Shown here one piece after another: positions 1-64,000 of a DNA stretch of 64,000 nucleotides (the stretch's first letter is position 1; each line of letters begins with the position of its first letter). Below the pieces are notes generated by a model. It was not told the DNA's origin. It saw only the letters and a program-made list of their open reading frames with translations, and ran no database searches. Origin of the DNA: Vibrio sp. HB236076 (GTDB lineage Bacteria > Pseudomonadota > Gammaproteobacteria > Enterobacterales > Vibrionaceae). Location: NCBI RefSeq assembly GCF_040957575.1, contig NZ_CP162601.1:806001-870000 (forward strand), written 5' to 3'. The position numbers and the translations under genes are program-made.

Positions 1-2776
1 CATTGGTCAGGTAATGCGGCGTCACCCCAAAGCGGCCCGAGGCAACTTGTTTGATTCGCGAGTTGCGCTCGGTACCAAAGCGCTGTGGGTCTTCACCACC
101 TTCGCCTGAGTTGGAATAACCGCCAAGACGGTTCATCGCCGCGGCGAGTGCTTGGTGCGCTTCTGGGCTTAATGCACCGATCGACATCGCGGCAGAATCA
201 AAGCGTTTGAACAGCTCAGTACTCGGTTCGATTTGCTCAAGTGGCAAGCTCTGTTCGGCTTTTTTGAGCGTCATCAAATCGCGTAAGGTTGCGACAGGGC
301 GCTGGTTTACGTGTTTGGCATAGGTGCGATAATCTTGTGGTTCACCACTTTTTACCGCGGTTTGGAGTGAACTGACCACATCGGGGTTGTAAGCGTGGTA
401 TTCACCGCCATGAACGTATTTTAGCAAGCCGCCGTGTTCGAGGGTTTTGCGTTTGGTCCAAGCGCGTTTTGACAGGTTAAACATGTCTTGTTGGAAGTCG
501 CTAAACGTCGCCCCTTGAATGCGACTTGCGACCCCTCTAAAGCACAGATCGACCAAATCTTGGCTAAGGCCAACCGCTTCAAAGAGCTGAGAGCAGCGAT
601 AAGAGGCAACCGTTGAGATGCCCATTTTCGACATGATCTTGTAAAGGCCTTTGTTGATGCCTTGCTGGTAGTTTTGCAGTGCGACGTGGAAGGTTTTATC
701 GATAGCACCATCGTCGACCAATTTCGCGAGCGCTTCGTAGGCTAAGTATGGGTATACTGCCGTCGCGCCAAAGCCGAGCAACACGGCAAACTGGTGCGGG
801 TCGCGGGCTGTGGCGGTTTCCACTATGATGTTGGCATCACAGCGCAAGTTGGCATCAATTAAGCGAGTGTGAATCGCGCCCACCGCCATGGCGGCTGGGA
901 TAGGGAGCTTGCCTTTGGTGATGGCTCGGTCTGACAGTACCACCAAGACGGTGCCTTCGCGCACGAGTGCTTCCGCTCGCTCACAGAGATTGACAATCGC
1001 TTGCTCAAGATCGCTCTCTTGCGGGTCAAAGTTGATGTCTAAAATCGTGTGGCGATAGTGCTCGTCTTCTAATTGCAGCAACTGCTGTAAATCAGAGTAC
1101 AAGAGTACGGGAGAGTCAAACGTGACGCGGTGAGCGTGGCCGTCAGTTTCGTTGAACACGTTCATTTCTTGACCGATCGAGGTGGCCAGCGACATCACGT
1201 GCTTTTCGCGCAGCGGGTCAATCGGTGGGTTGGTCACCTGAGCAAATTTTTGACGGAAGTAATCCGTGATTAAGCGCTCTTTAGAAGACAGCACGGCCAT
1301 TGGCGTGTCATCGCCCATCGACCCCACGGCTTCTTGGCCCAGGTCGGCGACCACGCGCAAGACTTGATCGACTTCTTCGTTCGTCATGGCGAATTGTTTT
1401 TGATACGTGCGCAAGGTGTCGACGTCGAAGTCCCGCTCGCCAATTTGGTCTTCTGGAATTTCAGAGAACGGGATTAATTGACGAACGTTTTTCGCCATCC
1501 ATTCTTTGTAAGGGTGACGGCTTTTTAGGTCGTTATCAATTTCATCAGAGCTCCACAACTTGCCTTTACGCGTGTCGATGACCAAGAGTTCCCCTGGGCC
1601 GACGCGGCCTTTTTTCGCCACTTCATCGGGGGCGTAATCCCAAATACCGATTTCAGAAGCGAGAGTGATGAGCTTGTCTTTGGTGATCACATAGCGCGCT
1701 GGGCGCAAGCCATTGCGGTCGAGGTTACAGGCGGCGTAGCGGCCGTCGGAAAGTACGATCCCCGCTGGGCCGTCCCAAGGTTCCATGTGCTTGGAGTTAA
1801 AGTCGTAAAACGCGCGCAGGTCTTCATCCATATCAGGGTGATTTTGCCACGCTGGCGGCACGAGCATACGCATCGCTCGGAACAGATCCATCCCGCCAGA
1901 TAAAAACAAATCTAACATGTTGTCTAGGCTTGATGAGTCAGAGCCGGTTTCGTTGACAAACGGCGCAGCACTTTGCAAGTCAGGCAAAAGTGGCGAGCTA
2001 AATTTGTAACCACGCGCTCTTGCCCATTGACGGTTGCCTTGAATGGTATTGATTTCACCATTGTGCGCTAGGTAGCGGAAAGGCTGTGCCAGTGGCCAGC
2101 GTGGCTGGGTGTTGGTTGAAAAGCGTTGGTGGAATAGGCAAATAGCCGATTCCATACGCAAATCCGCGAGGTCAACGTAGAATCGCGGTAAATCTGCAGG
2201 CATACACAAGCCTTTATAGACAATGACTTGTGTCGATAAACTACAGATGTAAAAGTCTTGATCATCCGTGAGTTGTTTCTCGATGCGGCGACGAGCAATA
2301 TAGAGGCGACGCTCGATATCGCGCTCACGCCACCCCGCGGGAGCGGAGACAAAGACTTGTTGAATGTTGGGCAGCGAGTCGGCGGCAATTGGGCCGAGGA
2401 CTGACGGGTTGGTTTTGACTTCACGCCAACCTGAGATGGTCAGCGTTTCTTGCGTTAGCTCGTGATTGATGATGTCTTTGGCCGCTTGCGATTTGATCGG
2501 ATCACGGCTTAAAAAAATCATACCGATAGCGTATTGCTTACCTAGGGTAAATCCTTGCTCTTCAGCGATCAATCGCAAGTAAGAGTCGGGTTTTTGTAAC
2601 AATAGGCCACAGCCATCGCCCGTTTTACCATCGGCTGCTATACCGCCGCGGTGGGTCATGCGGTCTAGCGCTGATATTGCGGTGCGAACTAATTTGTGAC
2701 TGGGTTGTCCTTCCATGTGGGCGATGAGACCGAACCCACAGTTGTCTTTTTCAAGACGAGGATCATAAAGAGCCAT
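1..2776 (-). CDS. gltB: Glutamate synthase (NADPH) large subunit, 5' part only
   Basis: This is the N-terminal 925 residues of the large subunit of glutamate synthase, which makes two glutamates from glutamine and 2-oxoglutarate. The start ATG at 2774-2776 follows a GGGAGAA ribosome site. The protein begins MALYDPRLEKDNCGFG; Cys13 should become the N-terminal nucleophile of the class II glutaminase domain after propeptide removal, as in the family. The central domain and the start of the FMN-binding synthase domain follow (QVASGRFGVTP near the window edge). E. coli GltB is about 1,490 residues, so roughly 560 residues and probably gltD lie outside the window. No frameshift was seen in the parts translated. 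Identification is secure. Confidence 0.97.
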   Translation of the reverse strand, partial: MALYDPRLEKDNCGFGLIAHMEGQPSHKLVRTAISALDRMTHRGGIAADGKTGDGCGLLLQKPDSYLRLIAEEQGFTLGKQYAIGMIFLSRDPIKSQAAKDIINHELTQETLTISGWREVKTNPSVLGPIAADSLPNIQQVFVSAPAGWRERDIERRLYIARRRIEKQLTDDQDFYICSLSTQVIVYKGLCMPADLPRFYVDLADLRMESAICLFHQRFSTNTQPRWPLAQPFRYLAHNGEINTIQGNRQWARARGYKFSSPLLPDLQSAAPFVNETGSDSSSLDNMLDLFLSGGMDLFRAMRMLVPPAWQNHPDMDEDLRAFYDFNSKHMEPWDGPAGIVLSDGRYAACNLDRNGLRPARYVITKDKLITLASEIGIWDYAPDEVAKKGRVGPGELLVIDTRKGKLWSSDEIDNDLKSRHPYKEWMAKNVRQLIPFSEIPEDQIGERDFDVDTLRTYQKQFAMTNEEVDQVLRVVADLGQEAVGSMGDDTPMAVLSSKERLITDYFRQKFAQVTNPPIDPLREKHVMSLATSIGQEMNVFNETDGHAHRVTFDSPVLLYSDLQQLLQLEDEHYRHTILDINFDPQESDLEQAIVNLCERAEALVREGTVLVVLSDRAITKGKLPIPAAMAVGAIHTRLIDANLRCDANIIVETATARDPHQFAVLLGFGATAVYPYLAYEALAKLVDDGAIDKTFHVALQNYQQGINKGLYKIMSKMGISTVASYRCSQLFEAVGLSQDLVDLCFRGVASRIQGATFSDFQQDMFNLSKRAWTKRKTLEHGGLLKYVHGGEYHAYNPDVVSSLQTAVKSGEPQDYRTYAKHVNQRPVATLRDLMTLKKAEQSLPLEQIEPSTELFKRFDSAAMSIGALSPEAHQALAAAMNRLGGYSNSGEGGEDPQRFGTERNSRIKQVASGRFGVTPHYLTN

Positions 2777-3519
2777 TGCAATTCTCCCTTTGCTTCTCTG
2801 CGTTCCAGCAAGAATCCATTCCTATATCCTTGTGGAACGAATAATAATGACTAACTATGCTGTATTTTTGGCATTATTCTAGATAGTTATTCTATAAACG
2901 TGGAAATAATTTCTCGTGTATTAGATGATTATTTTTATGGACCTCACAAACTAATCGTAAATAGCGCAAAGGTCAAGCACCATAGTAAAAATATTACTAC
3001 AAGTTAGCAAAGAAAATGCTGGTTTTTTATTTGTTTAAAATCAATGATTTATATTTTTGTCTTTTATTGGGGTATCAATAGGTGAGGAAAATCATTCACT
3101 TCTGACCCTGTTTGGGCGATAACCTGGTTGTTGTGCATCGCGTTTATCACCTTTGTTGCACGAGTTCTGGCATTGCAGTGCGACATCGGTAGGCAAAATC
3201 ACTCTGAGGTTGTGCGCTTCCCTTTACTGGCGACGGATGATAAGGCGTAACGCGCTCAATATCGCTCTAGCGACCATCAAATGATGGCGGTATTTACGGC
3301 TTGTGGTTATTTTCCTACTCTTGTCATCTCGGCGTGTGGTTAACCGTGTTTTCTGTTGGCGATGGCTTGTCGCAAGGGCGGGGAGCGTGTTTGACGGGCG
3401 GCAAATATCAAGCGGTTTAGAGTGCCTACCTCAAAGTACCCTATGGATGTTGTACAATCAGCATAGAGGGTGGCGATGTCGCGCCGTTAAACCGAATTAC
3501 TTAGGATGTGGAAGCGTAA
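2777..3519. other. 743-bp divergent gap between gltB and arcB
   Basis: The gltB side (about 2780-3080) is AT-rich and should hold the gltB promoter. The arcB side is GC-richer and contains a TACAAT hexamer at 3455-3460 that could be an arcB -10 box, without a convincing -35. No convincing gene or RNA structure was found. An AT-rich stretch at 3034-3070 closely resembles one in the mutH/rppH gap (see findings). Confidence 0.5.
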
Positions 3520-5907
3520 ATGAAACCAATGAAAAACCTCGCGCAGTATTACGTTGACTTGCTGGTCAAGCTTGGATTAGTGCGCTTTTCTCTTTTATTG
3601 GCCTTGGCGTTAATTGCTTTGGCGGTGGTGGTTCAAGTTGGGATCACCTTGGCGCTGCAAGGCAGTGTGCACGACATCGATATTGTGCGCTCGGCGTTTT
3701 TTGGTCTGTTGATCACCCCCTGGGCGGTGTATTTTTTGTCTGTGGTCGTCGACCAGCTCGAAGAGTCACGGCAACGACTGGCATTGCTGGTGGAAAAGCT
3801 CAATCAAATGCGCGATCGCGATCAGAAGCTCAATCAACAGCTGCATGAGAACATTGAGCAGTTAAATCAGGAAATCGAAGCTAAGATCAAGGCCGAAAAG
3901 TCTCGCCAACAAGCGATGAAAGATTTAGAGCAAGAAGTCAAACACCGCGAAAGAACCCAAGAGGAATTGGCCGAACACACCGCTTTGATGCGTTCGTTCA
4001 TCGATGCGTCGCCAGATTTAATTTATTACCGCAATGCACAAGGGGTGTTTTCCGGGTGTAACCGCGCCATGGAAGAGCTGACTGGGCACAGTGAACAGGC
4101 GTTGGTTGGCCTAACCCCGCGCCAAGTCTATGGCGATGAAGTGGCGGAACCCATCATTGAAACCGACCAGCAAGTGTTTCGTTCTAATCAAGCCATTACC
4201 TACGAGCAATGGTTGCAATACCCCGATGGCCGCAAACACTATTTCGAAATTCGCAAAGTGCCTTTTTACAGTCACGAAGGCCAGCACTTGGGGTTGATGG
4301 GCTTTGGGCGAGATATTACGGAGCGCAAACACCACGAGGAGTCCCTTGAGCAGGCGAGCCGGGATAAAACCACCTTCATTTCCACCATTAGCCATGAGTT
4401 GCGCACACCGCTTAACGGTATTGTTGGGTTAAGTCGTATGTTGCTCGACTCTTCATTGACCGCCGAGCAGCGTAAACAGATGCAGACCGTTTACGTCAGT
4501 GCAGTGACCTTAGGACATATTTTTAACGACATCATTGATATGGATAAATTTGATCGGCGCAAATTAGAGTTGTATCCCGAAACGGTGATGGTTGAAGATT
4601 TTGTCAGTGAGATTGAAAGCCTCGCGGGATTAATGGCGGGCCAAAATGGATTGCGATTTGATCTGGAGCGTCTATCGCCCTTGCCAGCGGCCATTTTGAT
4701 CGACAGTACTCGGCTAAGACAGGTGATTTGGAACTTGATCAGCAATGCGATGAAATTCACCCAAGAAGGGGGCGTGGTGATGACGGTCCTGGCCGAGCCA
4801 CAAGGGCAATCGGTCGATTTGACGATTGAAATTGAAGATACCGGCGTCGGTATTCCGGCCGAAGAGTTAGAAAAGATCTTTGCCATGTATTACCAAGTGA
4901 AATCGACGGAAGACAATTTACACGCCGTTGGTACTGGAATAGGTCTTGCGGTATCGCAGCAACTGATGCAATTAATGGGCGGAGACATCAGTGCCAGCAG
5001 TGAGTTGGGGTTTGGCAGTACCTTTACCTTGACGCTCAATGCCCCGGTGGTGGATGAGGGCAGTATACGTCAAGATGTCCCTCTTGCTCAGCCATCATTG
5101 GCGATATTTATGGTGGAAGACATCGCCTTAAACATTACAGTGGCTTGCTCGTTATTGGAGAGCTTAGGGCATCAAGTCACCGTGGCCATGTCCGGTCAAG
5201 AGGCCATTGATGCCTTTGAGCCCGATAAATATGACTTAGTGCTGTTGGATATTCAATTGCCCGATATGACAGGGTTTGATGTCGCGCAGTATTATCGCCA
5301 GCACTATGACGCTTTGCCGCCTTTGGTCGCCTTAACCGCGAACGTTTTGAAAAATAAACGCGAGTATTTAGACCAAGGCATGGATGAAGTGATCAGCAAA
5401 CCACTCGCGGTACAAGCAATACAAACCGTGATCAGCCGTTGTATTGCCCAAGACGCCTCTATGGCGATGGCCTCTGCGCCACTGACAAAGGCAAAAAGTG
5501 AATCGGCAATGCCCGTTGCCCCGTCATCCCAAGTCGATCAGCAAGAGTTTGAACGGGTATTGGATCTGAGTATGTTAACCGCGTATGTCGACATTGTCGG
5601 GACTGAGCCGGTGTATCAAAGTTTGAGTATTTTTGAAGAGATGATGGGCGAGTACCTCGAGATTCTCGACTCTAATATCCTGGCCAACGATCAAGATGGG
5701 GTGGTGTCTCAAGCGCATAAAATAAAAGGGGCGGCAGGGTCGATAGGGTTGCAGCACATTCAGCATTTAGCTCAGTTAGCACAATCGCCAGAGCACCCAG
5801 CGTGGTGGGAAAATTTGCCGGATTGGGTCGAGGAAATAAAAACCGAATACCGCTACGATCTGAAGGTATTAAAGCAGTGGTTACAAGGCCGGGACGATGC
5901 CAAGTAA
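3520..5907 (+). CDS. arcB: Aerobic respiration control hybrid sensor kinase ArcB
   Basis: Tripartite membrane sensor kinase that reads the quinone redox state and phosphorylates ArcA. Two membrane segments lie at about 23-48 and 56-78, followed by a coiled coil (80-150), a PAS domain (about 155-270), the HisKA site H292 (FISTISHELRTPLNG), an ATPase domain with the N box WNLISNA and the glycine boxes DTGVGIP and GTGIGLA, a receiver domain with D577 (YDLVLLDIQLPD), and an HPt domain with H733 (AHKIKGAAGS). At 795 residues it is slightly longer than the E. coli protein (778). Cys180 of E. coli ArcB is conserved here, but the position of the second redox cysteine, C241, is Tyr. The last 11 bases overlap the next gene, suggesting translational coupling. 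Confidence 0.97.
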   Translation: MKPMKNLAQYYVDLLVKLGLVRFSLLLALALIALAVVVQVGITLALQGSVHDIDIVRSAFFGLLITPWAVYFLSVVVDQLEESRQRLALLVEKLNQMRDRDQKLNQQLHENIEQLNQEIEAKIKAEKSRQQAMKDLEQEVKHRERTQEELAEHTALMRSFIDASPDLIYYRNAQGVFSGCNRAMEELTGHSEQALVGLTPRQVYGDEVAEPIIETDQQVFRSNQAITYEQWLQYPDGRKHYFEIRKVPFYSHEGQHLGLMGFGRDITERKHHEESLEQASRDKTTFISTISHELRTPLNGIVGLSRMLLDSSLTAEQRKQMQTVYVSAVTLGHIFNDIIDMDKFDRRKLELYPETVMVEDFVSEIESLAGLMAGQNGLRFDLERLSPLPAAILIDSTRLRQVIWNLISNAMKFTQEGGVVMTVLAEPQGQSVDLTIEIEDTGVGIPAEELEKIFAMYYQVKSTEDNLHAVGTGIGLAVSQQLMQLMGGDISASSELGFGSTFTLTLNAPVVDEGSIRQDVPLAQPSLAIFMVEDIALNITVACSLLESLGHQVTVAMSGQEAIDAFEPDKYDLVLLDIQLPDMTGFDVAQYYRQHYDALPPLVALTANVLKNKREYLDQGMDEVISKPLAVQAIQTVISRCIAQDASMAMASAPLTKAKSESAMPVAPSSQVDQQEFERVLDLSMLTAYVDIVGTEPVYQSLSIFEEMMGEYLEILDSNILANDQDGVVSQAHKIKGAAGSIGLQHIQHLAQLAQSPEHPAWWENLPDWVEEIKTEYRYDLKVLKQWLQGRDDAK

Positions 5908-6421
5908 ATTAAGCTCCAAGGTGATAAAGGTAGGCACGCTACTCGCAGTGTGCGCTTGGTTAGGGGCGTGTAGCCCAACGCGGCCTCTTGTCGATCCCTC
6001 GCCGAGTACGCCAAGCGGCGAATCGGTATGGCAAGGAGCGGATCAGATTCAACTGGGTCAAAGCCAGATATCGCTAAACAGTACCTTTTGGTATGACACT
6101 TTGCCAGTCATTGGCGAAGTCGGTATCACATCTCACCATGATATTGAGGGGGAGTTGGGCTTAGTCTCATCGCAAGACATTGCCACTGAGCTTGGCGTTA
6201 CTGTCATTCGTATTCAACAAGGCGAAAATCAATGGACACTCAGCAAGCCGCATTATTTCCTGAACCGCGCCTTGCCGTACCGCTGGGTTATAGAGGTTCA
6301 TTGGCCTTGGTTGGCGGGGTTTGACTTGGATAGGCAATTTAACCTCGCGGTGGAAATTGCCTATCAAGATCAGCGTTATTGGCTGGTGAACCATGGCGTT
6401 AAGTTAGCCTTGATCCACTGA
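5897..6421 (+). CDS. Hypothetical lipoprotein overlapping arcB
   Basis: A 174-residue protein of unknown function. The N-terminus has lysines, a hydrophobic stretch (residues 11-23) and a lipobox WLGAC with Cys25, so it should be a lipid-anchored envelope protein. The residue after the Cys is Ser, which by the +2 rule favours outer-membrane sorting. The mature part is rich in beta-type segments and aromatic residues, with no motif I recognise. The ATG lies inside the last codons of arcB, so it is very likely cotranscribed and coupled. Whether it acts with ArcB is unknown. Confidence 0.75.
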   Translation: MPSKLSSKVIKVGTLLAVCAWLGACSPTRPLVDPSPSTPSGESVWQGADQIQLGQSQISLNSTFWYDTLPVIGEVGITSHHDIEGELGLVSSQDIATELGVTVIRIQQGENQWTLSKPHYFLNRALPYRWVIEVHWPWLAGFDLDRQFNLAVEIAYQDQRYWLVNHGVKLALIH

Positions 6422-6450
6422 ACGTCCGTTGTGGGGCAAAGGACAAGCGA

Positions 6451-6510
6451 AGACCAATCTCACGCTTTTTTCTGCGCTATCACAGGCCACAGACGTCATC
6501 AGATTGGTGT
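6451..6510. repeat. 60-bp internal-deletion copy of the ATACCAATCT palindromic element
   Basis: Both terminal repeats are present (AGACCAATCT at 6451-6460, AGATTGGTGT at 6501-6510). Between them are only the first bases of the left arm and the right-arm segment CGCTTTTTTCTGCGCTATC plus CCACAGAC. About 100 internal bases are missing relative to the full copies. It fills the gap between the convergent lipoprotein gene and arcA and could form a short hairpin. Confidence 0.8.
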
Positions 6511-6512
6511 TA

Positions 6513-7229
6513 CTAACTGTCTAAGTCGCCACAAAAGCGGTAACCTTCACCGTGAATGGTGGTGATGATTTCCGGCGTGCCAGGGACCGATTCAAAGTGT
6601 TTGCGAATGCGGCGAATGGTGACGTCAACGGTGCGATCGTGCGGTTTGAGCTCTCGACCGGTCATCTTGAGTAACAACTCTGCGCGAGTTTGAATTTTGC
6701 CTGGGTTTTCACAAAAGTGAATCATGGCGCGAAATTCGGAGCGGGGCAACTTGTAGCTCTCACCTAATGGGTTGAGCAAGGTACGACTGTTGATATCCAG
6801 TGTCCAGCCGTTGAAGGTGTATTTTTCAACATTGACTTTCGGTTGCGGTGCAGGGGCTTCTGACATCGAGCGGCTCAACAAATTGCGCGCGCGAATGGTC
6901 AGCTCTCGTGGGTTAAACGGTTTGGTAATGTAATCATCTGCGCCAATTTCTAAACCGAGGATCTTGTCGACTTCGTTGTCACGACCGGTGAGAAACATCA
7001 AAGCGACATTGGCTTTTTCTCGTAATTCGCGGGCGAGCAGTAAACCGTTTTTACCGGGGAGGTTGATGTCCATGATCACTAAGTTAATGGCGTGATTGGA
7101 TAAACTGACGTGCATTTCTTCGCCGTCAGTTGCCTCGAAGACCTGATAACCTTCTGCTTCAAAAATACTTTTTAAAGTATTGCGAGTCACTTGCTCGTCT
7201 TCCACGATAAGGATTTGTGGGGTTTGCAT
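6513..7229 (-). CDS. arcA: Two-component response regulator ArcA
   Basis: OmpR/PhoB-family regulator of respiratory and fermentative genes, the partner of ArcB. The receiver domain (1-120) has the acidic pair E10/D11, phospho-acceptor D54 ([10 protein letters not shown]) and K in ITKPF. A winged-helix DNA-binding domain covers about 135-235 and ends [10 protein letters not shown]. The length of 238 residues equals the E. coli protein. It is transcribed toward arcB; in E. coli arcA and arcB are unlinked. The long upstream gap holds a perfect FNR-type box, matching the known FNR control of E. coli arcA. Confidence 0.98.
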
Positions 7230-7697
7230 TTGTGGTTCCTAAATCTAAGATAAAAGCGTTGCTTAAGAACATCGCGGCCAGAATTAACCTGGAGTGTCCA
7301 TTCTTGCGCTTTTGTCACCACGTCCAAGTTAAGGGCGACGAAGCGGTTAACGTTTCTGTTGCTGGATATTCTTGTGAGAATTGTAATCTTTATGCCATCG
7401 CGATGACCCAAAGGTTACAAATCGTTCGGTTTTGGATTCTAGTATCTTAACACCTTGCTAACAATGGATAAAAGCTTATTCACGCAACTTTGTTGATTTG
7501 CATCAAGTGATAAAAAAGGTGGATTTAGCCGTCGTTATGCATCGCGTTGAGGCTTACTATTAATGTTATTAACTTGTTTGCATAAAAAGGGAAGCACATT
7601 TCAGTATGAATCTCGTCGAGGATCATGCAAGATAGTCGTAGAGGTTGAGTGGTAAGCCTAAACCACGCAATCAATAGTTTAGTTTCAAGGAGGACAC
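7230..7697. other. 468-bp divergent promoter region, arcA/rraA
   Basis: No convincing gene. It contains the FNR-type palindrome listed separately, several AT-rich blocks that can hold -10 boxes, and the AAGGAGG ribosome site of rraA at 7687-7693. The overlapping short reading frame on the plus strand at the arcA end has no family signature. Confidence 0.5.
7493..7506. promoter_or_regulatory. Perfect FNR-type box upstream of arcA and rraA
   Basis: TTGATTTGCATCAA is an exact match to the FNR consensus TTGAT-N4-ATCAA. It lies about 265-280 bp upstream of the arcA start and about 190-205 bp upstream of the rraA start. E. coli arcA is known to be FNR-activated from a long upstream region, so arcA is the likelier target. 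Confidence 0.7.
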
Positions 7698-8186
7698 ATG
7701 CAAGACATAACCCCAGATATTTGTGATCAATATGGTGATCAGGTCAAATTACTCAACTTGCCATTATCGAGTTTTGGTCAGCGAGTGGCATTTTGGGGAG
7801 AGGTGGTGACGGTTCGCTGTTATCACGACAACTCAAAAGTAAAAGAAGCGATCGGCCAACCTGGGCAAGGTAAAGTCTTGGTTGTGGATGGCAATGGTTC
7901 TTGTCAGCACGCCTTGATCGGCGATCAAATGGCCATTGAAGCCATAGACAATGGCTGGGAAGGCATTGTGATTTTTGGGGCGTTAAGAGATGTCGCCCAA
8001 CTCGCCCAAATGGACATTGGTATTCAAGCCTTGGGGACTTGCCCTTTTAAAACCCATCGTCGTGGCACGGGCGCCATGAATGTCCCGCTGACCATGAATA
8101 ATCAAATTGTCGTACCGGGCAGCTATCTTTATGCCGATTGGAATGGCATCTTACTTAGCGATACCCCATTAGACTTTACCTTGTAG
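7698..8186 (+). CDS. rraA: Regulator of ribonuclease activity A
   Basis: RraA binds the C-terminal scaffold of RNase E and inhibits mRNA decay. The 162-residue protein (E. coli 161) carries the family segments [39 protein letters not shown] and the C-terminal [14 protein letters not shown]. The fold is related to class II aldolases, but RraA is not an enzyme. The ATG follows a strong AAGGAGG site. It stands alone, divergent from arcA and convergent with the next gene. Confidence 0.95.
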
Positions 8187-8244
8187 GTACTCCCTCTGTC
8201 GCTGTCGGTGATCAAGCAAGTAAGAAAGAGAGAGGAAGAGGCGG

Positions 8245-8769
8245 TTAAAATCGAAAGCCTATCCCAACAGCGATGGCTTGTTCGATGTTCTGATAGTCGT
8301 AGGTGGCGTGTAAATCCAGCGTCTCTGTCAGTTGGTAGCGACTGCTCAGTTCAGCCGACAGCAGCTGAGTTTTTTCGGTGTCGTTGACAGAGTCGTGCGC
8401 TTGCCATTGACGGTGTAACACACTGTCGATGGAAAGCGCTGGCGTCAATTGATAGCGCACACCACTGAGCAATCCCTGAGCGCCTCTGTTTTGCGAATGC
8501 TCTAGACGGGTGGCAAAAACAAAGTCGACATTGTCGAGAATCGGATAGCGATAGCCGGTATCAATGCGCCATTCATCGAACTCTTCAACCAGATTACCGT
8601 GTATGTAGAGTTTTTGTTGCGCCGTCGATGTCGATGTCGTTGATAGTACCGGTGGCTTGAGGGCTGAAAAGGGCCAAAAGTCGATTTCAGGCCATTGCGC
8701 ACATGCCACTGAAGGCATGCAAAGGAGCATGGCCAGCCACCAAGTCTGTATGCTGCATTGTTTTGTCAT
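8245..8769 (-). CDS. Putative small outer-membrane beta-barrel protein
   Basis: A 174-residue exported protein of unknown function. Residues 1-24 form a signal peptide (hydrophobic WWLAMLLC core, cleavage likely after ACA). The mature part has alternating amphipathic beta segments separated by turns (GNLVEEFDEWRIDTGYRYP, GLLSGVRYQL, SSRYQLTETLDLHATYDY). It ends in GIGFRF, with a C-terminal Phe typical of BAM-inserted barrels. About six to eight strands would fit. A protein of this kind sits between rraA and thrA in V. cholerae as far as I recall. Function not assigned. Confidence 0.8.
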   Translation of the reverse strand: MTKQCSIQTWWLAMLLCMPSVACAQWPEIDFWPFSALKPPVLSTTSTSTAQQKLYIHGNLVEEFDEWRIDTGYRYPILDNVDFVFATRLEHSQNRGAQGLLSGVRYQLTPALSIDSVLHRQWQAHDSVNDTEKTQLLSAELSSRYQLTETLDLHATYDYQNIEQAIAVGIGFRF

Positions 8770-9276
8770 AGGCTACCCACTGCAAAGTAACACTGAGATT
8801 CCATTCAACGCCCCGGTGAAGCTGTGGTTTATTGTGTTATCATTGGCCACAGACTTAATCAGACTGATATAAATTATCACCGCTGGGCGTTTGTCCTTTG
8901 TTGTCGTTTTTATTCTCTGGTTGATTCAACCTCAATCAGGAGGCGTGTAACTCGCGATGCCGCTTAGTCAGATTGAGGCCGTTCTCTGCGTTTTAGCGCT
9001 GTGGCAACGTTTATTCTCTTTCACTTCGCTGTCTCGCATCCCCCTGCGATTTCAGAGCACCACACTCGTGTCACCAAACCGATTGACACTAGCGACGTGC
9101 GCTTGCTTGTTGAGGGGGTCATTGACTTAATTATAGCGGCAAATTCTGGCTAGGTTAAAAAATGTTCACCTCAGTCGCTGTTCTCTTTGTTCACCGTCAA
9201 CACCGGGGGGCATGATGTGTCTTTTTAAGCCATTGGCATTCATTTACGCACAAACTCGATAAAAATAAACTTTTTA
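8770..9276. other. Gap upstream of the thr promoter
   Basis: Contains a right-end fragment of the palindromic repeat (8831-8870). A 57-codon frame at 8957-9130 has an AGGAGG 13 bases upstream of its ATG, but its product (MPLSQIEAVLC...) resembles nothing known to me and the spacing is long. I do not annotate it. Otherwise nothing recognisable. Confidence 0.4.
8831..8870. repeat. Right-end fragment of the ATACCAATCT element
   Basis: TTATCATTGGCCACAGACTT followed by AATCAGACTGATAT matches the last about 35 bases of the full copies (consensus TATCATTGACCACAGACTTA, then end AGATTGGTAT), with drift in the terminal repeat. No left end was found nearby. Confidence 0.65.
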
Positions 9277-9305
9277 TTGACTATTTGTGGCTTTTTCGGT
9301 AAACG
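9277..9305 (+). promoter_or_regulatory. Probable thr operon promoter
   Basis: TTGACT at 9277-9282, a 17-bp spacer and TAAACG at 9300-9305 would start transcription near 9312, just before the leader peptide. The -35 is good and the -10 is weak. Confidence 0.45.
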
Positions 9306-9343
9306 TAGTGTCAGAGATTACGACAGACACAGTAGATGAATTG

Positions 9344-9418
9344 ATGACTTATCAGCTTAGCCTAGCAATGACAACGATTATTATTACCGACATCGCGCAT
9401 GTTGGGGCAGGCTGCTAA
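9344..9418 (+). CDS. thrL: thr operon leader peptide
   Basis: Short ORF between the thr promoter and a strong terminator. From the ATG at 9368 it reads MTTIIITDIAHVGAGC and stop. An in-frame ATG at 9344 adds eight residues, and neither start has a clear ribosome site. The Thr and Ile codon run (three Thr and four Ile in the first nine residues of the shorter form) is the hallmark of threonine-operon attenuation. Ribosome stalling there for lack of Thr- or Ile-tRNA should favour an antiterminator over the hairpin at 9435. The sequence differs from E. coli thrL, but position and codon content are the expected ones. Confidence 0.85.
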   Translation: MTYQLSLAMTTIIITDIAHVGAGC

Positions 9419-9434
9419 GCGCAAAAAATAAACT

Positions 9435-9470
9435 AAGGCCTGTATCCCACAAGATACGGGCCTTTTTTTT
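9435..9470 (+). terminator. thr operon attenuator
   Basis: Twelve-base arms AAGGCCTGTATC (9435-9446) and GATACGGGCCTT (9453-9464) pair with one G-U, with a 6-base loop and a run of T to 9470. It begins 16 bases after the leader stop codon and lies about 185 bp before thrA. This is the classical attenuator position. Confidence 0.93.
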
Positions 9471-9655
9471 ATCGTCAAATTGCGATGAGAATTCTCTCAA
9501 CTTTAGAGCTTATACGGGTAAATCTGCCGCTAAACCCAAAAAGAGGTTATTGTGCGAAGGGGTTTTGCTCGAATGTTGTTCAATAAGTAAAACGATAAGT
9601 AAAGAACGAGTTAATTAAATAGACAGGTTACAGAATTTTTAAATTGGAGGAAGGG

Positions 9656-12115
9656 ATGCGAGTTCTTAAATTTGGAGGGTCTTCGCTAGCCGATGCGGAC
9701 CGATTTTTACGCGCAGCCGATATCGTGGCAAATACCGCTCAACAAGGTGAGGTGTCTGTGGTGCTGTCTGCACCTGGAAAAACCACCAATAAATTAGTCG
9801 CGATCATTGAGTCAGCACTCGAGAAACAAGATTGTGAAAGCGCGATTTCAGAACTAAACACTTCCTTTATTGAGTTGTTCGATCGCGTCGAAGCACAGGT
9901 TGGCCCGTTAGATCGCGAGACCTTTGCTGGGGTCGTGCAACAAGTGATTGGCCAACTGCGCCAATTTGTGCAAGGGATTCATTTACTGGGCATGTGTCCA
10001 GACCACGTCAATGCGCGCATTATCAGCAAGGGAGAAAGAGTCTCTATTCAGTTGATGAAGGCCGTATTGGATGCCAAAGGTCGCCAAACCTTCCTGATTG
10101 ACCCAGTTAAATATCTCTTGGCGAAAGGGCCGTATTTAGAGTCGATGGTGGATGTCGACGCATCAACCGCGCGTTTTGTCGCAGAGCCGTTACCACATGG
10201 CCATATTGCCATTATGCCTGGGTTTACCGCTGGTAATGCTCAGGGCGAATTGGTGACCTTGGGCCGCAATGGCTCGGATTACTCTGCCGCCGTTTTAGCC
10301 GCGTGTTTGCGCGCTGAGTGTTGTGAAATTTGGACCGATGTCGATGGCGTTTACAATTGCGATCCGCGTTTGGTCGACGATGCGCGTTTGCTTAAGTCAC
10401 TCAGTTACCAAGAAGCGATGGAGTTGAGTTACTTTGGCGCCTCGGTATTGCACCCTAAAACCATTGCCCCGATTTCGCGTTTTCAAATTCCGTGCTTAAT
10501 TAAAAACAGTTTTAACCCGCAAGGACCTGGAACCTTGATCGGCCAAGATACCGGTGAAGACAAGTTGCCAATCAAAGGCATTACCACGCTCAACCAGTTG
10601 ACCATGGTCAATATTTCTGGCCCGGGTATGAAAGGCATGCTGGGTATGGCGAGCCGCGTATTTAGCAGTATGTCTGCGGCGGGCGTCTCGATTGTGTTGA
10701 TCACTCAATCGTCGTCTGAATACAGCATCAGTTTTTGTATCGAAGCGCAAGATAAAGTACGTGCACAAACGGCCTTAGCGGACGCCTTTGAACTCGAATT
10801 AAAAGAAGGCTTACTCGAGCCGGTTGATTTTGTCGATAATGTTGCCATTGTGACTTTGGTTGGGGATGGCATGCGCACTTCTCGCGGTGTTGCGGCGAAG
10901 TTCTTTTCCTCGCTTTCCGAAGTCAGCATTAACATCATTGCGATTGCTCAGGGCTCGTCAGAGCGCGCGATCTCTGCGGTTATCCCTGAAGACAAGGTCT
11001 CTGAAGCGATCAAAGCGTGTCACGAAAACTTGTTCAATTCCAAGCTGTTCCTCGATGTCTTCGTGGTCGGTCTTGGCGGCGTGGGCGGCGAGTTAGTCGA
11101 CCAAATTCAACGTCAACAAGAGAAGTTAGCGCGCAAAGGCATCGTGATTCGCGTGTGTGGCTTGGCGAACAGTAAAGGGGTGCTACTCGACAGTGCCGGC
11201 GTGCCTTTAGACAATTGGCGCGACCGTTTAGGTAGCATCAGTGAGCCTTTCACCATTGAGCGTTTGGTGTCTTTGGTACAACGCAACCACATTATTAACC
11301 CTGTACTTGTCGATTGTACCGCCAGCGCGGATATTGCGGAGCAATACGTTGACTTCCTCGCCGCTGGTTTCCACGTTGTAACGCCAAACAAAAAAGCCAA
11401 TACCGCCAGCATGGCGTATTACCAACAGTTGCGTGCAACAGCGAGACAATCACATCGCAAATTGATGTACGAAACGACGGTTGGCGCCGGTCTACCCGTG
11501 ATCGAGAACTTGCAAAACCTTATCTCTGCCGGTGATGAGTTGGAACGCTTTAGCGGTATTTTATCCGGTTCTTTGTCGTACATCTTTGGCAAGTTAGACG
11601 AAGGCATGACCCTGAGTGAAGCCACCTTGGTTGCCAAAGAAAATGGCTTTACCGAGCCAGACCCTCGCGATGATTTGTCTGGGATGGACGTCGCTCGTAA
11701 GTTGCTTATTTTGGCGCGTGAGTCGGGACTGTCACTTGAGCTAGACGATGTCGAAGTCGTGCCTGCCTTGCCACCGGGTTTTGATGCCTCAGGATCCGTT
11801 GAGGACTTTTTAACGCGTCTACCACAAGCTGATGCCTACTTTAAAGAGCAAGCGGCTCAAGCAGCAGAGCAGGGGAAAGTCTTGCGTTATGTCGGTGAAA
11901 TTGCCGATGGCAAATGCCAGGTCAGCATTCAAGCGGTCGATGGCAATGATCCTATGTTTAAAATCAAAGACGGCGAAAATGCGCTCGCCTTCTACAGCCG
12001 TTACTATCAACCGATTCCGTTGGTTCTGCGCGGCTATGGCGCCGGTACCGAGGTGACGGCGGCCGGTGTCTTTGCCGATGTCATGCGTACTTTAGGTTGG
12101 AAGTTAGGAGTGTAA
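9656..12115 (+). CDS. thrA: Bifunctional aspartokinase I / homoserine dehydrogenase I
   Basis: Catalyses the first and third steps from aspartate to threonine. I place the start at ATG 9656, preceded by GGAGGAAGGG; an upstream in-frame TTG at 9644 would lie inside that ribosome site. The product is 819 residues (E. coli 820). The aspartokinase part (1 to about 290) begins [10 protein letters not shown] and has [15 protein letters not shown]-type regulatory repeats (about 310-460) would bind threonine. The homoserine dehydrogenase part starts with the nucleotide-binding [10 protein letters not shown] near residue 471 and contains PNKKAN and [12 protein letters not shown]. It is the first gene of thrABC. 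Confidence 0.98.
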
Positions 12116-13089
12116 TGATGGAAAACAACAGACCTGAAGTCGTGGTGTATGCACCGGCATCGATTGGCAATGTCAGCGTGGGGTTTGATGTATTGGGGGC
12201 CGCGGTGTCCCCCATTGATGGCACCCGCCTAGGCGATGTTGTCAAAGTCAGTGCTGGGCAAGAGCCATTTACCTTGACGACACAAGGCAGTTTCGTCGAT
12301 AAACTGCCCACCGAAACCAAAGACAATATTGTTTACGACTGTTGGCGAGTCTATGTTCGTGAGTTAGAAAGCAAAGGGCTCGATGCCTTGCCGGTCAGTA
12401 TGACGTTAGAGAAAAACATGCCGATTGGTTCAGGGTTAGGTTCAAGTGCTTGTTCTATCGTTGCGGCACTTGATGCGTTGAATCAATTCCACGGTAACCC
12501 GCTAGACGAAACTGAGTTGTTGGCGTTGATGGGCGAAATGGAAGGTCAAATTTCAGGTGGTGTGCATTACGATAACGTGGCACCTTGTTATTTGGGTGGC
12601 GTACAACTCATGATAGAATCGCAAGGGATCATCAGCCAATCTGTGCCTTGCTTTGATGAGTGGTATTGGGTCATGGCCTATCCGGGCATTAAGGTCTCGA
12701 CAGCAGAAGCGCGCGCGATTTTACCTGCTCAGTACCGTCGCCAAGATATTATTGCACATGGGCGCAATTTAGCCGGTTTCATCCACGCGTGCCACACCAA
12801 TCAACCACAGCTCGCGGCGTCGATGATCCAAGACGTGATAGCCGAACCGTATCGCGAAAAACTATTGCCAGGTTTTGCTGAGGCGCGCAGCTTTGCCAAA
12901 AGCGCAGGGGCACTTGCTACAGGGATTTCAGGCAGTGGCCCGACCTTGTTTAGCGTGTGTCAAGAGGCCAAAGTCGCCCAGCGCGTCGCTCAATGGCTTG
13001 AGCAAAACTACGTACAAAATGAAGAAGGTTTTGTCCACGTTTGTCGCTTAGACAAGCAGGGCTCACAAATGACAGGAAGCAGGAAGTAA
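12115..13089 (+). CDS. thrB: Homoserine kinase
   Basis: GHMP-family kinase that phosphorylates homoserine. Two consecutive ATGs lie at 12115 and 12118; the first overlaps the thrA stop (TAATG), giving translational coupling, with TTAGGAG as ribosome site. The product has 324 residues. Motifs are [17 protein letters not shown] near the N-terminus, the ATP-binding loop [12 protein letters not shown] around residues 101-112, and [11 protein letters not shown] in the C-terminal part. The start could also be 12118. Second gene of thrABC. Confidence 0.97.
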
Positions 13090-13092
13090 GCG

Positions 13093-14376
13093 ATGAAGCT
13101 GTACAACATAAAAGAACAAGACGAACAAGTCTCATTTGGCCAAGCGGTGCGCCAGGGGTTAGGTCGCAATCAGGGCTTGTTTTTCCCAGAGCAATTGCCA
13201 AAGTTTGATGATATCGATGCCTTGCTCGGCTTGGATTTTAAAGCGCGTAGCAGCAAAATCTTGTCAGCGTTAATTGGTGACGAGTTGAGTGAAACGACGG
13301 TTTCACAAATGGTTGAGGAGGCCTTCCAATTCAATGCGCCGATCAAAGCGGTTGAAGAGGGCGTTTACGCGTTAGAGCTTTTCCATGGCCCAACGTTGGC
13401 CTTTAAAGATTTTGGTGGCCGCTTTATGGCACAGTCTTTGGCCGCGGTATCTGAAGGTGGACAAATTACCATTCTTACCGCCACTTCGGGTGATACCGGG
13501 GCAGCGGTTGCTCATGCCTTTTACGGGATGGAAAACATCAATGTGGTCATCTTGTATCCCAAAGGCAAGATCAGCCCATTACAAGAAAAACTCTTCTGCA
13601 CCTTGGGCAAAAACATCCACACGGTGGCTATCAATGGCGATTTTGATGCTTGCCAAGCCTTGGTGAAGCAAGCGTTTGATGACAGTCAATTGCGTCAAGA
13701 CATCGGTTTAAACTCAGCCAACTCAATCAACATCAGCCGTTTGATGGCACAGATTTGCTATTACTTCGAAGCGGCGTCACAGATGAGTGCCGAAGAGCGC
13801 GAAAATCTGGTTATTTCAGTACCAAGTGGTAATTTTGGCAACTTAACGGCTGGCCTCTTAGCTAAAGCATTGGGACTGCCGGTAAAACGCTTTATTGCGG
13901 CCACCAATGTCAATGATACGGTTCCTCGTTATCTACAAACCGGAGAGTGGGCACCTAAGCCGACGATTGCCACTATGTCAAATGCAATGGACGTGAGCCA
14001 ACCCAATAACTGGCCGCGTATTGAAGAGCTCTGTCAGCGCCTAGGTTGGGGTCTTGAGACCCTAGGTAAAGGCGCGGTGACCGACGAGCAAAGCGCTCAG
14101 TCCGTTCGCGACTTGCATCAAGCGGGTTATTTGTGTGAGCCGCATGGCGCCATTGCTTATCGCACCCTAGTCGAGCAACTTAACGAAGGTGAAACGGGAT
14201 TGTTTTTGTGTACCGCTCACCCAGCTAAATTCAAAGATGTGGTTGATGATATCTTAGGCGCAGATATCGATTTGCCTGCTCCGCTTGCCAAGCACGCTGC
14301 GATGGATCTTTTGTCTGAAGATCTCGACGCCGATTTTGAGGCATTGAAAGCGGTGTTGTACCGAGTTCAGCCGTAA
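13093..14376 (+). CDS. thrC: Threonine synthase
   Basis: PLP enzyme converting O-phosphohomoserine to threonine, the last pathway step. 427 residues, like E. coli ThrC (428). Lys105 in LAFKDFGGRFMAQ should bind PLP. TATSGDTGAAVAHAF is the substrate and phosphate loop, and SVPSGNFGN is the PLP-phosphate loop. It starts 3 bases after the thrB stop and ends 20 bases before a strong terminator, closing the operon. Confidence 0.98.
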   Translation: MKLYNIKEQDEQVSFGQAVRQGLGRNQGLFFPEQLPKFDDIDALLGLDFKARSSKILSALIGDELSETTVSQMVEEAFQFNAPIKAVEEGVYALELFHGPTLAFKDFGGRFMAQSLAAVSEGGQITILTATSGDTGAAVAHAFYGMENINVVILYPKGKISPLQEKLFCTLGKNIHTVAINGDFDACQALVKQAFDDSQLRQDIGLNSANSINISRLMAQICYYFEAASQMSAEERENLVISVPSGNFGNLTAGLLAKALGLPVKRFIAATNVNDTVPRYLQTGEWAPKPTIATMSNAMDVSQPNNWPRIEELCQRLGWGLETLGKGAVTDEQSAQSVRDLHQAGYLCEPHGAIAYRTLVEQLNEGETGLFLCTAHPAKFKDVVDDILGADIDLPAPLAKHAAMDLLSEDLDADFEALKAVLYRVQP

Positions 14377-14396
14377 TCGCACTAGGCCTTTTGGTT

Positions 14397-14430
14397 AAAA
14401 AAACGGCGCCCCGGTGGGCGCCGTTTTTAT
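14397..14430 (+). terminator. Terminator of the thr operon
   Basis: Perfect arms AAACGGCGCC (14401-14410) and GGCGCCGTTT (14417-14426) with a 6-base loop and a T-rich tail, 20 bases after the thrC stop. Confidence 0.95.
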
Positions 14431-14454
14431 TGGCACAAAAGCAGCAAAGACCTT

Positions 14455-14615
14455 ATACCAATCTAACTAAATAGCTGGTCACCCTAGCTGGTTAAAAAAC
14501 TCGATAACGTCGTTAAGAAAATAATCTGTAGAGCAACGACTAACTGTATTTTCTTGCCTTGTTCTCAAGCTTGATTCTGCACTATCATTGACCACATACT
14601 TAATCAGATTGGTAT
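14455..14615. mobile_element. Palindromic MITE-like element, copy A (161 bp)
   Basis: Perfect terminal inverted repeats ATACCAATCT (14455-14464) and AGATTGGTAT (14606-14615). The two arms align along their whole length when one is reverse-complemented: GGTCA, TAGC, AACTCGATAAC-like and AAGAAAAT blocks occur in the same order. The element can therefore form a single hairpin of about 70 bp. It carries no ORF. It sits between the thr terminator and the 3' end of grcA. Confidence 0.85.
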
Positions 14616-14630
14616 GATTTCACGGTATTA

Positions 14631-15008
14631 TTACAGGGAGTCGGTAAAAGTGCGCGCAACGACATCGCGTTGCTGCTCTGGGGTTAGTGAATTGAATCGC
14701 ACCGCATAGCCCGATACTCGAATGGTCAACTGTGGGTATTTCTCGGGGTGGTCGATGGCATCGAGCAGGGTTTCGCGTTTTAACACGTTGACGTTGAGGT
14801 GTTGTCCCCCTTCGACTCTCACCGGTTGCTCGACGCTAACAGGCCGGCTGGTGTATTGTCTGAGTGTTTCTAGCGGCAATGTTTGTTCGATTTGATCTTC
14901 CTGTGCAGCGGCGACGCAGCGACCGATTTGGCGCTGGTTGTCCACTAACCATACCGAATTGAGCAAGGCCAGATCACTGGCTTGAGTAATTTGTAAAGCT
15001 TGAATCAT
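14631..15008 (-). CDS. grcA: Autonomous glycyl radical cofactor
   Basis: GrcA (YfiD) is a small protein that replaces the oxygen-damaged C-terminal part of pyruvate formate-lyase. It has 125 residues, near the usual 127. The glycyl-radical segment [19 protein letters not shown] places the radical at Gly100, and the C-terminal helix [13 protein letters not shown] is typical. A perfect FNR-type box lies 63-76 bp upstream of the start, in line with the known FNR activation of E. coli yfiD. The grcA, ung, srmB and trmN genes lie in one neighbourhood in both E. coli and here, although other genes intervene here. Confidence 0.97.
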
Positions 15009-15070
15009 AGCGCACCCATTGCGTTGTTTGACAGTGTGGTTAGGTATAACCGAAAAAGGCTCAACCTCTG

Positions 15071-15084
15071 TTGATGTATATCAA
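15071..15084. promoter_or_regulatory. Perfect FNR-type box upstream of grcA
   Basis: TTGATGTATATCAA matches TTGAT-N4-ATCAA exactly, 63-76 bp before the grcA start. This spacing is compatible with activation from near -41. E. coli yfiD is known to be activated by FNR. I could not find the second upstream FNR site that E. coli has. Confidence 0.82.
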
Positions 15085-15314
15085 AAAAAGGGCGGCTATC
15101 TGAAATGATGATTCTCTTTTTTTGTGCAGCCCATTCACCCTCTTTGTGCGCAAGGGCGAGCAGGACCAACAAGTGCGTAAGGCGTTGTTATTGACTTTGT
15201 CTTTATAAGGCATTGATTGATTATTAGATTTATTTTTATCGATAAAATTAAAAAAGTGGCATTATTCTTTCATAGGAAAAAAGGTGTGTTGTTGTCCTAT
15301 CAGAGGTGATTATT

Positions 15315-15398
15315 ATGGCTGTTTCTCGTCCTGCTCTTCCTGTCCCCCATCGTCAAATTACTGGCCGCGGTCATCATCGAACGCCGCAACGTCATTAA
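15315..15398 (+). CDS. Possible 27-residue small protein
   Basis: ATG at 15315 is preceded by GAGGTGAT with a 5-base gap, a strong ribosome site in an otherwise non-coding region. The product starts MAVSRPALPVPHRQITGRG and ends in a His/Arg-rich tail (HHRTPQRH). It has no hydrophobic stretch and resembles no family I know. It could be a small basic protein, a leader peptide, or chance. It is followed by repeat copy B and then ung, 393 bp downstream. Confidence 0.3.
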   Translation: MAVSRPALPVPHRQITGRGHHRTPQRH

Positions 15399-15424
15399 TC
15401 TCTGTCTCACCTGCGCGCGGGTTT

Positions 15425-15585
15425 ATGTCCATCTCATTAAATAGCGGGTCACTATAGCGGGTTAAAAAGCTCGATAACAACGTTATGAAAAACAATGGTA
15501 GAAAGACGGCTCACTGTCTTTTCTTGCTTTGTTTCACGCTTTTATCTTGCGCTATTATGGATAAACGATTTAATCAGATGGGGAT
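15425..15585. mobile_element. Palindromic MITE-like element, copy B (161 bp)
   Basis: Same length and internal order as copy A (ATAGCGGGTCA, GGGTTAAAAAGCTCGATAAC, TTTTCTTGC, CTTGCGCTATTATGG), with decayed ends (ATGTCCATCT and AGATGGGGAT). The end drift suggests an older insertion. It lies between the small ORF and ung. Confidence 0.75.
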
Positions 15586-15790
15586 AACAGGCCCGCGCTT
15601 TGACGGTGAGTACCCTATGCAGGTTAATGGTGTTGATTAGTATCTTGTTATACTAGAGCGGTAGTATGCCTGTGTCCGGCTGTGTTTTTCGATGGCTATC
15701 AGATTGCGCTGAGGCGAAGTACCTTAGTGATGTAATTTTTGTTAGGATCCCCTAAACTGAAATCAATCAAATGACTTATAGGGGCTCGTC

Positions 15791-16507
15791 TTGTCGCATT
15801 ATTCTTGGGAGCAATTTTTTGATTCCGTCCAACAACAGGATTATTACCCGCAAATTTTGAATTTTGTCGCTGAGCAGCGCGCGCAAGGTAAAGTGGTCTT
15901 TCCGCCACAAAGCGATGTCTTTAATGCGTTTCACTCGACGCCATTTGAAAAAATCAAAGTGGTGATCTTAGGTCAAGACCCTTACCACGGCAAAGACCAA
16001 GCGCACGGTTTGTGCTTTTCTGTTCGCCCCGGGATCAAACCGCCACCTTCTTTAGTCAATATCTACAAAGCGTTAGTCGACGATATCGACGGCTTTGAAA
16101 CGCCTACGCACGGCTATTTACAGTCTTGGGCAACACAAGGGGTGTTTATGCTCAACACGGTGTTAACGGTAGAGCAGGGCAAAGCGCACTCTCACGCTAA
16201 ATGTGGTTGGGAGCGCTTCACTGATCAGGTGATTGACTGCATTAATGATAAGCAAAGCGGGGTGGTCTTTTTACTGTGGGGGGCGCATGCGCAAAAAAAA
16301 GGCCGTATGATTGATACCGAGAAACACTGTGTGTTGAGTGCGCCGCACCCGTCCCCTTTGTCCGCCCACCGCGGTTTTTTTACCAGTCGACCTTTTTCAA
16401 AGGCCAATGCGTACTTACAGGCTCAGGGAAAGCAAATCATCGATTGGCGCTTACCCCGTCTGGCAACGGATCTTGAGCCGTCATCTGACGCGAACACATT
16501 GCTCTAA
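15791..16507 (+). CDS. ung: Uracil-DNA glycosylase
   Basis: Removes uracil from DNA in base-excision repair. It has 238 residues with a TTG start at 15791 (TAGGGG just upstream); no ATG fits the N-terminus of the family. The water-activating motif GQDPYHG contains D63, FSVRPG and LLNTVLTV follow, and [12 protein letters not shown] provides H186 and the DNA-intercalating loop. Close to E. coli Ung (229) in all conserved parts. It appears to be transcribed alone. Confidence 0.97.
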
Positions 16508-16795
16508 AAGTGAGTGGTAAAAAGGGCGTGTGACGTTTTGCGCCAAGGTGCGACGTTGCCTTGTTCGTTTTGCCCTAGATGACAACAATCGAGAGTGCGC
16601 ACGGGTTGTTGAGAACTATGGCTTATTGAGAACTATGGGGTTTCGAGCCACTCTCGACGGTCGAGAGACAAGACGCGATTGATACGTTGGACGTTTGATA
16701 CGTTAGGCGTTGATAATGACAAATGGGTGAGAAGAAGAAAGAGGCGTTAATGAGGCTTTAAGCCCCAACGAGGCTTAAAGCCATGGGAGTGGTTG
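16508..16795. repeat. Repeat-rich gap between ung and the DUF3545 gene
   Basis: No gene. It contains paired short direct repeats TTGAGAACTATGG (16609-16621 and 16626-16638), paired TTGATACGTT (16679-16688 and 16695-16704), a perfect palindrome CTCTCGACGGTCGAGAG (16651-16667) and a perfect 11-bp hairpin (16754-16782). Confidence 0.7.
16754..16782 (-). terminator. Hairpin downstream of the DUF3545 gene
   Basis: Arms GGCTTTAAGCC (16754-16764) and GGCTTAAAGCC (16772-16782) pair perfectly around a 7-base loop, 13 bases beyond the stop of the minus-strand gene. There is no U tract, so it may protect the 3' end rather than terminate on its own. Confidence 0.5.
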
Positions 16796-16981
16796 TTAGA
16801 GTTCTATGTCGTCGAGAGAATATTCACCGCCCATATCGAGCTCTCTCAGTTCCTTGAGTAGATTGCGACGATCATTCATTGCTTCGATCTCGCGCCATTT
16901 ACGCTTCACCGGTTTAGAACGGGTACGGCGTGGGGTTTCATAATCAAAATCCAACAAGTCATTCAATTGGATGCCATCCAT
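16796..16981 (-). CDS. DUF3545 family small protein
   Basis: A 61-residue acidic/basic mixed protein of unknown function. The core VKRKWREIEAMNDRRNLLKELRELD and the acidic C-terminus (SLDDIEL) match what I recall of the DUF3545 family of marine gammaproteobacteria. It should be largely helical and cytoplasmic; there is no signal or membrane segment. The ATG follows AGAGAGGTGG. Single-gene unit between ung and the alanine/glycine symporter gene. Confidence 0.8.
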   Translation of the reverse strand: MDGIQLNDLLDFDYETPRRTRSKPVKRKWREIEAMNDRRNLLKELRELDMGGEYSLDDIEL

Positions 16982-17462
16982 AAGCCACCTCTCTTTATTA
17001 AACTCTTGATTTATTGTGTTACAGCCCGAGCATAACTGGGCTTTGTTGCGTATTTGTGTCTATTCCGTGACGTTTAAAAGTAAATAAGCAACGTCTTTAT
17101 ACTAGTCGAAAGCAAAATTAAAAACCAAGTATTGCGAAAAGGAAATGTTGTAATATCTCGTTGAGATCTCATTATTTCTTCATCTTAAATGAGTATGTTA
17201 TCCAAACCTTGGCTTCAAAAGCACAGGCGATTGGCGATAAAATTGCGCTTTTAAGTGTTATGTTTCATATTGATTTTTGTGGTGTGTCATTGCATTATCC
17301 CGCGGTCAAAAAAACGCAGTATCATAAAATGGAAGCACGATGCGATATTTATAACCATAATTGCTTGAACTTTTAGCTGTTCTTAACCCTTTTGACACAT
17401 AACAGGCAATTTTATATGGAAGGGCATGGAGCACGTACTGCGCCACTCACTTTGAGGAACTT
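16982..17462. other. 481-bp gap upstream of the symporter gene
   Basis: AT-rich divergent promoter region of the DUF3545 gene and the symporter gene. The ribosome site TGAGGAA precedes the symporter ATG. No further structure recognised; a frame at 17161-17376 lacks a ribosome site and homology. Confidence 0.4.
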
Positions 17463-18896
17463 ATGACAGACTTAGTCAATTTAATGAACGACCTTTTATG
17501 GGGATCTATCCTTATTTATCTTTTGGTTGGCGTGGGAATATTTTTTACTTTTCGTTTAGGCTTTATCCAAATTAGGCACTTTACTCACATGTTTAGTGTG
17601 TTAAAAAATAGCCGTAAAGCCGACAAATCCGGTATTTCGTCGTTTCAGGCCTTGTGTACCAGTTTGGCTGCCCGAGTGGGAACCGGCAATATGGCTGGGG
17701 TGGCAGTGGCCATTACCCTAGGCGGTCCTGGTGCCATTTTTTGGATGTGGGTTGTCGCCGTGGTGGGTATGGCGACGGCGTTTGCAGAAAGTACATTAGC
17801 GCAACTCTACAAAACAAAAGACAGTGATGGGAATTTTCGTGGCGGCCCAGCCTATTATATGGAAAAGGGCCTTGGCATGCGTTGGATGGGCTCGCTGTTT
17901 TCTGTTTTGCTGTTGATCGCCTTTGGGTTCGTATTTAATGCGGTACAAGCCAATTCGATTGTCAATGCGATGGAAACCGCGTTTGGTTGGAACAACCTTT
18001 ATGTCGGTATTGTGATCGCCGTATTAGCGGGTATCGTTATTTTTGGTGGTATTAAGCGCATCGCGAAAACCGCCGAGCTCATTGTTCCGGTGATGGCGTT
18101 AATTTACTTAGCGATCGCGGTGAGTATTTTATTGCTCAACATCAATAAGCTGCCTGATGTCTTGACGTTGATCTTTGCCAATGCCTTTGGTTTTAAAGAG
18201 GTGGCCGCCGGTGGTTTGGGCTATGCCATTGCACAAGCGGTCCTCAATGGGGTGAAACGCGGCCTGTTTTCCAATGAAGCGGGAATGGGGTCGGCGCCAA
18301 ATGCCGCGGCAGCTGCAACGCCATACCCTCCTCATCCCGCCTCGCAGGGCTACGTACAAATGATGGGGGTGTTTGTCGATACTATCGTGATTTGTAGCTC
18401 AACCGTGGCGATTATTTTGATGTCCGGTGAGTATGTGCCACACGGTGAGATCACTGGGATTGAATTAACGCAAGCCGCGTTGAGCTCTCAAGTGGGCGAC
18501 TGGGGCAGTACCTTTATCGCGGTAGCCATTTTCTTTTTTGCCTTTACCTCTATTATTGCCAATTACTCTTATGCCGAGACCAACTTATTGTTCTTAGAGC
18601 GCAAAGGAAAAGTAGGGATTGTCTTTTTCCGCTTTGCTGTTTTGGCGATGGTTATTTTTGGCTCTGTGGCGTCACTGCCTGTGGTGTGGGGACTGGCTGA
18701 TGTTTCGATGGGATTAATGGCGATTGTCAACTTAGTGGCGATCTTGTTGCTGTCGGGCATCTGTGTCAAATTGGCCAAAGACTATAATTTGCAGCTTAAG
18801 CAAGGCAAAGTTCCGACCTTTGATATCAAAAATTACCCAGAGCTTGAGTCACAAATTGAACCGGGAATTTGGGGTAAAAAAGACACGACGGAGTAA
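17463..18896 (+). CDS. Alanine/glycine:cation symporter family protein
   Basis: Inner-membrane Na+ (or H+) coupled carrier of the AGCS family (DagA/AlsT type) for alanine or glycine uptake. It has 477 residues and about 11 hydrophobic segments. Family signatures include SSFQALCTSLAARVGTGNMAGVA, FRGGPAYYMEKGL and RGLFSNEAGMGSAPNAAAAA. E. coli YaaJ belongs to the same family. The exact substrate cannot be read from the sequence. Monocistronic, with its own terminator. Confidence 0.93.
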   Translation: MTDLVNLMNDLLWGSILIYLLVGVGIFFTFRLGFIQIRHFTHMFSVLKNSRKADKSGISSFQALCTSLAARVGTGNMAGVAVAITLGGPGAIFWMWVVAVVGMATAFAESTLAQLYKTKDSDGNFRGGPAYYMEKGLGMRWMGSLFSVLLLIAFGFVFNAVQANSIVNAMETAFGWNNLYVGIVIAVLAGIVIFGGIKRIAKTAELIVPVMALIYLAIAVSILLLNINKLPDVLTLIFANAFGFKEVAAGGLGYAIAQAVLNGVKRGLFSNEAGMGSAPNAAAAATPYPPHPASQGYVQMMGVFVDTIVICSSTVAIILMSGEYVPHGEITGIELTQAALSSQVGDWGSTFIAVAIFFFAFTSIIANYSYAETNLLFLERKGKVGIVFFRFAVLAMVIFGSVASLPVVWGLADVSMGLMAIVNLVAILLLSGICVKLAKDYNLQLKQGKVPTFDIKNYPELESQIEPGIWGKKDTTE

Positions 18897-18901
18897 TATC
18901 A

Positions 18902-18932
18902 ACAAGCCATACGCGAGTCGTATGGCTTTTTT
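18902..18932 (+). terminator. Terminator of the symporter gene
   Basis: Perfect 10-bp arms AAGCCATACG (18902-18911) and CGTATGGCTT (18917-18926), loop CGAGT, then a T run. Confidence 0.95.
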
Positions 18933-19079
18933 TATTAGGCCACGCGACACTGACAATTCATGGCTATTGAATCAATATGTAAAGTCATAGAGACAGCGCC
19001 GCGGTTTTTGAGTACCCTTATCGCTATAATTTTCGCTGAAGCGAAGCGTTAGTGAACGGTGTACCGAGTAGGAAGATAT

Positions 19080-19853
19080 ATGCTAATTGTTGTTTCCCCC
19101 GCTAAGACCTTGGATTATGAGTCTCCATTGGCGACAGAGAAATATTCTCAGCCTGAACTGATCGAACATTCAAAGCAATTGATTGACGTTTGCCGACAGT
19201 TGACCCCAGCCGACATTGCCACCTTGATGAAAGTCAGCGACAAGATTGCCTCGCTCAACGTTGCTCGCTTTGCCGAGTGGAGTGAAACCTTTAGCCCAGA
19301 GAACGCTCGCCAAGCAATTTTGGCTTTTAAAGGGGATGTCTATACCGGCCTTGATGCTCAGAGCTTAAGCGAAGCCGATTTTGACTATGCCCAGCAACAT
19401 CTTCGCATGCTATCGGGCTTGTATGGCCTGCTAAAGCCGTTAGACCTAATGCAAGCGTACCGCCTGGAGATGGGGACCAAGCTAGATAACCCACGCGGCA
19501 GTAACCTTTATCAATTCTGGGGTGATATTATCACGGATAAGCTTAATCAAGCGTTGGCAGATCAAGGTGACAACGTGCTGATTAACTTGGCGTCAAACGA
19601 GTATTTTAAAGCCGTCAATAAAAAAACCTTGGACGGCCAGATCATTACTCCGGTGTTTAAAGACCAAAAAAATGGTCAATACAAGGTCATCAGTTTTTAT
19701 GCCAAAAAGGCGCGTGGCATGATGGCGCGTTACATCATTGAAAACCGTATCGAGTCTGTGGCTCAACTGACTGAGTTTGATGTGGCCGGGTATTACTTTG
19801 CCAGTGACGAGTCGTCGCCAACGGAGTTAGTCTTTAAGCGCGAAGAGCAATAA
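19080..19853 (+). CDS. yaaA: Peroxide stress protein YaaA (DUF328)
   Basis: YaaA lowers free iron and limits DNA and protein damage during H2O2 stress in E. coli. It has 257 residues (E. coli 258), beginning [16 protein letters not shown] and containing [48 protein letters not shown] and [14 protein letters not shown], all family landmarks. The start at ATG 19080 follows TAGGAAGA; an in-frame upstream GTG lacks such a site. Confidence 0.96.
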
Positions 19854-19865
19854 ACCGCGCTAATA

Positions 19866-19900
19866 AAGAAAAGCCGCATACGAGATGCGGCTTTTTTTAT
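19866..19900. terminator. Terminator between convergent yaaA and srmB
   Basis: Arms AAGCCGCAT (19871-19879) and ATGCGGCTT (19885-19893) with a 5-base loop and a T run on the plus strand. An A-rich left flank gives a weaker T run on the minus strand, so it may serve both genes. Confidence 0.92.
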
Positions 19901-19905
19901 GGCGA

Positions 19906-21135
19906 TTACTTTTTCTTTTTTACTTTGCTTTTGGCTTTTTTCTTTACGGCGTCACTTTTGACTTTTTTCTTTTTCTTAAAAGTCGGCTTTTTGTGCTGAG
20001 GACGCAAGCCGTCGATGTAGCGCTCTTTGATCTCTTCTTTGCAGTAGCGGGCCACTCGTTCAATCATGGGTTGATCATGGGCTTCGACCAATGAAATCGC
20101 GTTGCCCTTTTTACCCGCGCGCGCAGTACGACCGATGCGGTGTAAGTAAACATCCGCACTGCGTGGCATGTCGTAGTTAATGACATAGCCAATGTCTGGT
20201 AAGTCAATACCACGCGCGGCGACGTCCGTCGCCAAGAGTATTTTGACTTCACCATCGCGAAAGCGTCGAATGGCATTGTTGCGACGGTCTTGCGGCATCT
20301 CACCTTGTATCCATGCACATTGGCACTGCCAGCTTTCTAATGTCGCGCGAAGTTCGGCGAGAATGTCTCGTGTTTTTACGAAGATGATTGTGCGCTCTTC
20401 ATGGCTGGTTAACAATTGGCGCAACATTGCGTTTTTGTGCGCTTTATTGTCGGCACGGTGATACCACTGGGTGATTTTTTTACGCTCTCTGCGCGACGGT
20501 TCAGCGTCAATATTGGCTGGGTCTTTTAACAAATCTTGGCAAAAACCATCGACGCCTTTGCCTTCCAATGTGGCAGAAAACAACAGCGTTTGTTTGCGCC
20601 AGCGACATTCGTTAGACAGTTTGTCGACCGTCGGACCAAAGCCCATGTCGAGCATGCGATCCGCTTCGTCGAGAATTAACCACTCAATCGCACGGCAATC
20701 AAAACGCTCAGCTTGGATGTATTCGATCAATCGGCCTGGGGTGGCGACAATGATGTCTTGAGTCGCGGCGAGGATATCGGCGTGATCTTGATATTGAACA
20801 CCGCCGGTAATGGTCGCTACGTTCAGGTTAGTATGGCAGGCAAGGGCTTTGGCTTGATCGGCAATTTGCATCGCTAACTCTCGAGTTGGCGTTAAGATCA
20901 AAATACGCGCAGGCCCGGGTTTGCGACGCGGAAAATCGAGCAGGTATTGCAACGCGGGCAATACAAAAGCGGCGGTTTTTCCTGTCCCTGTTGGGGCTGA
21001 TGCCATGACATCACGGCCGTCTAAGGCGGCGGGAATGGCTTGAGATTGAATAACGGTTGGGCGCTCGAAGTTCATGGCTTCAATAGCGCTCAACAGAGCG
21101 TGGTCTAGCTCTAATTCGGCAAAGGATCTGATCAA
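19906..21135 (-). CDS. srmB: ATP-dependent RNA helicase SrmB
   Basis: DEAD-box helicase acting early in 50S ribosome assembly. The start is TTG 21135, with GGAGA 6 bases upstream, giving MIRSFAELELD like the E. coli N-terminus; the upstream GTG at 21150 would overlap the ribosome site. The product has 409 residues. Motifs in order are APTGTGKTAA, PTRELAMQ, TPGR, LDEADRMLDMGF, FSATLEG, ATDVAARGIDLP and HRIGRTARAGK. The C-terminus is a lysine-rich tail (mostly K with S, A and V) likely to bind RNA. The neighbour trmN follows the E. coli arrangement. Confidence 0.95.
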   Translation of the reverse strand: MIRSFAELELDHALLSAIEAMNFERPTVIQSQAIPAALDGRDVMASAPTGTGKTAAFVLPALQYLLDFPRRKPGPARILILTPTRELAMQIADQAKALACHTNLNVATITGGVQYQDHADILAATQDIIVATPGRLIEYIQAERFDCRAIEWLILDEADRMLDMGFGPTVDKLSNECRWRKQTLLFSATLEGKGVDGFCQDLLKDPANIDAEPSRRERKKITQWYHRADNKAHKNAMLRQLLTSHEERTIIFVKTRDILAELRATLESWQCQCAWIQGEMPQDRRNNAIRRFRDGEVKILLATDVAARGIDLPDIGYVINYDMPRSADVYLHRIGRTARAGKKGNAISLVEAHDQPMIERVARYCKEEIKERYIDGLRPQHKKPTFKKKKKVKSDAVKKKAKSKVKKKK

Positions 21136-21212
21136 AGTAAGTCTCCACACTCAAAAATCAGTCAAAAATGGAGGCGCATTATATCGACTCTGTTAATGAG
21201 TTTACAGATGAT

Positions 21213-21947
21213 TTACGCCATCTTTAAATAAAATTCACGGGTTAGCTCTGTAAAGGCGGCGGTGTACTGGTTCTCATGCCTTATATTCAATGTGGTTTCG
21301 CTGATCCTTGTTTGTCGTTGATGACTAAACTCGAGCAATCGGCGAGTGACGGGTTTGTGTTGCTCTGCGCGCACTAAGCACTCTCGAGTGAGATGCAAGC
21401 CTTGCTGTTGCATTAAGCGCGTAAACGCTAGCCCCTCATTAGCGGGCAAAATAAAGTGCGCGAGTCCTTGTTCTGCCAATAATTCGGCGGTTTTTTGCGC
21501 CAAACGCTGGTGATCGAGGCTTTGCGTATGTCGAGCCAGGGCACGTTGGTGGTTTTGCGCGCTTACGCCGCTGTTAAAATAAGGCGGGTTGCAAATAATG
21601 CGTTCAAAGCGGCGATCGAACTGAGCACTTAGTACATCTTGTTGCGCCGCGTGCAAGCGAGTGGCCCAAGGGGAGTGCTGGAAATTGTCGTGCGCTGTTT
21701 TCACTGCGTGCTCGTCGATATCAATTGCGTGAATGACGAGCTTTGGGCATTGCTGGGCCAACATCAACGACAGCAGCCCTGTCCCGGTTCCTATGTCTAG
21801 AGCACCGCCCTGTTGAGCAGACTCAATACGCCCTGACCATGCGCCAAGTAAGATACCGTCGGTGCTGATAGGCATACCACATTGGCCCTGTTCGACACGA
21901 AATTGTTTGCAATGAAAAGCCTTGCGCTGGCGTGGGGGAGTTGTCAT
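21213..21947 (-). CDS. trmN: tRNA1(Val) adenine37-N6-methyltransferase
   Basis: TrmN6/YfiC methylates A37 of tRNA-Val. It has 244 residues (E. coli 245). SAM motif I is LDIGTGTGLLSLMLAQ, motif II is HAIDIDEHAV, and the catalytic NPPYF follows IICNPPYFNSG, typical of N6-adenine methyltransferases. It is adjacent to srmB, and the two start regions are about 80 bp apart on the same strand, so cotranscription trmN-srmB is possible. Confidence 0.93.
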   Translation of the reverse strand: MTTPPRQRKAFHCKQFRVEQGQCGMPISTDGILLGAWSGRIESAQQGGALDIGTGTGLLSLMLAQQCPKLVIHAIDIDEHAVKTAHDNFQHSPWATRLHAAQQDVLSAQFDRRFERIICNPPYFNSGVSAQNHQRALARHTQSLDHQRLAQKTAELLAEQGLAHFILPANEGLAFTRLMQQQGLHLTRECLVRAEQHKPVTRRLLEFSHQRQTRISETTLNIRHENQYTAAFTELTREFYLKMA

Positions 21948-22378
21948 GAGGTTGTCGCGATAAAACCCTGATTATACCCCTCACCGAGAAGCGAGGGTAG
22001 GGCTTAAGGTCTGTTCGTGAGCACTTTTTATCGACAAACAAGCCCCTGTCTCTGTGATATTAATTTCACTCAATCGGCGGCTCACCCTAGCGGGTTAAAA
22101 ACTCGATAACGTTGCTAAGAGAATCACTGGTATAATAACGGCTTAGATTATTTTCTTGCCTTTCTCTCACCCTTTTTTTCTGCGCTATCATTGTTCACAC
22201 ACTGAATCAGATAGGTATGACTGTGGTGCGTCAGCTTTACAGTTAATCATAATAAGATTTTAGTCAATACTTGATAAAATGGCATGCTTTCGTCATTATT
22301 CTCGGCCTTTTGTGCGCCTTGCTTGAGGCTGGCACTAAGCACACACAACATTTTAATAGTATATAAAAGGGTTTGGCT
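21948..22378. other. 431-bp divergent gap trmN/brnQ with repeat copy C
   Basis: Contains repeat copy C and about 160 bp of AT-rich brnQ promoter region. No other gene seen. Confidence 0.45.
22057..22218. mobile_element. Palindromic MITE-like element, copy C (162 bp)
   Basis: Ends ATATTAATTT and AGATAGGTAT are slightly decayed. The interior matches the other copies (GGCTCACCCTAGCGGGTTAA, ACTCGATAACGTTG, TTATTTTCTTGCC, TCTGCGCTATCATTG). It lies about 160 bp upstream of brnQ and may affect its promoter. Confidence 0.82.
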
Positions 22379-23683
22379 GTGAAGCAGACTTTAAAATTAA
22401 CAGACATTATCGCATTGGGCTTTATGCTTTTTGCGTTCTTTTTGGGGGCGGGTAACATCATCTTTCCGCCAATGGCAGGGCAACTTGCGGGCGAGCACTT
22501 ACTGCCGGCCATGAGTGGCTTTTTATTGACCGCGGTCGGTTTGCCTCTCGCCGGTATTATCGCGGTGGCGATTGCCGGTGGCTCGTGGGAAAAGCTGACT
22601 CAAGACCTTCCCAAGCGCTTAGCGACCTTGATGGCCGTATTGATCTTTATCATTATCGGTCCTGCGTTTGCCGCGCCGCGTACCGGGTTAGTGGCCTATG
22701 AAATGGCGGTCAATCCTCTTATCCCGAACCCGACGCAATGGGATCTTACGGTGTTCTCTGTGGTGTTTTTTGCCATTGCCGCTTTTTTTGCTTGGTCACA
22801 AGGTAAGCTGATCGACATGATTGGTAAGGTATTGACACCCTTACTTTTTGTCGGTTTGATTGTCTTAGCGGTTGCCGTGCTTGTCGACCCGCAAGGCGCG
22901 TTTTTACCCGCTTCAGGCGAGTATTTGACGCAACCGTTAACCAAAGGGTTCTTAGAAGGTTACAACACCATGGACACCTTCGCCTCTTTGATGTTTGGTA
23001 TGTTGATTGTTGATGCTATCCGCAGCCGTGGTGTGTCCGATCAAAAAGCGACCACGAAATACCTTATCAGTGCGGCGATTATTGCAGCAGCAGGGTTGGC
23101 TTTTGTTTATATGTCGTTGTTTTACCTTGGCGCCACCAGCGGAACCATTGCATCTGGGGTCGATAATGGCGGGGCGGTATTAAGCCTTTATGTCCAAGCT
23201 TTATTTGGACAGTACGGCCAGTGGGTATTGTCTGTGATCGTCTTGTTAGCGTGTCTGACGACGGCGATTGGTTTGATCTCGGCTTGTTCGGAATACTTTA
23301 GCCGCTTGACTCGCTTTTCTTATCAAGTTTGGGTCGTCGTTTTGGGCACGGTTTGCGCGTTTGTGGCCAATGTCGGTCTGTCGCAGTTAATTTCATTGTC
23401 CGTGCCGGTGTTATTTGCGCTTTATCCTGTGGCGATCGCCTTAGTGGCACTGAGCTTTGTACGTCGCTTTCTCAACCATCCACGCTTGGCGTATCGAGTG
23501 GTGGTTTTGGTGTCGTTTCTCTTTGCGTTGATCGACGCGGCGAAAGTCTTGGGGATTGATGTATCAGCCTTGCACTTTTTGCCCTTGTTCAGCATCGGTA
23601 TGGGCTGGCTACTGCCAACCGCCATTTCGATTGTCGTGATGATGGTGTTTGGTAAAAAGGCCAAGGCGTTGCAGCAAGCCTAA
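22379..23683 (+). CDS. brnQ: Branched-chain amino acid:cation symporter
   Basis: LIVCS-family inner-membrane carrier for leucine, isoleucine and valine, driven by Na+ or H+. I choose GTG 22379, 7 bases after AAAGGG; the upstream TTG 22373 is too close to that site. The product has 434 residues and about 12 hydrophobic segments. Family segments are DIIALGFMLFAFFLGAGNII, FPPMAGQLAGEH, TMDTFASLMFGMLIVDAIRS and LSQLISLSVPVLFALYP. It is followed by a strong hairpin. Confidence 0.93.
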   Translation: MKQTLKLTDIIALGFMLFAFFLGAGNIIFPPMAGQLAGEHLLPAMSGFLLTAVGLPLAGIIAVAIAGGSWEKLTQDLPKRLATLMAVLIFIIIGPAFAAPRTGLVAYEMAVNPLIPNPTQWDLTVFSVVFFAIAAFFAWSQGKLIDMIGKVLTPLLFVGLIVLAVAVLVDPQGAFLPASGEYLTQPLTKGFLEGYNTMDTFASLMFGMLIVDAIRSRGVSDQKATTKYLISAAIIAAAGLAFVYMSLFYLGATSGTIASGVDNGGAVLSLYVQALFGQYGQWVLSVIVLLACLTTAIGLISACSEYFSRLTRFSYQVWVVVLGTVCAFVANVGLSQLISLSVPVLFALYPVAIALVALSFVRRFLNHPRLAYRVVVLVSFLFALIDAAKVLGIDVSALHFLPLFSIGMGWLLPTAISIVVMMVFGKKAKALQQA

Positions 23684-23748
23684 CGACCAGAGGAACTGAT
23701 GAGCGTTGGTTGGATTCAATCAGAGTCGGCTTGTCAACATAAAGCAAT

Positions 23749-23777
23749 CAATAAGGCCCGTTGTTCGGGCCTTATTG
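23749..23777 (+). terminator. Hairpin downstream of brnQ
   Basis: Perfect 12-bp arms CAATAAGGCCCG and CGGGCCTTATTG around TTGTT, 65 bases after the brnQ stop. The T run is missing, so termination strength is uncertain. Confidence 0.6.
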
Positions 23778-23833
23778 GATCGTTTAAGGTCGTAAATGGG
23801 TCAGCCAATAGCGCCAAACCAACGAAGGCGCTT

Positions 23834-24008
23834 AGACCAATCTCACTCAGTCGTTGGTCACCCTAGCGGGTTAAAAAATCGATAACATCGTGAATAAAAC
23901 ACCATGTAGAATAACGACTTAGATTCCATTCTTGACAAGAAAAGGCTTGCCTTGTTGTCCAGCTTTTTCCTGCGCTATCATTGCCTACAGACTTGTTGAG
24001 ATTGGTAT
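23834..24008. mobile_element. Palindromic MITE-like element, copy D (175 bp)
   Basis: Ends AGACCAATCT and AGATTGGTAT. Longer than the others because about 14 bases are inserted in the right arm (GACAAGAAAAGGC region near 23934-23950). Its right end overlaps the fldB stop codon. It occupies the whole space between the brnQ hairpin and fldB. Confidence 0.83.
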
Positions 24009-24526
24009 TATAGCGTGTCGTGATATTCCACTAACACTTGTTCACACCACTTTTCAATTCTCTCGTCGCTCAGTTCATACTGGGAGTCTTCGTCTAGGGC
24101 AAGGCCAACAAAGTGCTCACCTGACGCGGTCAGCGCTTTTGAGGCGTCAAATTGATAGCCTTGATTAGGCCAATAGCCCAGCATGTGCGCTCCACCGGCT
24201 TTGACTTGATCGTGCAATAGTCCCATGGCGTCTAAAAACCACTCCCCATAGCCTTCTTGATCGCCAAGGCCAAAAAGGGCGACGTGTTTGCCGGCCAGGG
24301 ATACGGTGGCAATGTCACCCCAAATTTGCGCCCAGTCTTCTTGGATTTCACCAAAGTCCCAAGTAGAAATGCCCAGTAATAGCAGGTCGTAATCGGCCAT
24401 TTGGTTTAATGGGGTGTCTTTGACATTGTAAATATCGACGAGCTCTTCACCGATGATGGCTCTGATTTTTTCTGCGGCCATCTCGGTATAGCAGGTTGTC
24501 GAGCCATAAAATAGTCCGATTTTCAT
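24008..24526 (-). CDS. fldB: Flavodoxin FldB
   Basis: Long-chain flavodoxin, an FMN electron carrier. It has 172 residues (E. coli FldB 173). The phosphate loop is [14 protein letters not shown], the FMN-ring segments are [13 protein letters not shown] and [16 protein letters not shown], and [18 protein letters not shown] is the long-chain and FldB-type signature. It is upstream of and divergent from xerD, as FldB neighbours xerD in E. coli. The stop codon TAA (24008-24010) uses the terminal base of repeat copy D, so the element defines the C-terminus HDTL. Confidence 0.95.
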
Positions 24527-24680
24527 TGTTACTCTCTTCGGTTTTCGACACTGGGGGCGAATTGTACCTGTAAATGGCCTTTTTGTGCACTGACAATGTC
24601 ATCGAGGTTTTGCTTGTCACGCTTTCGCGCTAGTATTAGAGCTATTAGCCTTAATGTATATATCAATCAACAGGTAAAGT

Positions 24681-25598
24681 ATGTCTTCTGACGCGGTGGC
24701 ACTGCCTCCTGACTGGGAAGTCGTGGAGCAATTTTTAGATGCAATGTGGATGGAAAGGGGATTATCGGATAATACCTTAGCGTCGTATCGCAACGATTTA
24801 CTCAAATTGATGAACTGGATGGCCGCGCGCAATCTCAGACTTAACTTTATCAGTCAATCTGGCCTGCAAGATTACCAGACACACCTTAGCGACCAAGATT
24901 ACAAGCAAACCTCGCGCGCTAGAATGCTGTCGGCGATTCGTCGTTTGTTTCAGTATCTGCACCGCGAGAAATACCGCGCTGATGATCCCAGTGCCTTGTT
25001 AATTAGTCCCAAGCTACCCAAGCGATTGCCCAAGGACATCAGTGAGCAACAAGTGGACGATCTACTCAATGCCCCCAATCCCCAGGAGCCGATCGAACTG
25101 CGCGATAAAGCCATGTTGGAGCTGTTGTACGCCACCGGGTTACGGGTGTCTGAGCTGGTGGGGCTGACAATGGAAAACGTCAGCTTGCGTCAAGGTGTGG
25201 TTAGGGTCACGGGTAAAGGCGGCAAAGAGCGATTGGTGCCCATGGGAGAGAGTGCGGTAGAATGGTTAGAGCGCTTTATTCAGACTGGTCGCCAGTCCTT
25301 GTTAGGTGAAAAAAGTTCGGATGTGGTTTTTCCGAGTAAGCGAGCTCGGCAAATGACGCGACAAACTTTTTGGCATCGATTGAATCACTACGCGGTGATT
25401 GCCGGTATTGATACCGATTTATTGTCGCCACACGTTTTACGCCATGCTTTTGCGACTCATTTATTAAACTACGGCGCCGATCTCAGAGTGGTACAGATGT
25501 TATTAGGACATAGTGACTTATCCACCACACAAATTTATACTCATGTGGCAACGGAACGATTGAAACAACTGCATGGTGAACATCACCCCCGTGCGTAA
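24681..25598 (+). CDS. xerD: Site-specific tyrosine recombinase XerD
   Basis: Works with XerC at dif to resolve chromosome dimers. It has 305 residues (E. coli 298). The N-terminal SAM-like core-binding domain covers about 10-110, then the catalytic domain with R155 (TGLRVSEL), K179 (GKGGKERLVP), H251 and R254 (SPHVLRHAFATH), H277 (LLGHSDLSTT) and nucleophile Y286 (IYTHV). All catalytic residues are present. First gene of xerD-dsbC-recJ. Confidence 0.97.
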   Translation: MSSDAVALPPDWEVVEQFLDAMWMERGLSDNTLASYRNDLLKLMNWMAARNLRLNFISQSGLQDYQTHLSDQDYKQTSRARMLSAIRRLFQYLHREKYRADDPSALLISPKLPKRLPKDISEQQVDDLLNAPNPQEPIELRDKAMLELLYATGLRVSELVGLTMENVSLRQGVVRVTGKGGKERLVPMGESAVEWLERFIQTGRQSLLGEKSSDVVFPSKRARQMTRQTFWHRLNHYAVIAGIDTDLLSPHVLRHAFATHLLNYGADLRVVQMLLGHSDLSTTQIYTHVATERLKQLHGEHHPRA

Positions 25599-25617
25599 CC
25601 CAATAAAGGTGACAGGA

Positions 25618-26406
25618 ATGGTAAAATGGATTGGTAGTAACACGGACGTGATGAGCGCGTTGGCGAGGGTTAAGCAAACTTTGATGATCTGTGGCTTGTG
25701 TTGGCTCAGTGGGCCGGCGTTGGCAGAGCAAAGCCCGTCGTTTGATCAGGCTGCGCTCAGTGCCCGCTTTGCCAATATGGGGTTAGAGGTGCAGTCGATT
25801 CGCCCTGCCGATATCGACGGTTTACTTGAAATCGAAACCCCAAGCGGCGTGTTGTATTCGAACCTCAAAGGGGATCACTTCATTGCCGGCACCTTGTACA
25901 CCCTCGATGACAACGGGCAATACATTGATGTGATGGCCAAACGCCAAGCGCCCATCAATGCCAAGAAGTTGGCAGCGATGAAAGATCAAACGATTGAGTA
26001 TCAAGCCGACGATGAAAAATACGTTGTCACGGTATTTACCGATATCACATGCGGTTACTGTATGCGCTTACACTCGCAAATGGAACAGTACAACCAATTG
26101 GGCATTACCGTGCGTTATTTGGCTTTCCCGCGACAGGGGCTTGGCGGCAGTGTGGCTGATAATATGGCCAAGGTATGGTGTGCTGAAGATCCAAAATCGG
26201 CCTTGAGCGCCGCGAAAAACTCGCGAATTATCCCGACCGCTGAAGGCAATCTCGATCAGTGCCGCGCTGAAGTCAAAGCCCAGTATGACTTAGGGCGTGA
26301 GTTGGAGATATCAGGAACGCCGGCCATTTTTATGCCCAACGGTGAAATGGTTGGCGGTTATCTGCCAGCGAGCGCATTGCTACAGCGCTTACAACAAGCC
26401 TTATAA
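25618..26406 (+). CDS. dsbC: Thiol:disulfide interchange protein DsbC
   Basis: Periplasmic disulfide isomerase. The start chosen is ATG 25618, preceded by AGGTGACAGGA. An ATG at 25651 would give a more classical signal peptide (ALARVKQTLMICGLCWL, cleavage after ALA) but lacks a ribosome site. An upstream in-frame start inside xerD is unlikely. A dimerisation domain is followed by the thioredoxin fold with active site CGYC (145-148) and the cis-Pro region SGTPAIFMP. A second cysteine pair (KVWCAEDP and LDQCRAEV) is the structural disulfide of DsbC. 262 residues from the chosen start. Confidence 0.94.
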   Translation: MVKWIGSNTDVMSALARVKQTLMICGLCWLSGPALAEQSPSFDQAALSARFANMGLEVQSIRPADIDGLLEIETPSGVLYSNLKGDHFIAGTLYTLDDNGQYIDVMAKRQAPINAKKLAAMKDQTIEYQADDEKYVVTVFTDITCGYCMRLHSQMEQYNQLGITVRYLAFPRQGLGGSVADNMAKVWCAEDPKSALSAAKNSRIIPTAEGNLDQCRAEVKAQYDLGRELEISGTPAIFMPNGEMVGGYLPASALLQRLQQAL

Positions 26407-26492
26407 TCACTCAGCTCGATACGCCCAATCGCGATTGGGCAGCGCTACGCTTTTGACTTGCGCTGTTTGGCTGAAAAAACACTGAAGTTGAT

Positions 26493-28232
26493 ATGATTGA
26501 AATTCAAAGACGCGCTCAGGTTGAACTGAGCGCATTACCCGACGATATTCCCGCCCTTTTAAAACGCATTTACCTCAGTCGAGGTATAGAAAACGCCGAA
26601 CAACTGCAAACCTCGATTAAAGGGCTTCACCCCTTTGTGCAATTGCAGGGTATTGAAGCGGCGGTTGAGGCGCTGTTTGATGCGATACGCGAGCACAAGC
26701 GCATCGTTGTGGTGGGTGATTTTGATGCCGATGGGGCCACCAGTTCAGCTTTAGCGGTACTTGGGCTCAAAATGTTAGGTTGCCAATCGGTTGATTACCT
26801 GGTGCCCAATCGCTTTGAGGACGGCTATGGCTTGAGCCCTGACGTTGTGGATCAAGCGGTGGCGATGGGCGTTGATGTGATCATGACGGTGGATAACGGG
26901 GTGTCGTCGATCAGCGGTGTTGCCCACGCCAAGCAATTGGGCCTTGAGGTGGTGGTGACCGATCACCATTTACCCGGTGAGTCATTGCCCGATGCCGATG
27001 CGATCGTCAATCCTAATTTGCCGACCTGTTCTTTTCCTTCTAAGGCATTGGCAGGTGTGGGCGTCACCTTTTATTTGATGATGGCGCTTTGCGTCCACAT
27101 GCGCCGTAGTGGTTGGTTTCAACAGCAAGGTCGGCAAGAGCCCAAATTGATGGGGCTGATTGATTTAGTGGCACTGGGCACCGTGGCCGATGTGGTGCCG
27201 CTCGATGGCAACAACCGAATTTTAGTTCACCAGGGCTTACAACGCATCAGAGCGGGGTTAGCTCGCCCTGGTATACAAGCACTGATCGAAGTGGCAAAGC
27301 GCGATGCTTCGCGACTGGTAGCGGCCGATTTTGGCTTTGCCCTTGGGCCTAGGTTAAATGCGGCTGGACGGTTAGATGACATGTCCTTTGGCGTCGAATT
27401 GTTGATGAGTAATAATATTCACGCTGCGCGCCGCATGGCCAACGAACTCGATGGCCTCAATCAAACGCGTAAAGAAATCGAATCGGGGATGAAGCAAGAG
27501 GCGATGGCGTTTTGTGAGCGACTGTCACTGGGGCATTCACAAGATTTGCCTTTTGGCCTAGTGCTGTTTCAGCGCGATTGGCATCAGGGGGTCATCGGTA
27601 TTTTAGCGTCGCGGATCAAGGAACAATTTCATCGCCCGGTGATCGCCTTTGCCGACGGGGGCGAGGGGCTTATCAAGGGGTCTTGTCGTTCCATTGCGGG
27701 CTTTCATATGCGAGATGCGTTGGATCTTATCGACAAAAAGCGCCCAGGCATGATTGTCAAATTTGGCGGGCACGCTATGGCCGCGGGGTTGACGTTAAAG
27801 GCCGACCAATTAGAGGTCTTTCGCGGTTTGTTTGATGAGGTGGTCAGAGAGCGCATTGATGCCAGTGCATTGAAAGGCGTCATTCTTTCTGATGGCGAGT
27901 TATTACCCGAACAATTTAACTTGGCCACCGCAGAAATGCTGCGCAATGCCGGTCCTTGGGGGCAAGCCTTCCCCGAGCCGATTTTTGATGGCCACTTTAA
28001 AATTCTCAACCAAAAGTTAGTGGCGGAAAAACACTTAAAGCTCATGCTAGAGCCTATGTTTAAGGGGCATCGCAGTCAAGTGATGGTCGATGCCATTGCC
28101 TTTAACGTCGACGTGCGCCGCTGGCCAGATCCGGTGGTGGATCAGGTGCGATTGGCTTACCGACTCGATATCAATGAGTTTCGCGGTAACCAGTCTTTGC
28201 AGTTGATGGTTGAGCATATCGAAGCGCTTTGA
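26493..28232 (+). CDS. recJ: Single-strand DNA 5'-3' exonuclease RecJ
   Basis: DHH-family nuclease for mismatch repair, base-excision repair and RecF recombination. It has 579 residues (E. coli 577). Metal-binding motifs are VVGDFDADG (74-81), TVDNG (D134), TDHH (157-159), LVALGTVADVVPL and GPRLNAAGRLDD. The DHHA1 part has FGGHAMAAG, followed by the OB-like C-terminal domain. Follows dsbC by 86 bp, as in E. coli. Confidence 0.97.
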   Translation: MIEIQRRAQVELSALPDDIPALLKRIYLSRGIENAEQLQTSIKGLHPFVQLQGIEAAVEALFDAIREHKRIVVVGDFDADGATSSALAVLGLKMLGCQSVDYLVPNRFEDGYGLSPDVVDQAVAMGVDVIMTVDNGVSSISGVAHAKQLGLEVVVTDHHLPGESLPDADAIVNPNLPTCSFPSKALAGVGVTFYLMMALCVHMRRSGWFQQQGRQEPKLMGLIDLVALGTVADVVPLDGNNRILVHQGLQRIRAGLARPGIQALIEVAKRDASRLVAADFGFALGPRLNAAGRLDDMSFGVELLMSNNIHAARRMANELDGLNQTRKEIESGMKQEAMAFCERLSLGHSQDLPFGLVLFQRDWHQGVIGILASRIKEQFHRPVIAFADGGEGLIKGSCRSIAGFHMRDALDLIDKKRPGMIVKFGGHAMAAGLTLKADQLEVFRGLFDEVVRERIDASALKGVILSDGELLPEQFNLATAEMLRNAGPWGQAFPEPIFDGHFKILNQKLVAEKHLKLMLEPMFKGHRSQVMVDAIAFNVDVRRWPDPVVDQVRLAYRLDINEFRGNQSLQLMVEHIEAL

Positions 28233-28426
28233 GGCACAGGCGACAAGCGCTGAGCCATCGGTGGCGAACAAACCGGGGGCGTTGACGGATTTGTTTGGTT
28301 TATCGCCTCGGCTTAAGGGGGCGATGGCGCTTGAGCCAAGTGAGTTAGTCCAAAAAATTCCTGTATCTCTGTCACATTTTTCAGTAGAATTCTCCGGTTA
28401 AATTCTATGCGAAAATGTAGAGCACC

Positions 28427-29525
28427 ATGTTTGAAATCAATCCTATAAAAAATCGCCTCCAGGATGTGTCTGAACGGACCAATATCCTGAGGGGGTATCT
28501 TTGACTATGACGCCAAAAAAGAGCGTCTAGAAGAAGTCAATGCTGAATTAGAACAACCCGATGTTTGGAATGAGCCTGAGCGTGCACAAGCATTAGGCAA
28601 AGAGCGCGCGAGCCTTGAAGCCGTGGTTGAAACCATCGATGCCCTTGTCCAAGGTGTTGACGATGTTGACGGCTTGCTTGAGTTGGCGGTTGAAGCCGAA
28701 GATCAAGAAACGTTTGATGAAATTGAGCCCGAGTTAGCCGAGCTTGAAAGCAAGCTTGAGTTGTTGGAGTTTCGCCGCATGTTTGCCGGCGATCACGACA
28801 GCTCAGATTGTTATATTGACTTACAGGCAGGCTCTGGGGGCACAGAGGCACAAGATTGGACCTCCATGATGCTGCGCATGTACTTGCGCTGGGCTGAGGC
28901 CAAAGGCTTTAAGGCCGAAGTTATCGAAGTGTCTGAAGGCGATGTCGCCGGTCTTAAATCGGCCACGGTACGCATCGTTGGCGAGTACGCTTACGGCTGG
29001 TTGAGAACGGAAACCGGTGTACACCGCTTAGTGCGAAAATCGCCCTTCGATTCCGGTGGTCGTCGTCATACGTCTTTTGCCTCTGCGTTTGTCTACCCTG
29101 AAGTGGATGAAAACATTGCCATTGATGTCAACCCTGCCGACTTGAGAATCGATGTGTATCGCGCGTCGGGCGCCGGTGGTCAGCACGTTAATACCACAGA
29201 ATCGGCGGTTCGTATTACTCACATTCCGACCAACACTGTGGTTCAATGTCAAAACGATCGCTCGCAACACAAAAACAAAGACCAAGCGATGAAACAGCTG
29301 CGCGCTAAGTTGTTTGAGTTGGAGTTACAAAAGCAAAATGCCGAAAAGCAAGCCAACGAAGACGCGAAATCCGACATTGGTTGGGGCAGTCAAATCCGCT
29401 CTTACGTGCTTGATGACTCTCGTATTAAAGATTTGCGAACCGGGGTAGAAAACCGCAATACCCAAGCAGTTTTAGACGGCGATTTAGATAAATTTATCGA
29501 AGCAAGCTTAAAATCAGGGCTTTAA
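28427..29525 (+). CDS. prfB: Peptide chain release factor 2, programmed +1 frameshift
   Basis: RF2 terminates at UGA and UAA codons. Translation starts at ATG 28427 ([19 protein letters not shown]). Codon 26 is an in-frame UGA at 28502-28504. The frameshift cassette AGGGGGTATCTTTGAC (28490-28505) shifts the ribosome +1 from CTT to GAC, continuing as [12 protein letters not shown] to the stop at 29525. The total is 365 residues, equal to E. coli RF2. The internal SD-like AGGGGG sits 3 bases before the CTT slip codon. The SPF stop-recognition motif (RKSPFDSGG) and the GGQ hydrolysis motif (GAGGQHVN) are present. Low RF2 raises frameshifting, an autoregulatory loop. The product cannot be read as one continuous frame. 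lysS follows by 29 bp. Confidence 0.98.
28490..28505 (+). promoter_or_regulatory. prfB programmed frameshift site
   Basis: SD-like AGGGGG, spacer TAT, slippery CTT and in-frame TGA followed by C. As far as I recall it is identical to the E. coli cassette. Confidence 0.97.
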
Positions 29526-29554
29526 GCCTTACTGAATGACAGGATACATCGATT

Positions 29555-31072
29555 ATGACTGATGATGTGCAAAACGATCACATACAAGAAGAAAACAAAC
29601 TGATTGCCGAACGCCGCGCCAAACTCGACGCGATTCGTCAAAACTGCAGTGCTAATGGCCACCCTAATGACTTTCGTCGTGACAGCTTAGCAGGCGATCT
29701 GCAAGCTGAGTTTGGTGACAAAAGTAAAGAAGAGCTCGAAAGCTTAAATCATGTGGTTGCGGTCGCAGGCCGAGTGATGGCCAAGCGCGGCCCATTTTTG
29801 GTATTGCAAGAAACCTCTGGCCGCATTCAGGCGTACGCCGCTAAACCGGTGCAAAAAGAGCTGAAAGAAAAATATCAAGGCCTTGATATCGGTGACATTA
29901 TTGGTGTTAAAGGCGCACTGCATAAGTCGGGCAAAGGCGATCTGTATGTCAATATGGAAGAGTACGAGTTATTGACCAAAGCGCTGCGCCCATTGCCTGA
30001 AAAATTTCACGGCCTTACCGACCAAGAAATGCGCTACCGTCAGCGTTACGTCGATTTGATCGTCAACGAAGACTCGCGCCACGCCTTTATCATTCGCTCT
30101 AAGCTGGTCTCTGCCATTCGTCAATTTATGATGAGCAAAAACTACTTAGAAGTCGAAACGCCGATGATGCACGTGATTCCAGGCGGTGCAACCGCTCGTC
30201 CTTTCATCACGCATCACAATGCGTTGGATATCGACATGTACTTGCGCGTCGCGCCAGAGCTTTACCTCAAGCGCTTGGTTGTTGGCGGGTTTGATCGCGT
30301 GTTCGAAATTAACCGCAACTTCCGCAACGAAGGCTTATCACCGCGTCACAATCCAGAATTTACCATGATGGAATTCTATCAAGCGTACGCCGATTACAAA
30401 GATTTGATGGATTTGACTGAAGAGATGCTCAGCAGCGTTGCGCTATCGGTATTGGGCTCGACCTCATTGCCTTACGGTGACGAAGTGGTTGAGTTTGGCG
30501 GTACTTACGCTCGCATGAGTATGTTTGAAGCGATTAAACACTACAACCCAGAGCATCAAGATATTCAAGCCCTGACTGAGCAAGATTTGCAAGACCGTGA
30601 GCGTATGGTCGCAATTGCTAAATCGTTGCACATCGAGGTGGAAAGCTTCTGGACTTGTGGTCAGCTGCTCGAAGAGATCTTTGGTGAAACGGCAGAGCCT
30701 AAACTGATTCAGCCGACCTTTATCACCGGTTACCCTGCGGACATTTCACCACTGGCTCGCCGCAGTGATGACAACCCATTCTTTACCGATCGCTTCGAGT
30801 TCTTTATCGGAGGACGCGAGGTGGCGAATGGCTTCTCTGAGCTCAATGATGCTGAAGATCAAGATGCGCGCTTTAAAGCGCAAGTAGATGCGAAAGACGC
30901 TGGTGACGATGAGGCAATGTACTATGATGCCGATTACATCACTGCGCTTGAGCACGGCTTGCCACCCACGGCAGGCCAGGGCATCGGTATCGATCGCCTA
31001 GCGATGTTGTTTACCAACACGCACACCATTCGCGATGTCATTTTGTTCCCAGCCATGCGCCCGCAAGGCTAA
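29555..31072 (+). CDS. lysS: Lysyl-tRNA synthetase, class II
   Basis: Charges tRNA-Lys. It has 505 residues (E. coli 505). The N-terminal OB-fold anticodon domain (about 60-145) includes [11 protein letters not shown] and [12 protein letters not shown]. Class II motif 1 is near [14 protein letters not shown] [17 protein letters not shown], motif 2 is [22 protein letters not shown], and motif 3 is [11 protein letters not shown]. Likely an operon with prfB, as in many gammaproteobacteria, closed by a strong terminator. Confidence 0.98.
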
Positions 31073-31096
31073 ACGGTTTGATGCCATGACGATGAG

Positions 31097-31128
31097 AAAA
31101 CCACCTCTTTGCGAGGTGGTTTTTTTTG
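31097..31128 (+). terminator. Terminator of prfB-lysS
   Basis: Perfect 11-bp arms AAAACCACCTC and GAGGTGGTTTT with a 5-base loop and a T run. Confidence 0.96.
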
Positions 31129-31296
31129 TTTGTGGAATAATTTTAACGAATTGCATACGCTAAAACATTCACATTGTTCAACTTTTAGACTATTCTTTAT
31201 TCATCATCTCAATGACATGATGCGTTCGGTGGCGAGCCTTTTAAAAACCGTCACGCTTCACATCAATAGCTAGCCAATAAAGGGAAAACGCTTGCT

Positions 31297-31323
31297 TTAA
31301 CCCGTGGGTTAACGTTGGCCAAC
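31297..31323. promoter_or_regulatory. Two adjacent palindromes just upstream of the vpsR-like gene
   Basis: TTAACCCGTGGGTTAA (31297-31312) is followed after one base by GTTGGCCAAC (31314-31323), ending 20 bases before the start codon. These could be operator sites or part of the mRNA leader. No known site assigned. Confidence 0.35.
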
Positions 31324-31343
31324 CTCGGCTTAAGTGGGGGACG

Positions 31344-32690
31344 ATGAAAAAACTTCGCGAGGCGGCCTCGATCAAAATCTTGGTGGTGGTGGGCGCTAAA
31401 GCCCCTGAGTGGTTTGAGCAACTTCAATCCTTAGGCTGGACCTGTCATTTGTGTTCGGATTTGCGCACCGCACACAGTTTAATCCAAGACATTGGCCCTT
31501 GTATTGCGGTGGTTGATCTCAGCCGTGACACGTTTAGTCTCAATGGCGTCGCTCACCTAGTCAATGCGTACCAATACGTGCGTTGGATGGCATTGATCCG
31601 CGATCAGCAAATGGATATGCCTTCCATTAACCAGTTTATCGTGCACTTTTGCATCGACTTTTTTGTCGTGCCTATTCCTTCTCATCATCAATTATTAGCC
31701 ACCTTAGGCCATCAATTGGGCATGGTGCGGCTAGAGCAACGCGTCTGGCAGTCGCAAAGTATTGGGGTTACTCAATTTACCGGGCAATCGTCGGCGATCA
31801 CTCACTTGCGACAAATGATCAAACGTTGGTCTTACAGTGACGTGAGTGTCTTTATTCACGGCGATGTTGGGGTGGGAAAAGAGCGATTAGCACGGGCCAT
31901 TCACGAGTCGTCTTCGCGGGCTCACAAGCCATTTTCTGTGGTGCGTTGTGCCGCTTTAAGCGATTACTCGTTAGAAACTCAAGTCTTTGGTATTGGCATT
32001 GAACACGATACGCTTTCGGTGTTAGAGAAAAGCCATGGCGGTACGGTGCTATTTTACGACTTTATGTCGATGTCGCTTGAACAACAACAAAACTTGCTGC
32101 ACGTCTTACAAGACGGACAAGTACACAGCTCGGTGGGCTTAAAGTCTATTGATGTGCGCATTTTAGTCGCCAGTAGCTCCGCGGTCGACAAAGCCATGGC
32201 CGAGCGGGGACTGCTGCGCGCTTTGTACGATTATGTAAGTATCTTGCCCATTACCGTACCGAACTTACGCGAACGGCAAGCGGATATTTTGCCCTTGGTG
32301 GATGATTACATTACCCGTTTTTGTCAGGAGTATCGGTTGCCAAAGCGCGTTCTCGATCCGCAAGTGGAAATACTGCTGCAAAACTATGCGTGGCCCGGTA
32401 ATGTTAGGGAGTTGATCAATAAAATTAAGCGGGCGCTTTTGATCTGTGATGGCGATGTGATTGGGCTTGAGCACTTTGATTTTAATCAACAGCCACAACA
32501 AAGTTCAACCCTCAAAGCCATTCGCGAAAAAAGCGAGTGCGAGGCGTTAAAGCGAGCGTTGGAAAATCATGATGGACAAGTGATGTTGGTGGCGAAAGAG
32601 CTCAAAATTTCTCGTGCCACCATGTATCGTTTACTCAATAAATACAACTTATTACCCGATTCAGGCAGTGAATCATCTCCGTATTTTTAA
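31344..32690 (+). CDS. vpsR: VpsR-like enhancer-binding-protein-family regulator
   Basis: Homologue of VpsR, the c-di-GMP-responsive activator of Vibrio polysaccharide and biofilm genes. The location next to lysS is as in V. cholerae. It has 448 residues: a receiver-like domain with D58 (GPCIAVVDLSRD), an AAA+ domain with Walker A GDVGVGKE (173-180), and a Fis-type HTH at the C-terminus (VAKELKISRATMYRLLNKYN). The sigma-54 GAFTGA loop is absent (VFGIGIEHDTLSVLE instead), and the Walker B region reads VLFYDF, so the usual Glu after Asp is Phe. By family knowledge it therefore acts with sigma-70 and is probably ATPase-defective. Whether the organism has vps genes cannot be seen here. Confidence 0.87.
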   Translation: MKKLREAASIKILVVVGAKAPEWFEQLQSLGWTCHLCSDLRTAHSLIQDIGPCIAVVDLSRDTFSLNGVAHLVNAYQYVRWMALIRDQQMDMPSINQFIVHFCIDFFVVPIPSHHQLLATLGHQLGMVRLEQRVWQSQSIGVTQFTGQSSAITHLRQMIKRWSYSDVSVFIHGDVGVGKERLARAIHESSSRAHKPFSVVRCAALSDYSLETQVFGIGIEHDTLSVLEKSHGGTVLFYDFMSMSLEQQQNLLHVLQDGQVHSSVGLKSIDVRILVASSSAVDKAMAERGLLRALYDYVSILPITVPNLRERQADILPLVDDYITRFCQEYRLPKRVLDPQVEILLQNYAWPGNVRELINKIKRALLICDGDVIGLEHFDFNQQPQQSSTLKAIREKSECEALKRALENHDGQVMLVAKELKISRATMYRLLNKYNLLPDSGSESSPYF

Positions 32691-32813
32691 ATCATCTAGG
32701 AGTGAAATAGTCAATCGTCATGATTTACTATTCAATGACAGAGTAATTACCTTTATATTCAACTAAGTGTCTATTTTTGTGTATTTTGTTGTCATTGTTG
32801 GTTATGATTTAGT

Positions 32814-32834
32814 CAGTCATTAGGGTAATGACTG
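32814..32834. promoter_or_regulatory. Inverted repeat upstream of the small ORF
   Basis: CAGTCATT and AATGACTG are perfect 8-bp arms around AGGGT, 29 bases before the small-ORF start and next to a TATGAT hexamer (32803-32808). It may be an operator or a leader hairpin. Confidence 0.4.
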
Positions 32835-32862
32835 TGTGGATTATTATTCTCAGGAGGGGCAT

Positions 32863-32976
32863 ATGAAAACTGGTTTATTAGCGCGTTTTTATCTGTCCTG
32901 TTTGCTACTTTGTAGCGGCTCCGGTTCGTACTTGGTTATGTGCCATCGCGCCGTGTTGCGACCTATGAATAATTAA
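32863..32976 (+). CDS. Possible 37-residue small membrane or leader peptide
   Basis: ATG 32863 has the ribosome site CAGGAGG 5 bases upstream. The product begins MKTGLLARFYLSCLLLCSGS, a positively charged start followed by a hydrophobic stretch, and ends HRAVLRPMNN. It looks like a short signal or membrane peptide, with cysteines at 13, 17 and 27. No family recognised. It precedes a DUF1127 gene by 90 bp, with a hairpin in between. Could be a leader peptide controlling that gene, or a small membrane protein. Confidence 0.4.
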   Translation: MKTGLLARFYLSCLLLCSGSGSYLVMCHRAVLRPMNN

Positions 32977-32997
32977 TCCGTGCCTACTTATCAGGCT

Positions 32998-33044
32998 GCG
33001 GAAATAGCAGTCTGATCTCGTCTTATTGGCACTGTTATTTCTGC
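32998..33044 (+). other. RNA hairpin between the small ORF and the DUF1127 gene
   Basis: GCGGAAATAGCAG (32998-33010) pairs with CTGTTATTTCTGC (33032-33044) over 13 positions, with two G-U pairs. In addition CTCC (33044-33047) can pair with GGAG (33054-33057), the ribosome site of the next gene. It has no T tract. It may be an mRNA processing or translation-control structure. Confidence 0.5.
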
Positions 33045-33066
33045 TCCTAAATCGGAGATAAATAAC

Positions 33067-33324
33067 ATGCGTCCATCTATTTACATTTCGTTAGCGACAT
33101 GGCTAATCCAACAAGATTTGCACCGTCAAGATCGCCAATGGCGGCGTAACCTTCGCCGTCGCAGCTATCATGTACCTTGGCACAATGCGCATTTGTTGAG
33201 AGACATTGGTCTTGATCCACAAGGAAGGCCATTGGGGCAAGAAATGCCAATTGAGCAAGCCACTCAGCGCCGACTGGCTCATTTGACTCGCATCGTGAGG
33301 TGGCGGATGAGAACGGTGAGTTAG
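33067..33324 (+). CDS. DUF1127 family small arginine-rich protein
   Basis: An 85-residue basic protein. The core RQWRRNLRRRSYHVPWHNAHLLRDIGLDPQGRPLG matches the DUF1127 (YjiS-like) pattern of an Arg-rich helix followed by hxxLLxDIGL. DUF1127 proteins are small cytoplasmic proteins, some linked to RNA binding and nutrient responses in alphaproteobacteria; the role in Vibrio is unknown. Ribosome site GGAGATAA. Possibly cotranscribed with the preceding small ORF. Confidence 0.8.
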   Translation: MRPSIYISLATWLIQQDLHRQDRQWRRNLRRRSYHVPWHNAHLLRDIGLDPQGRPLGQEMPIEQATQRRLAHLTRIVRWRMRTVS

Positions 33325-33433
33325 CGAAAGGCCAATCACGACTTTTGACGGTTGTGATTGGCCTAATGCGAGCGCTCTTTTGCATCAAAGCCCAAGCGCA
33401 ACGGTCAAGACGGTTGCGCTGGGTCTTTCTCTT

Positions 33434-34468
33434 CTAAGGGCATGGATTCGAAAACTCGGTACTGATGGCCAAAATGCCTTCTAAAATAGAATCGCTCAAA
33501 GTGACATCAATACTATCAATGTTTTGCTTGAGTTGAGGCAAGGTTGTCGCCCCGATGATATTGGAAGCGACAAACGGTCTTTGATTGACGAAAGCCAATG
33601 CCATATCAACGGGATCCATACCGTGATCTCGAGCCAATTCTACGTACGCTTGGGTGGCTTTAATCCCCTGTGGTGTAAAGTAGCGTTGGAAGCGCTCAAA
33701 CAAGGTACAACGAGCGTTTTCAGGCCGTTGGCCATTGAGGTATTTACCGCTTAAACAACCAAAGGCCAAAGGGGAGTAGGCCAATAGTTGTACCCCTTCA
33801 TAGTGGCTGATTTCCGAGAGGCCCACTTCAAAGCTGCGATTTAACAAGTTGTAAGGATTTTGAATCGAGACAATACGAGGAAGATCGTGTTTTTCTGCTA
33901 GGCGCAGCAAACTCATCACACCCCAAGGCGTTTCATTCGAGACACCAAGGTAGCGAACCTTGCCCGCGTTGACGAGTTCTGTCAGCGCCTCAAGGGTTTC
34001 GATTAAGGTGACTTCTTCTTGTTCGTCGTGCTCTGGGTAGTTTAATTGGCCAAAAAAATTGGTTTTGCGCTGCGGCCAATGGATTTGATACAAATCGACG
34101 TAGTCGGTTTGTAAGCGTTGCAAACTCGAGTCGATGGCGAGGTGAATATTGCGACGATTTAAATTCATCGATTCGCGAATGTTGATACCTGTCCTCGGTC
34201 CAGCCACTTTAGTCGCCAAAACGATTTTTTCTCTTTTCCCCGATTGCTTAAGCCAGTTGCCGATATAGCGCTCTGTTTGGCCTTGCGTCTCTGGTTTGGG
34301 AGGGACGGGGTACATTTCTGCGGTATCAAAAAAATTGACGCCGTGATCCAAAGCCATATCCATTTGTAAAAATGCTTCACTTTGACTGTTTTGTTCGCCA
34401 AATGTCATAGTGCCTAGGCCAATTTTACTGATTTCTAGGCTTGAGTGAGGGAGTTTTGTATAAAGCAT
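33434..34468 (-). CDS. tas: NADP(H)-dependent aldo-keto reductase, Tas-like
   Basis: Aldo/keto reductase of the Tas group; E. coli Tas suppresses tyrosine auxotrophy and its natural substrate is not established. It has 344 residues (E. coli 346). The TIM-barrel signatures are GLGTMTFGEQNSQSEA, FFDTAEMYPVPP (catalytic Asp and Tyr), ATKVAGP (catalytic Lys), LYQIHWPQR (catalytic His), YLGVSNETPWGVM and SNIIGATTLPQL (cofactor phosphate loop). Lies between the DUF1127 gene and repeat copy E, transcribed alone. Confidence 0.92.
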   Translation of the reverse strand: MLYTKLPHSSLEISKIGLGTMTFGEQNSQSEAFLQMDMALDHGVNFFDTAEMYPVPPKPETQGQTERYIGNWLKQSGKREKIVLATKVAGPRTGINIRESMNLNRRNIHLAIDSSLQRLQTDYVDLYQIHWPQRKTNFFGQLNYPEHDEQEEVTLIETLEALTELVNAGKVRYLGVSNETPWGVMSLLRLAEKHDLPRIVSIQNPYNLLNRSFEVGLSEISHYEGVQLLAYSPLAFGCLSGKYLNGQRPENARCTLFERFQRYFTPQGIKATQAYVELARDHGMDPVDMALAFVNQRPFVASNIIGATTLPQLKQNIDSIDVTLSDSILEGILAISTEFSNPCP

Positions 34469-34583
34469 CTCCAGTCCTTTTTGATGGTTATCTTCTCCAC
34501 TATAGGGAAAGCGAGTGATGAGCGTAAAGAAAAATCTGTTATCGATCTCGAAAAATGGCCATCATTGACTAAAATGATAATAA

Positions 34584-34743
34584 TACCAATCTCACTTAAT
34601 AGCGGGTCGCCCTCACCGGTTTAAAAGCCCGATAACATCGTAAGAAAATCACGGGTAGCATAACGATGTACCGTCTCTTCTTGCCTTGTTCTTACGCTTT
34701 TTTCCTGCGCTATCATTGACCACAGGCTAAATCGGATTGGTAT
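34584..34743. mobile_element. Palindromic MITE-like element, copy E (160 bp)
   Basis: Ends ATACCAATCT (34584-34593) and GGATTGGTAT (34734-34743). The interior is as in the other copies (TTAATAGCGGGTCGCCC, CCCGATAACATCGTAAG, TCTTCTTGCCTTGTTCTTAC, CCTGCGCTATCATTGACC). The centre forms its own inverted repeat (CGGGTAGCATAACG with CGATGTACCG). It lies 25 bp upstream of the next gene. Confidence 0.86.
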
Positions 34744-34768
34744 AAACGCGTGTGGCGGAGGATGAAAA

Positions 34769-35089
34769 ATGGAAATGCAGCAATTTGAGCAGTGGGTTCA
34801 GGCGTACAATAAGCATCATCACCATGCTCCCAAGGTGTTTGTTATCGGGTGTTCGGGGTTACCTCATTATTTGTTGGCGGTCGAATTTAAGCATCATCTC
34901 GAGCCAGTACGCCAAGGGGACAAACCCATTCACTATGTTTCGCTCGAAGGGGTAAGAGAAGAGTTATTGCGCCTTGGTGTCGATAAAGCCTTTTTGCGAC
35001 TGCACAATACTTATGATGAATGTTGTGGCAATGAGACGCTCGCCGAGTCGTTTTGCGATATTGAAATGGCGGTGGCACCGGCGCATTAA
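34769..35089 (+). CDS. Conserved hypothetical protein, 106 residues
   Basis: Soluble protein without signal or membrane segment. The segment KVFVIGCSGLPHYLLAVEFKHHLEPV is distinctive, followed by PIHYVSLEGVREELLRLGVDKAFLRLHNTYDECCG. It may belong to the DUF6482 group, which I recall only loosely. HHHH at residues 16-19 and cysteines at 28, 85, 86 and 96 could bind metal, but this is speculation. The ATG follows GGAGGATGAAAA. Repeat copy E lies directly upstream and may carry or disturb its promoter. Confidence 0.65.
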   Translation: MEMQQFEQWVQAYNKHHHHAPKVFVIGCSGLPHYLLAVEFKHHLEPVRQGDKPIHYVSLEGVREELLRLGVDKAFLRLHNTYDECCGNETLAESFCDIEMAVAPAH

Positions 35090-35226
35090 TTTTCCGCAAA
35101 CGCGCACTGGTTGGCGTGTGCGTGGCAATGGTGAAACGTTTTATTCATAGTCGCGTTTTGCTAGCCGCTTGTTCAACCAAAGCGTTGTCAGGGGGGCGGA
35201 TAAACGGCGATGCAGTGAGACCGGCA

Positions 35227-35913
35227 TCATTGCCTCGCTAAGTGGATAAAGTGGCGCTGCAGGATTTGCGCCGTGAATTGGGTGCGCAGATAAAAGCCGC
35301 GGGGCAGGGTTTTAATCGGTTTACCGTCTTGATTATACGCTTGGGTTAAGGCTTTACTGTTGGCGGCTTTAGGTCGAATTTGCAACACTTGGCCGTGCTT
35401 GGCACTGATGTGTTGATACTGGCCTAAGGCGATCAATTCCATTAGTTCTTCCCAATCTTGTTTGAGTTGTTGTTCCTCTTCTGGGCTTGGTGACCAGATC
35501 AGCGGTGCGCCAACGCGGCGATCCGCTAAAGGGATTTCTCGCTCTCCTTCCACCGGTACCCACAAAACACGTGATAATTTGTGTCTAACGTGGCTATTTT
35601 CCCATTGAACGCCCTGTATTCCCGTCAGTGGCGCGACGCAGACGAAAGTCGTCTCCAAAGGTAGGCCTTGGTGGCTAATTGGAATGGTTTTTAATTCAAT
35701 GCCTAAATGCACAAAGTCTTGTTGAGGTTTACTACCAGAGGCGGCGCCAAGGTGGTACTCGATGAGTTGACCAACCCAACCTTTGTCTCGATTGAGGTTA
35801 TTTGGAATGGGGATATCGGCTTGTTGGGCCAGTTCGGCTAAGCTTTGACCGGCCATGGCCAGAGCGCGTTGGATTAACTCGTGTTCTGATTGAGGTTCGC
35901 TGTTCATACTCAT
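35227..35913 (-). CDS. mutH: DNA mismatch repair endonuclease MutH
   Basis: Nicks the unmethylated strand at hemimethylated GATC sites when activated by MutS and MutL. Its presence implies Dam-directed repair. It has 228 residues (E. coli 229). The catalytic set D66, E73 and K75 lies in [13 protein letters not shown], and [16 protein letters not shown] and [15 protein letters not shown] are family blocks. Start at 35913 or the second ATG at 35907. Divergent from rppH. Confidence 0.97.
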
Positions 35914-36532
35914 TGATGATCGATAGAAAGAGGAGGTAGTGTACTTAATAAAGACGCCGTCCGGTAGTTTAGCACACGGTGGTCGTTCTGTGTCGTTGAC
36001 CTATTTATCATACCATAACTCAGTTGGGTGGCCTTGAAAAAGCCCCACAATATGCGCTTTGTTTTAATGGTTAAAAAAACAGTCTTTAGTGATGATTATC
36101 GACTTGATCTTTGGCCGATAATCTGAAATTTAATGGTCGTAATGTGGATAACCCTAAGAGTGGTTGATCTTTAACCGATCTGTATTTGGTGGCTTTTTCA
36201 CCGATGTGTTCTGTGGCGTTTTTCTTGTGGTTATCTTTATTTTTTCATTTAAAATCAATTGATTATATTTTTGTCTTCAGTTGGTTTTTACCTGGGTTCT
36301 GGTGTTCTTTACTTAAAATTGATTGTTCTTAGTGAATTCTTCACAAAGTTATACACAGAAAAGGTGAATAAAATGCGCGACCGGTCACAATTTCTGTTGA
36401 TAACTTGTCACCTTAAATGAGTGAATCCTCGTGTAGAGCAAAAAAATATTATCAATATCACGTAGCTGTGTTTGCTACTGGTAGGGATCTGTGAAAAAAT
36501 CAAAGCATTAAAATTTAACTTGAGGTTAGCCA
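35914..36532. promoter_or_regulatory. 619-bp mutH/rppH gap with DnaA boxes and imperfect repeats
   Basis: No gene. Two perfect DnaA-type boxes occur in opposite orientation: TGTGGATAA (36143-36151) and TTATACACA (36349-36357). A variant TGTTGATAA lies at 36395-36403. Imperfect repeats are TTTAATGG (36063 and 36129) and TTGATCTTTRRCCGAT (36104-36119 and 36164-36179), the latter with GATC sites. The AT-rich block at 36248-36280 resembles one near gltB. Promoters for rppH and mutH must lie here. Confidence 0.6.
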
Positions 36533-37051
36533 GTGATCGATGGCGATGGTTATCGACTTAATGTCGGTATTGTAATTTGTAACAACCATGGTCAGGTGTT
36601 CTGGGCTAAACGGTATGGACAGCACTCATGGCAATTTCCCCAAGGGGGGATAGACGAGGGAGAATCTCCTGAGCAAGCTATGTTTCGCGAGCTTTACGAA
36701 GAAGTGGGTTTAACGGAAAGGGACGTTAAAATTGTCGCCACGAGTCGACATTGGCTACGTTACAAGTTACCCAAACGCCTCGTAAGGTGGGATTCAAAAC
36801 CTGTTTGTATTGGCCAAAAACAGAAATGGTTTTTGTTGCGATTGGAATGCGATGAAGCAAATATCAATATGCAGCAAGGCAACGCTCCTGAGTTTGATGG
36901 TTGGCGCTGGGTAAGTTATTGGTACCCTGTCAGGCAAGTGGTGTCATTTAAACGCGATGTTTATCGTCGAGCAATGAAAGAATTTGCGTCTGCGGCGATG
37001 CCATTTCGCGAACGAAAAACAAAAGGGAAACGCAAAAAACGAAGGGGTTAA
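36533..37051 (+). CDS. rppH: RNA pyrophosphohydrolase RppH
   Basis: Nudix hydrolase that converts 5'-triphosphate mRNA ends to monophosphate and so starts RNase E decay. It has 172 residues (E. coli 176), GTG start after TTGAGGTT. The Nudix box runs from G38 to L60 ([20 protein letters not shown], then VGL). The RNA-binding segment [20 protein letters not shown] is intact. The C-terminus is lysine/arginine-rich. Followed after 7 bp by ptsP, as in E. coli. Confidence 0.97.
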
Positions 37052-37058
37052 AGCGATC

Positions 37059-39308
37059 ATGTTGAGTCAACTGAGGGAGATTGTTGATAAGGTTTCTCGC
37101 ATCGATGATGTGCACGCGGCCTTGCAGGTATTGGTGAAGGAAACCAGCCTCGCTTTGCAAACGGAGTGTTGCACCATTTATTTCGCCAATGAAGCCAAGC
37201 AACGGCTCGAACTGATGGCGACTCAAGGTCTGACTTTTACCGGCGACAGTATTCACATTAAATTCTCTGAAGGCTTGGTTGGCCTGGTCAAGCGCAGTGC
37301 TGAGCCGGTCAACCTTGCACGTGCTTCAGAGCACCCCAGTTTTAAATTTTTTCCTCAACTTGGCGAAGAGGTGTATCACTCCTTTCTAGGGACCCCCATT
37401 ATTCACCGCAAACAAGTGCTTGGTGTGCTGGTCATTCAGCAAAAATCCCCCCGTTTGTTTGACGAAATGGAAGAGTCTTTTTTAGTTACCTTGGCGGCAC
37501 AAATTGCGGTGTTGATTTCTCAGGCGCAAAGCCAAGGTCAGTGGCAACTTGGTCGTCAGTCTCATCACTTACTCAAAGGCGTCCCCGGCTCCCCAGGTGT
37601 GGCGATTGGGCATTTTTGGTTTGACAATACCCAACCGAGCTTTGACGATGTGTTTCCCGCTTCAACGGTGAACAAAGAACAAGAGCACGAACGTCTCGCT
37701 GTTGCGGTTGAGAGTGCTCTGAGTGATTTTCGTCGCCTTAAGAAGCGTTTTGACACTGAGCTTAACAAAGAGACATTGGCGATTTTTGATCTCTTTACTC
37801 ACCTGCTCAATGATCCTATGCTGCGAAAAGCGCTTAAGTCTCGCATTGAAAAAGGGGATAGAGCCGATTGGGCATTAAAGCAAGTGATTGAGGAGTTCTC
37901 CTCGCGCTTTGCCGCGATGACCGATGACTATTTGCGTGAACGAGCGCAAGACCTGCGTGAACTTGGCCAGCGCTTATTGTACTTTTTGCTCAACAGTGAA
38001 AAAGAGACCTTGAGCTTTGAGCACCCGGTTATCTTGGTGGCGAACGAACTCTCAGCTTCTCTGATTGCCTCTATCGATAAAGAAAACCTTCTCGCGGTTG
38101 TCGCATTAGAGGGAGCATCGAATTCCCATGCGGCGATTTTATCTCGCGCTTTAGGGGTACCGGCTATCCTCGGCGCTAACCTCACTCCTGAGCTCATTAA
38201 TGGCAAACTCGGTATTGTCGATGGGTATACTGGCGAAATTTACGTTGAACCAAACAAGCGACTCAAACATCGTTATTCTTCGTTAGCTCGAGAAGAAAGT
38301 GAACTATTGGCCACCGTCAATCGCGTACTCGACAAGCCAGCAGTGAGTCGAGATGGCAAAAAAGTGGAGCTATTACTCAATGCCGGATTAAGTGCCGATA
38401 CCAACATTGCTATCGATAAAGGGGTGGATGGCATCGGATTATACCGAACTGAAATCGCCTTTATCATGCAAAATCGCTTTCCTTCAGAAGACGAACAAAT
38501 GCAACAATACCAAGGTATTCTCAGTCATTATCAACCGCAGAATGTGGTCATGAGAACCTTGGATATTGGTGGCGATAAGCCGCTGCCGTACCTGCCTATC
38601 GAGGAGGAAAACCCCTTTTTGGGCTGGCGAGGCATCCGTTTTACCCTTGATCATCCCGACATCTTCGTCATTCAATTGCGCGCGATGTTAAAAGCCAGTA
38701 TTGGCAACGACAACCTGAGTATTTTGTTGCCAATGGTGTCGGGAGTACAAGAGTTAGAAGATACGATTGGTCTGATTAATCACGCATTTAATGATGTTGG
38801 TGAGTTGTATGATGGATTGGTGTACCCCCAAGTTGGCGTGATGATTGAAGTGCCTTCTATGGTCTACCTACTCGAGTCTATCGCTGACAAAGTGGACTTC
38901 GTCTCGATTGGTACGAATGATTTAACTCAGTATTTACTGGCGGTGGATCGTAACAATGCCAAGGTGGCGGATGTGTTTGAAAGTTTACACCCCGCGGTGC
39001 TGCGCGCCCTTGATCATATTCAACGCGAGTGTCAGCGCCTCAATCTGCCCGTTTGTATTTGTGGTGAATTGGCCGGGGACCCCTTCGGTGCATTAGTTTT
39101 ACTCGGTTTGGGCTTTGAGAGTCTCAGCATGAATTTATCTAACATCGCTAAGATCAAATATTTGATTCGCGAAACGAACAGTCAAGACTGGCAGCAATTG
39201 GCTCAACAAGCGCTGACTTTTCATCACGGCCACCAAACACTTGAATTGATGCGTCACTTTTTTGTTCAACAAGGTTTTGCCGGCTTTATTCGCGCAGGGA
39301 AAAAATAG
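37059..39308 (+). CDS. ptsP: Nitrogen PTS phosphoenolpyruvate-protein phosphotransferase (EI-Ntr)
   Basis: Enzyme I of the nitrogen PTS, passing phosphate from PEP to NPr. ATG 37059 gives 749 residues (E. coli 748); an upstream in-frame start inside rppH is not needed. An N-terminal GAF domain (about 15-155) senses small molecules such as glutamine in E. coli. The EI N-domain follows, with the swivelling His357 (GASNSHAAILSRALG), then the PEP-binding barrel with GIGLYRTEIAFI, RTLDIGGDKPLPYL, FVSIGTNDLTQY and CICGELAGDP. Coupled to rppH by 7 bp and to the next gene by 2 bp. Confidence 0.97.
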   Translation: MLSQLREIVDKVSRIDDVHAALQVLVKETSLALQTECCTIYFANEAKQRLELMATQGLTFTGDSIHIKFSEGLVGLVKRSAEPVNLARASEHPSFKFFPQLGEEVYHSFLGTPIIHRKQVLGVLVIQQKSPRLFDEMEESFLVTLAAQIAVLISQAQSQGQWQLGRQSHHLLKGVPGSPGVAIGHFWFDNTQPSFDDVFPASTVNKEQEHERLAVAVESALSDFRRLKKRFDTELNKETLAIFDLFTHLLNDPMLRKALKSRIEKGDRADWALKQVIEEFSSRFAAMTDDYLRERAQDLRELGQRLLYFLLNSEKETLSFEHPVILVANELSASLIASIDKENLLAVVALEGASNSHAAILSRALGVPAILGANLTPELINGKLGIVDGYTGEIYVEPNKRLKHRYSSLAREESELLATVNRVLDKPAVSRDGKKVELLLNAGLSADTNIAIDKGVDGIGLYRTEIAFIMQNRFPSEDEQMQQYQGILSHYQPQNVVMRTLDIGGDKPLPYLPIEEENPFLGWRGIRFTLDHPDIFVIQLRAMLKASIGNDNLSILLPMVSGVQELEDTIGLINHAFNDVGELYDGLVYPQVGVMIEVPSMVYLLESIADKVDFVSIGTNDLTQYLLAVDRNNAKVADVFESLHPAVLRALDHIQRECQRLNLPVCICGELAGDPFGALVLLGLGFESLSMNLSNIAKIKYLIRETNSQDWQQLAQQALTFHHGHQTLELMRHFFVQQGFAGFIRAGKK

Positions 39309-39310
39309 CG

Positions 39311-40102
39311 GTGCTGTTAACCATGTCCGTGGTGTTTATCTCGCTCGGCGCGGTGGTCGGAGTGATGGCGGGCTTATTGGGGATTGGCGGCGGTCTGATC
39401 ATTGTCCCCTCGCTGTTGTATTTATTGCCTCTTTTGGGGGTACCCCCAGTGTTAGCGATGCCAATGGCATTGGCTACGTCACTGGCTTGCATCATTATAA
39501 CCTCAAGTTCTTCGGCATTTAATCACATTAAACTCGGTAATATTGAGCGACTTGCTATTGTGAGTTTGTTACCAGGTGTAATAGTGGGCGGTTTTTTGGG
39601 AACCTTTGTCGCAGAAAGGGTTCCAATTCAATGGTTGCCGAAAGTGTTTGGCGTGATTGTTTTGTGTTTAGGATTGCAAATGCTGCTGTTTGCTCAAGCG
39701 AAGGTTGAGCGTAGGATGCCCAGTGCCCCTTTCACCGCATTTTGCGGTTTGGTCATAGGGTTGGTATCGACATTGGCGGGGATTGGTGGCGGGTCATTGT
39801 CTGTGCCTTTTTTAAGTCGTCACGGGGTGGAGATGCGCAAGGCGGTCGGGTCGTCTTCGGTGTGCGGCGGGGCGATTGCTTTGTCGGGGATGTTTGGCTT
39901 TGTACTCCACGGTATGCAAGCCGAGGATTTACCTAAATTTAGCCTAGGTTATGTCTATTTACCGGCATTATTTGCTATTGCTTTCACCTCAGTTTGCACC
40001 ACGCGATTTGGCGCGATGTTGGCAACTCAGGTGTCAACACGTCATCTAAAACGATTTTTTGCAATTTTCTTAATGTGTGTTGCTGCAACCATGTTATTTT
40101 AA
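39311..40102 (+). CDS. TSUP family permease (TauE/SafE/YfcA type)
   Basis: Inner-membrane protein of 263 residues with about eight hydrophobic segments. Two homologous halves each carry the family glycine motif (GLLGIGGGLIIVP and STLAGIGGGSLSVP). TSUP proteins export or import sulfur compounds such as sulfite, taurine derivatives or thiosulfate; the substrate is unknown. The start is GTG 39311 directly after the ptsP stop or ATG 39323. Part of rppH-ptsP-TSUP-lgt, the same order as the YfcA-like gene before lgt in other vibrios as I recall. Confidence 0.88.
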   Translation: MLLTMSVVFISLGAVVGVMAGLLGIGGGLIIVPSLLYLLPLLGVPPVLAMPMALATSLACIIITSSSSAFNHIKLGNIERLAIVSLLPGVIVGGFLGTFVAERVPIQWLPKVFGVIVLCLGLQMLLFAQAKVERRMPSAPFTAFCGLVIGLVSTLAGIGGGSLSVPFLSRHGVEMRKAVGSSSVCGGAIALSGMFGFVLHGMQAEDLPKFSLGYVYLPALFAIAFTSVCTTRFGAMLATQVSTRHLKRFFAIFLMCVAATMLF

Positions 40103-40129
40103 CCTCCTTTTATCTAAGAGAACTTGTTT

Positions 40130-40945
40130 ATGTCTCCGGAATATCTTCATTTACCAGCCTTTGATCCTGTTATTTTTTCTATCGGGCCACTTGCGGTTCG
40201 TTGGTACGGACTGATGTATTTGATCGGTTTTGCTTTTGCGCTTTGGATGGCAAACCGCCGCGCTGATAAACCCGGTAGTGGTTGGACTCGTGATCAGGTG
40301 TCGGACTTGTTGTTTGCCGGCTTTTTAGGCGTTGTGATCGGTGGTCGTGTCGGTTACGTTATGTTCTATAACTTAGATCTGTTTTTAGCCAACCCGATCT
40401 ACTTATTTGAGGTATGGACGGGAGGCATGTCGTTTCACGGCGGTTTGCTCGGGGTGATTACGGCTATGTTTTGGTATGCCAAACGCCATCAACGTCGCTT
40501 TTTTGCCGTGGCCGATATGATTGCGCCTTTGGTGCCGTTTGGACTTGGCATGGGGCGTTTGGGCAATTTCATCAACGGCGAACTGTGGGGACGCGTGAGT
40601 GATGTGCCATGGGCGATGGTATTTCCCAATGCCGGGCCTTTACCACGTCACCCATCGCAATTGTATGAATTTGCCTTAGAAGGCGTGGTACTGCTGATTA
40701 TTCTCAATGTGTTTATTGGCAAACCAAGACCGGTTGGTGCGGTATCGGGATTATTTTTGGTTGGTTATGGCAGCTTTAGAACCTTTATTGAGTTTTTCCG
40801 TCAACCGGATGCGCAGCTCGGTTTGTTTCAAGGCGTGATCTCGATGGGTCAGATTTTGTCGTTACCTATGATAGTACTTGGTTTGGTGATTATGGTTTGG
40901 GCTTATCGTCAACCGGTGTCAAAAGACGCGAAAATAGCCAAATAA
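40130..40945 (+). CDS. lgt: Prolipoprotein diacylglyceryl transferase
   Basis: Adds diacylglyceryl to the lipobox Cys, the first step of lipoprotein maturation. ATG 40130 gives 271 residues; an upstream TTG at 40124 is less likely. It has seven membrane segments, [22 protein letters not shown] (essential His), the Lgt signature [14 protein letters not shown] and [13 protein letters not shown]. Last gene of the rppH-ptsP group. LspA is encoded in the same window. Confidence 0.97.
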
Positions 40946-40974
40946 GCAAGATGGCATGAAAACAATGTGGTATT

Positions 40975-41016
40975 AAAAATGGGGCCTTATCGATATTGAT
41001 AAGGCCCCATTTTTTA
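40975..41016. terminator. Bidirectional terminator between lgt and thyA
   Basis: Long perfect arms (AAAAATGGGGCCTTATC at 40975-40991 and its complement from 40998) with a 6-base loop. T runs occur on both strands, so it serves both convergent genes. Confidence 0.97.
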
Positions 41017-41034
41017 TTGCTTGTCACAATAAGC

Positions 41035-41895
41035 TTAAACGGCAAAAGGGTATTTAATCGGGTCGTGATGCTGATAGCCCACCACGTCAAAATCATCGAC
41101 CGTCACCCAGGTCTCTAAGTCTTCTAGAGTGCGGATGTTTGGATTGATAACCAATTGAGGGGCGGCAAAAGGCTCGCGTTTGACTTGTTCTTTCATCAGC
41201 TCGACTTGATCTTCGTAGATGTGAGCATTGACGATTTTGTGAAATGCTTTCCCCGCTTTTAAGCCTGTGATTTGAGCGGTAATTTGCAACAGCCAAGCGA
41301 CCTGGATTTGATTAAACACCAAGCCTAGCGGTACGTCACAGCTGCGTTGAGTGCTGTTTAAGTAAAGGGTGTCACCGAGCAGTGAAAAATGATGACTGTA
41401 CATACAAGGACGCAGACAACCCATGTGAAACTCACCTGGGTTATAAAAATTGAGGATTTCACCTCGGTCATCAATGCCTTGGCTTAAGTTGTCGATGATT
41501 TTTTTGAGCTGGTCGACCGAGCCACCATCGGGTTTGGCCCAGCGTCGGCCTTGTACCCCATAGACTCGGCCCATGTCATCTTCGCCTTGGCGGTACGCAT
41601 TGTTGAGCCAAGCTTGGTTTAAATTGGCATTGGCATCCCAGGTTTTGGTACCGAGTTGACGAAATTGAGCGGCATTGTCGTAGCCACGAAGGTAACCGAG
41701 CATTTCTGCGATGGCACTTTTCCAAAACGCTTTACGAGTGGTCACCAAAGGGAACTCATTGTTCGCCATGTTGTACTCTAAATCGGCGTTGATGAGGGTC
41801 AAACAGCGTTTACCGGTTCTTTCATTTTCGACCCAAACACCTTCATCAAGTAGGCGTTGGCACAGGTCTTCGTATTGGCGGTTTATCTTGTTCAT
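41035..41895 (-). CDS. thyA: Thymidylate synthase
   Basis: Makes dTMP from dUMP using methylene-tetrahydrofolate. It has 286 residues, slightly longer than E. coli ThyA (264). Catalytic Cys164 is in [14 protein letters not shown], a variant of the usual PPCH context that I believe other Vibrio ThyA proteins share. [15 protein letters not shown] binds phosphate and substrate, and [15 protein letters not shown] and [10 protein letters not shown] at the C-terminus are conserved. In E. coli lgt and thyA are adjacent on one strand; here they converge. Confidence 0.96.
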
Positions 41896-41943
41896 TCACT
41901 ATACCCAGGAGTTAATCTGTTCCTATGGTAACAAAAATGCCAG

Positions 41944-41977
41944 CAACAAAAAACGGAAGCCAGTAGGCTTCCGCTTG
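41944..41977 (-). terminator. Terminator of nptA
   Basis: On the minus strand, CGGAAGCC-TACT-GGCTTCCG is followed by a TTTTTTGTTG run, 33 bases after the nptA stop. Confidence 0.9.
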
Positions 41978-42006
41978 CGGTGTGTATTTTTTTGCTGATG
42001 GGCTTA

Positions 42007-43149
42007 TTAGGTAAAGGCAACAATCAAACCAGGAATGACAATAAAGACGCTTAGCAAATAACCACCGGCAATGGCTTTGTTTTTCAGTGCCAAGTCAGAA
42101 ATCCAATCCGCCCCTTTTAGTGGCAGGTTTCTCAACCATGGCACACCGTAGATAAGCACAGTGGCAAGGACATTAAAGCACAAGTGGACTAACGCAATTT
42201 GCAGAGCAAAGACGGCAAACTCGCCACTTGCCGATGTCGCCGCGAGCAAGGCGGTAATACAAGTACCAATGTTGGCGCCTAAAGTGAACGGGTAGACATC
42301 GCGTACTTTCAAAACCCCAGAGCCGACCAGAGGCACCATTAAACTGGTGGTGGTGGATGAAGATTGTACTAAAATCGTGACTATGGTGCCTGAGAACATA
42401 CCGTGAATAGGGCCGCGACCAATGGCGCCTTTTAGCATCTCGCGAGCACGGCCAACCATTAAGCTCTTCATCAGCTTACCCATGACGGTAATGGCCAAGA
42501 AGATCGCAGCAATACCAATCACAATCAGTGCCACACCGCCAAACGTATCTCCTAATGGAGCTAGGGTATCTTTAGCGGTATTCACGACCGGTTTGGTCAA
42601 CGGCTTGATAAAGTTGAATCCTTTAATACTCATGTCACCGGTGGCCAAAAGAGGGGAAACTAACCAATGAGACAGTTTTTCTAAAATACCAAACATCAAC
42701 TCAAGTGGTAAGAAAATACCCACCGCGAGAACATTGAAGAAGTCGTGAATGGTGGCGCTGGCAAAAGCGCGTTTGAATTCTTCTTTGTTGCGAATGTGCC
42801 CTAAACTGACCAAAGTGTTAGTGACTGTGGTTCCGATATTCGCCCCCATGATCATCGGGATGGCGGTAGCAACCGGTAAGCCACCCGCCACCAAGCCCAC
42901 AATGATAGAGGTGACGGTACTTGAAGATTGAATTAAAGCCGTTGCCAGTAGACCAATCATTAGGCCGGCAACTGGGTGTGAGGCAAAAGCAAATAACTCT
43001 TTGGCGTGCTCACCACTGGCTAATTTAAAGCCACTTCCGACCATAGAAACGGCCACAAGAAGCAAATAAAGCATAAATACCAAGTTAATCCATTTTAGGG
43101 TATTGGAAGTGCGCTGGTCACTTCTCGCGATGGTGGCTTGGTCGTGCAT
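42007..43149 (-). CDS. nptA: Na+/phosphate cotransporter NptA
   Basis: NaPi-II family Na+-dependent phosphate importer. It has 380 residues with the start at ATG 43149 (GGAGA 6 bases upstream); in-frame ATG 43155 and TTG 43170 lie upstream but do not fit that site. Two inverted halves carry the paired motifs ALIQSSSTVTSIIVG and ILVQSSSTTTSLMVPLV, each followed by GANIGTTVTNTL or GANIGTCITALL. About eight hydrophobic segments. V. cholerae has a characterised NptA beside nhaR, the same context. No clear Pho box was seen upstream. Confidence 0.93.
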   Translation of the reverse strand: MHDQATIARSDQRTSNTLKWINLVFMLYLLLVAVSMVGSGFKLASGEHAKELFAFASHPVAGLMIGLLATALIQSSSTVTSIIVGLVAGGLPVATAIPMIMGANIGTTVTNTLVSLGHIRNKEEFKRAFASATIHDFFNVLAVGIFLPLELMFGILEKLSHWLVSPLLATGDMSIKGFNFIKPLTKPVVNTAKDTLAPLGDTFGGVALIVIGIAAIFLAITVMGKLMKSLMVGRAREMLKGAIGRGPIHGMFSGTIVTILVQSSSTTTSLMVPLVGSGVLKVRDVYPFTLGANIGTCITALLAATSASGEFAVFALQIALVHLCFNVLATVLIYGVPWLRNLPLKGADWISDLALKNKAIAGGYLLSVFIVIPGLIVAFT

Positions 43150-43533
43150 AATCATTCTCCATTCGATCAAGTAAAAGGTTTAGCTTGATCAAAGTGTTAT
43201 CGATTGTTTCGAAGTCAGCCAACACGGCGAGACAACGAGGTTTTGGATGAAAAACAAATCGTGATTTATCAAATGTGCAGCGATAATAAGTCGCTTATGT
43301 TTCATTAATGTGACAGTTAAAAGTTATTGTTTTGTGTTTTTTGGTGTGATGTTTTCTATCTTTATGATTTATATCGCTATTAATTTTACTCGCCAGCTTT
43401 ATATGACAAATATTGATCCTTGGTTTCGAAATAAACTGGTTTTTTCTGATCTTTATTTCGGTAAAACCGATGAATTGAATTGTCTGACTGAGTTTGCTAT
43501 ACATGCAAGACGTGTTTATTTTAGTTTTTCTTT
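43150..43533. other. 384-bp divergent gap nptA/nhaR
   Basis: Very AT-rich in the right half. A 104-codon plus-strand frame (43310-43624) runs into nhaR out of frame and has no ribosome site or family signature. No regulatory site identified with confidence. Confidence 0.4.
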
Positions 43534-44451
43534 ATGTCTCACCTTAATTACAATCATCTTTATTACTTTTGGATGGTGTGCAAACAAGGCTCTATCAGCA
43601 AAGCGGCTGAGGCACTGTTTTTGACACCTCAGACCGTCACGGGTCAAATCAAGTCCTTAGAAGATCGCATGGAAGGCAAGTTGACCAAACGCAACGGCAG
43701 AACGGTTGAGCCGACCGAGCTCGGCCAGCTGGTGTATAAATACGCCGATCGCATGTTTGGTCTTAGCTATGAAATGCTCGATATTGTCAATTACAGCCAA
43801 CATTCCAACATATTGTTTGAAGTCGGGGTGGCTGATGCATTGTCAAAACAAATGGTCAGTAAAATTTTAATGACCACGGTTCCCGCCGATAATTCAATTC
43901 ATTTGCGCTGTTATGAGTCGACTCACGAGATGCTATTAGAGCGCTTATCTCAGCACAACCTCGATATGATTTTATCGGATTGCCCCGTCGATTCGACTCA
44001 GAGCCCGGGGCTTTACAGCAAAAAACTGGGTGAGACGAATATGGCGTTTTTTAGTTACAGCAACAGTCAAGCGTCACAATCCTTAGTTGACATGTTGACC
44101 ACGAAGCCATTGATCTTACCGGGAAGACGCACGGCAATGGGACGCAAAGTGATGCAGTGGTTAGACCGGCAAGGCGTACAGGCGCAAATCCTCGGTGAGT
44201 TTGATGACGTTGCCTTGATTAAAGCCTTCGCGGCGTACCATCGCGATTGTTTGTTTTTGGCGCCAGCCAGTTATTTTAACCCGCAATCGCAAACCGGAAA
44301 TCAATTGTACTGCTTTGACACGATTGAAGAGCTAAAAGAAGAGTATTACGTTATTTTTGCTGAGCGGATGATCCAACACCCTGCGGTAAAAAATGTCTGT
44401 GACGCGGATTTTAGTCAATTGCTCAATCAAACCGATGGCATCATAGTGTAA
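43534..44451 (+). CDS. nhaR: LysR-family transcriptional activator NhaR
   Basis: Na+-responsive activator of nhaA-type antiporter genes. It has 305 residues (E. coli 301). The N-terminal winged HTH (about 5-65: [35 protein letters not shown]) is typical NhaR, and the effector domain (90-290) follows. There is no nhaA gene beside it here. hlyU follows by 10 bp, as in V. cholerae, so the two are probably cotranscribed. No strong ribosome site is visible before the ATG. Confidence 0.93.
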
Positions 44452-44461
44452 AGGGAATAGA

Positions 44462-44755
44462 ATGAATCTAGTGCAGATGCAACACAATGCCCCGCGCGCC
44501 GTCAGTACGTTAAAAGCCATGGCCAATGAACGTCGATTGCAAATACTGTGTTTGCTTTATGAGAGAGAATACGCTGTGGGTGAGTTGTGTGGTTGTTTAG
44601 ACTTAAGTCAATCGGCGTTATCTCAGCACCTTGCATGGTTGAGAAAAGAGCAAATTGTTATCACTCGCAAAGAAGCTCAAACGGTATTTTATTCTTTAGC
44701 CAGTGAAGAGGTAAAACAAATCATGAATTTGTTACACACCCTCTACTGTGAGTGA
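44462..44755 (+). CDS. hlyU: ArsR/SmtB-family regulator HlyU
   Basis: HlyU activates haemolysin or toxin genes in V. cholerae and V. vulnificus by countering H-NS. It is metal-independent. It has 97 residues: a winged helix with KAMANERRLQILCLL, ELCGCLDLSQSALSQHLAWLR as the HTH, and KEAQTVFYSL as the wing. Cys30 and Cys96 correspond to the two conserved cysteines that make V. cholerae HlyU redox-responsive. Cys43 and Cys45 are additional. No haemolysin gene is in the window. Ends just before a terminator shared with rpsT. Confidence 0.9.
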   Translation: MNLVQMQHNAPRAVSTLKAMANERRLQILCLLYEREYAVGELCGCLDLSQSALSQHLAWLRKEQIVITRKEAQTVFYSLASEEVKQIMNLLHTLYCE

Positions 44756-44790
44756 GTATGTATTGTTAAACTATAGAAAAAGCAGAAATA

Positions 44791-44818
44791 AAAAAACCGG
44801 CCGAGGCCGGTTTTTTTT
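44791..44818. terminator. Bidirectional terminator between hlyU and rpsT
   Basis: AAAAAACCGGCC and GGCCGGTTTTTTTT form a perfect stem with a minimal loop and T runs on both strands. Confidence 0.93.
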
Positions 44819-44839
44819 CTCGTTGCTATCAAAGTACGA

Positions 44840-45100
44840 TTACAGTGCTTTGATTTTTGCAGCGAAGCTTGATTTATGACGAGCAGCTTTATTCTTATGA
44901 ATAAGGCCTTTAGTTGCCATACGGTCAAGAATTGGTGTAACTGCAGCGAATGCAGCAGTTGCAGCTTCTTTGTCGCCAGCTTCGATAGCAGCAACTGTTT
45001 TCTTCATGTAAGTGCGCATCATAGAACGACGGCTAGCGTTGTGCTGGCGACGTTTCTCAGCTTGGATAGCGCGCTTCTTAGCAGATTTACTATTTGCCAA
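44840..45100 (-). CDS. rpsT: 30S ribosomal protein S20
   Basis: Small-subunit protein bS20 that binds 16S rRNA. The start is TTG at 45100, giving [20 protein letters not shown] after the initiator and 86 residues, the normal length. E. coli rpsT also starts with UUG, a feature of its autoregulation. Extending to the upstream start at 45115 would add MGVRP, not found in the family. Segments [13 protein letters not shown] and [19 protein letters not shown] are conserved. Divergent from murJ, as in E. coli-like neighbourhoods (nhaR-rpsT-murJ-ribF-ileS). Confidence 0.97.
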
Positions 45101-45360
45101 GGGTCTAACTCCCAAAAACTTTGTTCTGTTGACGATTTAAGGGCAGGGAATATCCCTTATTTACTCTCAAATGTCAAATGGTTTGTGCAAAAACCAATCG
45201 AAACCAAACAATTTTTTGGAATGAAAAGGTCTTCGCGGTTAAGATGGCGTGGATTCTAACAGCATTTTCTAGCCAATGCTAATACTTCTCTAACGGAAAA
45301 TGCATATATTGGTTTAAATTGCTTAATTTTCAGGGTTTAACTTTATGTCTCGAGGTAAAT

Positions 45361-46929
45361 GTGAGTAAACGACTTCTCAAGTCCGGTATGATTGTCAGTG
45401 CGATGACGCTGGTTTCACGTGTATTAGGTTTAGTTCGAGACATTGTGGTCGCCAATTTAATGGGCGCCGGTGCCAGTGCGGATGTTTTTTTCTTTGCCAA
45501 TAAAATTCCTAACTTCTTGCGACGCTTATTTGCCGAAGGCGCGTTCTCACAAGCGTTTGTTCCGGTATTAACCGAATACCAAGCGCAAGACGATGAGAGC
45601 AAAACCCGAGAATTGATCGCCAAAGTCTCAGGGACACTGGGGGTGTTGGTCACGATTGTGACGTTAATCGGCGTGCTGGGGTCGGCTGGGGTCACCGCCT
45701 TATTTGGTGCCGGCTGGTTTTGGGATTGGTTACACGGCGGTCCGGCAGCCGAAAAATTTGAGCTGGCGAGCACACTGCTTAAAATTACCTTTCCCTATCT
45801 GTGGTTTGTCACCTTTGTTGCTTTGTCTGGGGCAATTTTAAATACCCTTGGCCGCTTTGCCGTGTCTTCCTTTACGCCGGTGTTTCTCAATATTGCCATC
45901 ATCAGTTGTGCTCTTTTTCTTGCGCCGCGGTTATCGCAGCCAGAAATTGCCTTAGCGTGCGGGGTTTTTCTGGGGGGACTGGTGCAATTTTTATTTCAAA
46001 TTCCCTTTTTGGCCAAGGCGGGTCTATTGGTTAAACCGTCTTGGGGATGGTCACACTCAGGCGTTGTCAAAATACGCAAACTGATGCTCCCTGCGCTGTT
46101 TGGGGTGTCCGTCAGTCAAATTAACTTGTTACTCGATACTTTTATTGCCAGCTTTTTAACCACGGGGGCCATCAGTTGGCTTTACTATTCCGATCGGCTA
46201 CTCGAATTTCCGTTGGGGTTGTTTGGCATTGCCATTGCCACGGTGATCTTACCGGCGTTGTCGAGAAAACACGTGGACGCAGAGGCTTCGGGATTTGCCG
46301 CGACCATGGACTGGGGGGTGAGAATGGTGGTGTTGCTCGGCGTACCCGCCATGCTTGGCTTAATGGTTTTGGCCAAACCAATGTTGATGGTGCTCTTTAT
46401 GCGCGGCGAGTTTGTGCTTAGCGATGTCGAGCAGGCGGGCATGTCTTTATTGGCGTATGCCAGTGGCTTGTTGAGCTTTATGTTGATCAAGGTGTTGGCA
46501 CCTGGCTATTACTCGCGACAAGACACGAAAACGCCGGTGCGTTTTGGTATTATTGCCATGGTTACCAACATGGTGTTCAATGCCATTTTTGCTTATTTTT
46601 ACGGTTATGTTGGTTTGGCGATGGCCACGTCGTTGTCGGCCTTATTGAATATGTTACTCTTGTATCGCGGTTTGCATCGCGCGCAGGTGTATCGAGTGAC
46701 CAAAGCGACGGCGTGGTATCTGGGCCGAGTATCGGCCGCGGCGTTGGTGATGGCGCTTGTGCTCAATTGGCAGTTACCGCCGTTGGCACAGTGGGTTCAA
46801 TGGTCGCTATTTGAACGCGTGATGCAATTGCTCTTGCACATTGGTCTTGGCAGTTGTGCTTATTTATTAACCTTGTTGCTGCTCGGTTGGCGACTAAAGC
46901 ATGTAAAGTCAGCGACAGAGCGTATGTAA
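45361..46929 (+). CDS. murJ: Lipid II flippase MurJ
   Basis: MOP-family inner-membrane flippase of the peptidoglycan precursor lipid II. The GTG start at 45361 follows GAGGTAAAT; upstream in-frame codons to 45319 lack a ribosome site. 522 residues and about 14 membrane segments. MurJ landmarks include MTLVSRVLGLVRDIVVA, FFFANKIPNFLRRLFAEGAFSQAFVPVL and GYYSRQDTKTPVR. Precedes ribF by 61 bp. Confidence 0.97.
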   Translation: MSKRLLKSGMIVSAMTLVSRVLGLVRDIVVANLMGAGASADVFFFANKIPNFLRRLFAEGAFSQAFVPVLTEYQAQDDESKTRELIAKVSGTLGVLVTIVTLIGVLGSAGVTALFGAGWFWDWLHGGPAAEKFELASTLLKITFPYLWFVTFVALSGAILNTLGRFAVSSFTPVFLNIAIISCALFLAPRLSQPEIALACGVFLGGLVQFLFQIPFLAKAGLLVKPSWGWSHSGVVKIRKLMLPALFGVSVSQINLLLDTFIASFLTTGAISWLYYSDRLLEFPLGLFGIAIATVILPALSRKHVDAEASGFAATMDWGVRMVVLLGVPAMLGLMVLAKPMLMVLFMRGEFVLSDVEQAGMSLLAYASGLLSFMLIKVLAPGYYSRQDTKTPVRFGIIAMVTNMVFNAIFAYFYGYVGLAMATSLSALLNMLLLYRGLHRAQVYRVTKATAWYLGRVSAAALVMALVLNWQLPPLAQWVQWSLFERVMQLLLHIGLGSCAYLLTLLLLGWRLKHVKSATERM

Positions 46930-46990
46930 AAGTATATAATCCGCCAGTTTTCATCTATTAGAAATCAACAGAGGCACAGGTAACACATCG

Positions 46991-47929
46991 ATGGAATTAA
47001 TTCGAGGAATTCACAATATTCAATCTCACCATCACGGGTGTGTACTGACAATCGGTAATTTTGATGGGGTGCATTTGGGCCACCAAGCGGTACTTAAGCA
47101 AGTGGCAGAGCAATCCAAAGCCCTTAACCTTCCCTCTGTTGTGATGACCTTTGAGCCTCAACCGTTAGAGCGCTTTGCCAAAGACAAAGCCCCCGCTCGT
47201 TTGACGCGTTTGCGAGATAAACTTGTGCAGTTGAACAAGTTGTCATTAGATAGACTGCTGTGCGTTAATTTCACCGCCGAGTTTGCTCATATTGAAGCGC
47301 AAGCCTTTATCCGCGACTTGTTGGTCGAGCGTTTGGGTGTTAAATTTCTCGTGGTTGGCGATGACTTTTGCTTTGGTCGTCGACGCCAAGGAGACTTTGA
47401 ACTGCTCAAGGCGGCAGGTGAGCAATATGGCTTTGAGGTTGTTAGTACGCAAAGTTTTTGTTTGCAAACCGCACGTGTCAGCAGTACCTTGATTCGTCAA
47501 GCTTTGGCTGCAGATAAATTTGCAGAAGCGGCGGTGATGCTCGGGCGGGAATACAGTATTCAAGGTCGAGTGTCACACGGTCGAAAACTGGGCCGCACCA
47601 TTGGCTTCCCAACGGCCAATATTCCTCTTAAACGCTGTGTATCACCGGTGTCTGGGGTGTATGTAGTGGAAGTAAAAGGCGTTGATGGCCACGCTACCTT
47701 TGGTGGTGTGGCGAATATCGGCCATCGACCCACGGTCAATGGCTCGCGCCAACAGCTCGAAGTTCACCTATTTGATTACCGCGGTAATTTATACGGTCAG
47801 CAGCTTGAGGTGGTGCTCAAGCACAAATTGAGAAACGAAGAAAAATTTGCCTCTTTTGAGGCGCTAAAACAACAAATTGAATTGGATGCTGAAGCCGCTC
47901 GGGTGTGGCTGCTTCAGTCTAAGCGTTAG
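46991..47929 (+). CDS. ribF: Bifunctional riboflavin kinase / FAD synthetase
   Basis: Makes FMN and then FAD. It has 312 residues (E. coli 313). The N-terminal nucleotidyltransferase has TIGNFDGVHLGHQAVL and the flap segment RVSSTLIRQAL. The C-terminal kinase has GRVSHGRKLGRTIGFPTANI and the ANIGHRPTVNG and HLFDYRGNLYG blocks. First gene of the ribF-ileS-lspA-fkpB-ispH group. Confidence 0.98.
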   Translation: MELIRGIHNIQSHHHGCVLTIGNFDGVHLGHQAVLKQVAEQSKALNLPSVVMTFEPQPLERFAKDKAPARLTRLRDKLVQLNKLSLDRLLCVNFTAEFAHIEAQAFIRDLLVERLGVKFLVVGDDFCFGRRRQGDFELLKAAGEQYGFEVVSTQSFCLQTARVSSTLIRQALAADKFAEAAVMLGREYSIQGRVSHGRKLGRTIGFPTANIPLKRCVSPVSGVYVVEVKGVDGHATFGGVANIGHRPTVNGSRQQLEVHLFDYRGNLYGQQLEVVLKHKLRNEEKFASFEALKQQIELDAEAARVWLLQSKR

Positions 47930-47992
47930 TCGGCTTTGACCACCGACTGGCATAATGTCTAACTTCGCCCAACACAACGGAATTAAGAATCG

Positions 47993-50824
47993 ATGAGTGA
48001 GTATAAAGATACCCTGAATTTGCCTGAAACAGGGTTTCCGATGCGCGGCAATTTGGCTAATCGTGAGCCACAAATGCTGGCGCGCTGGTATAAAGAAGAC
48101 CTTTACGGTGCCATCCGTGAAGCAAAAAAAGGTAAAAAATCGTTCATTTTGCATGATGGCCCTCCTTATGCGAATGGGGATATTCACATTGGCCACGCTC
48201 TCAATAAGATTCTTAAAGACATTATTATCAAATCCAAAACCTTGTCTGGCTATGATGCACCTTATGTCCCTGGTTGGGACTGTCACGGTTTGCCTATCGA
48301 GTTGATGGTTGAGAAAAAAGTGGGTAAACCTGGCCACAAGGTCAGCGCCGCTGAATTTCGTCAAAAGTGTCGTGAATACGCGGCAGGTCAAGTGGAAGGG
48401 CAAAAAGAAAGCTTTAAACGCTTGGGTGTGCTGGGCGAATGGGACAAACCATACCGCACTATGGATTTTGCCACCGAAGCCAATATTATCCGCGCCTTGG
48501 GTAAAATTGCCGACAAAGGTCACCTACTCAAAGGTTTTAAACCGGTGCATTGGTGTACCGATTGTGGCAGTGCGTTGGCTGAAGCGGAAGTGGAATACAA
48601 AGACAAAGTCTCTCCATCAATTGATGTGCGTTTTAAAGCCGCTGACCAAGAGGCGGTACTCGACAAGTTTGAGTTGACGCAAGGACATTCAGGGCAGGGC
48701 GATGTTTCTGTCGTGATCTGGACCACCACGCCTTGGACCTTACCAGCTAACCGCGCTGTGTGTATGCGCGAGGACCTTGAGTACGCTTTAGTCCAAATTG
48801 AAGGCGACAACCCTGAGCGCATCATTGTAGCGGCAGAGTTAGTGAAAGACGTCATGGATCGCGCCGGGATCGAGCACTATCACAACCTGGGCTTTACGAG
48901 TGGTGCCAAGCTCGAGCTAACGCAATACCAACACCCGTTTTACGATTTTACTGTCCCTGCTATTTTGGGCGATCACGTGACAACCGATGCCGGTACCGGT
49001 GTGGTTCACACCGCGCCTGGTCACGGTCAAGAAGACTTTGCGGTCGGTCAGCAGTATCAACTTGAGGTGGCTAACCCGGTTGGTTCGAACGGGGTTTACC
49101 TTCCCGATACCGATTTGTTCGCCGGTCAACACGTCTTTAAAGCCAATGATTCGGTGTTAGAGGTGTTAAAAGAGCGCGGTGCTTTACTGCATCACCACGC
49201 TTATGAGCACAGCTACCCACATTGCTGGCGCCATAAAACGCCGATCATTTTCCGCGCGACGCCACAGTGGTTTGTCTCTATGGATCAAGCGGGTCTGCGC
49301 GCCAAAGCCCTCGATGCGATCAAAGGGGTTCAGTGGATGCCAGACTGGGGACAAAATCGCATTGAAAGCATGGTTGAAGGTCGCCCAGAGTGGTGTATTT
49401 CTCGCCAGCGTACTTGGGGCGTTCCGATTGCGTTATTCGTCCATAAAGAAACCGCTGAATTGCACCCTAACTCGCTTGAGCTGATAGAAAAAGTGGCTCA
49501 ACTTGTTGAAGAAAAAGGTATTCAAGCGTGGTGGGACGTCGAGCCTGAGACGCTTTTAAGCGCGGACGATGCGGCAAATTACGAAAAAGTCCTAGATACA
49601 CTCGACGTGTGGTTTGACTCAGGTGTGACACACTCTGCCGTGGTCGACAACCGCGAAGAGTTCAACGGCCACAAAGCCGACATGTACCTAGAAGGTTCCG
49701 ACCAACATCGCGGCTGGTTCCAGTCGTCATTGATTTCTGGGGTTGCGATTAACGATGTTGCGCCTTACAAAGAAGTCCTTACTCACGGTTTTGTCGTGGA
49801 CGGTCAAGGCCGTAAAATGTCGAAATCGGTGGGCAACGTGGTGGCGCCAAAAGATGTGACCAATAAACTGGGTGCCGATATTTTGCGCCTTTGGGTGGCC
49901 TCAACCGATTACACCGGTGAAGTGGCTGTGTCTGATGAAATTCTCAAACGCAGTGCTGACGCTTACCGCCGTATTCGCAATACGTCGCGTTTCTTCCTCG
50001 CCAACCTCAATGGATTTAACCCTGAAACCGATATGGTGGCGGCAGAAGACATGGTGGCACTCGATCGCTGGGCTGTCGGCCAAGCCTTGTCGGCGCAACA
50101 AGACATTTTGGCGGCGTATCAAGAGTACAACACACACGCCGTCACTCAGCGTCTGATGCGTTTCTGCTCTATTGAGATGGGGTCTTTCTATCTCGATATT
50201 ATTAAAGACCGTCAATACACCGCAAAACGTGGCAGTCATGCTCAGCGTAGTTGTCAAACGGCTTTGTATCACATTGTTGAAGCCTTGGTTCGCTGGATGG
50301 CGCCGATTATGTCCTTTACGGCGGATGAAATTTGGAATGAAATGCCAGGCCAACGCGCTAAGTTCGTCTTTACAGAAGAGTGGTATCAAGATCTCTTTGC
50401 ACTTTCTGATGATGAAGCGATCAGCAACAGCGATTGGTTGAAAGTCCAAGAAGTGCGTGCGGCGGTGAATAAGTTGTTAGAAGCGGCTCGTAACGAAAAA
50501 ACCATTGGTGGTTCACTGCAAGCTGAGGTGACGTTGTACGCTTCTGATGAGATTGCTGAGGTACTCAACCGCTTGCAAGACGAGTTGCGTTTTGTGCTGT
50601 TAACTTCCGCGGCCAACGTCGTTAGCTTAAATGACAAATCAGAGCAAGCGAAAGAAACCGAGCTTGACGGACTGTGGGTTGAAGTGGCCAAAACCGACGC
50701 TGAGAAGTGCGATCGCTGTTGGCACCACACCCCAGAAGTCGGTCATATTGAAGGTCACGAAACTATTTGTGCACGTTGTGTGTCCAACGTAGAAGGAGAG
50801 GGCGAGAGCCGTCACTTTGCTTAA
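47993..50824 (+). CDS. ileS: Isoleucyl-tRNA synthetase
   Basis: Charges tRNA-Ile and edits misactivated valine. It has 943 residues (E. coli 938). HIGH is at 65-68 ([14 protein letters not shown]) and KMSKS at 608-612. The editing domain holds [13 protein letters not shown] and [16 protein letters not shown]. The C-terminal zinc site is CDRCWHH with CARC (the last about 35 residues). It is the bacterial type sensitive to mupirocin in family terms. Confidence 0.98.
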
Positions 50825-50838
50825 CCAATAGGATACTC

Positions 50839-51345
50839 ATGAGCCAATCTAATCTGACTTGGCAACAATCTGGAATGCGCTGGCTGTGGCTGGCCATTCT
50901 GGTGTTTGTCGCTGATATAGCTATTAAGTTTTTGGTGCTTCACACAATTCCGATGGGGTGGCAACACCGCATAGAAGTACTGCCCTTTTTCAACTTACTT
51001 TACGTACAAAATCACGGTGCGGCGTTTAGCTTTTTGAGTGATGAAGGTGGTTGGCAGCGTTGGTTGTTTACCGCCATTGCCATTGGAGTGAGTGCTTTTT
51101 TGCTCTTTTCCATGCGCCGTCAACCGGCCAAGCCTGCGTTAAATAACGTGTCATACGCCTTAATTGTCGGTGGCGCCATTGGCAATGTGTTTGATCGCAT
51201 TGTGCATGGCTTTGTGATCGATTATCTCGATTTTTTCTGGGGTAACAGTCATTGGCCGGCGTTTAACTTGGCAGACTCAGCAATTTGTATCGGGGCGGCG
51301 TTGATCATATTAGATGGTTTTCGCTCTCAGCCCGAGGGCAAATAA
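50839..51345 (+). CDS. lspA: Lipoprotein signal peptidase
   Basis: Aspartyl protease of the inner membrane that removes signal peptides from diacylglyceryl-modified lipoproteins. The start at ATG 50839 (14 bp after ileS) gives 168 residues; the longer frame reaching into ileS is not real. Four membrane segments. [21 protein letters not shown] and FNLADSAI contain the likely catalytic D128 and D146. Confidence 0.96.
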
Positions 51346-51363
51346 CGCTCGCGACGTCTTTTC

Positions 51364-51392
51364 AGCGCTGTCATTACGATGGCGCTTTTTTT
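51364..51392 (+). terminator. Weak terminator or attenuator after lspA
   Basis: AGCGCTGTCAT and ATGGCGCT can pair around TACG (one G-U) and are followed by a T run. Downstream genes fkpB and ispH may therefore have an additional promoter. Confidence 0.5.
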
Positions 51393-51412
51393 CACGGTTA
51401 TTTTGCTCCTAT

Positions 51413-51445
51413 CACCACCAATGGCGTAAACGCTCGTTGGTGGTG
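51413..51445 (+). promoter_or_regulatory. Leader hairpin upstream of fkpB
   Basis: CACCACCAA (51413-51421) and TTGGTGGTG (51437-51445) pair perfectly, with an inner GCG-TAAA-CGC stem. It ends 30 bases before the fkpB start. Confidence 0.5.
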
Positions 51446-51475
51446 GCTTCATAGAAACGCATAAGAAGGGATCCT

Positions 51476-51901
51476 ATGATTACCCAAAACTCTCTGGTGA
51501 CATTGCATTTTAGTATTATTATGGCCAATGGTTCGGTGGCCGACAGCACGTTAAATCAAGGAAAACCCGCCAAATTAGTGATTGGTGATGGCAGCCTGAG
51601 TGAGAACTTCGAGCAGTGCTTAATCGGCTTAAAGCCCGGTGATAAACAATCGATTCCTCTGCAAGCGGAAGACGCTTTTGGTTTGCCAAATCCCGATAAC
51701 ATCCACCATATGGATCGCAGTCGATTTGTCGGCGATGCCGCGGTTGAAGTTGGCACCATCATGGCGTTTTCTGGCCCAGATGGGATGGAAATTCCTGGCA
51801 TCATCACCGAGATTATTGGCGACTCAGTCACCGTTGATTTTAATCATCCCCTCGCGGGCCAAGATGTGACTTTTGAAGTTGAAATTTTAGCGGTAGAATA
51901 G
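51476..51901 (+). CDS. fkpB: FKBP-type peptidyl-prolyl isomerase FkpB (SlpA)
   Basis: Cytoplasmic short FKBP/SlyD-type prolyl isomerase of 141 residues (E. coli 149). The sequence [21 protein letters not shown] begins the FKBP fold, [21 protein letters not shown] follows, and the IF insert ([20 protein letters not shown]) is the SlyD-like chaperone flap. The SlyD His-rich tail is absent. It lies between lspA and ispH exactly as in E. coli. Confidence 0.95.
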
Positions 51902-51930
51902 TTGAGTTACCCAATAGCAAGAGCGACAAA

Positions 51931-52884
51931 ATGAAGATATTGTTAGCCAATCCCCGAGGCTTTTGTGCTGGGGTGGATCGAGCGATTAGCATCGTAGAAC
52001 GCGCCTTAGAGCTTTACCAGCCCCCAATATACGTACGTCATGAAGTGGTACACAATCGCTTTGTGGTTGAAGGATTAAAACGCCGTGGGGCGGTATTTGT
52101 TGAAGAGTTGCATGAAGTGCCTGACGACAGTATTGTCATTTTTTCTGCTCACGGTGTGTCACAAGCGGTTCGACAAGAGGCCAAACGCCGCGCTTTAACC
52201 GTGTTTGATGCAACCTGCCCATTGGTGACTAAAGTTCATATGGAGGTGGCTCGTGCCAGTCGCCGCAATATGGAAGTGGTGTTGATAGGCCATGCCGGTC
52301 ACCCCGAAGTTGAAGGGACGATGGGCCAGTATCACAGTGAAACTGGCGGGATGTATTTAGTTGAAAAACCAGAAGATGTCGCGGGTTTGAAAAACAAAGT
52401 TCAAGATCAAAGTCATCTGCATTACGTTAGCCAAACCACCTTGTCTGTCGATGAAACCGCCGATGTGATTGATGAATTGCGCCGTGTGTTCCCCGATATA
52501 CAAGGCCCGCGCAAAGACGATATTTGTTACGCGACGCAAAACCGCCAAGACGCGGTAAGAGAAATGGCACGAGAAGTCGACGTGATGATTGTGGTGGGGT
52601 CGAAGAACTCCTCCAACTCCACGCGCTTAAAAGAGTTGGCTGAGAAGCTAGGTACGCCAGGCTATTTAATTGATACGGCTGAAGATATTGATACCGCTTG
52701 GTTTGAGGGGGTCAATAAAGTGGGCGTGACCGCCGGGGCGTCAGCGCCGGAAGAGTTAGTGGCACAGATCATTGAACGGATCAAAAGCTTAGGGGCAGAG
52801 GACGAGGTCGAAGAGGTGTTGGGCCGAGAAGAAAATATGGTCTTTGAGGTGCCAAAAGAGCTGCAGATCACCCAAGTGGGCTAA
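51931..52884 (+). CDS. ispH: 4-hydroxy-3-methylbut-2-enyl diphosphate reductase
   Basis: Last enzyme of the MEP isoprenoid pathway, making IPP and DMAPP. It has 317 residues (E. coli 316). The [4Fe-4S] cysteines are C12 ([13 protein letters not shown]), C96 ([10 protein letters not shown]) and C199 ([11 protein letters not shown]). The HEVVHN, SAHGV and [11 protein letters not shown] motifs supply substrate-binding histidines. Ends the ribF-ileS-lspA-fkpB-ispH group. Confidence 0.98.
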
Positions 52885-52921
52885 CCGAGTTGGCTTGAAA
52901 AAAACGGCCATGGCCGATGAG

Positions 52922-52953
52922 AAAAAATGCGCCGTTGTGGCGCATTTTTTTAT
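52922..52953. terminator. Bidirectional terminator between ispH and gabD
   Basis: AAAAAATGCGCC and GGCGCATTTTTTT around GTTGT, with T runs on both strands. Confidence 0.95.
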
Positions 52954-53000
52954 CGAGCATCGATGGAACACCGGGGCCGTGACATTGCGATTGGTATGAC

Positions 53001-54428
53001 CTATAGCCCACCAAAACACAGGTATTTGATGTTGAGGTACTCGTCGATACCTTGATGGCCTCCTTCGCGACCAATGCCCGATTGTTTGACGCCGCCAAAT
53101 GGGGCGACTTCGGTTGAAATCAGACCGTCATTAATGCCGACCATGCCGTATTCAAGGGCTTCGGCGACGTGAAAGGCGCGCGGGATAGAGGCGGTATAGA
53201 AATAACTGGCCAAGCCGTAGATGGTGTCATTGGCTTGGTGAATTAAGTCTTCTTCATCATCAAAGGCGATAACGGGCGCTACCGGGCCAAAAATCTCGCT
53301 TTGGACAATGTCCATGTCGGCCGTGACTTGAGTCAGTATGCTGGGTTCGACAAAGCGACCCCCTAAATCCTTGCCACCTAAAGCGAGCTGCGCGCCTTGC
53401 TCGATAGCGCGTTCAAGGTGAGCCATCACACTGTGTTTCGCGCGATCGTCGATAAGTGGGCCAATGTCGGTATCGGCTTGTAACCCTTGACCGGCCTTGA
53501 GTTGACTGGCCGCGGCGACAAACTTTTCAACAAATTGGTCGTAGATGTCACGTTGGACATAAAAGCGATTGGCACAAACACAGGTTTGGCCGGCATTGCG
53601 AAACTTGGAGGTAATGGCGCCCTGTACCGCATCATCGAGATTGGCGTCATTAAAGACAATAAACGGCGCGTTGCCACCGAGCTCCATGGACGTGCGTTTT
53701 ACAGTGTTAGCGCATTGTTCCATCAACAAACGGCCAATTTTCGTTGAGCCGGTAAAAGACAGTTTCTTGATGTCTGGGTGTTGGCAAAAAATATCGCCGA
53801 TCACACTGGCATCTTGGTGATTCACGATGGTGAGTAAGTCCTCGGGTAAACCCGCTTGTAAGGCTAACTCTAGGCAAGCATAAGCACTGAGGGGCGTTTG
53901 TGCGGCGGGTTTGACTAACATGCTACACCCTGCTGCGAGTGCCGGAGCGGCTTTGCGAGTGATCATCGCTATGGGAAAATTCCAAGGCGTAATGGCGGCG
54001 GTCACCCCAACCGCTTGTTTCACGGTCATCAAACGCTTATTGGCGGCTGGGCTAGGAATGGTCTCACCGAGTGTTCGTCGTGCCTCTTCAGCAAACCATT
54101 TGATAAATGACGCCCCGTATTTGACTTCACCAAGGGCCTCTTGCAAAGGTTTTCCTTGCTCTAAGGTCATGATTCGGGCGAGATCATCTTGGTTTTCCAA
54201 CATCAACTCATACCAGCGATAAAGGATATCACTGCGCTGGCCAGCACTGATCGCTTGCCACGAACGTTGAGCCTGTTTTGACTTGGCAATCAGCGCTTCC
54301 ACTTGTTGGGCTGAAAAAGAAGGGACATAAGCGATGATCTCGCCGGTAGCGGGGTTGTCGACAGCAATTGCTGAATCACTGGCAGGGCACAGGGCGTTGA
54401 GAAGACGCTTATTTTTAATTTGTTCCAT
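53001..54428 (-). CDS. gabD: NAD(P)-dependent succinate-semialdehyde dehydrogenase family protein
   Basis: Aldehyde dehydrogenase of 475 residues from ATG 54428 (TTGAGG upstream); the longer upstream frame lacks a good site. Catalytic E249 (MELGGNAPF) and C283 (GQTCVCANR), cofactor loop FTGSTKIGR, and PWNFPIAM are intact. The C-terminus GIDEYLNIKYLCFGGL fits the GabD subfamily, which oxidises succinate semialdehyde to succinate. No gabT is nearby, so related semialdehyde substrates are possible. A 10-G tract lies about 150 bp upstream. Confidence 0.88.
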   Translation of the reverse strand: MEQIKNKRLLNALCPASDSAIAVDNPATGEIIAYVPSFSAQQVEALIAKSKQAQRSWQAISAGQRSDILYRWYELMLENQDDLARIMTLEQGKPLQEALGEVKYGASFIKWFAEEARRTLGETIPSPAANKRLMTVKQAVGVTAAITPWNFPIAMITRKAAPALAAGCSMLVKPAAQTPLSAYACLELALQAGLPEDLLTIVNHQDASVIGDIFCQHPDIKKLSFTGSTKIGRLLMEQCANTVKRTSMELGGNAPFIVFNDANLDDAVQGAITSKFRNAGQTCVCANRFYVQRDIYDQFVEKFVAAASQLKAGQGLQADTDIGPLIDDRAKHSVMAHLERAIEQGAQLALGGKDLGGRFVEPSILTQVTADMDIVQSEIFGPVAPVIAFDDEEDLIHQANDTIYGLASYFYTASIPRAFHVAEALEYGMVGINDGLISTEVAPFGGVKQSGIGREGGHQGIDEYLNIKYLCFGGL

Positions 54429-54578
54429 GTTTTCAATCCTCAAGGTGGTGAAAAGTCTCTCCAGTCTACTCCTGTTAGCGTCCATAAGACTAGCGAAGAT
54501 GGTGAAGTTGCGGTCAATTTTCCAGTAAAAGGCTGGGTGGTGAGATGACATGGACGCTGCCGTTGATTGTCACTCCAA

Positions 54579-54588
54579 GGGGGGGGGG
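54579..54588. repeat. Poly-G tract of 10 bases
   Basis: An uninterrupted run of 10 G (10 C on the minus strand) in the gap between the gabD start and the btsR stop. Tracts of this length are slippage-prone. Confidence 0.9.
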
Positions 54589-54636
54589 CCGTTGGCCTTA
54601 TTGCCCCTTTTTCCACGATGGGGTAGGGGCAATGGG

Positions 54637-55362
54637 CTACTGACTTAATCCTAAGCCTAAGGCGTCTTTTAAACTGCGAAAATATCGCCGGCTAACTGGA
54701 ACGCTGTGACCGCTATGAGTCGATAGGGTGGCGAGCCCGTTGTCTTGCAGCTTGATTTCACGGATCGAGGCCAAACGCACCAAATACTGGCGATGGCAGC
54801 GCACTAGGTCGGTTTTGTTTTCTAATACTTTAAGGGTTAATTGCGTGTCTGAGGTTTGCTGCGCGGTAACGAGATGGACACCGCGTAAATCGCTGTAAGC
54901 GCATTCTATTTCCTGCTGGGGGATAAAAAAGATCCGCTGATGACCGACACAAGGGATTTGGCTTAAGCGCTCTGGCGTAACCGAGGAGAAGTCTTGTTGA
55001 TCGAGTTGTGCTTTTTTCAATCGCAATAGTGTTTTGTTCAGCCGGCTTGGCTCGACGGGTTTGAGCAAGTAATCAAACGCGTTGTCTTCAAAGGCCTGTA
55101 AGGCGTAGTGCTCAAATGCAGTGACAAAGACAATGTGTGGCATGGTATCGGTGTCGAGCATCGCCAGCATGTCTAACCCAGAGACCTGTGGCATCTCAAT
55201 ATCGAGGAATACCACATCCGGTTTCAGTTGTTGGAGTTTTTTCATGCCTTCAATGGCATTGTTGGCCTGTCCTAGTACCTCAACCATCTCGGTTTCGGCA
55301 AGCAGCAGACACATTTCTTCGCGAGCTAAGGGCTCATCATCGATAATCAATGCAGTGATCAT
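54637..55362 (-). CDS. btsR: LytTR response regulator, BtsR/YehT-like
   Basis: Response regulator of 241 residues (E. coli BtsR 239). The start at ATG 55362 follows TGAGGTTTGT; the upstream extension lies inside btsS. The receiver domain has D9, D54 (VVFLDIEMP) and K in LLKPVEPS. The C-terminal LytTR DNA-binding domain includes IPCVGHQRIFFIP, LVRCHRQYLVRL and VPVSRRYFRSLKDALGL. In E. coli BtsSR responds to extracellular pyruvate and activates the btsT transporter gene. Seven bases after btsS. Confidence 0.92.
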   Translation of the reverse strand: MITALIIDDEPLAREEMCLLLAETEMVEVLGQANNAIEGMKKLQQLKPDVVFLDIEMPQVSGLDMLAMLDTDTMPHIVFVTAFEHYALQAFEDNAFDYLLKPVEPSRLNKTLLRLKKAQLDQQDFSSVTPERLSQIPCVGHQRIFFIPQQEIECAYSDLRGVHLVTAQQTSDTQLTLKVLENKTDLVRCHRQYLVRLASIREIKLQDNGLATLSTHSGHSVPVSRRYFRSLKDALGLGLSQ

Positions 55363-55369
55363 ACAAACC

Positions 55370-57046
55370 TCATGAGGAAAAAGGCAAAGTAAATGCCATA
55401 CGAGTATATTGGTGTGGTTGACAAGACACCACCAGCTTTGCGTTTTGGCCAAATTGATGAATTAAGCGTTTGTCGACAATATCCATGCCCAAGCCATCGT
55501 GTTGAGCGCTGTAAGGTTGGTAAAGACCGGCATTGTCTTCTACTTGAATAAACAGCGCTTTTTGTTGTGTTTGATGACGAATGGTAATGTGGACGTAACC
55601 GCCCTCAAGGCACTGCGCAATACCGTGTTTAATGGCATTTTCTACCAAAGGCTGCAGGGTAAAACTGGGCAGTTTGGCACTCAGAGCGCTCTCTGGGCAA
55701 TCAATATCAACAGTAAGGCGGTCGGCAAAGCGGGCTTTTTCAATCGATAGGTAGGCCTTAACGTGTTGGATCTCCTCATCTAAGGTGACCAATGAGGGAT
55801 TTTGTTTTAGGTTGCGGCGAAAAAAGCGCGACAGATTTTGGATCAGGGCCCGGGCATTATCGGGGTCACGCCTAACAATGGCACTGATGGTATTGAGCGC
55901 ATTGAACAGAAAGTGAGGATTGACTTGAGCTTGCAGTAATTTAATTTCCGCCTGGACAAGTAAACTTTGCTGTTGCTGATAGGCGCCATAGACAATTTGG
56001 CTCGACAGCAGTTGAGCAATACCTTGTGCCATCGACATATTGACCGTAGAGAGCAATTTTCGTTTCGGTTCGTAGAGCTTAATACTGCCGACCACTTCTT
56101 TTCCTGAGTGCAAGGGAATGATCAGCGCCGAGCCAAGACGGCAATGCGCATCTATTGAACACTGGTAGTGACGCTCTGTGCCATCGAGATGAATGATGTG
56201 ATTGTCGTCAATGGCTTCCAAGGTTGACGGCGAAGAAATCGGTGTGCCCGGTAAATGGTGATCATCACCAATACCGATGAAGGCGAGAATTTTTTCTTTG
56301 TCGGTAATGGCGACAGCACCGACGTTGGTTTCTTCGTAAATAATGCGCGCGACTTTTTCGGCATTTTCTTGGTTAAAGCCGGAGTAGAGCAAACCGACAG
56401 AGCGATCCGCAATCGACAGCGCCCGTTTGGAAAACGTCGCGGAATACTTTTCAAAGATGGTTTTTTTATCGCTTAAAATACTGATAAAGAGCGCTGCGCC
56501 AATCGAGTTGGCAATAATCATCGGCGCGGCGATTTCGGCGACCAGTTGGTAGGCTTGATCAAAGGGCTTCGCAACCAATAGTAATATCAGCATTTGCACG
56601 ATTTCAGCGCACAAGGTGATGGTAAAGACCTTTAACGGATTAAACAGTGCCAGTGGTTGCTGGCGGCGCAGGTAGTAAACGTGAACGACACCGCCAATCA
56701 AGCCTTCGGTGGTGGTTGAGATGGCGCAGGCGAGATCGGTAAAGCCGCCCATGGAATAACGATGCAGTCCGCCGGTAAGGCCGGTGGCAAAGCCAACCAC
56801 AGGACCGCCGAGCAAACCGCCTATGACCGCGCCAATGGCACGAGTGTTGGCAATGGCATCGGAGGTGTGTAACCCAAAATAACTGCCGAGAATACAGAAC
56901 AAAGAAAACGTCACATAGACCATTAAGCGGTGTTGAGGTTTTTTCGATACGCTTAATATGGGTAAGAAAAGCGGCGTTTTACTCAGCATATAGGCAAGCA
57001 CTAAATAAACGCACATTTGTTGCAGCAAAGACAGGATCAATTCCAT
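55370..57046 (-). CDS. btsS: LytS-family sensor kinase, BtsS/YehU-like
   Basis: Membrane histidine kinase of 558 residues (E. coli BtsS 561). A 5TMR-LYT membrane domain (about 1-195) is followed by a GAF domain (about 225-350) and a HisKA-type kinase with phospho-acceptor H378 (LQAQVNPHFLFNALNTI). The ATPase domain has LVENAIKHGI and GLGMDIV. E. coli BtsS binds pyruvate with high affinity. Here it lies 102 bp downstream of a CstA-family transporter gene, which supports the same role. Confidence 0.92.
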   Translation of the reverse strand: MELILSLLQQMCVYLVLAYMLSKTPLFLPILSVSKKPQHRLMVYVTFSLFCILGSYFGLHTSDAIANTRAIGAVIGGLLGGPVVGFATGLTGGLHRYSMGGFTDLACAISTTTEGLIGGVVHVYYLRRQQPLALFNPLKVFTITLCAEIVQMLILLLVAKPFDQAYQLVAEIAAPMIIANSIGAALFISILSDKKTIFEKYSATFSKRALSIADRSVGLLYSGFNQENAEKVARIIYEETNVGAVAITDKEKILAFIGIGDDHHLPGTPISSPSTLEAIDDNHIIHLDGTERHYQCSIDAHCRLGSALIIPLHSGKEVVGSIKLYEPKRKLLSTVNMSMAQGIAQLLSSQIVYGAYQQQQSLLVQAEIKLLQAQVNPHFLFNALNTISAIVRRDPDNARALIQNLSRFFRRNLKQNPSLVTLDEEIQHVKAYLSIEKARFADRLTVDIDCPESALSAKLPSFTLQPLVENAIKHGIAQCLEGGYVHITIRHQTQQKALFIQVEDNAGLYQPYSAQHDGLGMDIVDKRLIHQFGQNAKLVVSCQPHQYTRMAFTLPFSS

Positions 57047-57112
57047 AACTACTCGAATCGCAAGAAATAAAAACGAGCTGATTGTACTTGGCTTAGCGTA
57101 AGAAAACTGAGA

Positions 57113-57141
57113 GCTGCCCCACCAAATGGCGATGGGGCAGC
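57113..57141 (-). other. Hairpin between the CstA-family gene and btsS
   Basis: GCTGCCCCA (57113-57121) and TGGGGCAGC (57133-57141) form a perfect 9-bp stem 8 bases after the transporter stop. No strong T run follows on the minus strand, so it may cause partial termination or mark RNA processing. Confidence 0.55.
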
Positions 57142-57148
57142 AAAGAGG

Positions 57149-58642
57149 TTAGGCGGAATGCGAGACCTTGTTGGACACGGTTTCTGGTTTGGCGCTGTCG
57201 AGAGGCGCGTCCCCTTTGCCTTTGGAGATTTTGATCACATAGACGGTGACCATCAGGGCGCCTAGGATACCAAGCGCGGTCGAAATGTTCATCGCGATAC
57301 CAAATCCAAGTGTGCTGTTGTTGAGAATAAAGGTAATGCACACTGCAGTCATAAAGATAGCTGGGATGGTACTAATCCAGTGCAGTTTGTTGTGGCGCAG
57401 CAAGTAAGCCGACGCGGTCCACAGCATCATGACGGCCGTTGTTTGATTGGCAAAGCCAAAGTAGCGCCAAATTAATCCAAAGTCGACTTGGGTGAGGATA
57501 GCGCCGAGTACAAATAACGGAGCGGCCATGAGAAGGCGATTGCGAAGGTTTTTCTGGTTGACGTTAAAGTATTCTGCCAGGATCAGTCGGCTTGAGCGAA
57601 ACGCGGTATCGCCGGAAGTGATCGGCAAAATAACCACGCCAAGAAATGCCAAGATGCCACCAAAGACGCCCAACAAACCAAAGGAAGAGGCGTAAACGAC
57701 ATTGCCAGGTCCACCATTACTGATAGCGGCGGATAGGCCGTTTAAGTCGCCGAAGAAAGACAAGGCGATCGCGCACCAAATGAGCGCAATCACGCCTTCA
57801 CCAATCATGGCACCGTAAAAAACGAAACGGCCATTCTTTTCATTTTCCATGCAGCGTGCCATCAACGGAGATTGCGTGGCGTGGAAACCAGAAATTGCAC
57901 CACAAGCGATGGTAATAAAGAGCGCAGGCCACAGTGGCATGTCATTGGGGTTGAGGTTTTTGAGCATGTCAGAGAAGGTGAAGTTACCCAGTACACTGTA
58001 TTGGTCTGAGAGGGCAACCGCCGTGATTAAACCCACCGACATAAAGATCAACAACGCGCCAAACAGAGGGTAAAAACGACCGATGATTTTGTCGACCGGC
58101 ACAATGGTTGCAAGCACATAGTAGGCAAAGATAATGGCCACCATCGTCATGGTATCGATGTGCCAACTGGTTTGTTCGTTGATGAGGTTCGTGATCATCC
58201 CCGCTGGGGCGGATACAAATACCACGCCGACCAATAGCAACAAAACAATAGCAAAAAGGTTCATAAAGTGTTTCGCGCCAGGGCCTAAATATCGACCGGA
58301 CAGACTCGGCACGGAAGCCCCCTTATTACGCACCGACAACATTCCGGAAAAGTAGTCGTGAACACCGCCGGCAAAAATGCAGCCAAGGACAATCCAAAGC
58401 ATGGCAGAAGGACCGTAAAGTGCGCCCATAATAGGACCAAAAATGGGGCCGACGCCAGCAATATTGAGCAATTGGACTAAGTAGACCTTAGGGGTCGACA
58501 TAGGCACAAAGTCGACGCCATCTTGCTGGCTGTGTGCAGGGGTTGGTCTAGAGGGTTTAATGCCGAACACTTTTTCAATAAAAGTGCCATAGATTACGTA
58601 GCCTGCGATCAGTGCTACGACACAGATAATAAACCAGAGCAT
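57149..58642 (-). CDS. CstA-family transporter (probable pyruvate or peptide uptake)
   Basis: Inner-membrane protein of 497 residues, start ATG 58642 after AAGGATACC. The CstA signatures are PLLxIAGVGPIFGPIMGA-like LLNIAGVGPIFGPIMGA, GGVHDYFSGMLSVRNKG, CGAISGFHATQSPLMARC and ITSGDTAFRSSRLILAEYF. About 13 membrane segments. It is shorter than E. coli CstA and BtsT (about 700-716) and lacks the extra C-terminal part. The adjacent btsS-btsR genes suggest a BtsT-like pyruvate transporter; peptide uptake as proposed for CstA is the alternative. Confidence 0.87.
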   Translation of the reverse strand: MLWFIICVVALIAGYVIYGTFIEKVFGIKPSRPTPAHSQQDGVDFVPMSTPKVYLVQLLNIAGVGPIFGPIMGALYGPSAMLWIVLGCIFAGGVHDYFSGMLSVRNKGASVPSLSGRYLGPGAKHFMNLFAIVLLLLVGVVFVSAPAGMITNLINEQTSWHIDTMTMVAIIFAYYVLATIVPVDKIIGRFYPLFGALLIFMSVGLITAVALSDQYSVLGNFTFSDMLKNLNPNDMPLWPALFITIACGAISGFHATQSPLMARCMENEKNGRFVFYGAMIGEGVIALIWCAIALSFFGDLNGLSAAISNGGPGNVVYASSFGLLGVFGGILAFLGVVILPITSGDTAFRSSRLILAEYFNVNQKNLRNRLLMAAPLFVLGAILTQVDFGLIWRYFGFANQTTAVMMLWTASAYLLRHNKLHWISTIPAIFMTAVCITFILNNSTLGFGIAMNISTALGILGALMVTVYVIKISKGKGDAPLDSAKPETVSNKVSHSA

Positions 58643-59117
58643 AGCGAGGTATCCTTTTGAGTGAAAGTAAGACAAACGATTGAGCGAATGCGGGTACTGT
58701 AAATCAGAGTGACGCAGAAGGGTGCGAGAAGTTCATTAAGCGGTCGTATAGCAAACTAAGTGGTATTACCGTGTTCACAAGCGATCTAAAAAAGTAACTG
58801 AGTGTGATTGAAGTCATATTTTTACTTGACCGCGGCAGGGAAACTTGGTTTGCTTCGCTGCTTTGTTTTGCGCAAATTGTCGTGGCTTTGGTTGGCGATA
58901 AAATTGGCAACCAAACGCGGTTGTGACGACAGGGAATCTGGGCGTGTGATCGACCCGTCGCTCAGCAGAGTATGTAGCCAGATTGTCATGACCCCTTCAC
59001 CGTTTGCCGATTAGGATAGCGGTGTCAGCAGGCAGTTTGAGTCGCAACAATAAAAGTGGAAGCGTGTCATTATCATTGATTAGCAAACGTATGAGAGTCT
59101 AAAAAGAGAATAACCCA
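58643..59117. other. 475-bp gap upstream of the CstA-family gene
   Basis: Divergent region toward the DUF2799 lipoprotein gene. It contains a CRP-like site (58803-58818). No other structure was recognised. Confidence 0.4.
58803..58818. promoter_or_regulatory. CRP-like site upstream of the CstA-family gene
   Basis: TGTGA-N6-TCATA matches the CRP consensus TGTGA-N6-TCACA in nine of ten core positions, about 160-175 bp upstream of the transporter start. E. coli cstA and btsT are CRP-controlled. Confidence 0.5.
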
Positions 59118-59477
59118 ATGAAAACGAAGAGTGTATTTTGTTGTAGCGCCATGGTGTTACTCAGTGCTTGCGTCGCTTCACCACAGCAACGCACAGCACA
59201 GCTTGCCAAAGCGGGTGAGTGGCATCAGATTGGTTACCAAGATGGGATTAAAGGTCAGGAGTCGCGTTCGATGGCCAACTTAAATCAATTGGGGACAGTC
59301 AATTTCTCACAATACGAACAGGGCTATCAAGCGGGTATCGAGGAGTATTGCAATCCCGATCTCGCGTATCAAATCGGCTTGTTCGGTCAAGATTACCTCG
59401 GCGTGTGCAACGGCATGCCTCAAGGTAAAAAATTTCGCTTACAGTGGCAACGAGGCTGGAATGATTATAACCATTAA
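59118..59477 (+). CDS. DUF2799 domain lipoprotein
   Basis: Predicted lipoprotein of 119 residues. The signal peptide ends in lipobox LSAC with Cys18. The mature part has WHQIGYQDGIKGQESR, YEQGYQAGIEEYC and YQIGLFGQDYLGVC, repeated Gly-Tyr/Asp-Gly motifs matching my memory of the DUF2799 family. The function is unknown. Followed after 43 bp by an antiporter gene on the same strand. Confidence 0.82.
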   Translation: MKTKSVFCCSAMVLLSACVASPQQRTAQLAKAGEWHQIGYQDGIKGQESRSMANLNQLGTVNFSQYEQGYQAGIEEYCNPDLAYQIGLFGQDYLGVCNGMPQGKKFRLQWQRGWNDYNH

Positions 59478-59520
59478 CGACCTAACCCCATCTTTCTCAT
59501 CATAGGGAGTTCGCACTATT

Positions 59521-61344
59521 ATGCATGATGATTACATCGCCTTATCTGTCGCTCTTATCGGCGTCGTCGGTTTAGGCTGCCAATGGCTAGCGTGGCGTTT
59601 GCGTTTGCCGGCGATTTTATTTCTCTTGATTGCCGGTATTATGGCAGGCCCAATCACGGGGTGGTTACAGCCGCAGCAGTTGCTCGGTGACTTACTTTTT
59701 CCACTGATTTCACTTGCCGTTGCGGTGGTGTTGTTTGAAGGCAGCTTAACCTTAAACTTTAAAGAAATTCGCGGGGTAAGTAATACCGTTTGGAGCATTG
59801 TCTCGATCGGGGCACTGATTTCATGGGCCATCACCAGTGTTGCCGCACACTATTTCCTCAATTTTGATTGGCCGCTGGCGCTGTTGTTCGGCAGTTTGAC
59901 GGTGGTGACAGGGCCAACCGTGATTGTCCCTTTGTTAAGAACGGTCAGGCCGAGTACCAAACTGTCCAACATCTTGCGTTGGGAGGGGATTTTGATCGAC
60001 CCGCTTGGCGCTTTGTTTGTTGTGATGGTTTATGAGTTTATTATCTCTAGCAGCGAAGCGCACAGTTTACACGTTTTTGGTTTGATCCTACTGATTGGCT
60101 TTGGTCTGGGCATTTTGTCTGGCAAAGCGATGGAGATGGTACTCAGTCGCGGGTTGTTACCTGAATATTTACAACCTTTTGCGGTGCTCAGTGTGGTGCT
60201 AGGTGTGTTCACCTTGTCGAATGTGATTGAGTCGGAGTCCGGGCTATTAACCGTGACGGTGATGGGAATGTGGCTGGCTAATGCCAAAGAGGTTCGCATC
60301 AGTCATATTTTGCACTTTAAAGAGCACCTGACAGTATTGTTGATAACCGGGTTGTTTATTTTGTTGGCAGCACGGATAAAAATTACTGACTTTCAAGCGC
60401 TTGGCTGGGGGGCGTTGTCGGTTTTCTTGGTCATTTTATTAGTGGCGAGACCGGTCTCCATTTTTGTCTCAACGTTAAAAAGCAAATTAAGTTGGTCTGA
60501 AGTGGCCTTTTTAGCTTGGGTGGCTCCTCGCGGTATTGTCGCGGCATCGATTTCTTCTCTGTTTGCCATTAAGCTCAGCGCAGTGGGGATGGAAGAGGCG
60601 GAATTGCTGGTGCCACTGACCTTTATGGTCATCATCGGCACTGTCATTTTACAAAGTGCTACGGCCAGACCTTTGGCAGTGGCGCTCAAGGTAGCAAACC
60701 CCGCGCCAAGAGGGTTTTTGATCATTGGTGCGAACGATGTGGCTCGCGAGTTAGCCATGGCGCTGAATAAGTATAACATCCGGGTGTTGGTCACTGATTC
60801 TAACTGGGATTATATTCGCCAAGCGCGCATGGCCGGTCTTGAGCATTATCACGGTAATCCCATTTCGACTCATGCCGATGAATACCTGAACTTAATTGGC
60901 CTTGGTCACGTGGTGGCACTCACGCGAGATCAGCATTTTAATATTATGGCTTGTATGCAATTTCTGTCTTATTTTGGTGAGCGCAATGTGTATTGCTTGC
61001 ACAAGCACGCCAATGAAAAAGGCAGCCACAAGCACCACGTCGCGCAGGAATATCATGGCCAATCACTGCTTGGTGGGCAGATAAGTTATAAGAAATTGGC
61101 CAGCCTCATCAATCAGGGGGCAGAAATTAAGCACACCAAATTGAGTGACAGCTTCACTTATGATGATTACCTGCTGCAAAATAAAGAGCACTATGTGTTG
61201 CCTTTATTTAAAGTGGATGCCAAAGAGCGGGTTACGCTATGTGAAAACCCAGCTCAGTTTGAGGCAAAAGAAGGCGAGATCATCGTGTCGCTGATCAAGT
61301 ATCAAGAAGGTGACAAAGCGCTTATTCAGGCAAAAGCGAGTTAA
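59521..61344 (+). CDS. CPA1-family cation/proton antiporter with TrkA-N-like domain
   Basis: Inner-membrane Na+(K+)/H+ antiporter of 607 residues. A CPA1 membrane domain (1 to about 385, roughly 12 segments) contains [20 protein letters not shown] and the core [14 protein letters not shown] with the conserved Asp. A cytoplasmic Rossmann domain starting [18 protein letters not shown] (about 397-520) should bind a nucleotide, and a C-terminal regulatory part follows. The ion is not determinable. The last 23 bases overlap murQ on the other strand. Confidence 0.9.
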
Positions 61345-62248
61345 TGGCCTGGCGAAGGTGCCCATCGGTCTGGTTTAGCAGCGCCGATGCGGCATCTTTG
61401 TCTTTGTTGGTCAATATCATTAAAATCGCGAGCTTGGCTTGCTGATCGCTGGCGAGTAAGGCTTGATGGGCTTCTTCTTCGCTGCAGTCAGTGGCTTGCA
61501 TAACGATTTTGACGCTGCGCGCTTTGAGTTTCACATTGGTTGCTTTCACGTCGACCATGAGGTTTTGATACGCTTTGCCAGCGCGTACCATGCTGGCTGT
61601 CGTGAGCATATTGAGCACCATTTTTTGCGCACTGCCGGCCTTTAATCGCGTCGAACCGGTCAGCACTTCTGGGCCGACAATCGGACAGATCACCGTATCA
61701 GCAAGGGTGGTGAGTGGAGTGTTTGGGTTACAGGTGACACTGATGGTATGGCAGCCACGGGCGTTGGCATAATTGAGCGCGCCAATCACATAGGGAGTGC
61801 GACCGCTAGCGGCTAAGCCGACGACGACGTCTTTTTCACTGAGATGAATTTGCTCGAGATCGTGTTGCCCGAGCTCATCGCTGTCTTCTGCGCCTTCTTG
61901 GGCGACAAACATCGCCTCTTTTCCTCCGGCAATCAGGCCAATTACTTGTTGGTCGCTAACGCCAAATGTTGGTGGGCATTCCACCGCGTCTAATACCCCA
62001 AGTCGGCCACTTGTTCCTGCACCGCAGTAAATTAATCGCCCGTCGAGTTGAAAGGCTTTGGCAATGATCTCGATGGCTCGGGCGATTTCTGGTAATACGG
62101 CTTCAATGGCGGCAGAGACCTTTTGATCCTCGCGATTGATGACGGTCACTAAGGAAAGCGGGTCTAAGGTATCGAGATCCATGGTCTCGGGGTTGCGCGA
62201 TTCTGAGAGCAGTTGTTGTAAACTGTGTTGAGACATAGAGTGGTTCAT
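61322..62248 (-). CDS. murQ: N-acetylmuramic acid 6-phosphate etherase
   Basis: Cleaves the lactyl ether of MurNAc-6-P to GlcNAc-6-P and D-lactate in cell-wall recycling. It has 308 residues (E. coli 298). SIS-domain signatures are [25 protein letters not shown] (catalytic Glu in AVECPPTFG) and [17 protein letters not shown], plus [18 protein letters not shown]. The start may be 62248 or the ATG at 62236. Eleven bases after anmK, so an anmK-murQ operon. Its 3' end overlaps the antiporter gene. Confidence 0.97.
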
Positions 62249-62259
62249 AAAACAATCCG

Positions 62260-63363
62260 TTATGCGTAATAAATCACACCAAGTGAGGCAGCTTGACGAG
62301 CTCCTGTCACTTCAGGAACATTGCTTACTTGGTGGGTCAGTCGTTGTTTGGCAAGCCAGGCAAAGGCCATGGCTTCCATATAATCGCTGCTGTAACCTCG
62401 GCTGTCGGTCGCTTTGACTTGCCATTCGGGCAACAGAGCTGCAAGGCGTTTCATCAATAGTGGGTTGTGTACTCCGCCCCCGCAAACCCACACTTGAGGC
62501 GTTGGGCCTTGCTGGTGTCGATGGATGTGGTGAGCGATACTGGCGGCGGTAAATTCACATAAAGTGCGTTGGACATCTTCGGCTTGGTAGTCCGTTTGGC
62601 CGATTTGATGGGTCAGCCACTCGAGGTGGTAATGTTCTCGCCCGGTGCTTTTCGGTGGCGCTTTGTCTAAATAGGGGTCACGCATTAAGCGACTCAATAG
62701 TGGCGTAATGATTTGACCTTGCTGTGCCCACTCGCCGTGTTCATCATAAGGCTTGCCAATGTGGTATTCACACCAGGCATCCATGAGCATATTACCCGGT
62801 CCGGTATCGTAGCCGATAATACTGCCATCGTCCGGTAAAACCGTGATATTGGCAATCCCACCAATATTGAGGATCACTTGAGTCGAGCTCTGAGGGGGAA
62901 AAATAGCGCGATGAAAAGCCGGGACCAGTGGGGCGCCTTGGCCGCCCAGTGCCATGTCTTTACGACGAAAGTCTGCCACGGTATCGATACCCGTTTCAAC
63001 CGCGATGATATTGGCGTCGCCAAGTTGCATGGTAAAAGGAGTACAACCATCGGGTTGATGGAATACCGTTTGTCCATGACTGCCGATGGCGCAGATGTGT
63101 TCGGCCGGTACTTGTGCCTTGTTCAGCAATTGTTGAACGCTGCGGGCAAATAAATGGCCGAGTCGATAATCGAGCTCACCAATAAAAGGTAAATCGGTCG
63201 CTTGCCCTTGATTTATCGATAAAATGTGCCGTTTGATGTCTGCCGGCATGTGCGTTTGATGGTGAGCAATCAGTTGGCATTGCGGGGTCGAACAATCGAC
63301 CAATACCGTATCAATACCGTCTAGGCTGGTGCCTGACATGATTCCAATGTACAGCGCTGTCAT
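62260..63363 (-). CDS. anmK: Anhydro-N-acetylmuramic acid kinase
   Basis: Phosphorylates and opens 1,6-anhydro-MurNAc to MurNAc-6-P, the substrate of MurQ. It has 367 residues (E. coli 369). The start follows GAGGAAAAATCA. Motifs are [19 protein letters not shown] (ATP loop), [11 protein letters not shown] (with the following DG), [21 protein letters not shown] and [13 protein letters not shown]. Operon with murQ and divergent from nagZ. Confidence 0.98.
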
Positions 63364-63509
63364 TGATTTTTCCTCGGCATGACTTAAAGGACGTTTTTTG
63401 TCGGCTTTGACGAAATACTTTCAGTAGTTGTGATACATTATCTTCGTTGCTTCAATAGCATAGAACGAAATCGAACAATGTGAAAGCCAAGGCTTCAATA
63501 GGGGGAAAT
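63364..63509. promoter_or_regulatory. Divergent promoter region anmK/nagZ
   Basis: 146 bp between two divergent recycling genes. The nagZ ribosome site AGGGGGAAAT lies directly before its ATG. No operator identified. Confidence 0.5.
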
Positions 63510-64000
63510 ATGGGACCGTTGTGGATTGATGTCGCAGGTTATCAACTCAGTGAACAAGAGTGCCTGCGCTTACAGCAGCCGATTGTCGGTGGCGTGATCC
63601 TCTTTGCCCGCAATCACCAAAATAGTGAGCAACTCAAAGCATTGACAACCGAGATACGCCGGGTTGCCAAGCGGCCCATTTTAATTGGTGTGGATCAAGA
63701 AGGTGGGCGAGTTCAGCGTTTTAAACAAGGCTTTACCCGTTTGCCAAGTGCTTTTGCCTACCATCAATACGATAACGGCCTGGAACTCGCCAAAGCCGGC
63801 GGGTATGTGATGGCGAGCGAATTACTTGGTCATGGCATCGATTTGAGTTTTGCTCCGGTGTTAGACGTAGGCCAGCAGTGTCTCGCGATTGGCGATCGCA
63901 GTTTTGGTCAGCACCTTGATGAAGTCCGTCGTTATAGTCGAGCCTTTTTGCTGGGAATGAAAGAAGCGGGCATGGCCACGACGGGAAAACACTTTCCCGG
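63510..64000 (+). CDS. nagZ: Beta-N-acetylhexosaminidase NagZ, 5' part
   Basis: Cytoplasmic family 3 glycosidase that releases GlcNAc from GlcNAc-anhydroMurNAc muropeptides. The first 163 codons are present before the window ends. They show [48 protein letters not shown] and the start of the catalytic segment (GKHFPG at the edge, before the expected catalytic His loop). Divergent from anmK-murQ, so the whole recycling route from muropeptide to GlcNAc-6-P is grouped here. Confidence 0.97.

Follow-up and report, generated by a model that had tools for sequence, protein, structure and literature searches.

ERIC, a palindromic MITE of 127 bp whose reported hosts are Enterobacteriaceae and Vibrionaceae (PMC10969869), is the nearest analogue of the element analysed here, but is unrelated to it in sequence. 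As described for Photorhabdus, where they reach hundreds of copies, ERIC, MITEPlu5 and MITEEc1 share with our element a palindromic, gene-less MITE organization, strong secondary structure, ends that begin with TACC and a link to IS630-type transposons; they differ in length (~123–127 bp), in their 2-bp TA duplication and in sequence, with no homology detected (PMC6267812). YPAL, or RU-2, of Yersinia is likewise described as a ~168-bp palindromic, MITE-like intergenic element, with other ends and a TA duplication (PMC2759123), and REPs as 20–40-bp units (PMC3733652). On the transposase side, the account of the IS630 family (IS630, ISY100) gives a DDE transposase with N-terminal HTH domains, and its characterised members duplicate a TA dinucleotide (PMC2170065); the group described below belongs to this family and supplies ends similar to those of our element, but duplicates three bases, TNA, instead of two. 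Comparable in this respect are the Fot elements of the pogo superfamily, relatives within IS630-Tc1-mariner, most of which are described as duplicating 3 bp, TAA, in place of TA (PMC7386202), although these are full eukaryotic transposons and duplicate TAA rather than TNA.

We analysed a stretch of 64,000 nucleotides of Vibrio sp. HB236076 (the window) containing a dispersed family of palindromes, and followed the family into other genomes. We put at roughly 0.85 the probability that the repeats are a MITE moved in trans by TNA-duplicating IS630-family transposases that share its ends. MITEs as such are known; what is new is a MITE with a TNA duplication, tied to IS630-type insertion sequences (ISs); among the titles and abstract openings listed, none described this element or a TNA-duplicating IS630 group.

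Copies in the window

A reading made from the sequence alone had claimed five copies, and all were found with the proposed block order and nearly the proposed ends and lengths, scoring 108–162 bits with a covariance model of the family. Four sets of coordinates were exact, while copy 5 starts one base earlier than had been given. The copies and fragments, all on the + strand, are as follows (triplets are those at the left / right flank):

14455..14615, +, full copy 1 (locus L003), 161 bp with the outer A/T; 161.7 bits; TTA / TGA
15425..15585, +, full copy 2, ends diverged (ATGTCCATCT...AGATGGGGAT); 120 bits; TTA / TAA, read by eye
22057..22218, +, full copy 3, left end diverged; 108.8 bits; TGA / TGA, read by eye
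23834..24008, +, full copy 4, long form with 15-bp apical insert ACAAGAAAAGGCTTG; 108.1 bits; TTA / TTA
34583..34743, +, full copy 5 (locus L009); 117.8 bits; TAA / TAA
6451..6510, +, internally deleted copy, 60 bp, in which ~47 bp of the right end directly follow the left tip
~8830–8872, +, right-end fragment alone; nhmmer E 6e-4

The last two are additional to the five copies first noted; the deleted copy was matched by nhmmer at 1.1e-6 (6458–6511) and weakly by the covariance model (E 0.042). Allowing at most one mismatch, ATACCAATCT occurs 14 times in the window against 3.1 expected, a count reached in 0 of 100 shuffles.

The conserved ends proved nearly as first described, although copies 2 and 3 carry several changed end bases, and the terminal A and T that had been assigned to the ends are the outer bases of a target duplication. 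The element proper, TACC...GGTA, has terminal inverted repeats, TACCAATC...GATTGGTA, is ~159 or ~175 bp long and is flanked by a 3-bp TNA duplication; the long form owes its length to an apical insert of 13–15 bp. Among 212 matches in the loci fetched, 193 are full-length, with no room for a gene. Of the 17 partial matches outside the window, seven were inspected and all are deletions or assembly gaps, those in loci L080 and L083 being assembly gaps within the palindrome.

Each copy had also been proposed to form one long hairpin over its full length. The hairpin is real, but imperfect. In a nested structure of 65 pairs, derived from the same 32-copy alignment on which pairing was scored, 84.1% of cells are paired compared to 33–45% with partners slid by 1–3 columns, and changes on both sides occur in 133 cells compared to a shuffled mean of 61. 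The imperfect hairpin is thus supported by covariation. Single copies fold moderately, the five in the window at −27.5 to −44.5 kcal/mol; for 41 of 170 distinct full copies (40 random draws plus window copy 4, z −2.45), the mean z against shuffles was −4.3, with 83% below −2.

Genomic spread, target duplication and empty sites

The element was located at 76 places in its own genome (91 rows, 15 of which repeat a place on the opposite strand) and matched in 62 of 101 Vibrionaceae genomes, in line with the expected further copies. At the level of the order, matches, partly incomplete, were found in 79 of 247 genomes, and the hosts, many of them marine relatives of Vibrio, span more than a dozen genera, including Aliivibrio, Grimontia and Shewanella. 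The MITE was present in one of 72,556 plasmid records, absent from the phage records searched and without a match in 20,395 E. coli records.

Identical triplets flank 26 of 50 copies compared to a shuffled mean of 13.5, a count reached in 0 of 5000 shuffles, in a test that set aside six loci for lengths outside 150–200 bp and three copies for an end with over two mismatches; repeats of 2 or 4 bp showed no excess at the same copies. The own genome taken by itself gives a weaker signal (13 of 30 copies; shuffles average 8.0, and 99 of 5000 do as well). In a further genome, G130, 21 of 23 exact-end pairs are bounded by the same TNA on both sides, where shuffles average 10.2 and none of 10,000 comes up to that count; three exact-end pairs bounding 29–46-bp mini-palindromes and all unpaired ends were left out. 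The MITE therefore duplicates 3 bp, TNA, and not the 2-bp TA of an IS630-family MITE. In G130, four copies share one score. Near-identical copies with intact duplications suggest that the MITE was recently active in some genomes.

Orthologous empty sites were found for three insertions. In the clearest comparison, a filled site in Vibrio splendidus 10N.286.49.F1 corresponds to a single TAA at the empty junction in Vibrio sp. 10N.261.45.E2, with flanks 90–91% identical and a 1-bp indel nearby; the two further sites carry extra differences of ~10–17 bp. The 127 copies classified by gene context lie in tandem (70), convergent (42) and divergent (11) positions, and four overlap an ORF, the rest being intergenic. 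These varied positions, together with orthologous sites at which sister species lack the element, argue against conserved 3' UTRs, which had been named as the refuting case. Many copies, inverted ends, a 3-bp target duplication, empty sites and a group of ISs with similar ends all bear out the MITE reading.

IS630-type insertion sequences as candidate mobiliser

A search for a transposase gene bounded by the same terminal repeats had been proposed as a check, and IS630-family ISs with similar, not identical, ends exist, but none was found among the lone-end stretches inspected in the own genome. Their transposases score as NF033545 IS630 and PF13358 DDE_3, and their ends share the TACCAATC tip and a subterminal CTGGTCA / TGATC motif at bases 20–26. 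In G130, locus L280 reads TTA-TACCAATC...AATTGGTA-TAA around an IS630-type transposase; this IS copy is decayed, with a broken frame and flanks TTA/TAA. A related IS of 1103 bp with TACCAATC ends, carried by plasmids of Aeromonas, Citrobacter, Enterobacter and E. coli, has identical TNA at all eight copies read. Identical triplets also flank the ISs of P. toruni and Vibrio HDW18 (both TTA/TTA), Spartinivicinus (TGA/TGA) and Acinetobacter (TAA/TAA), and are missing from four (those of G130, V. halioticoli, V. crassostreae and S. mucosa) of the nine distinct ISs for which the two ends were read.

Beyond the 8-bp tip, IS ends match a MITE end at 10–15 of 20 bases, compared to 5–10 of 20 for 28 chance TACCAATC sites, the P. 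toruni right end, offset by one base in this comparison, giving 8 of 20. The MITE set comprised 30 distinct ends; two further ISs, L326 and L327, for which both ends could not be located, were left out. Over 28 bases the Acinetobacter and Skermanella ends match at 16–18, which is the background level (13–18), and the remaining correctly placed IS ends at 18–23. The MITE core (model positions 31–132) does not clearly resemble the interiors of the ISs (in the best case 12 of 200 shuffles scored as high), and the MITE is therefore not a simple internal deletion.

In the own genome, lone TACCAATC ends (20 stretches, from 100 of 165 sites) showed no transposase by eye or by tblastn, which covered the fetched stretches; they are mostly diverged, deleted or truncated copies, with some chance sites. 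One 4.5-kb end pair (L121), spanning S1-domain, cytidylate kinase and peptidase S49 genes, was rejected as chance. Among the 34 lone-end stretches of G130, 18 contributed 20 ORFs to a Pfam search and the rest were covered by tblastn with IS630 proteins, which gave L280 as the sole match among the G130 stretches. We infer that a transposase of the IS630 group moves the MITE.

Alternative explanations

It is unlikely, although the least so of the alternatives, that the host maintains the repeats site by site as structured RNAs or regulatory elements, for example as an attenuator, mRNA stabiliser or RNase III substrate. The covariation across the family would fit such a role, as would the mostly intergenic positions and the insertions common to sister species at some orthologous sites. 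Orthologous elements are also slightly more alike than their 60-bp flanks (95.8% versus 92.5%; 40 of 51 pairs), an excess to which the pattern used to retrieve the loci contributed. Against this, pairing survives 20 of the 60 one-sided changes seen at 17 orthologous sites, where the substitution spectrum predicts 18.7; two-sided changes number seven, five still paired, compared to a mean of 2.9 and a maximum of 9 with random partners. As pairing is lost about as expected without selection, a selfish element fits better than a host RNA gene. Target duplications and empty sites speak the same way, as do the lack of a fixed gene context or orientation (in tandem positions, 40 same and 30 opposite) and the absence of Rfam matches in the window at gathering scores.

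Slightly less probable is mobilisation by another TNA-type transposase, such as one of the IS5/IS1031 or PIF-Harbinger kind. Duplications of 3 bp are TNA in the IS1031 group of IS5 and TWA in Harbinger, and the former habit matches the element. However, searches with PF01609, PF13586 and PF13359 found no IS4/IS5-type or Harbinger-type partner: PF01609 had no match in the own genome and a single one in G130 (L200) that seems split between frames, PF13586 none in either and a match in one of nine genomes searched, and PF13359 none in 15 genomes. None of 30 PF01609 loci scanned had TNA-bounded inverted ends. Matching ends and the TNA duplication occur together in the IS630 group.

Membership of the ERIC family is very improbable. 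ERIC ends are likewise TACC...GGTA, and a link to IS630-type ISs has been drawn for MITEPlu5, a relative of ERIC (PMC6267812), but the homology suggested by the TACC ends was rejected: similarity is at chance level (482 and 288 of 1000 shuffles as high), and the family model, R1, run with default filters, left all 20 ERIC loci unmatched at E 10. ERIC is moreover described with TA duplications (PMC2759123), the copies examined by eye mostly had TA and not TNA, and our element is absent from the E. coli records. YPAL / RU-2 showed no similarity either (428 of 1000 shuffles as high). The REP-like alternative of the sequence-only reading, with REP/REPIN sequences moved by RAYT tyrosine transposases, shares palindromic, intergenic, many-copy character with our element but can practically be dismissed because of the target duplication, which REP/RAYT transposition is not known to leave, and a unit of 159–175 bp with two conserved ends stands against it as well.

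Proposed mechanism and implications

The repeats are most likely copies of a gene-less DNA transposon of ~159 or ~175 bp, with TACCAATC...GATTGGTA ends on a long imperfect palindrome, a MITE that would be moved in trans by IS630-group transposases, probably by cut-and-paste as described for ISY100 (PMC2170065). The palindrome may be kept through repeated amplification from structured copies, and after insertion copies lose pairing at about the neutral rate. In diverged form and lacking the IS ends, the core also occurs in a family whose genomes measure 2.3–2.6 Mb. More tentatively, and on balance doubtfully, a branch of IS630 may have shifted from TA to TNA cutting and captured a foreign palindromic core between its ends; if true, the core would help mobilisation via a hairpin or cruciform, or a host factor, and explain the spread.

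Each of the four possible TNA triplets reads as a stop codon, TAA or TGA, on one of its strands, and insertion at the stop codon of a gene therefore rebuilds the stop exactly. For example, the right triplet of copy 4 (24008–24010) is the TAA stop codon of ORF 24008–24526(−). Insertions at stop codons account for 12 of 151 copies, compared to 3.1% expected of intergenic TNA sites.

The MITE reading accounts for the dozens of intergenic hairpins that each genome of Vibrio and its relatives can carry, and names a candidate mobiliser. The TNA duplication offers a clean case in which to ask how an IS630/Tc1-mariner transposase comes to cut with a stagger of three bases instead of two, and insertion at stop codons points to one means by which a genome could tolerate many MITEs.

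Window copies, boundaries and target duplication

The five dispersed repeats picked out by the sequence-only reading are present where it placed them and share block order and length, except that the fifth begins at 34583 rather than 34584. Conserved ends hold for the family, but those of copies 2 and 3 have diverged, and the outermost A and T belong to the flanks: flank alignment excludes both from the element and gives TACC...GGTA as the conserved unit, with TNA on either side. A family covariance model scores the five copies at 108–162 bits, the motif occurs 14 times in the window versus 3.1 by chance, and no Rfam family matches anywhere in the window. One copy carries an insert and two fragments belong to the family as well.

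Features of the family in the window
23834-24008, copy 4, carrying a 15-bp insert
6451-6510, family fragment
about 8830-8872, family fragment

Identical flanking triplets were found in 26 of 50 copies (shuffled mean 13.5, reached in 0 of 5000), with no excess of 2- or 4-base flanking repeats in the same 50. The strain's own genome gave 13 of 30 by itself (shuffled mean 8.0, reached in 99 of 5000), and in genome G130, where four copies have one common score, the triplets agreed at 21 of the 23 exact end pairs (10.2 on average after shuffling, reached in 0 of 10,000). Within the window, copies 3 (TGA, by eye), 4 (TTA) and 5 (TAA) have identical triplets, and copies 1 (TTA/TGA) and 2 (TTA/TAA) unequal ones. 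G130 also holds three mini-palindromes of 29–46 bp that consist of the two tips only (L319, L320, L321), two of them with an identical TNA duplication. Foldback remnants, apparently with left-arm sequence at both sides, lie at 3500-3567 of locus L191 and at G000:C1:314889-314936.

Host range

Further copies, anticipated in the own genome and in other Vibrionaceae, were recovered in both by model search. In the own genome, 3.88 Mb on two contigs, there were 91 matches at at least 76 places, 15 of the 91 rows being the opposite strand of the same place and 150 of 1518 candidates having been scored. Counting this genome, matches occur in 62 of 101 genomes and 6 of 13 genera of the family, and in 79 of 247 genomes and 18 of 87 genera of the order. 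Six of those 79 were re-inspected: four, all of one genus, have core-like partial matches only, one combines a core-like with a weak full-length match, and one has three full-length matches. Setting the core-like genera aside leaves about 16, most known from match-table rows alone. A pattern scan gave at least 120 stretches; named hosts among those listed include many Vibrio, several Aliivibrio, Grimontia indica and three Shewanella. A single plasmid record of 72,556 matched, a 1.7-Mb replicon; the phage and E. coli records searched gave no match.

Core-only relatives without TACCAATC ends, covering about positions 31–132 of the model (loci L266, L267, L269, L270, L272, L274 and L268), occur in 2.3–2.6 Mb genomes of another family and in genome G276; their likeness to the element core was reached by 0 of 300 shuffles (1 of 300 for L272). 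Loci L080, L083 and L140 (Vibrio penaeicida TUMSAT-NU1) have N runs within the palindromes or next to them, as though assembly had failed at the hairpins.

Empty sites and gene context

Empty sites in sister species, which an insertion would predict, were found at three orthologous sites. At the first, V. splendidus 10N.286.49.F1 (L151) is filled and Vibrio sp. 10N.261.45.E2 (L068) empty; the junction has one TAA, the flanks are 90–91% identical and a 1-bp indel is near. The second compares an uncultured Vibrio (L085) with Vibrio sp. 14G-20 (L074), and the third an Aliivibrio MAG (L125) with A. finisterrensis (L111) and, over a more diverged flank, with Aliivibrio sp. S4MY1 (L058); these two sites show a further 10–17 bp of difference. 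The fetched loci also contain 53 pairs of filled orthologous copies, which are uninformative on the share of empty sites because the loci were chosen for carrying the element.

By a simple ORF caller, 127 classified copies comprise 70 tandem, 42 convergent and 11 divergent arrangements and 4 on an ORF. Relative to random intergenic TNA positions, the convergent share is raised (34% versus 26%) and the divergent share lowered (9% versus 16.5%). On one strand or the other, each of the triplets TAA, TGA, TTA and TCA reads as a stop codon, TAA or TGA. In 12 of 151 distinct copies, one of the flanking triplets coincides exactly with the stop codon at which a neighbouring ORF of 100 aa or more ends. 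Window copy 4 is among the twelve, its TTA duplication being the TAA stop of the convergent ORF 24008-24526; at two others (L134, L030) the triplets are unequal. Of all TNA sites that are intergenic or stops, 3.1% are of this kind (binomial p 0.002, based on 12/147 with loci that are not fully independent).

Hairpin structure and selection

The proposed full-length hairpin stands in that nested pairs run along the element, but it is imperfect, and single copies fall short of a perfect hairpin in stability. In the 65-pair nested structure derived from 32 copies, 84.1% of cells are paired versus 33–45% with slid partners, doubly changed cells number 133 versus 61 in shuffles, and the inner stem alternates among A-U, U-A and G-C pairs.

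Host selection and amplification were compared at 17 orthologous sites. One-sided changes from the paired state kept pairing in 20 of 60 cases (18.7 expected), and two-sided changes numbered seven (random partners: mean 2.9, maximum 9), five of them still paired. It therefore seems that pairing is lost freely after insertion, and the conserved structure would be a property of the amplifying lineage. Between species the elements are 95.8% alike versus 92.5% for 60-bp flanks, a slight excess that leaves room for weak constraint on the elements and is partly an effect of the search pattern.

Which form occupies a given orthologous site, the short one (about 161 bp) or the long one (about 175 bp), varies between sister species (L032/L068, L078/L066, L047/L104, L052/L113, L051/L089). 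The difference lies on the 3' side of the inner stem, and gene conversion or hairpin-templated repair could be its cause.

A candidate partner among IS630-type insertion sequences

Because of the TNA duplication, IS5- or Harbinger-type transposases were sought first, and no suitable gene turned up in searches with PF01609, PF13586 or PF13359. The expected transposase gene with the same terminal repeats was matched in part, by IS630-type insertion sequences whose ends are similar but not identical to those of the element. Among 46 G130 stretches spanning TACCAATC sites, a single one contained an IS, L280. Its ends are TACCAATCCGGAAAATTAACTGATCAG and TACCAATTAAAGTAAAGATATGATC; it encodes an IS630-type HTH protein and has its catalytic part split over broken frames. 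Relatives on plasmids have similar ends; one, of 1103 bp, is 99.9–100% identical across six plasmid records plus an E. coli plasmid, where the annotation gives a programmed frameshift. The IS proteins match the models NF033545 (IS630 family) and DDE_3.

The 1103-bp IS is flanked by identical TNA at all eight insertions read (four TAA, three TGA, one TCA; two of the 13 present in an Aeromonas caviae record plus six others). Flanks are TTA/TTA in P. toruni and Vibrio sp. HDW18, TGA/TGA in Spartinivicinus ruber and TAA/TAA in Acinetobacter johnsonii, and unequal in G130, V. halioticoli, V. crassostreae and Skermanella; for the V. pelagius and V. campbellii ISs, a complete pair of ends was not found. 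Copies of the TNA-duplicating IS630 element adjoin plasmid resistance genes, blaIMP-1 and aac(6')-Il, and an OXA-9-like gene (L329, L332).

Past the common tip, the IS ends agree with a MITE end at 10–15 of 20 positions versus 5–10 for 28 chance TACCAATC sites; the P. toruni end, placed wrongly in that comparison, scored 8/20. When 28 bases are compared, the seven closest ISs lie above background (Mann-Whitney p = 5e-6), and those of Acinetobacter and Skermanella do not. Sequence comparison gave no recognisable derivation of the MITE core from an IS interior.

In published descriptions, ISY100 and IS630 use TA as the insertion site and duplicate it (PMC2170065), the ERIC-related MITEPlu5 of Photorhabdus has been linked to IS630-type transposons with duplication of TA (PMC6267812), and in the pogo superfamily most Fot elements have TAA duplications (PMC7386202). 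Our element works like ERIC, a 127-bp palindromic MITE, although the two share no sequence homology, and it does not show the TA duplication of IS630-type elements; hence we regard it as a new variant.
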